From positions 4,626,379 to 4,690,378 of the forward strand of contig OY730170.1 of assembly GCA_963422465.1 (NCBI GenBank): DNA of 64,000 nucleotides, written 5' to 3'. The first letter of the stretch is position 1; every line of letters starts with the position of its first letter. The position numbers were made by a program, and so were the translations under genes. The stretch comes from Lichina pygmaea. Taxonomy: Eukaryota; Ascomycota; Lichinomycetes; Lichinales; Lichinaceae. The notes beneath the pieces are model-generated. The model was not told where the DNA came from, did no database searches, and saw nothing but the letters and a program-made list of their open reading frames with translations. Shown one piece after another: positions 1 through 64,000 of the stretch.

Positions 1-948
1 AGACGTACGAAGACGCTCAAAATCTCCTGTTCCGCGAAGAAGAGCTGGAGGAGAAGCTGGGCACGGATGGACTAAGCCGCGAGGAGCAGCAGATGCTGCA
101 GGACGTCATGGTCATCAAGTACTTCCTGTCGCAGTCCGCGACGCAGCTCACCACACACGGGCTCGAGGTCCTCAGGAAGGAGCTGGCGCCAGGGTCTCTC
201 AGCATCCTCTTCCGCAACGACCACTTCAGCACCGTCTACAAGCATCCGTCGTCGCACGAGCTGCTGCAGCTCGTCACGGACATGGGCTACGCCGGCCACG
301 CCGAGATCGTGTGGGAGAGCCTGGTCGACGTCACCGGGGAAGGGTCGGAGTTCTTCGCGGGCGACTTCAGGCTCGTCGGGAACAACGTGCCCGAGGCTCC
401 GCGGGCGCGCTCCGGCACCCAGCACGTCAGAAGCCTCCTCGACGACGAGCCGGTGTGGGCGACGGCGCAGGATCGAAGGAGCAAGCATCGACGCAAGACG
501 TCCCGGCGGAGCAACGGCTCCAATCCGATGCGCAGCATCGGCGAGCGCCTGGACACGAACCTGCCCGGTCCTGCCCCCGAGGCGATCGGTCCACGGGCAT
601 CGCACCCGCAGAGCCCCATCACCGAACAGGAAGACCACGATCTCGCTCTCGCGCTCCAGCTCCAAGAAGAAGAGGAGGATCTCGCTCGACAGGATCAAGA
701 GGCGCAACGGCCCCAACGGCCCCAACCGCCCCAACCGCCCCAACCGCTGTTCTCGGGGTCGATCGGCTCACCCTCGCGGCCTCGCCCTCTCGGGCTGCGG
801 TCACCGGGCGCGTCGCGTCCCCTCGAGTTGCGGCCACCGGGCGCGCCTCGTCCGGCCGGGCCGACGCGGCAGGAAGTGCGACCCTTGGTTCCGCCTCTAC
901 GAGGTCCGGCACAACGGACGTCGACGGCACCAGTGGCCGACAATCACA

Positions 949-992
<44 letters not shown>

Positions 993-1454
993 CCCGCCAG
1001 CACCGACGGCCCACCACCCAGCTACGAGCAAGCAGCGCGCGTCGAGCCGTACTACCCACCACCGGACCACCCGGCGCACTCGTCGAGCCCCGTCACATCG
1101 CAGTTCTCGCTGCCCAGTCTCTCTGCGTATCCCGACACCCATAGTCATCATCATCATCAACATCATCATGCGCCGGAATTCCCGGCTCATCAACCGGCCT
1201 CGCACCCGGGCATGCAGAGCCCGAGCAGCTCCCGACGTCGTTACAGCCGCTCGGGCCGAGACCGGTATGCGCCCGGTGGCCAAGCCGACCTTGTCAATGC
1301 CTGGCCCGGCGCCGCAAGGAGAAGACCGAGCGCTGGCTTGGGCTCGTACGTGCCAGCCCGAATGGAGTCGTCGTCGTCCCCTTCGTCGACACCGTCTGGA
1401 GGGGCAAGATCAGGCGCGGGGTCGGAGTCGAAGAAGGAGTGCCTTGTCATGTGA
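1..1454 (+). CDS. MIY1: MINDY-family deubiquitinase, 3' part
   Basis: This is the C-terminal part of a MINDY (FAM63) cysteine protease, which trims K48-linked polyubiquitin. The frame is open from base 3, so the gene starts outside the window. The first 20 residues contain YEDAQNLLF followed by EEELEEKL, and further on come a SQLT-like (here ATQLTTHGL) segment, FRNDHFSTVYKH (catalytic-domain histidine region) and VTDMGYAGHAEIVWESLVDV, all family signatures. After the catalytic domain a helix near 630-700 (EDHDLALALQLQEEEEDLA) looks like an MIU/UIM ubiquitin-binding motif. A long Pro/Gly/His-rich disordered tail follows, with a Gly run and an Asp run encoded by GGC/GAC triplets near 950-990. 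The protein ends in CLVM, a CaaX box that predicts prenylation and membrane attachment. The stop codon is TGA at 1452-1454. Catalytic Cys and Gln lie upstream and cannot be checked. Confidence 0.9.
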
Positions 1455-3611
1455 CGCATCCTTTCGTACTCGTATTCTCGTGGTCTATTCTCTCCTTGTC
1501 CGTCCATCTTCCTCCATCTCTTCCTCTCCCGCTCTCCCGCTCTCCCACCATCCTTCATCCACCATGATCAACCATCCCTCTGCCATCGTCCCTCCACTTT
1601 CACGTCGATGACCTCAAGTCCAGGCCATTCTCACGACGCCATGTATCCACCCTTCCCGAACCGTTCTCTTTCCGTACCCTTCCCCTTCCGTCCCACCGCT
1701 CTTCGCGGCCGTCGAATGTCTCTTTCCACGTGCCCTATGGCTTCCTTCCTTCCTTCCTTTCTTCCATCTCACCGAGCCGTTCAAGATGACGAATGAACAG
1801 CGTAGGCGGCGGGGATCTACTCGTCTTCCGTTCTAGTATGGGAACAGAAACGGGCAATGACCCCCTCCCACCCTCGGAGACTAAGAAGGAGTATATAGCG
1901 GTCTTACTACGCTGGTTCTAGACTCGTGCTGGACTCGTGTTCTTCGAAGCCGATCCTCATGGGGTCCAGAAACTATTACCGTACGTTGTGTGGGTGGTAC
2001 GCTGTGTACGTTGTATATGTTGTGTACGTTGCGTACGTACGTACCGTGCGGGATACGGTGACAGAGTAAGGATATCAAGACTTGACGACAATGAAGACCA
2101 TGGCCATGATTAGTGAATCGTCCCCCTCGCAATGAACAACCTTTTCCAAGCTAGACTTTCTCCCAGGGTAAATTTCATTCCCAAACCACATCGAATTCTT
2201 TTTCCAAGGTAAATCTCCTTTGCCTGCACCAGCACCGTCCAAAAACCATCAACGTCCCTCTTCCCCCCTCCCCCCCCCCCTTCTTTTTCCACTCGTACTG
2301 TACCTTCACTCCATCGTCCCTCTTCCAACACCTTGCTTTCTCCAATCCGGAGAGAAACACCAACTCCTGTCTGAGGAGAAACAGCACCGGATCTTTTTCG
2401 ATCTATCATCCCCCCCTCCCCCTACAAGATACTGTATATTCCCCCCATGATTATCCCCTACTTGGTCTGACCCCAGGGTCTAGGTTTCCTCTTCTTTTTT
2501 CTGGGGGGGGGGGGGGTTTGCGGTTCTTTCTTTGAAAGGGAAGGGAAGGCGGAAGGGGAAGGGGGAAGGGAGATGGGGCTTGGTGGGGAAATTCGAGTAT
2601 CCAAGTACAATACTCGTAGAGTTTCTGCGTGATTTTGGCTTACGGTACCGTACGGAAGTACATGCTGGCTCTAGGGTAAGAATTGTTTTTTGAAAAAATC
2701 AAAAATAAAACATACTTGTGGAGCGGTAAAGCGACTGGTCTGCGTGCGACGTCAGTGTTCGTACGGAAGAGGCTCCAGCGCAAAGACTCTTGATTCTCTG
2801 TGTTGTGATCTAGCAGTCTATTATACAGGAAAATTCTCTTCTCTCACGTGACCTCGGCTCTGGCACCGAGCGAGGACTGGTCTCTCCCACCCCCCAGGTC
2901 AACAATACTCTACTGGTAGGTCGTGCCAGAAGATGCAAGTGGGCTCTTTGCCATTGCCCCCCCCTCTTTTCCTCCTTCTTCACCCCCCTCCCCCTGCCCC
3001 CCTGCCCCCTGCCTGACGGCAACTACAGCAGGGCTTTGCACCGTACGTACAGTACGTTACGTTACAGTGTCACGACACGAGTCTGCGTACACCAGTACAA
3101 GGTGTCAGCTGCTACTTTCAGAAGTAGTACGACTAGGTTGAGGGCTTGCACCAGTAACAACATGCAGCTATGTATTGATTCTCCAGAGTAACGTGAGGTA
3201 GATTTTGTACGGAGGTGTACGCAGACTTTTGTCGTCCCACTGTAGCTCACTGCTAAAGACACGATCAAGTATCTTGGCTATCCCTAGCTCGCCGCTAAAG
3301 GTACTGGCGCCGTAGGTGCCTCGGAAAGGGAGGACGCTAAGTACTGTAGGTAAGGTGGCCTGGTACGGTAGGGCTCTAGAGTTCGTGGAGGAATCTCATC
3401 CGGCGTCATGATGGATTGGAGTTTTCTCGGAAGGGAGGAGAAGGGGAAGAAGAAGAGGGAGAAGGACGGACACGATGGAGAATGATGTGGTCTTTGTTTT
3501 CGAGGCTTCCTGGGCGGTGTAAGATGCCTCCGTTCAAGGCTTGTTGTACAAGACGTCTCCATCCAACGCTCTCCGTACAAGGGTTTCCTGTCGAGGTCTG
3601 CTTTGCAAGGA
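1455..3611. other. Intergenic region between two convergent genes
   Basis: This stretch lies between the 3' ends of the MINDY gene and the minus-strand deoxyhypusine synthase. The first 350 bases are pyrimidine-rich, as expected of a fungal 3' UTR. Further on there are CGTAC-rich patches near 1990-2045 and 3040-3065, a C run near 2268-2281 and a G run near 2502-2516. Short open frames on both strands show no domain, no splice pattern and no coding bias, so I call no gene. Confidence 0.6.
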
Positions 3612-4831
3612 CTACGGTCCGCATACGTCCACCGTCGCCGCCGCCGCCGCCGACGACGACGGACGACTCGCGCTCGCAAAGGTGGCGGCGACGATGAGCG
3701 GAAAGACCAAGGTCGCGTCGGCGCAGACCTTGACGGCGGGCGCGTCGGACTTGATCTTGCCCCAGCTGACGGCCTCGTCCGGACGGGCGCCGGCGTCGCT
3801 GCCGTCGAACTCCTGCGCCGTGTTCACGTAGACGGCGTACTCGGCGCCGTTGCGCATGAGGCAGGCGTTGGCGATGTGATGCTTGACGATGCCGCCGCCG
3901 AGCACGACGACGCCGACGCGTCTGGCGCGCAGGGCGAGGGTGTTGATGCGCCGCACGTCGCCGACGATGTCGACGAAGAGCTGGTGCGGCGACGTCTTGT
4001 ACGTGTGCATGTACAGCATGTCGCCGAGGCTGCCGTCCGTCAGGGCCGGGCAGAAGACGGGGATGTCGTTCCTGTAGGCCCAGTAGTAGACCGACGACGG
4101 ATCGTCGATCTCCTTGCCCAGCCGCCGGATGAGCCTGCTCGGCGTCCACAGCGAGCCCGGCTCGGACCGGTCGCCCGTGCCCGACTGCTGCTCCTCGAAG
4201 ATGCGGTCCAGGATCGGCACGACCCAGTCCTCGAAGGCGCAGTAGTTGTCGTTGGGCACGTACAGGTTGCCGATGCGGTTGATGCCGCGCGCGCGCAGGC
4301 TGGCGCCCGTGTGGCGGCCGAAGGAGCCGACGTAGGTCGGCGCCAGACACTTGATGAGGTCCTCCTCGACCCCGCCCGCCGTCGTCACGATGGCCGACAC
4401 GTGCCGATGCTGGACCAGGTAGCGGAAGACGTCGCGAAGTCCCGACGAGATGAGGTTCGAGGTGTAGCCGAGCAGGACGGTGGCGGCTTCGCCGGTGGAC
4501 TCGTCGCGCCAAGATCGCTACCGGAAGGCGCTCTCCACATCAGCGACGACCACGGTCCGGTCCTGCCCTCGCGGAAGCATCCGAGACGAACCATGCGATC
4601 CACAACCTTGACGGCATCGCCCAGCGAGGAGGCCTGGAAGCCCATGTTCGCCATGCCGCCGACGAGCTCGTCGACCGTCACGTCGCGTCCGGCATACCGG
4701 TCAAAGTCGATTCCGGCAACCTTCTCGGCGAACCCTTCCGGGAGGGCTTGCGAGCGCTTGAGCACGGCATCGGCGATCTGCGACGGGACCGCGTCGATGG
4801 CGTGGCCGTCGGCGTCGTCGGGGCTGGCCAT
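3612..4831 (-). CDS. DYS1: Deoxyhypusine synthase
   Basis: Transfers the aminobutyl group of spermidine to one lysine of eIF5A using NAD, the first step of hypusine formation in the cytosol. Two exons: 4592-4831 and 3612-4517 with a 74-bp intron (GTTCGT...GGTAG), giving 381 residues. Family blocks are plain: [50 protein letters not shown], the [10 protein letters not shown] block, and the EAVSWGKI segment that holds the active-site lysine, followed by [16 protein letters not shown] chose the ATG at 4831; an in-frame ATG at 4966 would add 45 residues of poor conservation that overlap a CACGTG promoter site. After the usual C-terminal end the frame continues about 20 residues through Ser- and Ala-rich triplet-repeat sequence, an unusual tail. 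Confidence 0.96.
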
Positions 4832-4924
4832 CACTTCGGTCTTCTGTCCCAAAAGGGCAATCGGAGATTTGAAGATCTTTGCCGCCGCAGCCGCGGCGCG
4901 CTTACACCGCGCTCTTATTGGAGG

Positions 4925-5299
4925 CACGTGACCGCCTGGAGACGAGCCGATCTGTGCTGCCTGCAACGAGTCTACCGGAATCGACCGTCACGTCAATGAC
5001 GAGCTCTCCCTGACATCTTGGAGATGGATCTGGGGGCCGGCGAGTCAGGTCTACGAATGGAGGGGTCGGGCAGGCCTCTTCCCCACCCAGAGGATCCTGT
5101 GATCCGAAGCAAAAGAATCCGCGTTTCGCGCCGGAGCATGCCTTCCTGGCGGCCGAAAAGCCTCAGGCTACGTATGTACGGAGTACATACGTACAGTACC
5201 TGCTACTGTACCAGACAGAGCAGAGGATCATGTACATACTACGTACAGCAGACCTGAGCATCAGCCCACCACGTGACCGAGTCTCTCGACCCCCACGTG
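4925..5299. promoter_or_regulatory. Cluster of CACGTG sites
   Basis: CACGTG occurs at 4925-4930, 5270-5275 and 5294-5299, the last two spaced 24 bp apart, each followed by A. CACGTG(A) is the classical site of bHLH factors such as Cbf1. The first lies 94 bp before the chosen DYS1 start. A role in transcription is inference from position only. Confidence 0.35.
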
Positions 5300-5595
5300 A
5301 TGGGGTACAGCATTACGTAAGAGCTTCCGGTCCGAGGCAGATTTTCTCGAACAAAGGGCCCGGCAAAAGAACCGGTCGTTTAAAGATGACTAAAACGCCG
5401 AAACGGGTGGGAAGGGGGAATCTTGAACGAACGGACCAATGAGGGGGCTGGCGCTGCTTTCGTCGGATGTCAGGGAATGCCTGATTGCTTCGAAGAGAGC
5501 GCTTGGACGAGCTAATCCCGGTTTGGACTAGCGGCGACAGCCGAGGGGGGCATGCGCATCTCAAGGCCGAGACGACCGACGTCAACCAAGGCCCC

Positions 5596-5627
5596 CTTCT
5601 TCTTCTTCTTCTTCTTCTTCTTCTTCT
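5596..5627. repeat. (CTT)n microsatellite
   Basis: About ten CTT triplets in the intergenic region upstream of the SNT1-like gene. It is a simple repeat and shows no coding context. Confidence 0.9.
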
Positions 5628-6885
5628 CTTGATCTCGCAGCAGGGAGTCGACGCGATAAGTCCCACTCCTCGAGCTCATCAGTGCCCGACCGGGCCAAGA
5701 TGGCCAACGGAATCGCTCGCCGTGGTGGCCCCGAGTGCTCGTACGTAGGGTCTGATGTGTATCAGAGAGGGGCTGAGGGTGGGCCGGGATAAGTTACCGA
5801 TCATGACGCTAGTGACGGCGCTAATGATTAGCGCACAACGGCAGGCTGCGTGCTGTACGTAGGCACCGTTCGGGTCCACGGGGTCTAACCTTGGGCACGC
5901 CTACTGTAGGCCGTGGGCACCCCGATGGAGAAGCAAGCAAAGCGGAAAAAAGAAATCGACACAGCCGGAGCGAAACCCGACACGCCCGGCAGCACTACCG
6001 TACTCGTACATACAAATGTACGAGGTACGGGAATCGATCGTTGGTGTACGTAGGCCTTGGCGGTCAGAGCCTTCTACGGTACAGGCTCTATTGGCCTACT
6101 GCATCCCCCCAGCAGGCCAAGGATCTACGTGCCACAGCCCAAGTCGCGAGTACGTACGTATGTACAGTACATAGGTACCGTACCGAAGTACGTCCTTCGT
6201 ACCGTACAGCACCGCTGCTCCTCCTCGGGTCCAACGACGTCTGGAATCTGGCGCCTGCTGGATCTGACTTGCGGATCTGTCACTGTCACTTCCTCGACTC
6301 AATCGCCGTCGTGGCCGTCTCATCCTCACGTTGAGCAGCTGCTCTCCTCTGCAGCTTGTGCCACGACACCCATCTCGATGTCGGGATCGATGTCGTGAAC
6401 GACAGCGTGTTCGTACTGTACTTACGCAGAGGGTACATACGTACGTATGTACATCTGTTGTTGATCGTCACTCGGACGATATCCTAGACAGCCTCTGCAG
6501 GCCGCATGTGGGCTGTGTCGCCTTGAACCTGCTGCTCCAACCTCGAACGTCGACAGACTTTTGTTGTGCGACGACGTAGCGCGAGCATGAGCCAGCACGG
6601 TCTTTTCGGTCGCCCGTCCTCTGATACGGATCGACCAACTCACAGTTGAAGACTTTCCTCCTGCTCTCGTCTCTTGCCGTCTCATCGACAGAGTAGGTAC
6701 GGCTGCCACTTGGACTCTTGACCGCCTGCCGCTTGATGAGACCGATCCGTCGTTGCTACGTCGAGTTCTGAGGCGACGATGGCTGACTTCGTCCGACAGA
6801 GAATCCGTCGACGGTTGCGTGGGTACCAGGCGCTGGAGTGAAGAGTCATCGGTGCCCCTTTTGTGCCTCGTCGCGGTAAGCTCCG

Positions 6886-14208
<7,323 letters not shown>

Positions 14209-15146
14209 CCATTAGTCTTGAGCCATCAGCCATCAATCTCAGACAGGAAATGCTATCTTGAAGTGGAGCGCTATTGGTGACATGGTGACTTGCTCACACT
14301 GTCATCGCAGAAGCTACGATTGGTAATTGGTAATTGGTATTCCTACTCCACTCTAGTGCTAGTTATCTAGACTATGCTGGGTCAGCTATGAAAATTAAGC
14401 AAGGAAAACCCCAGGCCTGCTAGGGTGAAAAACCTCCTTCTGCAGTGCCTGGCCAGCACTATCCTGTCGAGATGCTGTAGAACATGGGGGGTGGCTGGCT
14501 AGCAGCCAGCTTCCAGCTGCTCCTGAGCCCAGGAGAACTGGGGTAGAATGCCTTGTCGGAGGATCCACGCTGTGAGGGCGGCGGCGGGCCGTGGTCGGGA
14601 TGCCACAGTTGAGCTATGCCGAGGCATAGCGCAGAGTCGACATCCCGTGCAGGGTCTCTGCCACGCCCCGCAGCTCTCGCTGTTTCGCGTTACCTCTGTA
14701 GATCTCTTGTACAGAGGCCGACCATGCCTCGCAGGCTCTACGGACCCTGCAGGCCATGCCAGCACCTGCAGGACCGCCTTTCCAGCCCACTAACCAAGTA
14801 GGGAGGAGTCTCCATCTGCCCGCTGTCACCTGTGGGGCCCCGGTTGTACGTGGTGGCCCACTGGAGACTCTCTGAACAGAGAACAGAGAATCTCCAGTGC
14901 CCCGGCCCCCGGTCTACCGGTACAGGCAGTCTGAAGGGAACCTGTGGCAAGACCTTAGGCAAAACCATCAAGCCATCACTTTGGCTATCACACGGCCCTT
15001 AGGCACTGGAGCGGCGGGCTTCCTTCAGGCTACCTGCTCGCCTTCTTGAACACGCAGTCCCCGTTCGATTAACAATGCCGCGGTGCAGATATCGCTCCCC
15101 TCCTAGAACAAGATCCTCGATGCATCAGCTGCTGGAGACTCTGCTA

Positions 15147-15167
15147 GGGGGGGGGGGGGGGGGGGGG
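15147..15167. repeat. G21 homopolymer run
   Basis: Twenty-one consecutive G residues following CTGCTA. The run resembles the longer G run next to the 3' LTR at 28770, but no LTR follows here. Confidence 0.9.
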
Positions 15168-16357
15168 TGCGCGATGGAACTCCTCTTGACTACTCCAGAG
15201 GTGCCCTGTCGGATGCCTAGACTTCACATCCACCAGCTGCAGGGCTGGCTTCGGGCCGTAGCGTACACGGTAGACATCCGTCGGGTGGTTTTCATAACCA
15301 GTTTGATCGCAGTCCTCTGTTCTGCTGATGTCGCTTCACGGGGGCGTCCAGGGTGCCTGCGTGACACCTCCGGTGGCCCGTCGCTCCACGGGCACCAGCA
15401 GCTTGACCGGTGACTCAATTAGCTCTCGGTGCAGCGACTACAAGCAGCTTGGGAGACTGCCTGCCATCGCTGCCCCGAGGTTCCCAGCCTGCACTGCGTG
15501 GAGGTTTGAGTCGTCGCAGGCCAGAAGCTACGATAGTAGCACATTTTTTTTATTTTATTTTTATTTGATTCTTACACTGATTGTAGCTTTACAGCCATGC
15601 AGATCTTCCAGCGAATAGTGAACTTCTTCAGAAAACCTTTAAAGGGATAAAAACTGAAGACAGGGAGGTGACTAGAAAGTGTAGCAAAAGGAAATCTTGT
15701 AGTGTCTGGTAGAAAAAGCTTCTAGATGTTGGAGTGTGAATAGTGAAGTTTGAAAGCCAGATTAAATTGGTTTAGTCTTTTCAAAGACATAAACCAGTAC
15801 AGAAGCTTCTGTAGAAGCTCTGGGTTTGAAATAATAGTAGTGAAATCTTGGGGGTTGAAGAGAGCATGTTGTCTTTGGATAGTAGCACATATATTCCAAA
15901 GACACTCGATCACGAAGCCTGCCTATCTTGAGCTCTAGAGACACCGTAGGGTTCTCGTGGCTGTCTACTGGCACGAGGTACAGAGCCTCTCTGGCAAGTG
16001 ACCTATAGGGAAGACAGCTCGTGCACTCCCGCCTCCTGGTCACTCTAAAAGGCCTTTCTGAACATGGCCTCGTTGAGGTGAAGGATAAGTTGTTCAGATG
16101 CACCAGCTCTACCGGCAACTTGGCGGGATCAACATCAAGCTGGACACGTCTGAACATCAGCTCCACCGTAGCTCCGGATGTTGTTTGACCGCGGGGGGCC
16201 GATGTAGTAAAGGCCGAGCTTCGCGTCGTTCGCCTTCAGCAAAGGCATCGTAGCTTCCCCTCGGGCCATCGGAGATGCGCTGGATCACGGAACGTTCCAC
16301 GTGTGGCTGTAGCCGCGGGGCTTGCCTTTGAAGATGTAGAGAGGATCCAGTTATAAA

Positions 16358-16376
16358 CCCCCCCCCCCCCCCCCCC
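16358..16376. repeat. C19 homopolymer run
   Basis: Nineteen consecutive C residues, directly followed by GGGCAGTGCCCGGGG, itself a small hairpin. It is a G run on the minus strand and opposite in orientation to the one at 15147. Confidence 0.9.
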
Positions 16377-16500
16377 GGGCAGTGCCCGGGGTTTGCACCG
16401 GTGGGTGGCTTCTGTCTCCAACGGGCCGAACGTTCGGTCATCTGGAATGTTTGCCTCTAACAAGGTAAATTAACCACTGCTACGGTACCAATCCTAAAAC

Positions 16501-16920
16501 CTACAGCGCCATCGAAGATGTACAGTACAGTACCTTGGAATCTGTCCGACAAAGATCTCAAACAAGGACGGCCGGAGCCCCGTCAGGGCTTGTTCCGACC
16601 ACAACGATACGTAGTCGGCGCAACTCGTGCAAGACGAACAAGTGAGACTGAGCCGTGCAAGCTAAAAAAAAAAAGCTGATGATGATTCATGCAAGCCGAA
16701 AAAAAGTTGATGATATGCGCAGCTCCCCCCCCAAAGTTGATAATGATGTGCGTGGCCCCCAAAGAAGCTGATAAGGACATGTGCAACTCCCCAAAGAAGC
16801 TGATAATGATATACAAAGTACAACACCCCCCAAAGACAGAACCTGATAATGATATAAGTACGTAGATGATCACACAAAAACTTTGAACCCCGTGACCCAC
16901 CCTAAGTACCGACCCCACTT

Positions 16921-16975
<55 letters not shown>

Positions 16976-19900
16976 GGTTGAACCTTTGTCATTCTTTTCA
17001 GACTGACGAAGACGCATCCACAACCACAAACACCCATTCAAGCCCACCCACCGACCCATCCAAAAGGACGACCAACGACCCGTTCACGCCCTCAACCGAC
17101 CCATCCACCCAAAGTTCGGAAAAGACGCGTTGATGGAGCGAGAAGTAAGAAGCGAGAAGTAAAAGAGACAGACGACAGCAGCAGAACAGACAGACCAGAG
17201 CAAGAAGCAAGGCGGAAAGACAATGGCAAGAAAGAAGGAAAGAAAGAAAGAAAGGAGGAGGAGAGGCATGGCGGGAGTACAAAACAGACGAGAACAACAA
17301 GAATAACGAGAAAGAAAGAAAGAGGAGTGGAAGAATGGCGGGCACTAAAATCAAAAGACAAGACAGGAACGAAGACAGTCCCCCACCCCCGCCGTCCCGA
17401 GCCCAAAAAGCCAAGGGTGGCTCGAAAAAGCAAACGACAGCAAGAAAGGAGGATGACGATGTGAGCGCGACCAGACACCGAGTTGCCTTCCCTGACCGTC
17501 GCCTCCCTAGCACTCGAGATCAAGACTCCAAAAAGGACGCAGGACGAGAACCAAGAAGCGCCATGCCCTCCCTGTTCCTCGACCCCGATGGCTACAAAAA
17601 CGGGGCGACGCACGGCGATGAACAAAGAGGGGGAAACGCACGGCGATGAACGAAAAGAGGGCGACGCACTCGGACTAGCAAGACCAAAGAAGAGGGCAAA
17701 GCAGACACCCAACAGAGACGAAACGAAACTCGCTGGAAGAAGACAAGGAAAGAAAAGGACCCCGAGGACTTGACGTCGACGACACGGGCCGTTCCAAAAA
17801 AAACAAGAATACCCTCCCTCCCAGTAACCACGACGCACGTGCCAGACAGAGAGACGAACACAAGGAAATGACGAGAAGAGCAACACGGGGAGGGAGATAG
17901 AGATGGGGGGAAAGGAACAACGGAGCAAAGACATATACAGAGAGAAAAGAAGAAAACCAAGAACCTTTCTCCTCCCCTTCCCACGTCGAAGACACCTCTT
18001 GCGAGGATGAAGGAGAGGAATGGAAGAAATATGGGGTGAGCGCTGAAAAGACACTTTGAAAAGATACCCCCAAAAAACACAGCCCAAAAAGCCCTCCGCA
18101 GAAGGGGGGGATAAAGATATAATGTGCGGCTCCAAAAAAATGCGAAACCCACCCAACCCGACCCGAATGACAGACGAAGAGACGCGACATGTGGAGGAGA
18201 GGAGGAGTCGAACCGAATATGCCAGCGGATGATGTTCGACGGTGGAAGAAGCGATGAGAGTCGAACGATGCAGGGCGGAGGATGAAGAAGGTGGTCCCTC
18301 CCTCGCACAAACCCGGATGCGAGACACTGAACGCCGACGCGCATGCCGTCGTCGATAGATGGACCGACGAGAAGCGCGCCGGCAGGCAAGCGATTTCGAT
18401 CCGACCCGCCCTTGGCCCTGATATCCCTTCCCTTCCCTTCCCTAGACGACGTGTTCGCATGCAGATGACGAGCAGACAAAGACGAGACAGCCCGGACCCG
18501 GCACCGTTCCCAGATACGGAGACAGATCGTCCTTGACAGGCCGTGTGGATGATGCTCTCGGTGCCAGCGAAGCCCACATTGCCGGCGAAGTCCATAACCC
18601 CAGCGAGGTCCACGAGGCCCGAGATGCCCAGCCCGAGACGAACGATGCCAGCCGGGGAGGGATGGGGCGCCGACGAGGTCCAGGAGATCAGCTGGAGCGA
18701 ACGACCGAGGGAAATGACGATGAAGAACTTGAAGCCCGTTCACCTTCTCCCTCCTGCCCCTCTCCATTGTCGAAGACTGCGCCCATTCCCGAGGCGCATG
18801 CGTGGTTGGAACAAGCCAGCTAGGTCGGAACCGGATGACGGTGATGACGACCGGTCCCAGCAGAGAACGACCTGGCCGTTATAGTGATACAGACCCACCC
18901 CCCACCCCCCTCTTCCCTGATACCCTCCCGCCCGAAGAGGTGGTTGACACGGTTTATGAATCCCGACCGATGGCCTGAAAGTATGCTGAACCTGGTGACA
19001 GTCTGGCAGGCTGCCCTGCAACGCCCTGTCCTGCCTAGATCGCCGGTGATGACGACGACCGCGACGATGAGCCAATGTCATAGGCAGTGCAAGGGATCGT
19101 CACCGTCGACAAGCGCACAAAGTGACGCAAGCCAGCAACCTCAGAGACCGTCACAGCCACCAAGGCCCGAGCACTGAAGCCGTAAGCCAAAGCGTCCTGG
19201 CCGGGGTCCTGTCGGATGAAGAAACGACGTGATATGCGTGCTGGTGCTTGAAATGAATGGATGCACAGCTGGAGAGATGGAAAATGGCTAGACTTGATCG
19301 AGCTGTATCGACGGGACCGTCGGGACCATCGGAATAGGCGGAAATTGACGGCCATGAGCGAGGTTGCCAGGTTGGCCGAGTCGGGTTGACTGAGATGGTC
19401 TGGCTTGGCCGAGTCGAGTTATCCGATTCGGGTGGGACACGTCAGGTTGACTGTACTGTACTGTGCGGTGTTGTGCTGTGCTGAGCTAACGAAGAGTCTC
19501 GCGTCGACGAAGATGACCGAACCGACCAGATGTGTCCTTGCTCCTTTGACGGGCATCTTGCTCGGCCCATCGACCGCACCGAAAAAGAAATCGCGAAAAG
19601 GCTGCAGGACTGAAGAACTGCGACATGACGACGGCACCATCCAGTCTTGCCATCGGTTCGTCGACACATCACCCCGTCGAGTCATTGGCTGAGCGACCAA
19701 GATGGCAGGTAGCCATCGACCGAGGAAGCAAGCAGCCAGACAAGGAAACACAACCAAACAGCGAGCGCTCAGGACAAGCATCTCCATCTGTTCTCTCTTC
19801 CCATCCACCCCTCCCGGAACTCTCTCACTTTTTTGGCTCTCTCCTCTTTATCTCTGCCTTGTTCCATCGCGTCCTTCTCTCCTTTCTTTGATTATTCATT

Positions 19901-20558
19901 GATGATGGTGATGTCGTGGTGGTACAGCAGACAAAGATACCTTTGATCGAATAAAAGAAGAAACGAAACGAGGAGAAGAAGAGAGGAGGAAGTGAAGAGG
20001 ATGGCGGAAACCGAAAAGAGACCCTCCCACCCGCCCAAAGTGAGTTGCCCGAGCCCTGTTGCTTGTGTTTTTGCACACTGTGTGTAAGGTTCGTTGGTGG
20101 GACGGCGGAATCGTAGACTGATGATGGGAATCGTAGATGGATAGAGCTTGTCGCTAGGTGGAGCTCGTCGCCATGCTTTTTTTCGGAGAAAAGAGAACGA
20201 GAGAAGAGGAGAGAAGAGGAGAGAAGGAGAGATGAAAAGAGTGGATGTGCTGAGGACGAAGAGGCTCTGCTGGTGAACGTCAAGAAGTGAGGTGAGATAA
20301 GATGCGTGCGAGCGTGCGCAAAGCGAGTTTCGACCCAGAGACGTCTCGATGGCAATTACCACAGTCTGGCCAAGCACCAAGAATGCAAGCAAAGGATGCT
20401 AGGATGCCAAACAAGAAAGCAAGCAAGCATGCATGCATGCAAAACAGAGTGGATGAGACCAAGGTCCAGGGCCGTAATTCGTGAGCAAGCGCGTCAAAAG
20501 CCAAGATGCGACGGATCGAGTGGCCAAGAAGTGCACGAAGCGAGGAGGCATCGACGAC
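16501..20558. other. Long gene-less, strand-biased region
   Basis: Four kb without a gene I can support. The plus strand is strongly purine-rich from about 17120 to 18200 and again near 19930-20260, so the minus strand is pyrimidine-rich like fungal promoters and UTRs; this opens long but low-complexity Ser/Phe/Leu frames on the minus strand. A short plus-strand frame at 18527-18823 is acidic but shows no domain. The right end holds the 3' UTR of the minus-strand coiled-coil gene. A non-coding transcript or extended UTR is possible. Confidence 0.4.
16924..16972. repeat. (AG)n microsatellite
   Basis: About 24 AG dinucleotides without interruption, at the edge of the purine-rich region. Confidence 0.95.
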
Positions 20559-23500
20559 TTAACTATAGAACTCCGAAAGATCATCCCCGTGGTTGGACCT
20601 TTTGTAGGGGCCACTGCGGACGTCGTCCGAGACAAAGCTGTCGTCGTCGTCGTCGTCGTCGTCGTCGTCCTCCTCCAGATCGTACCGATCCTCTCTGATC
20701 GGCGGCTGTCTCGCCTGCCTCGGAGGAAGACTTCGCAGGAGAGCTCGTCCGGAACGGGTTCGACCCCTATCGCCCGCCTCGGTCCTTGTCCGTTTGGATC
20801 GCCGCCGAGGCGTCGAGCCCTTGTCAGACTCGTCCGATTCCACCCGGGCTGCGCTCGTGGTCGATTTGCGGGGTCGGCCGACGGGGCGTTTTCTCTTGGT
20901 CGCGCCCGCATTGCTCTCGTCCTGCGCCGTGTTGCTAGTCGTGGTGGTGGAAGTTGTCGTTGTGTTGATTGAGCTCTTGTGAACGGATTGTTGCCGTTGG
21001 TTTTGCGGCTGTTGCGTGTGAGGGCGGTCACGTGCGGCGTTACCGCTGCTTTTGCCGGCCGCATGGGGGGTATCCCGGGGGTTTGGATCGGCCGAGTTGT
21101 TTGAGCGAACACCGGCGAGGCCGCACGCTCTGTTTAGATTCTCAATCTGCTCTATCATCCTGCCGATTTCATCGCTGGTGCCGTTGAAGATATTGTCAAT
21201 GACCTTGTCGAGCTCATCGATTCTGCTCGTCTCCTTGGTCAGGGCGTCCACCTCGGCCTTGACCTCGGCGTATTTCGGGGTCGACTCCGCGATGGCCCCG
21301 AGTTTCTGTGCCAGTTCCTCGACCTGGCTGGCCGACGACTGCGCGGACCTGACGGCCTCTCTGAGGTCCGCTTGCAGCTTGGTGAACTTGACGTCAATTT
21401 CTGCTCGGGCGTACGCCTCCTTGTCCGCTGGGCCGTCGCCTTCTCGGTTTTCGTTCGCGCTACCATTGACGACACGTCCCGACGAAGCATCTTCTGCCCG
21501 TGTCGAAGACACACTCTGCACGCTGAGCTCTTCGACTTTCTGCGCCAGCTCTTCCACTCGCGTCTTCGTCGCGAGTGTCTCCTGCTTGACCTGGTCGAAG
21601 CTAGCTTGGATATTGCTAGCATTCGGGTACATCTCCGACATCTGCTTGACCATATAACGTGCCAGCTCCTCGGTCGTCAGCTTGTTGAACCTGCTATCGA
21701 TGTTCTCGACGGCGAACTTCAAGGTGCGATACATCTGCCCGAGCTGTGCGACGCCGGTGTGGTGCGTCTTGACCTGCTCTTGAAGGTCTCTGATCGTCTG
21801 GCGCGTTTGAGCATTGTTGTCACCTCCACTTCCCACAGCACCGAGCGCTTGCAGGACCGTTTCCGCCTGCTGCGTCGGATGGTTGAACTGAGCCAGACGC
21901 TGCTGGATCTCTGAAATCGTCCGTTCGAACCGCGACGTCCAATCGTCCACCCGCCGGCTCGCGACGTCATAGGTTCGACTCAGCTCGCCCAGCTCGTTGT
22001 TCGCCTTGACAGCCTTCTCCTGGACCGTGGCTATCTCGTCCGACACCAAGTCGTCCCGCTCCTGTTGCTCCTTTATAAAGTGCTCGAGTTCCCGGCGTAA
22101 CGTCGTCACGGCCTGTCCGTCGACAGCAGACGTCGAGGCCAGGGTGTGACCTGACCCCGCCTTTGCGTCAGCCGTCTGCTGCACACGCTCTCCGACACCT
22201 TTGAGGCGAGCGGCAAGCGCTTCGAGGTCCGCCGTCTGTCCAGGCCCGCAGCTAACGGACTTGATCCGCTCATCCAACGCGTTCCAATCCGTCTTGGTCA
22301 CGACGTTCCCTTCGAGATGCTTGATGCGTTCTTCGTATGCCTGGTGTTCGCGGTCGTGACAGTCGACGTCCCCATCAAGCTTCTCGATGGCCTTGGTGTT
22401 CCTCGCGATTGTTGCGTTGTTCAAGAGTACCTGGTCAGAAAGACCCTGCCTTTTTCGAATCTCATCTTTCAGGCCGTCGAATTCCGACTTTGCCTCGCTG
22501 CTGTGTCCCCTTAGGCTCTGGAGATCGTGGCGGATCTCGTTGATATCGGCGTTCAGCTTGGGTAAATCGATCAGTCGATTCTCGACTTCCTCCAGCCTGG
22601 GAAGCACGCCCTCGACGTGATTGACCCGCGAGCGCATGTCGGCAAGGTCGGTCTGAGCGTTTTTGACATCGACCTGAGCGTTTTTGACATCGGTCTGAGC
22701 GTTTCTTACATCGGTCTGAACGGTTTTGACATCGATCTGAGCGTTTTTGACATCGATCTGAGCTTTCTTGACATCAATCTTGAATCCGTCCACCCTGGCC
22801 TGGAGCGAAGGAACTTGGCCGGTTATCGTCCTCATGTCCTTGATGCGCTTCTGCGTCCCGCGAATCGTCTGCTCGTGACGCTGGATGGTCTCGCCATCCG
22901 CCGACTTCGACTGCGACAGCAGCTTCGACGCAATGTTTCTGGAGAGCTTCTCGCGGGCCTTGCCGTGGCCCACGAACTGTCTGTCGAGATCCTCAAACTT
23001 CTTCTGGGCTTGGCTCCTGCTGAGCTGTTGCTGCTCCACGAGCGACGCAAAAGCCACGTGATGTTTCCGGCTCTTCTTGAACTCCTGTTCTCTCTTGTCC
23101 ATCTCCTTCTTCGCCGTTTCACGCTGCAGCGAGACGACCGCCATCTTGCCGACATGGTCGGTAAACTGGTCGAAAGCGGCCGTCAGGGACTCGACCCGAT
23201 CGTCCGTCCACGGCACCGAGCTGGCCATGTACTGCGTTGTCTGGCCCTCCGACGGCGACTCCGACGGCACTGCAGTGGCAGGAAACGCGCCATCGCCGTT
23301 CGGGATACTTGGCGTGTTCGGGGTCGGCTCGGATACGCCGTCCACAGCTCTGCCAATGGGGCTAAGTCGCCTTCGTTCTGAGGCAAGTGCATCCACCGAG
23401 GTCCTGTGGAGTTCGCCTAAGGGGTTGTCAGCACATTCAAGCCCTCCAGTCAGCTACCATGTCGCGCGAGCTTCCAATGGCGGATGAGACGTGCTTGCGC

Positions 23501-24165
23501 GTTCGGGAAACGCGACAGGAGAACCCCTCATGGATCAAGCGATGGTGGATCACGCGACCACGAGACCGTGGCACAGATAGAACCGATAGCGGGAACGCAG
23601 AACATCTCGTCCGAGACTCGCCTTTAGGCACGATGTATGTGCGGCTTGTTGGATAGAAGCTGCGACCTCGATAGCTCCCCGTTGCACCGCCTCTTCTGCC
23701 GGCTTCATCTGCGTTGGAATAGTATCTCATTGAATAGCCAGGAGATGCCGTTCGATGGTCGTCCCAACGGACACCCCGGCCCTTGGGCCCTACCGGGACA
23801 TGTATGCCTCGTTCTTCATGGTCATAGCCCGGGTGACGGTTGTTGGATCTGAAAACTGTGCGGTGAGGCGATGCGGGTCGAGAACGATGAATGGTAGGAT
23901 ATTCTGTTGGGGATGTCTCGTGCGAGCTCCCGGCAGTGGGAAACTCGTTCGAATCATAGTGACCTGCTGCTGCCTCGGGGCCGACAGCTTCCCTGAGCGA
24001 TGGCCTCGGATCCTCCAAGTAAGCGCCGTCACCACCAGCGGAAGCCTTGCGTTCCGGCTCCTGCCTTCCGTTTCGTCCGAACCAGTCGTAAGCATGGGCG
24101 CGGCCCCTCCTTGCGGCGGCGCTCACGCCGGCGGGACCTCTCGCTGAGTCGTCATACTCTTCCAT
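20559..24165 (-). CDS. Long coiled-coil protein with AT-hook-like, acidic C-terminus
   Basis: I do not recognise the family. The main exon (20559-23416) codes about 950 residues, mostly long coiled coil, with six tandem heptads of the DVKNAQ type (22651-22779), then a basic region containing RPVGRPRKS (an AT-hook-like core) and RRRSKRTR, and a final poly-Asp run coded by GAC repeats (20640-20669). This exon has no good ATG, and its frame begins just after TTAG with a GCTGAC branch site before it. An upstream exon (ATG at 24165) codes an Arg/Ser/Tyr/Gly-rich disordered stretch. The best join uses a GC donor, AAAG/GCGAGT at 23622, keeping frame and giving 1133 residues; a GT donor four bases on (GTCTCG) with an acceptor 13 bases later (CACAG) also keeps frame. 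A nuclear structural or chromosome-associated role is inference from composition. Confidence 0.6.
22651..22779 (-). repeat. 21-bp minisatellite coding coiled-coil heptads
   Basis: Six tandem 21-bp units (plus-strand form CTGAGCGTTTTTGACATCGA) within the coiled-coil gene. Each unit codes one heptad such as VDVKNAQ, IDVKTVQ or TDVRNAQ. Unit length equals exactly seven codons, so unit gain or loss keeps both frame and heptad register. Confidence 0.9.
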
Positions 24166-24740
24166 TTCCCCTTGCGGCAGTCGCGACTATCCGAGCAGAC
24201 ATCTGCCGATCATGCGTTTGGGAGAGTGATGCCTGCGTGTTTGCTGTATCTGGCCGAGGACGATGAACACGGCAAGTGTCTTGGACGAAGACGACGCAGA
24301 GGCCTTGGATCATGCGGAAACTTTGGAGTGCGCTCTGGTGTACGGTACCTCTGAGGCAAGGACTTGAAAGGGAAGGAGGGAGAGAGTATGCGTGTGTGCG
24401 AGACCAGCTGCAGACGGGAGAAAGTCCACTGTTTGAGGAAGGAGCGTTGAAGGCGTTGCTGAAGATGGCAGTACTCGTGCTGATGCTGGCTCTCGGAGCT
24501 TGGACAAAACGATGGCGACTACCGTAAAGGGAGTTTGACCATGAGGAGTTCCGAAAATGGGAATGGATGGGATTCTTTTCTAGATAGATAAGACCTGAGG
24601 TGGAGATATATCTACTCAAGGGTCAATTGGAGGCCCAGGAAAACTTTTCACAGGAGGTGCTCCATTAGACATTGCGCTACACTCACATGCTCAAATCGTT
24701 ATCTGGCCCTCGAGTAGGTATACACACGAGTCTCTCCATG
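24166..24740. other. Upstream region of the coiled-coil gene
   Basis: Presumed promoter and 5' UTR of the minus-strand coiled-coil gene, running up to the target-site copy of the DNA transposon. No domain-bearing frame is seen. Confidence 0.5.
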
Positions 24741-24745
24741 CAGCG
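24741..24745. repeat. Target-site duplication, left copy
   Basis: CAGCG directly abuts the left inverted repeat; the identical CAGCG follows the right inverted repeat at 29685-29689. Confidence 0.8.
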
Positions 24746-24795
24746 TACGGCGGACGATAGCTGACACTCCAACAAAACTCCGAGCGAAAATTTTT
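24746..24795 (+). repeat. Left terminal inverted repeat
   Basis: Fifty bases beginning TACGGCGGACGATAGCTGAC and ending GCGAAAATTTTT. It matches the reverse complement of 29635-29684 with a single difference (A versus G in CTCC[A/G]ACAA). Confidence 0.92.
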
Positions 24796-24892
24796 GCCGG
24801 CCACTGTAGGCTTCAGAGGACCCCAGTAGAGAATCTATCAGTCTCTCAACATACCAATGCCTTGACCAAGAGTAGATCTTGATCTGTACTGG

Positions 24893-25657
24893 GGTCAGAT
24901 CACTGACCTCTACCAGCAGGGGCGAACATCTAATGATCTGGCCAAGTACCTTGCTGACAATCACGATGTATATGTCACTTCTCGCACCATCGAACGACGA
25001 CTTCACGAGTGGAATCAGTCGAAGCAAACCCGGACTGAGGATACTCCTCTTCTTTGTGCCTGTATCACAATCCTTATCTTCAAGTCCTATCTTAACAACA
25101 AGGAGGTGTTGGAAGTTCTCCAAGAAGAAGGATATCCAGTAAGTGAGAAAGGGCTTGTACGACTCCGCAAGGAAGAAGGTATTGTCTATCGAAGGGAAAA
25201 GAAGGATGACAGTGAAGATGCATGACTTCGGACAACTGTACAAGAAGAGCTGGATAAGGGGTTAATCCAGGGGTTTGGTTGAGGATACCTGCATGCTTGG
25301 TTCCACTCTCAGGGATGTATTGCAGCGAGGTTTGTACAACATGATGATCTACCCCTGACATTAAGTACATACTCCTGTACTCAAAAAGTATGTACTGATA
25401 TGTAGACTACACTATCTTTCAAATAGGGATCATCTCTTCAGTGCGGTGAAAGAACTGCACCCAGCTGGAGTTGAAGCTTGTATGAAGGATCTCCAACATC
25501 ATCATGGGGAGTACATTATGCCTGGACCAGATTTCCTGTGGTCTGTTGATGGGTACTGCAAGCTGGTCAACTACAGGTTCAAGATCTATGCAGCTATCAA
25601 TGTATATTCTCAATATATTGTCTGGCTGTATGTTGGCATCAGTGCTTGTACAAGTAT
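24893..25657 (+). pseudogene. rve-type transposase remnant
   Basis: The first part (about 24893-25227) codes a helix-turn-helix region: DLAKYLADNHDVYVTSRTIE, RRLHEWN, and later LNNKEVLEVLQEEGYPVSEK, then GLVRLRKEEGIVYRR, and ends at TGA 25225-25227. A second part (about 25428-25655) codes AVKELHPAGVEACMKDLQHH then MPGPDFLWSVDGYCKLVNYR and IYAAINVYSQYIVWLYVGIS, the start of an integrase catalytic core; the Asp of WSVDG is the expected first member of the DDE triad. The frame breaks off right after YVGIS, where a sequence starting TGTCACGAGC begins. An intron ending TTTCAAATAG at 25425-25427 may lie between the parts. The last two acidic residues of the triad are not found, so the gene is broken. 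Confidence 0.75.
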
Positions 25658-26344
25658 TGTCACGAGCAACCGAGCCACCCCACGTCACCTGACTGCACTT
25701 AGTCAGCTGCTTAGCTTAGCAACTCTACTTAGCAGCTTCTCACTGAGGATTAGAATCCTCAGCGATCAATGAACCTACACATCCACTGCAGGTGCTTCTG
25801 GCCCTGCCCTGACTCAGTCCCAACATCCCTAGTAGTGCCTCCTAGGGCCCACAGGACTGCCTTCTTCTCCCTACCTGCCACACTGCTACACTAAAACCCT
25901 AGAGAGAGCTCTGTTGCCTCCGACCCAGCTCTGACCAGGCACCGCCAGGCCTCCACCCTCTTACAATATTGATCGCTCTACCCCAGGAAGGGAGGCAGTC
26001 CGGCAGGAGAGAAGAAGAAGAAGAGAACTATTACCCTATTGTGATTCTGATTAAGATGCACTAGGCTAACAAGATCCTACTGCAAGTTCTCAGCTAGATG
26101 ACTACTAGCCAAAGTGCACTGGCATCCCAGAGCCACCGCAAAGGTGCAGAGAAGCAGTCTACCAAAAGGCCTTCTACAAAAATCACCATGATGCCTCAAC
26201 AAAAGCTGCCACAAAGGCGCACCAAAGCCGCTGCAAAAGCGCACCAAAACTGCGCTGAGTGCCCACCGCAAACACTGCAAATCTCGATGAATACGCTAAA
26301 CCGAATGTGTACCCGATACGAACCAAAGCAAGATGAGCACCAGC
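25658..26344. other. Transposon interior, possible LTR-like fragment
   Basis: The sequence begins TGTCACGAGC, like the TGTCACAGGG start of the nearby LTRs, and carries ACGTCA, AGTCAGCTG and ACAATATTGATCG elements also echoed in them. It could be a fossil fragment of a second, related LTR element that interrupted the transposase. I see no second end or target duplication, so its limits are unknown. A frame at 26098-26523 runs into the tandem repeat and is not a credible gene. Confidence 0.35.
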
Positions 26345-26858
26345 CCCGCATACCGCAGCTGCGCAGGCGCCATGCAAGGGGCCGCGCTGCAAAGCAGGCG
26401 GACTCCAAGGACCTAGGCGGCTCTATGAAGCTCCAGTCTGACAGTGTGCCACAGGCGTGCGGGTGCCTGGAAGGAGCTGCTCTCGCGCCCTGCGGGGGCA
26501 AGGCAGGCAGGCTCCTAGGCTAGGGCGCCTCCTAGCAGGAGGGCCTAGTCTGAACGCACGCCGCGGCCGTGTGGGCACCGTGCAAGGGGCCGCGCTGCAA
26601 AGCAGGCGGACTCCGAGGACTTAGGTGGCTCTATGAAGCTCCAGTCCGACGGTGTGCAACAGGCGCGCGGGTGCCTTGAAGGAGCTGCTCTCGTGCCCTG
26701 CGGGGGTGAGGCAGGCAGGCTCCTAGGCTAGGGCGCCTCCTAGCAGGAGGGCCTAGTCTGAACGCACGCCGCAGCTGTGTGGGCACCATGCAAGGGGCTG
26801 CGCTGCAAAGCAGGTGGACTCTGAGGACTTAGGTGGCTCTATGAAGCTCCAGTCCAAC
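26345..26858. repeat. 208-bp tandem repeat, about 2.4 copies
   Basis: The block GCAAGGGGC[C/T]GCGCTGCAAAG recurs near 26374, 26582 and 26790, a constant period of 208 bp, and the sequence between copies matches closely with scattered substitutions. The third copy is cut at 26858, exactly where the 5' LTR starts, and does not resume after the 3' LTR. Confidence 0.88.
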
Positions 26859-27030
26859 TGTCACAGGGCAGACCGCGAGCACCGCCAAGTCACGTGGCCG
26901 CGTGGCAAGTCAGCTGACTTCGCGCCACTTTTTCGTGTTTTTACCTGTCTGCGCTGCATTTCTCTTCTGCAGCTTTACCTTCTTGTACAATAGGAATCTA
27001 TTGATCGTCTTCGACGTCTATCCCTTGACA
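26859..27030 (+). repeat. 5' LTR
   Basis: 172 bp from TGTCACAGGG to CCCTTGACA, 96.5 percent identical to the copy at 28770-28941 by my own alignment. Confidence 0.9.
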
Positions 27031-27232
27031 TTAGGTAAAGCTCTCCCTCGGCTGGACAGCCTACTAACGGAACGGAACGGACGGACGCGCTTAGCTGGAT
27101 AGCTACCGCGCACACAGGCTCGAGTCAAGGACCCGAGCGCTTGGCTGGATAGCCCCCATCAGCAGAACAGAACGGACGGAACGCTTGGCTGGATAGCCTT
27201 CACCATCGAACGGAATAACAGAACAGGCAGTT

Positions 27233-28609
27233 ATGGAGGGCGCCAATACAGAATGCATGACAGCGCTGCAAGACGAGCTGCAGCGTGTTGTGGACGAGTT
27301 GGAACTTACCCAGCAGGACCGGGACGAGAAGGTGGCCTTGGGCAGGGATGTGGAGGCACGGCTCCAATCCTCGCAGGCTGAGCTAGGCTGCATCAACAAG
27401 CAACTTGCTGCACTCCAGCAGCAGTACCAAGAGGCGATGGGGCAGGCAGGATACTACAAGGCAGAACGTGACGCCTTTAAACTGGAAAGAGACGCTCTCC
27501 GGAACCAGCTGCTCTCACCTGGCTCCTTGACGCCTGCAGCCCCGGCCCCCACTACTCCAACTCAGCCTGCCGCCGCCACCCAACAAGCCAGCTCCCCCAA
27601 GCCGGCGAAGCTCCCGAATCCTCCTGTTTTCACAGGAGACGCACGGACAGATGAGATCTCCCTAGACGTTTGGAAGATTAAGATGTCTGACAAGATGGGG
27701 CAGGAAGGGATTCGGTACCCAGACGCGTTAGCTCAACTCCGCTACGTGTTCTCGCGGGTTGGAGGAGCCGCACAGGCCCAATTGGAGCCGTACGCGGAGG
27801 AGAATTACGCCCGAGCTCTGAGACTGGCCAACGAACACCCAAGCGACTCGGCGTTCAGATCCATGTTCAGGATTCTGGACAACGCTTTTGGAGATCCGGA
27901 TCGAGCGAACACGGCTCGGACAAAGCTGGCAAGGCTCAGCCAGGGCAAGAAGACTTTCGCGGAGCACTACGCGGAGTTCATGCGGTACGCGCCCAAAACG
28001 GGGTACGATGAGAACTCTCTGCTGCACATGCTGCGGCTGCAGCTCTCGCAAGAGCTAGGGACAGCTCTCTCGTACCAGGCTACCGAGCCGACAACGATGG
28101 ACAAACTGGTGCGCCTGTGCCAGTCACTGGATAATCGTCAACGAGCGGAACAACATCGCCAACGGTCACGCACGGCCCCACTGCAACGAATAGGGAATGC
28201 AGCTGGATCAAATCCTCGCCCAGCTAGCCCTCCGGTCGCCTTTGGCCACCCGGCTAGCCCTCCGGTCGCCTCGACCGCCACAGGAACCCTCCCAGGCCCC
28301 ATGGACACATCGGCAGGGAAGCTCCGAGCCAAATGGGTGACTCCCGAGGTGCTTGCAGAACGAAGAGCTAAAGGGTTATGCGTACGATGCGGATCCAGGC
28401 AGCACTTCGTCAGCCAGTGCATGCTGCTTCCTGCTCGCCGCCCACAAGCTGCCCCAGCAGGAGCTCAGGTGCTTGGAGTCCCCGAAGACGCTGAAGTGGA
28501 AGATAACGAATGGCAAGTAGAAGAGATCACGGACTCGAAATGGGAAAGACGCGGCCATGGCCAGCCCCGGAGGAAATATTTAGTGAAGTGGCGTGGCTAC
28601 CACAGGTGA
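27233..28609 (+). CDS. gag-like frame with zinc knuckle and chromodomain-like end
   Basis: Fossil element protein. The N-terminal 95 residues form a coiled coil (QDELQRVVDELELTQQDRDE), followed by a Pro/Ala linker, a capsid-type region (about residues 125-300, with DVWKIKMSDKM, AFRSMFRILDNAFGDPDRAN and KTFAEHYAEFMRYAPKTGYD), and a CCHC knuckle C-VR-C-GSRQ-H-FVSQ-C at about residue 383. The last 35 residues (WQVEEITDSKWERRG and then RRKYLVKWRGY) match a chromodomain, which in Ty3/gypsy chromoviruses normally ends the integrase. Here it follows the knuckle directly with no pol between. Confidence 0.85.
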   Translation: MEGANTECMTALQDELQRVVDELELTQQDRDEKVALGRDVEARLQSSQAELGCINKQLAALQQQYQEAMGQAGYYKAERDAFKLERDALRNQLLSPGSLTPAAPAPTTPTQPAAATQQASSPKPAKLPNPPVFTGDARTDEISLDVWKIKMSDKMGQEGIRYPDALAQLRYVFSRVGGAAQAQLEPYAEENYARALRLANEHPSDSAFRSMFRILDNAFGDPDRANTARTKLARLSQGKKTFAEHYAEFMRYAPKTGYDENSLLHMLRLQLSQELGTALSYQATEPTTMDKLVRLCQSLDNRQRAEQHRQRSRTAPLQRIGNAAGSNPRPASPPVAFGHPASPPVASTATGTLPGPMDTSAGKLRAKWVTPEVLAERRAKGLCVRCGSRQHFVSQCMLLPARRPQAAPAGAQVLGVPEDAEVEDNEWQVEEITDSKWERRGHGQPRRKYLVKWRGYHR

Positions 28610-28738
28610 ACCTGGGAGCCAGAGGAATTCATGGAGCAGACGGCTGTGATGGACCGCTTTATTGTGGCCTACCCAGAGAAGCCACACCCACCGTCAGCCT
28701 GATGTGAACAAGCCTCGCAGGAGCTCAGCGATGAAGAA

Positions 28739-28766
28739 GGGGGGGGGGGGGGGGGGGGGGGGGGGG
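28739..28766 (+). repeat. G28 run at the polypurine tract
   Basis: Twenty-eight G residues directly after GATGAAGAA and three bases before the 3' LTR. The position fits the element's polypurine primer site, extended by slippage. Confidence 0.85.
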
Positions 28767-28769
28767 TGC

Positions 28770-28941
28770 TGTCACAGGGCAGACCACGAGCACCGCCAAG
28801 TCACGTGGCCACGCGGCAAGTCAGCTGACTTCGCGCCACTTTTTCGTGTTTTTACCTGTCTGCGCTACATTTCTCTTCTGCAGCTTTACCTTCTTGTACA
28901 ATAGGAATCTATTGATCGTCATCGACGTCTAGCCCTTGACA
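28770..28941 (+). repeat. 3' LTR
   Basis: 172 bp, TGTCACAGGG to CCCTTGACA, paired with 26859-27030. The sequence after it (CTAATTACTAG) is unrelated to the tandem repeat before the 5' LTR. Confidence 0.9.
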
Positions 28942-29237
28942 CTAATTACTAGAAGCCACCACACACACCACCCTCCCCTTCAAAACATGGCCATAGCGAG
29001 GTCTCTCCTAGCACCAGCCCCTCCTTACAACATAAGAAGTTGAAGGTGGAGCTTGAGAACTAGGTAAGTATTATTGTTCTATTGGCTATAATTAAGACGG
29101 AGGAGTCTTGGTTGTATGACCACTCTGAGTGGTGGTCTTCTTTGTCTGCTTCTCCCTTTCCTGCTCATCTCTCAACCTCTCCTTCTCCTTGAAAACATCT
29201 GATAGTGAGCATAGAGCTCCCTGATCACGTCACTTAC

Positions 29238-29627
29238 AACATCCACAGGTGTTTTCAAACCAGCCCCAGGCTGTGTGACACTCGGCAAAGATCCCCCGCC
29301 CATCGGCACGCTGTTGGCAGGGAGGTGTGTTTAGGCTGGCCCGTGATTGGATAAGCAGGCTCTCGACAATGCGGAGGTCTCTGTGGGAGGTGGGTACCCA
29401 GGCGCCAGGGCGGAGAAGGACGCTGTTGCCCGGCATTGCGATAAGATCCGGGTGTTCATCGGCAGTCAGGAAGCGACGCATCTAGACAAGTACCTGAGCG
29501 TTAGACTGTTTTCTTTTGAATAGATAGCTGTACTTACCAGCTCCCCTGCACATTGCACCGATGCATCAATGATAGCAAGGCCATTGGCAGTCTCATGTTG
29601 CTGCTGAAGCTGATCCATGGCGGCCAT
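29238..29627 (-). pseudogene. Second gene of the DNA transposon, fragment
   Basis: Two exons on the minus strand with good splice sites: 29538-29627 (MAAMDQLQQQHETANGLAII...) and 29238-29481, separated by a 56-bp intron (GTAAGT...GTCTAG). The second exon ends in another GTAAGT, so more exons should follow, but nothing recognisable remains before the nested element. The encoded text (RRFLTADEHPDLIAMPGNSV, LLRPGAWVPTSHRDLRIVE) matches no family I know. It lies tail-to-tail with the transposase inside the inverted repeats, so it most likely belongs to the transposon. It may be truncated by the rearranged interior. Confidence 0.5.
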
Positions 29628-29634
29628 GTGCTGA

Positions 29635-29684
29635 AAAAATTTTCGCTCGGAGTTTTGTCGGAGTGTCAGCTATCGTCCGCCGTA
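29635..29684 (-). repeat. Right terminal inverted repeat
   Basis: Reverse complement of the left end with one difference; followed at 29685-29689 by the second CAGCG target copy. Confidence 0.92.
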
Positions 29685-29689
29685 CAGCG

Positions 29690-29924
29690 TCAGCCCTTGG
29701 TGCTGGCAAAGATGGAGAGTCGTGTTTCACCGCCTTGAAGTGCTACGGTAGCGGTGCGGGGATTGATCTTGGACCGCTATGTTGACGCGACAACCGAGAC
29801 GATCGTTGGAAAGCGTCTTCAATCTCGATCAGAACTTGTTTTCTCAATTACCAAACCATAGCCCGTCTTCTTGCATGAGCACGTCCCGGTACATCTTACG
29901 AACTTTACAATCCGATAAGCAGTC
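29690..29924 (+). promoter_or_regulatory. Remaining RVB2 upstream region
   Basis: Only 235 bp separate the transposon's target-site copy from the RVB2 start codon, so either the core promoter lies here or transcription starts within the transposon. I see no clear TATA box. Confidence 0.45.
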
Positions 29925-31694
<1,770 letters not shown>

Positions 31695-31697
31695 CCG

Positions 31698-31728
<31 letters not shown>

Positions 31729-32027
31729 TCGTATCGTGCGTAAGGTGTTATTTCACATGGAGCTCAGACCACATGTAACCACCTATGCTGTATTAATACC
31801 ACCTTTTTTTCTTTCCAAAGGAAGTGTCCGTCGGTCTAACCGCCGTACGACTGACGTAGAGGGATACACACTACTGTGACTGTAATTACCATGTTGTTGC
31901 ATGCAAAGAAAACACTTGCAGGTAGCGGCCAGTACGAATGATACGGCACCCCCCCCCTCTTCTCGCCCAGAGCCCCTGAATCCGGCGTAAGAACTCATGC
32001 AAGACATTGCCACCGCTCATATCGTGA
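31695..32027. other. Convergent 3' region with (CCG)n
   Basis: The 3' ends of RVB2 and LIN1 face each other across 333 bp. A (CCG)n run at 31695-31728 directly follows the RVB2 stop codon. No gene is seen. Confidence 0.6.
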
Positions 32028-33581
32028 TCATGTGAATTCCAACGACCGAGTCCACTCGTCGTGCGATTGGTGACTTCGAACCTCGACGACGCCGGCCTGA
32101 AAGAAGCCTGCTGCGAGCCAGCTCGCCATGGTAGGGCCTTCGTACGGTCCATGCACCTGTCCTCCGTCGCGAGCGTCGACCCATCGGTATTCCCACTTCG
32201 CCGGTCCGGCCTCTGCTCCTGCTCCTGCTCCGGCGCTGGAGGCTGTGAACGGGCCTGCGTCAGTACTTAATGCCGTTGCTGCGCCGCCGTGGCCGTTGGC
32301 TGCGTCGGAATGCGGCGGGGACGGTGGGGACGCGTCGTCTCGTCGTGTTGGCTCCACCCACTCGTCGCCCTTCTCCCGCCGGTACTGCCGCGTCAGGGCC
32401 TCGCGCGTGTCGTCGTAGATGTTCGCTTGTCCCCGCGTGAGCAGGAGGTCGGCGGCACCGGTGATGGCGTCGAGGTCGTCGCGTCGTCGCTGCTGCGCCT
32501 GGGCCTGCGGGTCGGCTTGCGAGTTGGTGTCGACGTCCATGGCGCCATCACCGCCGTCGTCGTGCTCATCGTCACCACCGGCTTGGTTCGGCTCTCGTCG
32601 TCGGCCTTTCCTTCTGATCTGCCGCTTCGGCCGGCTCTTCTCGATCTCTCGACCCAGTCTTGCCAGCGCTTCGAGGGCCGTCTCGCCCCTCTCCGTTCGA
32701 CTGATCAAGGTCGCGAGCGCGTCGCTGGTCAGGACTTGATCGTCGGCGAGGATCCGCTGCCGCTGCTCCTCGGCCCGCTTCTGCTCGGCCTCTCGCGCTC
32801 GCTTCTGCTCTTTCTTGGTGACGCCTTCGAGCCAAGCGTCGTGCACGGCGTCGGGATCGATCGCTTTCCGCACGAAGTTGCCTTCGGTGTCGAATCGCCC
32901 CTCCTCGAGCTCCTCTTTCATGTTGAAAGCACTCAGCTTCGGCGCCCGCACCTTCTTGCCGCCTGCTCCCACTTCCTCGTCCACACCATCGTCGTCGGTC
33001 TGGCCGCCCTCCGCCTCGCTTTCGCTGCTGCTGACGTCTGCCTTTGCCCTCTCCTTCCCTTTTCTTGCTCTCGATGCAAAGTCCGCCGACACGTGTCCCC
33101 CGCCTCTGCTGTCCTCCACCTGTCCCTCGATCTCGTTCTCCTCAAGGAAACGAACGTTCTTCGCCTTCCTCTTGCCCTCGCGATCCAGCTCTTCGTCTTC
33201 ATCGCCATCTTTAAGGTCTTCCTCGAGGTCGGCGAACATGTCATTCTGCTCTTCCTGCGCTGAAGGGTCATGCTGCTTTCCGGATTTTCTTGCGGCTTCT
33301 GCCTTGCGCTCGGCGCGGGCATCGAAGCCTTCGTTTGAACTGTCACTTCCGTAGCCGTCGAGGTTGACGGCGCCACGCTTCGTCTGCTGTCCGCCTTTGC
33401 CGATTTCGTCTAGCCCAAGGACCTCATCGTCTTCAGGGGCGTCGGGTGCCAGGGTCGAGGGATTGCGGATGTCAAACCGGGGCTTCTTGGAAGAGCGGCC
33501 ATTGTCGTCGTGCGCGTCATGAGTTCGAGCAAAGGTTTCTCCAGCACGCTTAGGTCGGGCAGCTGAGCGAGACGAGGACAT
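32028..33581 (-). CDS. LIN1: LIN1/CD2BP2-like GYF-domain protein
   Basis: Single-exon gene of 517 residues. The C-terminal GYF domain (about residues 455-517) reads KWEYRWVDARDGGQVHGPYE then MASWLAAGFF and VEVRS, with the GPY and W..GFF hallmarks that bind proline-rich peptides. The N-terminus (KKPRFDIRNPSTLAPDAPED and DEVLGLDEIG), the AVNLDGYGSDSS motif, and the RFDTEGNFV plus DAWLEGV blocks are shared by CD2BP2/Lin1 proteins. The human homologue is a U5 snRNP component released before spliceosome activation; yeast Lin1 also touches cohesin. Between these lie acidic and coiled-coil, Arg/Glu-rich stretches. The gene is divergent from UFD1 with 376 bp between starts. Confidence 0.88.
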   Translation of the reverse strand: MSSSRSAARPKRAGETFARTHDAHDDNGRSSKKPRFDIRNPSTLAPDAPEDDEVLGLDEIGKGGQQTKRGAVNLDGYGSDSSNEGFDARAERKAEAARKSGKQHDPSAQEEQNDMFADLEEDLKDGDEDEELDREGKRKAKNVRFLEENEIEGQVEDSRGGGHVSADFASRARKGKERAKADVSSSESEAEGGQTDDDGVDEEVGAGGKKVRAPKLSAFNMKEELEEGRFDTEGNFVRKAIDPDAVHDAWLEGVTKKEQKRAREAEQKRAEEQRQRILADDQVLTSDALATLISRTERGETALEALARLGREIEKSRPKRQIRRKGRRREPNQAGGDDEHDDGGDGAMDVDTNSQADPQAQAQQRRRDDLDAITGAADLLLTRGQANIYDDTREALTRQYRREKGDEWVEPTRRDDASPPSPPHSDAANGHGGAATALSTDAGPFTASSAGAGAGAEAGPAKWEYRWVDARDGGQVHGPYEGPTMASWLAAGFFQAGVVEVRSHQSHDEWTRSLEFT

Positions 33582-33957
33582 TGATGTAGCACGACGGGTG
33601 AATTCACTGTGTTTGCCTCGTACAGATGGTCAAGGGAGTAGTCGACCAGCGATGTCTACGGTCAGAGTCGGACCGGTTGAGCTCGGTGGTGTACTGTAAG
33701 CTCGGCTCGCCGTCGAGGTTGTAATTATTACGTAGCTCCAAGGCTACTTCAAGGCTGTCCAAGGACTTTATCACGGCTTATGATAGAGACCAACGTTGAG
33801 CTCTAGTTTGACGAGCTTTCTGGTGTCCTCTGACTTTAATTCCAAGGCAGACTCGGAACTCTCTTCACGGAGTTTCGTGATGCTAGGCCGCAGCCTGTAT
33901 TCCACCCTCCTCACAACACCGCACTCCAAGCTATCAAACATCTCAAATCGTCCCATC
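33582..33957. promoter_or_regulatory. Shared divergent promoter region, LIN1 and UFD1
   Basis: 376 bp between the start codons of head-to-head genes. It must hold both promoters; I see no decisive element. Confidence 0.5.
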
Positions 33958-35444
33958 ATGGTCAGTATTCAGCTACCTCAAGCACTTACCGTACAGCCTG
34001 CTCACTGATAGCCGTACTTACGTAGTTCGCCTCCGATTTCTTCGAAGCGGAAGACCCCATGGCGATGCTGCCTCCATCCATGCGAATGGGATCTCGACGA
34101 CTGGTCTTTGACGAGTACTACCGATGCTACCCCGTCGCCATGATGCCAGGCCCTGAGAGAGACACGGCCAACTACGGCGGCAAGGTCTTCTTACCTGCCA
34201 GCGCTCTCGACAAGCTCACCCGGCTGCACATAACCTACCCGATGCTCTTCCAGCTGATCAACGGAGCCAAGGAACGTATCACGCATGCTGGTGTCCTCGA
34301 ATTCATAGCCGAGGAGGGCAAGATCTACCTGCCGAACTGGGTGGGTCGCTGCTGTCTTCAGTCTTGCTGGATAGGCCCTTGCTGACGCTGATGGCTTCAG
34401 GTCATGCAAACTCTTCTTCTCGAACTCGGCGACTTGCTGCAGATCAAGTCGACCGACCTACCGTCAGGGTCGTTTATCAAGCTCCAGCCTCAGTCGACTG
34501 CGTTTCTGGACATCTCCGATCCGAAAGCGGTGCTGGAGAACGTGATGCGCAACTTTGCCTGTCTGACGACGGGCGACACCTTCTCGTTTGCGTACAACGA
34601 TGAGATATACGAGATGGCGGTGCTCGAGACGAAGCCCGAGTCGAAGAACAAAGCCATCAGCGTGCTCGAGACGGATCTTGAAGTCGACTTTGCGCCTCCC
34701 ATCGGGTACGTCGAACCGACTCGAGCCGATCGTACAAGTGGCACGAGTACGCCCCGCAGTGGTGTCGGCGTACCGCCGCCGGGGACGCTGCACTACCAGG
34801 GTACCATGGCGCAGGCGATTAATTACTCGTCTATCGCGCCGCCGTCATCGTCGTCTCCCGGGGGTGTCGGTGCCGCCGCGGGAGCGTCTCCTCACTTCCA
34901 GACCGGCGGTCACAAGCTCTCAAGCAGAAAGGCTTCGTCCAGGACACAACCTTCCTCGTCCTCTCCACTGACCAAGGCTCCTCAGTCAAACGCAGCATCA
35001 AGCGCAGGTGCTCCGGCGACGTCATCACAAGGCCAGTCCGAGGCATTGACAGCGCTCCCTCGTCCGCGGCGCACAGCAGCCGCCAAAAACGGTCCTCTCC
35101 CGCTGCGATTGCCCCCAGGCAAATTATTCTTTGGTTACGAAATCAAGCCTGTGAAGAACTCGTCTGCCACCGGTGACAACGAAGGTGGGAGTGATCGCAA
35201 CAACAGCAACGCGGCAAGAAAGTTCCAAGGGTCCGGCCACTCCCTTCGGCCTGGCGGCACCAAGAGGAAAGGGCCAACAGGAGGGGAGGATGTCGGGGCC
35301 AGCAGCGTCGCTGGAAGCGGTGCCGGCAGCGGCAACACCAGCGGACGATCTACGCCGTCGCGGCCGCAGGCGAAAGACGAGCAGGACAAGAAGCCGTCGA
35401 GCAAAGGTCGGACGTTTCGCGACTTTGGCTCTGGCGCGAGATAG
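33958..35444 (+). CDS. UFD1: UFD1, Cdc48 ubiquitin-recognition cofactor
   Basis: Partner of Npl4 that brings polyubiquitinated clients to Cdc48/p97 for extraction from membranes and chromatin. Modelled exons: 33958-33960 (ATG alone), 34026-34340 and 34401-35444, 453 residues. The double-psi beta-barrel UT3 domain is clear: YRCYPVAMMPGPE, GGKVFLPASALDKLTRLHI, YPMLFQLIN, HAGVLEFIAEEGKIYLP, then NWVMQTLLLELGDLL and FLDISDPKAVLE, and further on VLETDLEVDFAPP. The C-terminal half is Ser/Gly-rich with LPPGKLFFGYEIKP, a conserved p97/Npl4-binding-region motif. The single-codon first exon rests on GTCAGT and TACGTAG splice sites and gives MFASDFFEAEDPMAM; if wrong, translation would start at 34059. 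Confidence 0.95.
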
Positions 35445-35656
35445 GTAGAGATGAAGAGAGGAAGGGGGGAGTAAGAGGGGGTGATCTTGACAGCCACGTG
35501 CGCAGGTATTTCTGGCCCTGAAAAATGCGGACGACGATGACGACGACGAGGGCATGTACATGAGCAGACCAAGCCCCAATTCCAGATAAGATCAATCTGT
35601 GCTTGTCTATAGACCTTCTCGTCATACCTACAGACACAATCAATCACCAATGATTA

Positions 35657-35658
<2 letters not shown>

Positions 35659-35702
<44 letters not shown>
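35659..35702. repeat. (TC)n microsatellite
   Basis: About 22 uninterrupted TC units downstream of UFD1. Confidence 0.95.
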
Positions 35703-35704
<2 letters not shown>

Positions 35705-35972
35705 GCATACAGTCAGTTAGTCATCAAGAGCGGGACACCTCACAGCACTAGGATCTCTCTCTTACATGAACAACACTCTTGCGAAGCATTCTACAAATTG
35801 GGTTCCCCCCCTTTTTCTGCCTGTCCTTATCATGCCTGTCCCCATTCTGCATATCCCTTGGACGAAAAGGAGTTGGTGCACCAGAAGAAACTGACGGGCT
35901 AAACAGGAATCAATGAGATCAACAGGAACCCATTGGACAGCTGCCGTAGTGGCAGTTTGCAGTTTGCACTCG

Positions 35973-35974
<2 letters not shown>

Positions 35975-36037
<63 letters not shown>
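35975..36037. repeat. (CA)n microsatellite
   Basis: About 31 uninterrupted CA units, the longest dinucleotide repeat in the window. Confidence 0.95.
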
Positions 36038-36040
<3 letters not shown>

Positions 36041-36293
36041 AAGGGTGCTGGCTGCATCAGGGCCTTTGTTCCTTGTGATATGTTGGTTTCTTTGTACTGC
36101 GGCATGGTGGTGTTTCCTGTAAGGTGGTGTTTCCTGCAGGGTGGTGTCAGGTCTTGCCTGGAGGTGGATGAACCACTGAAAGAGGTGCTAGTATATCCTG
36201 GAGGGTAGTGGTGGTGATGGTGTTTTCTAGGGGGTTTGATGGATTCTAGAAGTTGGTGGTAGTGTATCTCAGAGCTTGGTGAAGTGGAAGAAT

Positions 36294-36294
<1 letters not shown>

Positions 36295-36320
<26 letters not shown>
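36295..36320. repeat. (CAG)n microsatellite
   Basis: About eight CAG triplets in non-coding DNA, followed by AACAGCAACAG. Confidence 0.9.
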
Positions 36321-36325
<5 letters not shown>

Positions 36326-37304
36326 CAACAGTGTCCACTATCATGCCAAGTACTCAGGCTTCCCCCCCTTCCGATGGATAGCCGTTGTCCAGATAGAAGG
36401 CCCTTTCTGAACGAACAGCCCTTTGGTGTCTGGACAGCCCTTTCGAGATGACTAGTTCTTTTCAGGGTGACTACTAGACTCTCTCGGGCCGGATAGCTTC
36501 TTTACGAATGGACAGAAGCAAAAGGAGGAAGAGGAGCTGTTATCGGTCACTTTCTTCTTGTCATTGCGGATGACTTGAAGACGCTCACGATGCTCACAAT
36601 ATTTCACGATACTCACCATACTCACAGTGCTTAAGACACCCACCATGCCTACTATCCTCAACATGCCCACCATGCCCACAAAAAGCTGTTTCTCTTCACC
36701 CTGCTGGACAGAAGTACTGTACAAGAACTTCTAACCATCGTAGGGTACAGTAGAGCAGAGTTGGGTAGGGTAGAGTACTGTGCAGTAGGGTAGGAAAAGG
36801 TAGGTAGGGTAGGTAGGTTAGAGTAGGGTAGAGTGTCGTGCTGTAGCCAGTTTGTGTCCCTCAAGCATGCTTTACGTCCTGGTCATGGTATGATCTTGGC
36901 TTGGTGTTGGGGTGTGGCTTGCTTGTCTGTACAGTACTATGGTGTTTTGTGTTTTGCTTGCTTGCTTGCTTCCCCAGTTATTTACCGTACGGTACTGGCT
37001 TGCTTAGCTACTTGCTTGCGTATTTAGGAGTACACCTGCTTTGCTTGCTTTTTTGTACTCGCATGCTTGATTCAGTGATTTCGTACTATGTGCTTCTGTA
37101 CTACGTCCTTGTGTACTTCATGCTTGTTTACTACGTACTTGCCTACTTTATATTCTGCGATGGGGCTTCCTTGGCTCTACTTGGATTCTGAGACGCCCGC
37201 CTGTTCACGTGAGAGACACTGCCGATGATGAATGACCAGGTCAAGCCTAGCGCATGGTATTGTTGAGAAAGCTCATCTTCTGTCCAGCCACGCCTGCCTG
37301 TCGA

Positions 37305-37965
37305 TCAGTCATACTGGTCCACCCAGTCCACGTCGTTGAGCTGACAGTCGTCGTCGTCGTCCTGTTCGTCATGGATACCTTCGTCGTCAAAGTCGGTGAC
37401 TCGGCCCTTGAACGCGTCAGTGATGTCAGCGCCGACCTCGTCCCATTCGTCGTCTGCGCCGTTCCCGTCCATGCCGCTGCCTCCGGTGAGGCCTGGCGTC
37501 ATGGTGGTATTGTCGACAGCAGAGGCCCCCTTGGCGGCGGCCTTCTTGGGTCCCTTCGAAGTGCCACCGGTCTTGCCGACGCGACCGGCATGAACGCCCT
37601 TGGTCGGAGAGCCGGTGGGCGTTGCGGCTTTGGCTCGATCCTTGCGCGGGGTGCCGCCGCTGCCCCGGGCCGGCGCCTCGGGACGCTCGCCGCTCTCGAC
37701 CTCCTTGATCAGCTGAGCCGCATCGGCCTTTATCTTGCGGAAACGCCCTTCGATCGCATCGTAGGTAGCGCCTTGGCCAAAGTACGTGGCGATCTGACGA
37801 TAGTTTTGATTTTGCGGGGCTGCGGCCTGCATGGCAGCCAACAGGCGTTGGAATGACTCCTTAGAGTTCCAATCAATTGTCCTTTTCCCTGTAGAAACAC
37901 AGTCAGACGATGAGGTCGACCGGGGGTGCGCCTCTCAAATGGCAAGACAACAGAGTATTACCCAT
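37305..37965 (-). CDS. Myb/SANT-like array gene 1
   Basis: Predicted 195 residues from a 4-nt first exon (37962-37965, ATGG) and a second exon 37305-37888, joined across GTAATA...CTACAG. The protein begins MGKRTIDWNSKESFQRLLAA; three helices follow the Myb/SANT layout: W-x3-ESFQRLLAAM, YRQIATYFG, and ATYDAIEGRFRKIK. The tail is Lys/Pro/Gly/Thr-rich and then strongly acidic, ending DVDWVDQYD. First member of an eleven-gene array. DNA binding is inferred from the fold-type pattern; I know no studied relative. The start is supported by the Trp that opens helix 1, which would be lost if translation began at the internal ATG. Confidence 0.7.
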
Positions 37966-39946
37966 CTTGAGTCGGGCAGTGGTAAACAGAAAACCGTGCA
38001 GACAGCGAGTCGGCGCCGTGCTCGTCGTAGGTAGCGTATCAACTGTACCTAGTCAAGATGGACGAGCCTAGTGAACAGATCGAGAGTGACGATGTCCGAA
38101 GTGGAGAGGTGTGAGGTTGAAGAGTTATCACGACAAGGTTGCAGGCGCACGCAGTCGTGAAATAGGGCAGCAATATTAAGCAGTAGAGCGACTAAGCGGA
38201 ACGACGACTAATCGGACGATATCATCTTGAGGCTTCGTCGAGTCAGCGGGGCTTTAGGGCAATAAATATACCTCAAAGCCTGCAGGCGTGAAAGCCCACC
38301 AACCATACCGTAGCCTCCACCGAGTGGACCCAGGGTGCTTGCATGTCGACTCGTAACCAGGGCCAGAGGGCCGTCGGAGTGAGTAGTCGATAAGAACCTT
38401 CAGCCACAGTTCAACCCTCTACTTTTGCGTCTGGTATCTGCTGTATGCTGACCAGGTGGCCGCGGCGAGGAGCCAACAATGGAGCCATGCTTCGAAGACG
38501 GCTGATCTCGACGGAGATGGGGGGAGCCAGAGACGTGCCCTCGACCACGGACCAGTATCTTCAATCGCGGGCCGAGCTGGGTGCCTTGTCCATCCGCTAC
38601 CTCCTCGCTGTGAGGAGCCATGGCTTGCTGAGAGACGAGCAGCAGAAGCCGAGAGCGTCGTGGATGATCGGTTCTGACGAGCCTGTTCGTTCCTCTCGCC
38701 GACATTCTCTCTTTCCGAGCTTTCCCGCTATCCGTGGTCGAGTCGTCTGACTGACTGAGCCGGCCCAGACACTTGATCGCATCCGAGCCGTTTCCCTGGC
38801 CATCGTTTGGTCCCTATCACATCTCCTCTTGGCGGCACCTCTGTCACAGCGAGCTTCGTCTCCAGGCTTGTGGACCCGCGAAGGGACGGAGTCGCTGCGT
38901 GGTGGGTCCGTACACTTGGACCATGCCTCACAGACGGGCCACAGCTCCCGATGCTCGTATCCCGGCAATGCGTCCAGGGACGGAAACCATGGCCCCAACC
39001 CATCACCTTTCCCCGGGTTTGCTCCGCGCTTGGCGGCGCCTCCTCGAGCTAGCCACAATCCGGAGTCACGACAAATGTTTGTCGGGAAGCTTGGAGCACC
39101 CTTGTCCGGCGTGTCGGGCCATACGGTTTCCGTCAAGTCCTATGGGACCAGTCCTGCGGACGACCAGCTGATTCCGAACGTTGAGCCGTGTCCCTTGATC
39201 AGCGTGGTGCAGAGTCCGCAAATGGTGGAGCGACGGCCAGGCGCTCGCCGTACGTGGAACAGATGCTGGCTCCAGTCGTAAGCATCTCCAGGTGCAGATG
39301 CTCTATCCTGTTTCTCGTGGTATGATGTCTTTACCTGCAAAGCTCTTGCGTCCATGCCAGAGAGCTTGCAGGGTCATAGTATCCATGATCACCAAAGATT
39401 GAATGTGACCTTTGGCTGCCGACGTCGCACGCAGCAAGTACGATATGATGTCAGAGCTCACCGAACGTCGAACTACGGCCGGCCCGAAAGGCTCCGAGTG
39501 ATGTGCCGCTAATGGTTTTTGTTATTACGCTCCGTGTCCCATGGCTCGGGCTTGTCTAGCGTCAACCTTATTAGCATCGGCGCGGGGTCCTAGGCCGATG
39601 TCACGTGGTATCTCACGTGACCCCTTAGCATCTATATAGATCGCTCTCTTAGCAATGCATCCCCGTCTCTCGACCCCTTCGCGCCCGTGGACCGTTCACC
39701 GATCTACAGATACGGAGACGACACCACATTTACTGTACGGAAGTACGTCTGTGCGTGCCTACGGTCTATCTACGAGGTACTCCAAGTCCGTAGACAGCTT
39801 CGTTACACATACGATAGGCCATTCTATGCGAGCTTGGATTGTCGTCTTCGATTGATAGCTTCAATATAAGTGAAAAAAGACAATCATAGACCAGAAGACG
39901 TCGTGGGTAACGCAAGGTAGTAACCGACGAGCTACCTGAGACGCTC
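37966..39946. other. Intergenic region in the array
   Basis: Nearly 2 kb between array genes 1 and 2. Frames at 38829-39281 (+) and 38597-39136 (-) overlap each other, lack a domain and show no splice pattern. I see no further Myb-like copy. Confidence 0.5.
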
Positions 39947-40880
39947 TCATTCAAAGAACTCGCCGTCACTGTCCAGGCCGTAGCCGTCCACATCCATGGC
40001 CTCGATCGGGTCGCTGCTCGAATCCGGTCCTTGGTCGGACTCGTCAAAAGGATCGTGGAGCTTGGCGTAGGAGACTTTGTTGGCCGCTCCTCGTGGCAGG
40101 CTGCGCCGCTTCTCGACCCGGCCGCTCTCCACTCTTCTCACTGCCGTCTTCGCGGCGGTCTTTGTCCCCTTGCCGACCGCGCTCGGGGCCTTGGCGCGGG
40201 GTTCGGCTCTCCCGGCGCCTCCGCTGCGAGCGCGGGTCACGGCTTTTTGAGCCTTCTTGGGCTTCGTCTTGGCCCTGATCAGGGCGGCGCGTGCAGGCGG
40301 GGTCGGACTCTCAGGGGTGGCAAGCTGGGCCTTCTCGTCCGAGTCTGACCTGGGCTCGGGAGTGATCGCAAGATCCGTGGCATCCGAGGTGTCCGACGGA
40401 GCTGGCGGGGCCTGCTCATCTTCCTCATTTTCGCCCTCCTCAACCTCGACATCCGGTACGCGCGACCTGCCAGTCTTTCTGGGCACGGTCGTTGTGCAGG
40501 CCGACGCGGGTCCATCACCGTAGGGAGATTCTTCGTCGAGAATCTCTACCTTGTCCACCACCGCTTGGCGGTGGGTGACAGCACAGCCAGTGGCTCTGGC
40601 GGCAGCCTTCGTTTCAGGCTCCATCGGGCCTGTACCGGCGGCACGCTCCGCGGTCTCCATGGCCCTGGCTTTTTGCCGAAGCTTGAACATGCGCATCCTG
40701 ATGGCGCTGGAAGTCATGCCTAGCGTCTGATCAGCCAACCGGACGAATTGCTCTCTGGGAAAACCTGAGTATACCCATCTCGTCCGCGACCTTCCGGTGA
40801 TCGACCGAAATGCCATGGACCTTGAGGATGGTGAGAAATAGGCGGATGTCGATATCCGCCGTCCAGACTGGTTTGCCCAT
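39947..40880 (-). CDS. Myb/SANT-like array gene 2
   Basis: Two exons, 40775-40880 and 39947-40719, with a 55-bp intron (GTATAC...CGCTAG), 292 residues. The domain reads MGKPVWTADIDIRLFLTILK, VHGISVDHRKVADEM, then GMTSSAIRMRMFKLRQKA: Trp-led helix 1, a VDHRKVAD helix 2 and an AIRMRMFKL recognition-type helix. The intron is phase 1, four residues before the A-I pair of helix 3, the same point and phase as intron 2 of array gene 4. The long tail has acidic and Lys/Arg/Ala-rich stretches (KTKPKKAQKAV, KGTKTAAKTAVRR), histone H1-like in composition, and ends acidic (MDVDGYGLDSDGEFFE). Nuclear role inferred. Confidence 0.75.
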
Positions 40881-41067
40881 CACGATGAGTGGATAGAGGA
40901 TATGATGTGTGAGCGATGTATCGAACGAGCTCAGACAGTCTCGAGGCAAGCCGCGTAGAGACAAGCGGTGCAGGGATACCCCTCGATCTCGAGGCTTGAG
41001 TGGTAGAAGCGAACGAAAAACTAGACCTGTGTAGATACGAAGCCAGCCACGTCACCTGCAAGTACGA

Positions 41068-41103
<36 letters not shown>

Positions 41104-43248
41104 GGGAAGGAAGAGAAGAAGTGGGGTTGGTGGGAAAAAAGAAGTTTTGAGGAAAGAGGAGACCGAGGAGCAGATTTATACACGCCCATTCAAGAGAGTA
41201 GACAATGTGGGTCGATAGCGTCCATCGCGTCGGGAGGACATCGGTACAACATCAGGGGTGCGCTATCCAACGCCGCATCGACGCGTTGAACGGCCCAGGC
41301 AAGTCTTGTTCCTTGGGCAGAGCAGAGACGACGGCAAGGCAAGTATAACATCTTTCAAGTTCGACTCCGCTTCTAGGGGTTGGAGAAATACGAATACCAT
41401 ATTGTCTTGGACGGTTGTCACCTCGGGCAGACATCCCACATCCCAGAATCTTCCTGGAGGAGAGGAAGAGTAGAGAGATGGTGGTTTTGCGTTAGAGCAC
41501 CAGGTAGTGCCGAGATGACTGAAAGAAGAGAAAGCGGACAGGTCCTCGTCCTACGTCACCAAAACAGTCCATGAGATAGGATTCTAGGAACCTTGAGGGC
41601 GGACGACATCTGTTGACGAGGGAGAGGAGAGAGGGGGCTTGAGCACGGAAGCTTGGTGACATGCACGGGGACATGTCCATCTCGTTGGAAATTCTGCTGC
41701 CCTTGAGCAGTGTTGCAGGTCCATGGCAGGACGTAGACGGTACCCTTGATTGACTTTTCCCCGCCGTATCTCGACCGAGATACCCTCCCATCCGCCCACA
41801 CGGCCCGGCGGGTTTTCGACCCTCCCAAGGTAGCGGGGCCACAGTCCAAGCGCTCGAGCCCGACCAGGCGTGCTCCTCACGGGTTCCGCTGGAGCTAGCA
41901 GCCAAGGGCATCTGCTGCACCCGGACGTCTTCCTCCGATGCGGCACCGGGGCGAGTACATCCCGCAGTCCGCCTATCCTCATCGTACTTTCGAGCCATTG
42001 GCGGCGTGATACATAGCCACCGCGACGTCGTTCATCACTTTCTCTGATATCACGAGAAGCTCGCCAGCCTGGATAGGGAGGAGATGCTGTGACGGGGGGA
42101 CAGCCAAAGGGAAAGGTGTGAGGTTGAAAGAAGGTTCACGCCTTCCCCGCAAGCGAGTGCGGCTTGTCCTGGCTGACGTCCCGGCAGCCCGGGATTAGGC
42201 CCCCGTGGCCCGGTATTAGGGGCTATCGATTAGAGCTATCCTACGGTAGAGCAGAGACTCGGTTCGCGCATGCAATGTACTGCGATGTACTCCTTCGTGA
42301 CCTCGTGCCATCATAGGGCTCGGCATGGAGGGCTGAAAAAAAAAGGGAGGGAGTGGACACATGGAGCGGCAGAGCATTGCCGGGCTAGCTTGGACGCCTC
42401 ACACCTTAGTGATGCCTGGGGCCGAAACGGGAAAGAAAAAAGCAGGCCATGTGCCTTTCCGTCCCCACGCACGTATCGATGGTCCCATACTCGGATGACG
42501 GGCAACAACTCACGAACAGAAGCTCTCAGTGGAATGCTTCTATACGCCGTAGAAAGCACGTCGAGTACGTGTGTGCGTTCCGTATGAGAGGGTATCTCCC
42601 ACGGTACCCTCGTACAGACGTACTTGAGATCTGTCAGGCCAGACATGAAGGAATCAAGACTTTGGATATTGGCTAGTCGTCGACACTTCAGCCGGGGCAA
42701 CATCCCAGGCCAAAGATTGCCGCATCAGAGTGTTTGTGGGAGAAGGCTGACCCGGGAACTGGCGCGGATAGCCGGGACTGTCACACCTTAGGTGACGCTG
42801 GCTAAGCATAGTGTGTCCTGGTCTGCCGTCGTAGCAGACCTCATGTCTCGCCGTAACTCATGCCACCGGCTGCCAGAGGATGTCGTCGTAGAGACGACGG
42901 ACTGTGTGCGGATGCTCCTAGCATGTTCTCTGGGCTTACCTGCGGGATCGTGAGCCGTGCGTAATGTCAACTCACAGAACTTTGCGGCGCCTGCACGCGC
43001 ATCGTGGGTCCGCTGAGTCGTCGCTGAGTCGTCGAGGCTCCCGGCCGAGGGCTTTAACACGCTATGTGAACCCTCGATCTTGCCTGATTATTCTCCTCCT
43101 CCTTCCTCGACAACACGCTTCGTTCCAGCTACCTTGGACTATCCATCTCAAGCACCGTCTGCATCGAAAAGCCTGTCGAACCGTCCACAGTCGATAGAAC
43201 ATTGTACTCTCCTGTCTCGGTTACCGCAAGAAACATTAGCAAGTCAAG
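40881..43248. other. Intergenic region in the array
   Basis: 2.4 kb without a supported gene. Contains (GT)n at 41068-41095. A minus-strand frame at 41492-41998 starts plausibly (MARKYDEDRRTAG) but has no domain. An apparent tRNA-like T-loop string near 43346 lies in the intron of array gene 3. Confidence 0.5.
41068..41095. repeat. (TG)n microsatellite
   Basis: About 14 TG units upstream of array gene 2. Confidence 0.9.
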
Positions 43249-43933
43249 ATGCCGGTTCGCTGGACTCCAAGTTTGGACCAGATGGTAGGTAAACCCCTTT
43301 TCATGCCGACGCGTCCAAGATGCCTGCCATCGACTGGCTCTGACGTTCGAATCCCAACAGCTCCTGCTGAAGGTGCTCGAGACGCATTCGGAGCTTAAGC
43401 TCGACACCAAGAAGGTCGCCGATGCCTGGCCGGCCGAGCTCGAACGCCCAACCCCCCGGGCCATCACCGAGCGCTTGGCGAGGCTGCGCAAGGATGCGGG
43501 CGCGCATCTGACCGTGGCAAAGGGCGGCAAGGGTGACGCCGACAACGCCGTACGCGCGCAGGATCAAATGCCTGCCAGCGTACCTAGCACGCCGAAGAAG
43601 TCACAGCCCAAAGATGAGGAGAGAACGCCCGGTGGGTCTGGCGGCAAGAGGAAGCGACCTGGAGAGGTTAAGAAGACCAAATCCCAAGACGACATGGAAC
43701 GGACCATCAGCGACCGCGAGGTTGCTCAGCTCCAAGCGGAGACCATCCGGTTCATGAAGATGTTCGACGCGAAGGAGAACGGTTTCGACGAGCCCCGCGG
43801 CACCGGCCGCGCTAGCCCCGAGATCAAGGACGAGGTGGATGCTCTCGAGAGCCCGACCAAGAGGCTCCGTATCATCCAGTACCACTTCGACCACGAGGAG
43901 GGCTTCGAGGACGATGATGAAGACGAGAACTAG
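43249..43933 (+). CDS. Myb/SANT-like array gene 3
   Basis: Exons 43249-43284 (12 codons) and 43361-43933, 202 residues. The domain is MPVRWTPSLDQM/LLLKVLET (slash marks the phase-0 intron), HSELKLDTKKVADAW and RPTPRAITERLARLRK. The first exon has the same length and phase as that of array gene 4, both ending just before the LL of helix 1. The tail carries a basic stretch (GGKRKRPGEVKKTKS, a likely nuclear localisation signal), an IKDE match to the SUMO consensus, and an acidic end (EGFEDDDEDEN). Divergent relation to gene 2 and convergent to gene 4. Confidence 0.78.
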
Positions 43934-44253
43934 GCATACTAGGGCATGAGAGGATCACAGTTGCTCGGTCGGAAGGGGCATGTACCGAGAACCAGGGGAC
44001 GCGATCAGTAGCATGATTCATCAGGGCTGACTGCTCATGAATGTCAAGTCGTGGGGTCAAAGAATGGTGCGGGTTTAGCTTCACGCTTTGATTCTCACTT
44101 TCTCTGACTAGGCAAAACCCATTTCCACCCTCGCACCACCTCCTAGCGACGAAGGTTCGCACCTCACCTGTTCCGTAGTCAGCCCACGTAGTCTTGTAGC
44201 GTTGTGATCAGCCTGTCTTGGAAAAGACCGGACTAGGCACCGTTGACCTCACT
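43934..44253. other. Convergent 3' region, array genes 3 and 4
   Basis: 320 bp between the stop codons of two convergent array genes. Nothing else is visible. Confidence 0.6.
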
Positions 44254-44962
44254 TTAATCCTCGTTGCCCGAAGTAGCCTCGACTTGGGCGTTTTGATCCG
44301 AGGCGGCGTCTTGGCTCGTGCCTTCCCCGCCCGCGAGCCCCGAATGCTCGTCGACCGCGTTGGTCGATTCCTCCTTTTTGGCAGCCTTTCCACGCCGCGC
44401 ACGCTTTTGCTTGGGCTTGGGCTCGGTCTGCGTCCCGATAGCGCTCGGACCCTCGGCGTTTCCGTCCGCAGCAGTATTATCGGCCGTCTCGGCGCCCTTC
44501 TTGGCCCGCTTACGCTTCGTCGGAGTCGCGGTCTTGCGACCGCCAGCAGGGTTAGCTTTCCCGTCAAAGTCGGCGTCGTCAGCGTCATCCCCATCCGCGG
44601 CGGCAGTCGCCTTGATTCTGGCGACGCGGTGCATGACGGCTTTGGCAGTGCATTCTGCGTCAAATCAGCTGTTGGTCTGGGAAGCTTCATTCGCTATATT
44701 AGATGGTTCCAGCTTACCCGGGCCCATGCACTGGGCGAGCTGTTCATAGTCAAGCTTCACGTTATGGATCTTGAGTATATGTACCAAGAGCTGGGGAAAA
44801 GAATGAGTAAGCGTCGTTTCCGTGGGGCGTGGCAGATGCAGGTGTAGAGTCCAGTATAGCCCTGGACAGTAACGAATTTTCAAGGAAACCCGCCGCAGGT
44901 GAGAGGGAGACGAGGGGAATACTCACGCGAGCAGTCGCCTCGTCCGTCCACTGCATAGGCAT
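44254..44962 (-). CDS. Myb/SANT-like array gene 4
   Basis: Exons 44927-44962, 44718-44790 and 44254-44654 (introns of 136 and 63 bp), 169 residues. The domain is MPMQWTDEATAR/LLVHILKI, HNVKLDYEQLAQCMGP/E and CTAKAVMHRVARIKA; slashes mark introns. Intron 1 (phase 0, after 12 codons) matches gene 3; intron 2 (phase 1) matches gene 2, so this gene keeps both positions. The tail is Lys/Arg-rich in two blocks (TPTKRKRAKKG and KPKQKRARRGKAAKKE) and ends acidic. It is one of the shortest members with a complete domain. Confidence 0.78.
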
Positions 44963-47900
44963 GATGCTTTGTTTGGTGGTTCGAAGTGCGAATGAGTGAG
45001 ATACAGGCCTCCCAAGTGAGGTAAGCCGATGATGATGGGTTGTAGTTGGATGGATTCGATGTGGAGTTGCAAACGAACGCGATACGATCGCGAGTGTTCT
45101 GAAGGTATGGAGACTGAAAGGAAAAAGGAGGGAACAACAGTCCGGAAGGGTTGTGAGGCGAATTTATTTGTGCGCTGTCACTGAACGAGAACGTACTAGC
45201 GCTAGGGCACGGAAGACAGAGATGGTAAACAGCGCCATAGAAGAGAAGACAGGCTCCCTGAGATGGTAATAAGCTCCCCGAAGAGCCCTCTAGCTTCGCC
45301 GCCACTGTCTCTCGTCGACCCTGCTCGCAACTTCTCGATATGCCTAGAGATGGCCGTCAGCCAGAGAGAATCTTTGACGGGGAAGTAAAAGCAGAAGCTT
45401 GCGTGTCTGAGGGAGGAGGGGCTGACTCGTAAGTATCTCGTTGAGAAATCTACCAGATTCAGTCGGATCAGGCGGAAGATAGTCAGGGATCTTAGAGAGC
45501 CTCTCAACAACGACGAACCGATGAACAGGAGAGCTGATTCACAGCAACCGCTGATCGAAGAGCAGACTGATCGCGTGCACATATTCGGGTCTCCCGTAGC
45601 CACCGTCAATGTGGCTGACGGTAGCCTCTGCTGGCAGCCGGGCAGTGCGGCCACATCATGGGTTTCCACAGAACGAAGGAGCGGAGATATCGTGCCCAGC
45701 GGATCTCGCACTGGCACGGCTCGAGGGACACGGCAGCAGCGTCAGGGCGAGATCGACCGGAGAGCTTTCCAGCAGCTCTCCAGCATTCGTCAGTCGCAGC
45801 GGAACCTGACAGCAAAGCAAAGACAGACGTCTTCGACGAGCACGTTGCCGAAAGCGATCTCACATGCCATGAAGATCCATCATCGAGACTGATGATGTCT
45901 GAAGCTGGATGGTCGAAGACACTGGGCTCCTAAGCCAAGGTCATATCTTGGAGGACGCATCATCCAAGCAAAGCAACGGCAGGCTACGCGCAGCTCTTCC
46001 ACGTTCCGTCCTTCATGTGACACTTTGGTTAGTGACAGCGAACAGATCCAGGGAGAAATAGAAAGTTTATATTGTTGTCCAATGCTCAAAGGTAGGCTGC
46101 CTCCATCCTCCACCATAGACCCATGATGAACCGGCACTTCCCCAGCGGATCCTAGGTAAAACACCTAGCACCCAAGAAAGAATCCAGCAGGTCCCGAGAA
46201 GATCAACGCACAAGACGAAAAGCCGGTCACCGTTCCCTGTCACACGGAGTGTGACTCGCCCGCAAGGGCAAGTCTTCAACCAGATACCCATTCAGGTATG
46301 TGATCCTCCGCGTCGTTTTGCTCCCAAGGACGCTTTCCAGCATGCCACATCCCATCCATCCACCTGATACATACGCAGCTCCTTCAGAAGCTGACCGAAT
46401 CCAATGACTATCTGCTGCCACTGTCTCGGAAGGCCAAAGGCCGTACGGAGTACAATGGTTGTGGAATATACCAAAGCAGGAAATCGACGTTGTCTGGCGA
46501 AAGCTAACCATGCCGTAGGCGTGCATCTTTAGCGCGAACGCTTGTTTGGTTCAAAGAGCCGGGGCGGCAGCGATGAGTACATTGTACCTTCGTACGACTG
46601 AAGCACTCCATACTTTTGCTATTACAGTAGCAGGCGTTGGTCGGAATATCTTAAAACTAGCGAGAATCTTCAAGTATGTACGGAGTATGGGTACATGTTG
46701 CTCCTGGGCCTTGGCCGCGGAATTGGCAGGGGTACGTACTCCGTACAGTAGTGCCAGAGCTTACGGTTGCGGGGGCGTGCTCCATTCCTCACTACCTAGT
46801 CACGCTAGTCCAGGCTTATAGAGCCCTAATCTACAAGCGAGCAAGCGCCCAGCTGGACGCAATAATACGTATGATTCCGTCCGATACTGATCTCTACCGT
46901 AGACCCCCGAAAGAACCGACGGCAGCTTCAGCAGTCTTACTTGGTCTTCGTATTACCTCCGAGGTGTCTTCCTCGAAGGCTACCTTCGGAAGTGGAGTCA
47001 ACCCTACTACTTCCGTATGTGATCTTGCCAAAGATTAGGTCACCACCTTTGGGAGCCCTCCAGCTCGCACGATCCTTTCCATCAGAACATATGACGAAGA
47101 GACTCTTCGTCCAGTGTCCCAGCAGGCTGTCCTCCTTTCGTTCATCCCATCTCCAAACGTGCCGTAGTGTCCAGTCGACGACAGTACAGGCTACACCTCG
47201 TATATACGGGCTACGGCGTCGTTCCATGCTGTCTGCGGGCCCGTCTCGCACGGCATATCCAGCTTTCATCTCATGATCATGTCCAGCCGATGGTGACAGC
47301 TTGGGCTGTGGCGGATGGGGCATGCATGTCGCTCTGCATATGCAAGATCCCTTGTTCTTTCCGAAAGCGAGTCTACGAGAATGCCTGCCGGTTCCATTCC
47401 CATGTCCGCCTTCGTGACTGGCTTTCTTCTCCGCTTTTCAGAGGCGCGGGAAGGGACAAAGTTCGGTGGCTTGTTCTGGAGTTCTACTGTTCTTTGGACA
47501 CAAGATACCCTAGGGCACGGCCGCTACAGGAAGCGGATTCTCTTCTTTGCTGTCTCTATTCTCAAACGTTCGAGCTACGGTACGACGATGCGTGCGGTCT
47601 GTTTGGGTGCAGCCACAGGCTGCTACGCCGTGTACATACCTGTACGAACATGCCGATGCCGGTACTTTACCACGGACCGGCATGGGATTCCTTTCGACAA
47701 TGCCACTGCGGCTTCCCGACCCTCCCGAGCCGAGTCTTTGAAGAAGGAGCTCCTCCGCACTGCGGTCATCGAGAACAGGAGATCGGGAAAAGTCGGCCAT
47801 GGGTCCACGACAAAAGTCCTTGTTTGATACTCTGCTTTCCATGACGTCGTTGGCCTTTGAGGGCATCATGCCCTTGTGTGATGGCTCGTCACAGGTCGCT

Positions 47901-48276
47901 TTGTCTTTCCAGCGCGCTTCTACTCTCACGGCCGACCTCCGTAGCAAACACGCCCAGCTTCGGGCGATGTCGCCGCCACCGAGATGGGCCCCGCCAGGAC
48001 TCACATGGTGTTGGGACTGCCAGATCAGAAAGCATTTAACTCCATGCTCACCTCACCCTGATTAACTTGGCTCAGCACCCTCAAGAACTTGACCCGGAGC
48101 TTCAAAAGGCCTGGCCGCTGTTAAGTCCCTATTCAGAGACAGACCTCGGAGAGATTCCACATTCCAGCACTTGCTTCCACCGCAACGCTCAGATCGAAGT
48201 TCTATTATCCCTGCCGTCGCAGCCTTTGGGCCGCGCTGTCCCGTCCCTGTCTCGCTGGACCTGGTCCCCTTCAGCA
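44963..48276. other. Largest gap in the array
   Basis: 3.3 kb without a supported gene. Short frames exist on both strands (for example 45521-45892 + and 47510-48004 -), but none has a domain, tidy introns or the Myb-like pattern. TACGGAGTAC-type palindromes recur near 46443, 46676 and 46735. Confidence 0.45.
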
Positions 48277-49032
48277 ATGCCTGCCGATCATTCCAAGTTC
48301 CTGTACACCATCGTCAAGCAGCTCGACCTCAAGAGTGTACGTATGCAGCGACGCCACCTCTCACGGCCTCGGCAGGGATATGACGCTCATGTGACTTGTC
48401 TCCTCCAGATTGACTGGTCCGCCGTGGCGGCCCAGCTGAACATCACCAATGGCCACGCCGCCCGCATGCGCTTCTCTCGGTTCAAGCAGGCCATGGAGGG
48501 TGTCGTTCCGGCTCCGCGCAAGCGTGCCGGAACCAGTGGGAGCCGTCCGCGACGAGCCATCAAGTCTGAGAAGGGAGGGGTAGATAAAAAAGGCTTCGGC
48601 ACCAAGGTCAAGGACGAAGATCAGTCCCCAGAGCCGAGCGAGGCGCCGCTGGTGAAACACGAGCCGACAGATCACGTGCACATGGCACCGGCCCCGCCTT
48701 TCCCGATACCAGGGACCGTCCCACCCAACGATGCCGCGGCCGCACTCGAGTCCGTTCTCGATCCCGCGCTCTCGGCCGGCCAAGATTGCGTCATGTCCGC
48801 GATGGCCCCAGCCAGCCCGATGGCGGCTCCGACATCAGCGCCGCCGACGTTCGGTCCGTCGCCGGGGGACTTTGGGCCCTTTGCGGGTACTTACCCACCA
48901 CCGGACGTTGCCTTTGCTCATCACCCCGCCCACCACGGCCACCACGGCCACCACGACCATCACGGCCCCAACCACGATCCTCATCAAGCACCCGGCTCGA
49001 TGGTCAAGGAAGAACCGCGATGGGAGGGTTGA
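48277..49032 (+). CDS. Myb/SANT-like array gene 5
   Basis: Exons 48277-48336 and 48409-49032, 227 residues. The domain is MPADHSKFLYTIVKQLDLKS/, IDWSAVAAQLNITNGHAARM and RFSRFKQAM. The phase-0 intron lies exactly before IDW, shared with genes 6-9. The intron is 72 bp with no in-frame stop, so retention would add 24 residues inside the domain. Helix 1 lacks the leading Trp of genes 1-4, defining a second subtype. The tail has basic runs, three SUMO-consensus motifs (VKDE, VKHE, VKEE) and a His/Gly-rich stretch (HHGHHGHHDHHG) before the end. An open frame upstream to 48067 has no support as coding. Confidence 0.75.
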   Translation: MPADHSKFLYTIVKQLDLKSVRMQRRHLSRPRQGYDAHVTCLLQIDWSAVAAQLNITNGHAARMRFSRFKQAMEGVVPAPRKRAGTSGSRPRRAIKSEKGGVDKKGFGTKVKDEDQSPEPSEAPLVKHEPTDHVHMAPAPPFPIPGTVPPNDAAAALESVLDPALSAGQDCVMSAMAPASPMAAPTSAPPTFGPSPGDFGPFAGTYPPPDVAFAHHPAHHGHHGHHDHHGPNHDPHQAPGSMVKEEPRWEG

Positions 49033-50344
49033 TTCTTCCCGATCCCGACGAGGGGTCCGTCGACCGGCGACACGACCGGGCATAGAATCCCGGTTCGATC
49101 GTCAAGGCAGGAGGCACGTCTTGGGGGGGGGGAATGGTCTGACCCTTTCACATTCTCCACATTCCAAGAATTCCGTTTGAGAGAATGTCTCATCGTCTTT
49201 GCACGTTCCAGAAATCGTTGTTTCCAACTTCCAGTCTGTCATCCTAATCATCACGTTCATGACGATAGACCAAACCGAGACCATTACGGTAGGGGAATTT
49301 CCTTTCATGTATTTGACAGTGAAGAAAGCAGAACTCTTTACTCCGATATCAGCTTGCGCATCCCTCGACATAAGAAAGCGGGGCCTAATTACAAGAGCTC
49401 CACGTACATCAAAGTTGAGTTCTATTGAGGCCGTGTTGGCTCGGTCCACTCTCGTACCCGAAGACGTACTGTAAGTACCGTACCGTAACCCTTGGTACGA
49501 GGGTGCAAGTGATCTGGCACTGTAAAAGGACAAAGTACGGAGTACTCGTACAGTAGACGCGGAACGTGTAGCCACCGTCCCATAAGTATATACAATACAT
49601 CTCAAAGACTGTGTGCTATACGCCGACGGGCATCAACAGACATCAACCAGAATCACACGAGATCAAGTCACATTGCGCCCCTCCCCATAGCCAGCCGGGG
49701 AAGACGGGTAACTGTCGTGTGGCTGAGAATGGAAACGGCCAAGACTTTCTGGCCCTTGTTCGTGATCATCGTGATGATCGTACGTCATAGGGTGATTATC
49801 GTAGGTCGAGCTGGACTGTGTGAATGGTAGGGTATGGGGTTCGGCCAAGTCTTGGCGATGATGGCTTGTGATTTGAGTGCTGCGGTGGAGAGGGAGAAAG
49901 GAAAGAAGGGGGGAAGATAGTTCCGCGCGCATGTGCGCTGTATCGTGATACCGTTTGCGGGATAGGTATCCAATTGTTGTGGAGAACTAGTGGTCACCGA
50001 CGGAGACTCTTGCCCATGATCGGACTAGGAAAACATTAGCACGCTTCTTTCGTGTTCTCCGGCCCTCATTTCAACTTTCTCGAGGGGTTCAAATACTGCA
50101 TCAAAGACTCTTCACTCAAGTGCAGCCTTGACTTGTCCCTCGTACGTTCATCTCTTGAAGACCACTTGTTCATCTCTTCGAGGCGACTCTGGTTTCAAAG
50201 CCACTGCCACCTTTCGTCTCCTACCACGCCACCAACCCAGCTCAAGTGAAGAGCCACAGCTTGAACATCCGGATAAGTAGAGCTCTCATATCACGCTCCG
50301 TCGTCCTCGAACCAACAAGACTGACCATTCCCTGCCTCTCAGCC
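49033..50344. other. Intergenic region, array genes 5 and 6
   Basis: 1.3 kb of non-coding DNA. A TACGGAGTAC palindrome lies near 49533. The stretch before 50344 is the presumed gene 6 promoter and leader. Confidence 0.5.
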
Positions 50345-50869
50345 ATGTCTGCCAATCCAAACGGCAGCGAGCCAACGGCCAAGGAAGCATATTTCATGAT
50401 GCAAGTTCTGAGGTATCAGGAGGGAAAGCCAAAGGTGGAACTTCACCCGAGCCTCTGCTTAAAAAAGGCCCTTGCCTCTGTTCCCCTTTGGCTATGATTT
50501 TGTCTCGCAGTGACACGTCTGATTCTCTTGTCATCTCTTGCTGACGGTCCTTGCCAGGTCGACTGGAACACAGTCGCTGAAGCCACGGGTCTGAAGAACG
50601 GCTCGACGGCGAGCGCCCGCTATAGGCAGATCAAGAAACGCCTTGGGTGGACGACGGGATCCGCAATCAGTTCTAGCTCGCCCACCAAGTCGACGAAGAC
50701 CGGCGGCTCGCCGCACTCTCGGTGCGGACATAAAAAGGTGTCGACCGAGGAAAATGAGGTAAAGCACGAGCCCGAAGATACCGACGAGAAAGTCGGGATC
50801 AAGGATGAGACGATGGCCGACGGGCAGGAGGACTTGATGTTCGATTCGACGAGCGAGACGGACGAGTAG
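50345..50869 (+). CDS. Myb/SANT-like array gene 6
   Basis: Exons 50345-50434 and 50558-50869, 133 residues, the shortest member. The domain is EAYFMMQVLRYQEGKPK/, VDWNTVAEATGLKNG and STASARYRQIKKRLGW, with the phase-0 intron before VDW (donor GTGGAA is weak, acceptor TTGCCAG is good). The tail has VKHE and IKDE motifs and ends acidic (FDSTSETDE). Confidence 0.75.
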
Positions 50870-52023
50870 AAGAGGCTTCGGCCCGCCGATGCTGATACTG
50901 GATTCGCCTTTCTGATGACCAGAGATCTCGTGGGGTCCTGAGAGCCATGTTCGGGTGCAGAAATGGAAAATGACTGGATTTCGTCGAGGTAGTCGCCCCA
51001 ACTCGGCCGTCTTCGGTGACATCGTAGCAGGTAGAGGGGCAGATTCATCGTGTGCACTCATCTGAAATGCTCCATCCTCACACCGACACTTAGGTCACAA
51101 TGTAATAGTGATCTTGGCAGCCTCTTTTGTACGGATCATGTGTAGATGCCGCAGCATTGTAGTTCCATTGTTCCAGATACCCATCACTCCATCTGGTTGC
51201 TGTCAAATGTGCGGTCGTGATAGCGCGCACCACACTTTCCGAACGAGAAGCGGTCCCCCGCTCACAAAACGACAGTGGTGGTAGTCATACCACTGAGAAA
51301 CTTGAATCCGGCACGTTCCGTCTGAGGTGATCCCCTCACGCATATCAATACCGTTGATCACTACCCGATTCTCTTCTTCTCTTTCTCTTCCTTCCACCAT
51401 CATTAAGTGGGTTTGATCGAGGTACATGTACCAACTTGGCCGTCGTCGGTGACATCGTAGCAGGTAGAGGGGTAGATTCATCGCATGCGGCCATCTGTGG
51501 TATGCCATTCTCACACTGACACTGAGGTCAGCATATGATAGTGATCTTGGTAGCTTCTTCTGTACAGATCATCCATAGATGCTGCAGCATCATAGTTGCA
51601 CCACCCCAGATAATCAGGGCTCCATTTGCGTCCTGTCGAATGTGCAGTCATGATAGCGCATATCACACTTTCCGAACCACGAGCAGCCCCCTGCTCACAA
51701 AATGACGGTGATGGTAGCTGTACCGCCGAGAACCTGAAATCCGCCACGTTCCGTCTGAGGTGACAACCTCACGTAAATAAATACCTTTCATCACTGCCTG
51801 GTTCTCTTCTTCCGTTTCTCTTCCTTCCAACACCGTCAACTCCGAGTCATCCGCAACTCTGATCCACGTATAGTCTCGGCGAATTCATTCTCCACAAACA
51901 TCTTCTCGTCTCATCCAGACCTGAGTCCGTATCAAGAGTACGCCCTTGCTCAGGCCTTCCCCGGCTGAAGACGCGAAGCATCATTCTCTCGACGCCAGTC
52001 AGCCACGACTGACTGTTCCATAG
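50870..52023. other. Intergenic region, mostly a tandem duplication
   Basis: Between array genes 6 and 7; filled largely by the 434-bp direct duplication listed separately. Short frames in it are by-products. The second repeat copy abuts the gene 7 leader. Confidence 0.6.
50993..51835 (+). repeat. 434-bp direct tandem duplication
   Basis: The block CGGTGACATCGTAGCAGGTA occurs at 51014 and 51448, a shift of 434 bp. The match continues through GATAGCGC, ACACTTTCCGAAC, CTCACAAAA and CCACGTTCCGTCTGAGGTGA-like strings (CACGTTCCGTCTGAGGTGA in both) to a CT-rich end. Copies differ by scattered substitutions and small gaps. Limits are approximate. Confidence 0.88.
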
Positions 52024-52715
52024 ATGGCCGACGCTGCCGATGATGGCTCCGCCACGTCCACTAACATCGGGGGCGTCACGCCGAATGACGCGAAATTCTT
52101 GGTCGAATGCCTCAAAAACTCCAGGGGCCCTGTCAGCGTAAGTTGCTTCCGTCATTTGGGATCGTCTTCTTTCCACTTCTTGGTGAAGCACCTTGCTTTC
52201 GTCTGTTGGCGCTGGCCAGACTCACGTGCCATCATGATGTCACGTGGCTCTCTCAGCCTCGCCCTGTCATCGGGAGAAGCTCAATTTGTTGGTAGGTGGA
52301 CGTGGAGAAGGTGGCCGGGGCATTGGGCCTCACCAACCCGAAGTCGGTCTCGAATCGCCTCGGCCAAATCAAGAAGAAATACGGGATGGAGTTCACTACC
52401 GCTGCGGCTGCTGGCGTGAAGACCGGCACCGACGTTGCTGGATCTCCAGTGGGAGCCGGTAGAGTCCGCAAGCCGGCCACCCCGAAGACGCCCAGGACGC
52501 CAAAGACAGGTCGAGTCGCCAAAAAAGAGGAGGGCACCCCGAGTCGCAAGGGGAAGGGCAAGACCGCAAAGCCCGAAGAAAAAGTCGACGAAGATAATAA
52601 CGTGGAGGATGACGAGAAGGACGGTATGATGAAGGCCCAAGATCATAAGGGGGAGACTACAGAGAGTGACGAGGACGGCCCGGCCACGGAGCCGAGCGAG
52701 GCCGTCGTCTCCTAG
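52024..52715 (+). CDS. Myb/SANT-like array gene 7
   Basis: Exons 52024-52137 and 52296-52715 (158-bp intron, GTAAGT...GGTAG), 177 residues. The domain is TPNDAKFLVECLKNSRGPVS/, VDVEKVAGALGLTNPKSVSN and RLGQIKKKYGM, with the phase-0 intron before VDV. The tail is Lys/Pro/Thr-rich with AT-hook-like TPRTPKTGRVAKKEE and SRKGKGKTAK stretches, then acidic. The promoter overlaps the right copy of the 434-bp duplication. Confidence 0.78.
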
Positions 52716-53559
52716 TTCGGGGGCTGCGAATGTCACCTGGTAGAAGGACCGTCACATGATTGAATCGAAGGATCATTCTTGCTCATCGTTGTTGTCCCAT
52801 TCTCGTGATTTGTCATGCCGTAACCCTCATTCGTCTGGCCGTCCTGGCCATGATCGTGAAAAGTGGGCGACATCACGTAAGCCCTGACCATTCACCTGCT
52901 ACAAAGCTCTCGAGTCCCCAGCATTTCATCCCTCTTGTTCTCATCCACCCACAATCCGCCAAGGGGCTTCTTTCACTCAAGCCTTCAAACATTCCCACAC
53001 TTCTCGTGCTCGTCCCTTCTTTGCTCGCCTTGCAGCTCGAGCTCAAGGTCATCTTCCCTCTTCTTGTGCGCTTTCCTTTCTCGTTGACCATCGTCCATCT
53101 CTGCACCCTGCTCCGATCGAGACGCCCCCGAGGCAACGCCAACTTCCCCTTCATCCACCTTATAAGAATCTCAGAGTTTGTCTCGGTCTTTGGCTGCCCT
53201 CCCGTATTGCACCGTCATCTCATCTTCCACTGTCATCTCGTCTTCCGCCATCACATCTTCGACGATCCTGACTTCCGTCTCGTAGCTTCGGCCACGCCTT
53301 CTCTGCTCAATATAAATCTCAGATAGGATACCCCTTTGCAAATTTTCACCTGTAAGCCACCCCCCACCCCCACCCACATCAACTCACCTCATCCACTCCT
53401 TCAACGAAGACGTCCGTATCACGTCAGTTGTCAATGCCTCTTCGATCGCTGCCTGGCACCAACCCGTACGACTCCCATCCTGGAACGCCGTCGGACCGTC
53501 GGTAAAGATTGACACACTGCTCTTGCAGGCCAACAAGAACCTTAACCGAAAACGTAACG
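52716..53559. other. Intergenic region, array genes 7 and 8
   Basis: 844 bp; pyrimidine-rich from about 52880 to 53290, as in fungal promoters. A frame at 52760-53326 is low-complexity and unsupported. Confidence 0.55.
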
Positions 53560-54311
53560 ATGTCGTCGTCCAAGAGGGAAAAGCTCTCGGGTAGCGTGAA
53601 CCTTACCCCCAAGGAAAGAAAGATTATCATCGCATGCATGAATGCTACCACCGGCGACATTGGCAAAGTGGTAAGTCGCGTCGACGACGGTCCTGTCTTG
53701 AGTTTGCCGTCCACCCTCTCGGGCATGTAGATCTCCGTCGCCTTTCGTGTCTGCACCCGCCCAATCAGATAAGGCGCGCGCATCTCAGTCCAATAGATCT
53801 GGACTAGACGTTGACGATATGCTGAATCTGGGCATAGATCAACTTCGAGCAAGTCGCCAAGGACTGCGAATATAAGAACGCGGAAAATGCCAGAACGATG
53901 TTCATGCGCTTGAAGCGCACCAAATTTGCGGAAACGATTGATGACACTGAAATCGATGCCAACGTCGCCCAGCCCGTAGCCAAAGCCGCCCCAAAGAGAG
54001 CCCGCAAGCGCAAGACGGATGGCGAAGGCCCGAAACCAGCGGCGAAGCGCGGGAAAAAGACGAAGAGCACCGACCAGGTTGTCGACGACGGCGACTCGAA
54101 CGCCGGGCAGGAGGCCACTTCGGTGGACGAGAACGCCAACTTTGAGGTCAAAGCCGATGGCACCGACAACGGCAATGGCACGTCCGAGGAGCTTACCGAT
54201 GCTCTGGAACAGGACTCCGGACATGATTCGGATGCCACCATTGACGAGTCCGCGATGCAGCTGGACAGCAACACTGAAGGCACGAACGGAGAAGGTCGTC
54301 AGACCGAGTAG
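53560..54311 (+). CDS. Myb/SANT-like array gene 8
   Basis: Exons 53560-53670 and 53838-54311 (167-bp intron, GTAAGT...GCATAG), 194 residues. The domain is LTPKERKIIIACMNATTGDI-GKV/, INFEQVAKDCEYKNAENART and MFMRLKRTKF, with the phase-0 intron before INF. The tail has a basic stretch (APKRARKRKTDGEGPKPAAK, RGKKTKS) that is a strong nuclear localisation candidate, followed by a long acidic region. Confidence 0.78.
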
Positions 54312-54966
54312 GAGCACAATCAAGGGCCTGGCCTTCGGCATTCTGGGAAGGGACCGCTGAACTTGACTGCGCTGGACAAGCGGAGAGATCACTGAATTCA
54401 AGGATTCTTCGTGCGAAGGACTCAGCTGCTTCTCTCATTCCTCTTCCATCCATCATTGCAGCGCCGGATGCTTTTAACCCATGCCCGTACCTCCGTAGAC
54501 CGTTGACTGGTTCCGCCGTATCTATACCGGTTGCTCTCTTGAGCATACTGCACCTCTAGATCCACCGCGAACGCTCCGTATAGGTCCCGCACGCACCCTG
54601 GCATCAATTAGCTTGTACGCCATGCATCTGAGCTGCAGCCCGAAACAGCCCCTTTGATGCGCACGCCAGGAGACACTTCGCGGAGAGACAATCAATCGGC
54701 CGGTTTGCTCAGGTAGGCGCGCACTGTCCTCTCCGCCGACTAAGCGTAACGCCAGCAGAGACTTTCTCTTTGTTCCGTGTCATCCGGCAACCGAACCCAC
54801 GACATTTCGTCACCCAGATTCTCTTTGCCCGCGGTCGTCGCGATTACTAGGTCAAGACACCAGTTGTCAACACCAATCGATCGGCTGTCAGGTCTCAAGC
54901 CCTGTGCAGACCAAGTCAAGAACCGTCAGACGGGCAGAGCATCAAACCATTGATCCGACCTTGAAC
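54312..54966. other. Intergenic region, array genes 8 and 9
   Basis: 655 bp with no gene visible; presumed 3' UTR of gene 8 and promoter of gene 9. Confidence 0.55.
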
Positions 54967-55564
54967 ATGCCTCCGGCCACTATTGACGAACAGTTCAAGT
55001 TCCTCATCAGCTGCATTCGCCATGCAAACAACGGAAAGGTATAGAGGTCGTGTAGCCAATCTTGTGCCAGCCAGGTCAGAGCGGCTGACCTCATGCAGGT
55101 AGACTTCAGCGCCGTCGCCGAGGAATGCGGCATCATCAGCAAAGGCGCCGCGTGAGTCAAGCTGCCCAAACAGCCCTGCCAGTATAGATATGACGCATAA
55201 GCTGACAGCTATTTTATCTTGGCGTCGAGCCAGAGCCAAGCGATATGAGCGAATGATGCGAGCTCACGGCATCTCGTCTCCTGCACCGAGTGGTCGCCCA
55301 CCGCCAACGAGCTCACCCTCCAAGCGTGACGATGAAAGCCCCGTAAAGAAAAGAAAGGTCGACAAGGGCAAAGACGCAGTCTTTACAGATGCCACCGATG
55401 ATGACGACGGCATGGAAAACATCAAGCCAGAAGGGACCAACAAGGACAGCGCCCTTCTTGCGAGCGCCGGCCACTCGAGCTCTGCGGCTCGGAAGAGAGC
55501 CGCCACCGCCGGCCTGGATGGAGAGGATGGCCCTAGTTCAGACCCCTTCTGCATCGGGGACTAG
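54967..55564 (+). CDS. Myb/SANT-like array gene 9
   Basis: Exons 54967-55038, 55099-55151 and 55234-55564, 151 residues. The domain is TIDEQFKFLISCIRHANNGK/, VDFSAVAEECGIISKGAA/ and AKRYERMMRAHG. Intron 1 (phase 0 before VDF) matches genes 5-8; intron 2 (82 bp, phase 2) is private to this gene and sits where helix 3 begins. The tail has SPVKKRKVDKGK, close to the classical SV40-type nuclear signal, and an IKPE motif. Confidence 0.78.
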
Positions 55565-56779
55565 CTGCATGTGATGTCTCCATCCAACGGATAGGGCACG
55601 GGTTCCTTGGAATGCCAGCGTCTCGGCAGTGCGACTCAGGAGACACGGTCTGGCCTGCAGGATCTGGGCAATAGTCCATGCGTGGGCGTTCCAGCGGTTC
55701 TTGTGTCCAGTATAGCGGGGATGGGTGACGGATAGCAGTTTAGCACCCAGTCGAAGACAGCACAGATGAAATGATATCTCGGTCCATGTCCAGAGGTGCT
55801 TCGAGACGCAGAGAGCCAACAGCCTGACAAATGCATTAAGCCGTCACACTACGGTACCGTACATACGTAGCTTATTGGAGTTGGCTCGTCAGAGATCGTC
55901 AACATGGCGAGCTCCGCCGTGGAGAGAAGAGGCATTGGAGACGGGCTCTTGGACAGGCGAGTGGGGCGCTTCTTAACAATAGCCGATTGGTGCTGGATTG
56001 GCTCTCTTGAGCAGGGCTGATTACGTGATGCATCATTCGCAGGGCTCAGACGTCGGCGTAGTCGGCTATCTCGGCTATCTCGGCTTCGCCGGCTCATATT
56101 AGCCGTGCGTGCCGCGCCAGCGACCTCTACCAGACCATACCCCTGCACAGTAGCACATTGATATCCAAATCGACTACATACGTACGTTTGTAGAAAGGGC
56201 CAAGCACAAGGTGCTTAGAACAGTCTTGGATCTGGATCTGGATCTTGGGATTTCAAGCCCTTGCAACAAGATGGCAGTGCTATGGGAGGACCCACAGAGC
56301 GATAAATTCACCTTGATCCACCCTTCGCGGTTCTTTCCTTTCTCGGGTGGAGCTACTCTCGTACAGTTGACAACGACCCTGAGATCTTCAACCTCTCTGA
56401 GGTTGCTTCCTGAGCTATCGGATATCATTTTCTACAGCTTCAGTCTCTGCCGCTACGTTCCCATAGCAACAACTTTCAGACCATCAACCTCACGGGGGCT
56501 GCCTCCTGAGCTATTTGAAATCATTCTCTACAGCTTCAGTTTCTGCGACCACGTCCCCAAAGCTAGTAACAGCCTTCAGATCGTCATCCTCGCTGGGGCT
56601 GCTTCCTGAGCTATTCGATCTCATCTCCTCCGGCTTCGGACTCTCATCTGCGGTGCCCAGTACGCCTGGTTATTGCTTGGTGTACGCACACAACATCCTG
56701 GTTCTCATCTCATCCTCGTCAAAAACAATCCTCATTATCGAATACCGCCAGGTTGACCTTTGCGCAACAGCTCTTGGCT
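55565..56779. other. Intergenic region, array genes 9 and 10
   Basis: 1.2 kb. Its right half holds three imperfect direct repeats (56392-56680). The frame at 56211-56609 is a product of these repeats. The rest shows nothing. Confidence 0.5.
56392..56680 (+). repeat. Three imperfect direct repeats, 86-100 bp
   Basis: Units begin AGATCTTCAACCTC (56392), AGACCATCAACCTC (56478) and AGATCGTCATCCTC (56578), and share GCT[T/G]CCTCCTGAGCTAT-like and CTACAGCTTCAGT cores. They lie 100-390 bp before the array gene 10 start codon. Confidence 0.8.
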
Positions 56780-57704
56780 ATGCCTCGCCGCCGTGCTATG
56801 AGCTGGGACGGTAAGCCCTGCTCTTTCCCATTCCTTCCGCACGTTTCCTTCGTCCGAAGTGATATCCCTTCACTTCTAGATCCCTCTTGGTATATGAGTC
56901 TTTATCATATACCTATCCTGTTAACTTGCTTCACTATCGATGCTTCATGCTTCTGATTGCCTGTGGTATACGCATGATTCTTTCCTATCGTTCTGTCTCT
57001 TTGTTTCAGTTCCTTGCATGCGCGGAGGCCAACAGTGTCTGTTTCTCTAGGCGATGCCGACCAGCACTTATTGCTGGCTATCCTAGCCACCCACCATGTG
57101 AAGCTGGATTATGTCGCCGTCGCGAAGCGGCTTGGACCGCAGTGTACGGGGCGCGCCGTGGAGGAACGGCTCAAGAAACTCAAGAGGATGGCCAGAGAAT
57201 GCGGGTTCGATCCCTCAGCCACGGACGCTGATCAGGACTCGCCGCCGGGCTCGTCGGTCAAGCCGGCCGCCGCGCCACCTCCAACGAAGGCGGAGGCCGC
57301 TGGCGCCAAGCCCACCGCGAAGCTCGCCCCCTTGGGGACCAAGGCACGTCAGGAACGCAAGGCACGCAAGGGTACCAGCAAGACTCGGACTCCTTCCCAC
57401 GCTCAGACGGATGAGGATAGCTCTAGCAGTGCCGAGGTCCCCCCAATCGAATTATTCAAAAAGGAGGAGAGCGCGGAGGCCGGGGCCAGCAACAGCCCGG
57501 TCAACGCCGTGAACGCTCATGGCACGAAGCGCTCGTTCAAGGACTATGGGGACGATTCGGAAGACGCTGAGGTAGGCCAGCACCACGGACGGCTGGGCAC
57601 TGAGTTTCTTGCAATGCTTACGCATTCATATCACATAGGGCGCTGGAGCTAGCTCCGAACAGGATGATGAGCCCACGACCGATACCGAAATGGCCGTCGA
57701 ATAG
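56780..57704 (+). CDS. Myb/SANT-like array gene 10
   Basis: Exons 56780-56810, 57051-57571 and 57639-57704, 205 residues. The domain is MPRRRAMSWD/G, DADQHLLLAILATHHVKLDY, VAVAKRLGPQCTGRAVEERL and KKLKRM: Trp-led helix 1, helix 2 VAVAKRLG, helix 3 RAVEERLKKLK, close to gene 4. Intron 1 is phase 1, one residue after the Trp, as in gene 11. A third exon of 22 codons (GAGASSEQDDEPTTDTEMAV) is needed; reading through instead ends in unlike sequence. The tail contains FKKE and a basic block (TKARQERKARKGTSKTRT). Confidence 0.78.
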
Positions 57705-60700
57705 GCAGCCGGGCTTGTCCTGCACGGGATGGCAAGAGAGGGACGTACAGGAAATGGGACAAGTTGGGCAGCGATCGAAGCGACGGCCGAGCTAGATTCC
57801 GGAAATTCTCTTTCGACATGATGACTGTCTATGAATCGGAACGGCTCGCTTTGGCTCTCCTCACGGTGGGTCAGAGCATGAGACAGGCAACCGTCGTCGC
57901 GGAGAGCGTTACCCTTTCTTCGGCTCATTTCCCTTTCGACCTTCGCCGTTCTGCACGGATTTTCGCAGGCGGGCTCTCTACAAGTCGACTGTCATATCGG
58001 GCGTTTTCAAGCACGGAATGCTGAGACGGGTTTTCGAGGAGAAGCGCTTCGTCCAGCATGGTGCCTGTGTTCAGGGAACGCAACCGAGATCATATCTCCG
58101 GGGCCCGTGGAGCATTGAAGCGTAACTCGTCCGTAGAAGTCCCGTATAATCCCCCGCGGTACACGCCCCAAGCACGTTGAAGCATGCAATCCACAAAAGC
58201 AAGAGATACGTACGACAGTGTGCCTTGCCCCACCTTAGTAACCCTCGCCGCTCCTACGGAAGTAGGTCCACCGCAACACATCAGTTCGGCGTCACCAGAG
58301 CTTCTTTCTCGTCCTCTACAATCGACAAGTGCAAGACGGAAGAAACACAAACCCAAGTCAGACCGTTCGAGGGTGTGCCTCTTTGAGCCGATGATTCTGT
58401 ACAGCAAAGACTCGGAGACCACCAGGTAGTGGTGGTAAGCGTGCCTAGGCGGGTCGTTACTGCCTGTGCTAAACGATACCACGAACACATTGCGAGACAC
58501 ATACGAGGAGATGGAAGGAGATTGCCTGTCCGATGGATGTGATCGGGCTGGCGTGCATGTTCGGTATGGTAAGTGTGTACGGACTCGGCTCTGTGAACAA
58601 AATACCCTCGTACTTACAGCCATTCGATCCGATCGGTCTCAAGAGTCGGATGACGTATCCAAAGATACTTTAGTCGACCCCTATTGCGGTGGCTGACTGA
58701 CAAAGCTGACCTTGGGGCTAGCCTTGCGATATGGGCTGTAGCATCGGACGAGGGATTGGTATGCCGCAGGATAGCCGTGGCTGGAATAATCTGGTCAAGT
58801 CAGGGCATGCGTACGGTATGTATGTGTTCGTGAGTCTTGATTGTTTGATCGTGGGAGAGACTCTCCGTATATATTGACTTGTGTTCGATGGTCAATCTGT
58901 CCTGTGGGACGAGTACCGTATCGGTAATGTGGTGTTGGTATTTGCTATTCCTACTGGACTGTTAATCTACGTACTCTTCAGCAGTGACGGTACAAATTTG
59001 ACGAAAGCGAGTGAGTCGTCGTCTCCACCTCCTCCCCATGCGTCTTGACAAGGCACAACAAACGCGATAAAGTCGTTCAACGGGACAAGGAGTCATGAAT
59101 AGAAAAGGGAAGATGAATCACGTGACAAGTAGTGAGGGTGAGAGGATGAACAAGTCGGTAGTGGTAGGTCCACCTCGAGTTTCTCTCACGACTGTGGTAA
59201 GAGAGTTTGGGATACTTCCCTTGGAGTGCTGAAAAGACATGAAGCGACTGCTATAGGAATTAAAGAAGGTTCCATTGTCGACTGGTAGTCGTTATGAGGT
59301 TTGGTATGCTTGCCAGCTTGTATGCTTGCAGCCACATCATACCCCACCAATTACCCGCACAAGTAGTATTGAATCCCTTGATAATGAGCGTCGACAGATA
59401 ACCCCCACACCCAGGCTGAGACGAGAGACGGATACAATCACGCCGGATTATATATCCGTTGCAAATTTCCAAGAATGAGTATAGATGAAAAGCCTCCCCC
59501 CCCCTTCAATAGCGATCTCGACCTGCGTTAGCTACAATCGGTCAACACATTGTCGATTGAGATAGGCATGCCGTGAGAGTAGGACATGCGAGCGTTCGCC
59601 GAAGGAATCTCGAGATGCGTAGGTGATGGATGTCGAGGGCACGACAATGCTCAGCCACTTCTTTGACTGTAAAAAAGGGGGTCTCAGCTTCTGCTGCGGT
59701 CGGGAAACAAGATAGCGAAAGAGGATGATGCTCTTTCGATCACTTGGGGAAAGAAAGGGACATGGAAAGCGGTATCAACCTTACCCATCTAGGGTACAGG
59801 TGGGCTGCGATATAGTATGCGTTACCACAACACGGCTCCGTAAAAAAACTTGCTGGCTTGATAGCCAGCAAAGAGAAATCAGGCACCACAGTACCGCCAT
59901 TCAGAAATGGCTACTGATCAAGGACAGCAGCGACGGTAGCATCACGACACCTTCATCGTGATTCCATAGAGCAGCCACAGAACAGATGCATAGGTTGCTG
60001 GTGACGCTGTTCTGTCCGGACAGGAGATAAATCAGGACCACGTGCCAACGCATAGCCGGACCCCTTGAGGCCGGGCTTGGTCCCTGCTATACAGACGCCG
60101 GGTAACGGGACGTCTTCGAGTGGGCATTGTAGGACTGTTTCCGCAGGTTAAAGGTGCAGACCGCTCGGCGTGAAGATTGCGATAGACGCACCCAGAGACG
60201 CCTGCTGCACGGCCGCGGAATGCACTGTGGTGCTTGTGTTGTGTTTATTTTCCGTGGCAAACGTGCTGTCATCTTCTCGATGAGGGTTAATGCGCGGTTG
60301 CCGCACGGCGACGATGCGATCTGCAGGCAACGCCCTAATGCGCTTACCTCGTCGACGATGACGCCGGGTATGGACGAGAGACTCACGTGTCGACATCTAG
60401 AGTATATAACCCTCTCAGTCTTCTGCTCACTTCGTTTCTTCACCCTCCTTCTCCACCTCACCCCCAACACCCACTCCCTTCCTTGCTGAACCACTCCATT
60501 TGCTCCACACCCGATCGAATCAAGTGCTCCTTTGCTGCTCAGGCTTCAACAGGCTTCAACGAGGTAAGATAGCTCTTTGCTTCCTTCTCCGTCCAGCACC
60601 CCCGTCCTCCTGGCATGGAGCCGACAACCAGCTTCGGACTCGGTGGAGCCCAGTCTCTTCGGATGAGACCTTTGGGCCCTCCTGTCCCAAGTGGCGTCGC

Positions 60701-60897
60701 CCTGTTCGAGACCAGCCTCGACCTTGCCGACGAGCCGTCGAGGTCGTCGGCCCTCCATACCTGACCACCGCCGTCCTTACCCTCCCTATTGTCGTCGACC
60801 CGCAGCCTTCAAGGATCTTCATTGCTGCTGACCAAGCCTCGCAGACAGGAGAGCTTGCGAACGTCGGAGCAGTTTATCATTCTTCAGCCAAGACACC
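57705..60897. other. Intergenic region, array genes 10 and 11
   Basis: 3.2 kb without a supported gene. The frame at 58090-58623 (-) has no domain. The last 500 bp are the gene 11 promoter and CT-rich leader. Confidence 0.5.
60403..60409 (+). promoter_or_regulatory. TATA-like box before array gene 11
   Basis: TATATAA followed within 80 bp by a strongly CT-rich stretch, the usual layout of a fungal core promoter and start zone. The start codon is 489 bp downstream. Confidence 0.4.
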
Positions 60898-62617
60898 ATG
60901 CCACCCAAAGCCCCCGCTCCGCGACCCCTCCAACGCCCCGCGACGCGCACGCTCATGCGCTGGACAGGTAAGCAAAAAGCCGTCTCGTAGATCATAGCCT
61001 AGCCCCTGTTCTGTCGCTCTTCATGAGAGCAAGTCTTCACGGCACCGCTTTCATGCAGGCCTCTTTCCGGGCCGGCTTCATGACCGGCTTGGAGTGGTGC
61101 TAGGGTCGGACCGTCGGCTAGTCAACCCTTGTCGTCTGTCCTGCTTCGTTCGTTCATCATCGTTCTTCCTATCTTTCGATCCTAGTTGCATCAATCTGCC
61201 ACGTGACTCGTGGCCCGAACGGACTCGACAACGCTTTTCTGTCTTTCAGAACTTATGATGCTTCACAAGTCCTTCGAGACAACGTTGTGAAGACTGGCTG
61301 ACGGTTGTATCAACAGTTGACCACGACCAAAAGTTGCTCCTGTGCATCCAGCAAGTGTGCCATGAGAAAGGAATTAAACTTCCGTGGGACGAGATTGCCC
61401 AAATGCTGGACCCCAAGGCCACGGGGGGCGCCACAATCCAGCACCTTGCCAAGCTTCGAGTCAAGTTGCAGGAGCAAGGCAAGAGCGTGCCGCCCCCGCT
61501 TCGGCGGCTGACGGCAGCGAGCCAGCACACCGTCGACAACGAGGCCGAGAGCCCTCTCAGATGGGTGCCTGCCGGAACGGCCCCTTCTGGAAGCCAAGAA
61601 AGACGCTGGCCGCAGAGCCAGAAGCGTACTTATCAAGAGACTGACGAGGACGACGAGGACGACGAGGACGACGACGACTATAGCCCGCACCCGGCAAAAC
61701 GATCTGCAGTGGGCGTGAAGCGTCGTACGTATGAATCCACAGTCGGAGAGATTCAGGGTAAGAGCCCCATGCGCGGAATCAGAGGGGAGACCGAAAAGAG
61801 CGGTGCACCGTGGTCCAGCTTCTCTGACAAGATCAAAGAGCCAGAGTCGTCGAACAGGAATGCCAAAGGCAAGGGACGCGCCACGGCGTCCATTGGGCGA
61901 GGCAGGTCCGAAATGGACTTCATGCAGCCGGCCCCCAAAGACCCTGTGGAGCACGCCAAGAAAGCAAAGCTCCCTGTCGTCCTGAAGGTTAGTCCCAGCT
62001 TCAGGTCGTCTAGGTTTCCGCACGGCCTGTCGCAGTGGGCTCCGGGTGTTTCTGGCCCGGCCAATTATTCGGTGGATGACGACCCCGAGGAAAGCGGTCC
62101 AGAAGCTTTCCCAGACATGGATGAAGATATGAACGAAGAAGAGTATCATCCGGTGCAAAAAAACTCCAGCATGAACGTCGAGGTCGACGAGGCCGAGGAC
62201 GCGGGTGAGGACCACACCGGTTTCGCTGCCGGTGGCGCCGAGGAGCAACACGAACAAGATGCCCAAGAGGCCGGTCTGCCGGCTTTCGGGAACATCCCCC
62301 AGATGCCAGACTTTGCCCCTATCAACACCGAATTTTCGGGGGTCCAGATGGCCATGCTAGAGAATTTCCAGGCTCCTAACAGCATGCAGACGTCCATGAC
62401 GACTATGCCTGCCAGTTCGAGTGAGCTGGCTCTGATCACTCCACGGGGTTCGTCGCTGCCTGCTCTCGAGCCAGCTCCGGACATCAGCGAGTTCGAAAAT
62501 GCTTATATCAACTGGGACGAGGGGCCACACGACGACACCTTCGCGACGGGGCCTCTTGGATGGGGCGACGATGCCGGATTCCTAGGCGGACCTGGATTTG
62601 GCGACCGGTTCGAATGA
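60898..62617 (+). CDS. Myb/SANT-like array gene 11
   Basis: Exons 60898-60967 and 61317-62617 (349-bp intron, GTAAGC...CAACAG), 456 residues, the longest member. The domain is TRTLMRWT/V, DHDQKLLLCIQQVCHEKGIK, LPWDEIAQMLDPKATGGATI and QHLAKLRVKL. Intron position and phase match gene 10. The tail is much longer than in the others: an acidic block (DEDDEDDEDDDDY), basic patches, then a Met/Phe/Asp-rich end (ISEFENAYINWDEG, DDAGFLGGPGFGDRFE) resembling an acidic activation region. Role as a transcription factor is inference. Confidence 0.78.
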
Positions 62618-63623
62618 AAGAAGGCAGCGCCTCGTGTCACCTGGGCTCCTGCAGGAGAACGTGTGAAGTACGGTGACAGCATCTCCCCCCTTTACCTCCG
62701 GCTGGGGGTCCTGCTTCAAGACATTGCTCTTCCTTCCACTTGGTCTTCAATTTTCGACGAAAGGGTTCGGGTCCATGTGGTGACAGGTGACCGTTGACGG
62801 ATAGCATAAGCTGGGTTGACTTCTCACAGCATGACCCGGGTCCTTTCTTCTCGATGGTGTCCTAGCAGGAAGAGCAAGCAGAATTGAATCAGGTAGAACA
62901 AACGAAAGTCGAAGTGCGTGAAGTATGCAGTAGGATGCCGTGGCTTCCTACTACACTCGAGTGTTATCAAGCCGAAGTAACGAAACATTTGTCGGCTTAC
63001 GGCAACAGACTGAGGAGTCGTTAAAGAGCTGAGCAAATGTCGTTCACGATGCAGGCCTCAAAGCTGAGGAGCGACGGATAGATAGTAGAGCTGTTGAGGC
63101 ATCGTTGAGCCCGTAGGGTAGAAGCATCGCAGCTTCTAGCCGCGACCAATCTGGCGGCCGTGATCTCGTACGGCAACGACCTTTGCAGGTCGACAGTCAC
63201 CAGGAGGACGTACGAGGTACTCAAGGTGAACGATGACATAATACAGCTAACTGTCACATGACTTACACTTCTGCTGACTCAGTAGCCAGTGTGACACTGA
63301 TATTTGTCAGCAGCGGCCAGCCTACATCAGGAATAGCGTCTAGTGCTCGGGCCTTTCATGATGCACCACCGGGTTCTCTGGCCTTCCCGAAATTTCTCTC
63401 AAATTTTTAGAGCTCCACGAGCTCCAGGAAAAAGATCTTTTGTTGCTTCTGGATCGTGGATCTTCCATATACGACGAATCCATTCCGACGGAAGACGACA
63501 TTGACTGGCTCTCTCTTTCTCTGTCTGTCTCTCTCAGCTTCATCCTCCACTGCTTACACGCTCACGGCTCAGATCAGGTCTCTGCTATATTTCACTTTTG
63601 GTTCACCTGGGAATTCCATACCG
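62618..63623. other. Upstream region of HSP60
   Basis: One kb between array gene 11 and HSP60. TTTCTCAAATTTTTAGAGC and a GGAAAAAG patch lie near 63395-63435, and a CT-rich leader near 63505-63545. I see no perfect run of nGAAn heat-shock elements, although GAATTTCTC-like half sites occur. No gene is seen. Confidence 0.5.

Positions 63624-64000
<377 letters not shown>

Follow-up and report, generated by a model that had tools for sequence, protein, structure and literature searches.

An array of eleven genes with a common Myb/SANT-like N-terminal domain in Lichina pygmaea, and the probable old age of its traced members

When eleven small genes of apparently one kind stand side by side on a contig, the first question is whether they are a recent burst of duplication or something older. 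The locus in question lies in Lichina pygmaea (Lichinomycetes), in a stretch of 64,000 nucleotides that we call the window. A preliminary description took it for an array of Myb/SANT-like genes with a common domain at the very start of the protein, and thought it might be a regulatory gene nursery. We modelled the eleven frames as spliced genes at GT-AG junctions, three on the minus strand and eight on the plus strand (Table 1). These are predicted models, and together with an alignment and leave-one-out profiles they bear out the array and its common domain. Four models (g6, g7, g9, and g10) match independent annotation in Lichina confinis, where P0117, P0088, P0001, and P0069, respectively, give the identical reading over the introns that precede or interrupt the domain; the unusual donor GTGGAA of g6 is joined in the same way in P0117.

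Table 1. Spliced gene models of the array, 37305..62617 (positions in the window)
Gene	Position	Strand	Exons	Protein (aa)	Group
g1	37305..37965	-	2	195	Trp-led
g2	39947..40880	-	2	292	Trp-led
g3	43249..43933	+	2	202	Trp-led
g4	44254..44962	-	3	169	Trp-led
g5	48277..49032	+	2	227	PF22980 type
g6	50345..50869	+	2	133	PF22980 type
g7	52024..52715	+	2	177	PF22980 type
g8	53560..54311	+	2	194	PF22980 type
g9	54967..55564	+	3	151	PF22980 type
g10	56780..57704	+	3	205	Trp-led
g11	60898..62617	+	2	456	Trp-led

The earlier statement that no other recognisable gene lies between the members also holds. None of ten hand-picked long gap ORFs matched a Pfam family, which leaves room for unknown genes there, and scans of the window for tRNA and Rfam genes were negative. 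Further members turned up neither in the remainder of the window nor within 40 kb downstream and 20 kb upstream.

Do the eleven N-termini belong together? About 55 residues of all of them align (alignment A1). Leave-one-out profiles recovered 10 of 11 genes at E values of 0.0045 to 7.1e-14 (g2, 4.4e-9; g4, 9.4e-13; g8, 0.0045; g11, 1e-4), and g1 weakly (E 0.081, 11.2 bits). When g1 was compared with the Trp-led profile by hhalign, the probability was 91.6% and the score 33.9, whereas none of 60 shuffles scored above 18.5; the Trp-led group against the PF22980-type group gave 95.4% (E 1.7e-8). Among 2106 six-frame decoys in the leave-one-out tests, the runner-up never exceeded 8.4 bits. The top decoy, taken to be a SANT/Myb gene on contig C5, reached 14.5-21.3 bits and beat g1 and g8 when these were the genes left out. 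With a profile restricted to g9 homologues, g8, g6, g5, and g7 scored just 9.5-12.1 bits (E 0.027-0.18), and with a profile derived from the eleven genes themselves nothing in twelve 10-kb control stretches rose above 6.9 bits. Leave-one-out tests, decoys, and shuffles rule out chance resemblance, and the domains do align by profile comparison, g1 and g8 being the weakest cases.

Membership of a known family is another matter. The gathering cut-off of PF22980 (Myb_DNA-bind_8) is 27 bits, and g5 (70.7 bits), g6 (38.1), g7 (34.0), g8 (28.6), and g9 (85.6) exceed it; these five also resemble the family in having one near-N-terminal domain, a small protein, and a disordered tail. The other six do not pass, g2 falling just short at 25.0 bits and g1, g3, g4, g10, and g11 having no match. 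By profile comparison the predicted Trp-led proteins are a sister group of the PF22980 type, not members by the Pfam rule. The Pfam entry is silent on clustering and SUMO sites, and UniRef names proteins of this type simply “Myb-like DNA-binding domain-containing protein.” Across the genome PF22980 has seven matches at E ≤ 10, six of them within the array; the seventh, on contig C5, scores 25.2 bits (below the cut-off) and also matches classical Myb families, and outside the array the genome yielded no match over the cut-off. Unlike the array, the matches to classical PF00249 are scattered (15 matches in 13 places on six contigs), and none of the eleven proteins is listed for PF00249 or PF13921 at E ≤ 10. 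Genome searches with pieces of g10, g5, g3, g7, g11, and g1 returned array members only, in an insensitive search that scored one or two candidates each.

The expected Myb-like trihelix fold was found for the g9 type, whose three-helix bundle matches solved Myb/SANT structures; for the g10 type the result is three confident helices. The models of the two orthologues have pLDDT values of 93-96 (g9) and 86-91 (g10) in these helices. Structural matches include CoREST, Ada2, c-Myb, Reb1, and PHR domains, and PDB profile matches include the SANT domains of CASP8AP2, DNAJC2, and TADA2. For neither orthologue model did Foldseek return a match at E ≤ 0.001, and no Myb/SANT chain came up when the PDB was searched with profiles A5 and A6. 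The array proteins are thus like classical Myb/SANT proteins (PF00249, PF13921; c-Myb, Reb1, CoREST, Ada2) in their three-helix arrangement and by profile, the g9 type also by structural comparison, and differ in having a single divergent domain.

What might such a domain do? Its net charge is +1 to +6; in every one of the eleven, both the domain and its last 24 residues carry a positive net charge. Contact with DNA or nucleosomes is probable. It is this net positive charge that supports reading the proteins as putative transcription factors. The domains could instead be SANT-type readers of proteins or histone tails, which we consider possible and rather doubt. CASP8AP2, DNAJC2, and TADA2 among the profile matches and CoREST and Ada2 among the structural ones point that way, as does the fact that specific DNA binding usually takes more than a single Myb/SANT domain; against it stand the positive charge just described and the additional matches to c-Myb, Reb1, and PHR domains. 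A nuclear function of the members seems likely.

Their history can be read from introns and a tree. All five of g5-g9 have a phase-0 intron directly before [VI][DN][WFV], and therefore the motif that had been noted ahead of helix 2 is the start of exon 2. In both g3 and g4, codon 12 is followed by a phase-0 intron; in both g10 and g11, a phase-1 intron interrupts the second codon that follows the Trp. Since neighbours have common intron positions, tandem duplication made the blocks g5-g9, g3+g4, and g10+g11. The same joint is visible in the g5-type proteins of other fungi: of 74 (one being the window's own copy), 17 have an insert there, as expected of an unspliced intron, although in P0137 it is only six residues; 47 have no insert, eight start just before the joint, and two fit no class. 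The tree (48 rows, 60 columns; long branches at g8, g1, g2, and g11) separates g1-g4, g10, and g11 from g5-g9 with 100/100 support, and these two clades are the subgroups, with and without the leading Trp, of the preliminary description. The g5 clade (13 rows, 99/100) includes genes from other fungal classes and the g3 clade (6 rows, 100/100) five Eurotiomycete proteins; g4 and g7 have two rows apiece. In this tree none of g9, g10, and g6 forms a single clade, and g3 sits inside the g10 rows.

A recent, lineage-specific tandem expansion, the nursery first proposed, would also account for blocks of neighbours with common intron positions. Non-coding tandem repeats between g6 and g7 (425 bases, 78% identical, 50975-51399 and 51408-51832) and between g9 and g10 (short and diverged, unit of about 100 bases, 56371-56644) agree with it; they are the sole DNA similarity that the array comparison found. 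For g1, g2, g4, g8, and g11, moreover, relatives in other classes were not traced. However, no DNA similarity among the eleven genes was detected at E 1e-6, and duplications that built these blocks without leaving any are therefore old. The supported clades of g3 and g5 hold genes of other classes, the g9 domain is near-invariant across 64 homologues, g10 has relatives in Thelocarpon, and Lichina confinis holds the g6, g7, g9, and g10 types in one neighbourhood of locus tags. The earlier interpretation therefore stands in part, its recent nursery being unsupported for the traced members (g3, g5, g9, and g10), and as an account of the whole it is quite improbable. Judged from these comparisons, it is highly likely that the traced members are homologous and old.

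An origin of the domain in a transposon-borne Myb/SANT protein, recruited and then duplicated, is very improbable. Other Myb/SANT-like domains are known to have arisen in this way, and an ORF at 27197-28609 has weak matches to retrotransposon gag (22.3 bits, cut-off 24.1) and a chromodomain (19.5 bits, cut-off 25.1); it is probably a fragment of a Ty3-like element, which is of another kind, and none of the ten gap ORFs matched a transposase or repeat family.

Old genes need not stay neighbours. The search with g9 found 68 homologues and that with g10 five, including P0070 of the same species; a mixed profile found 89 proteins, made up of 74 g5-type (the window species' own copy included), ten g3-type, our own g3 and g4, and three g6/g7-type. 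Two or more member types are present in 19 named species, and in 14 of these they are linked, with locus tags 1-8 apart on contigs of equal size (Table 2), on the assumption that tags follow gene order and that equal-sized contigs are one contig. The linked species belong to Lichinomycetes, Geoglossomycetes, Lecanoromycetes, Eurotiomycetes, and two unplaced genera (lineages were looked up for Thelocarpon, Lichina, Phylliscum, Pseudocyphellaria, Emydomyces, Piccolia, Geoglossum, Dirinaria, Polytolypa, and Peltula). Among the other five, Xylona heveae has both types on equal-sized contigs with unordered tags, the Paecilomyces variotii matches come from two strains and so are not comparable, and Sclerophora, Candelina, and Pleopsidium have the types on different contigs. 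Letharia columbiana carries two genes of the g5 type, each on a contig of its own. In Thelocarpon the three tags between g9 and g5 equal the number of g8, g7, and g6, a correspondence by count alone.

Table 2. Locus tag numbers of linked member types
Species	g10	g9	g7	g6	g5
Lichina confinis	5215	5216	5218	5219		
Thelocarpon impressellum	1264	1265			1269	
Peltula sp.		756			752	
Phylliscum demangeonii		6298			6295	
Geoglossum umbratile		9202			9210
Geoglossum simile		17			25
Pseudocyphellaria aurata		901			902
Dirinaria sp.		3242			3243
Lecanoromycetidae sp.		5265			5264
Emmonsiellopsis sp.		6364			6362
Polytolypa hystricis		4717			4715
Nannizzia gypsea		3826			3828
Emydomyces testavorans		1822			1824
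Piccolia ochrophora				3334	3336	

From these tags we are confident that member types are linked in other classes. Because relatives of several members are still close together in distant classes, we read the array as an old conserved cluster and not a recent nursery. Our searches of open-licence papers found no description of it in print. It offers a case of putative regulator paralogues remaining neighbours across fungal classes, and it outlines a Trp-led sister group beyond the reach of the Pfam model. Animal Hox genes, a conserved cluster of paralogous transcription factors, are an analogy in that old paralogues stand side by side over long times; unlike them, the array has another domain, mixed strands, and no known collinear expression.

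The tails change quickly. Between the window and Lichina confinis, domain and tail identities are 91% and 55% for g9, 91% and 57% for g10, 89% and 58% for g6, and 86% and 63% for g7. They had been called unrelated and of low complexity; unrelated in sequence they are, but not random, as five of eleven carry psiKxE and six of eleven K[KR]x[KR]. The first motif is the SUMO consensus (ΨKxE) and the second an import signal, which is present in 63 of 64 g9-type tails. Relative to shuffles, psiKxE is about 15-fold enriched in g5-, g9-, and g3-type proteins: 181 occurrences versus 10.6 in 47 g5-type tails (present in all 47), 155-156 versus 10 in 64 g9-type tails (in 63), and 22 versus 1.5 in 10 g3-type tails (in all 10). 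Four g10-type tails have 5, with 0.9 expected. The window itself has 9 versus 1.5 in shuffles (four in g5, two in g6, one each in g3, g9, and g10, none in the other six tails). Control motifs (reversed, psiRxE, psiKxD) are at or below chance in the g5 and g9 types.

These counts are not independent because orthologues share ancestry; their point is the apparent retention of sites within fast-changing tails. The sites are concentrated in few columns, the best two holding 45 and 42 of 47 g5-type and 58 and 50 of 64 g9-type proteins. A following proline, a feature of synergy-control motifs, is commoner than background in the g5 type (119/181 vs 46%) and not in the g9 type (38/156 vs 25%). With acceptor sites kept in the g5, g9, and g3 types, several members are probably SUMO-controlled; for at least the g5 and g9 types we lean towards such control. 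Proteins that in many ascomycetes are named just “hypothetical” or “Myb-like” prove to be old, often linked, and provided with kept SUMO-consensus sites, and scattered unknown proteins become one testable system.

How could these features fit together? We propose that the array is an ancient cluster of small nuclear regulators that have been retained together. Each protein combines one SANT/Myb-like three-helix domain at or near the N-terminus, which would bind chromatin, with a disordered acidic tail; several tails have a basic motif resembling an import signal as well as SUMO-consensus sites, whose sumoylation would switch the proteins or gather them into shared complexes; and the genes would stay linked since they are regulated as one neighbourhood. 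We hold the full explanation to be evenly balanced between right and wrong, the lack of single g9 and g10 clades in the tree counting slightly against it. Its last step, a functional reason for the linkage, is tentative and falls a little short of that balance. The cluster may be just as old and its linkage without function, in that tandem paralogues began adjacent and have not yet separated. This is rather unlikely, although tandem duplicates do begin adjacent, the g5-g9 gap varies from 1 to 8 tags, and in many species the searches turned up no copy of several member types, so that the set is not indispensable. Set against it is the recurrence of linkage in several classes, even though the general view is that gene order in these fungi gets shuffled within a chromosome. 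The widest form of the co-retained cluster holds that two sister Myb/SANT subfamilies clustered before several leotiomyceta classes split and were kept together, their members acting as a single chromatin system that depends on SUMO. It would be the fungal counterpart of a conserved cluster of paralogues, eleven strong in this Lichina lineage; that joint claim is rather unlikely.

The surroundings of the array deserve brief mention. A 1537-aa frame at 6880-11493, outside the array, has a classical Myb/SANT domain (PF00249, 50.3 bits) and is adjoined by a 904-aa frame (11494-14208) very rich in glutamine and histidine runs. Nearer to g1, at 30421-35444, are ordinary neighbours, namely TIP49 (RuvB-like), GYF-domain, and UFD1 frames.
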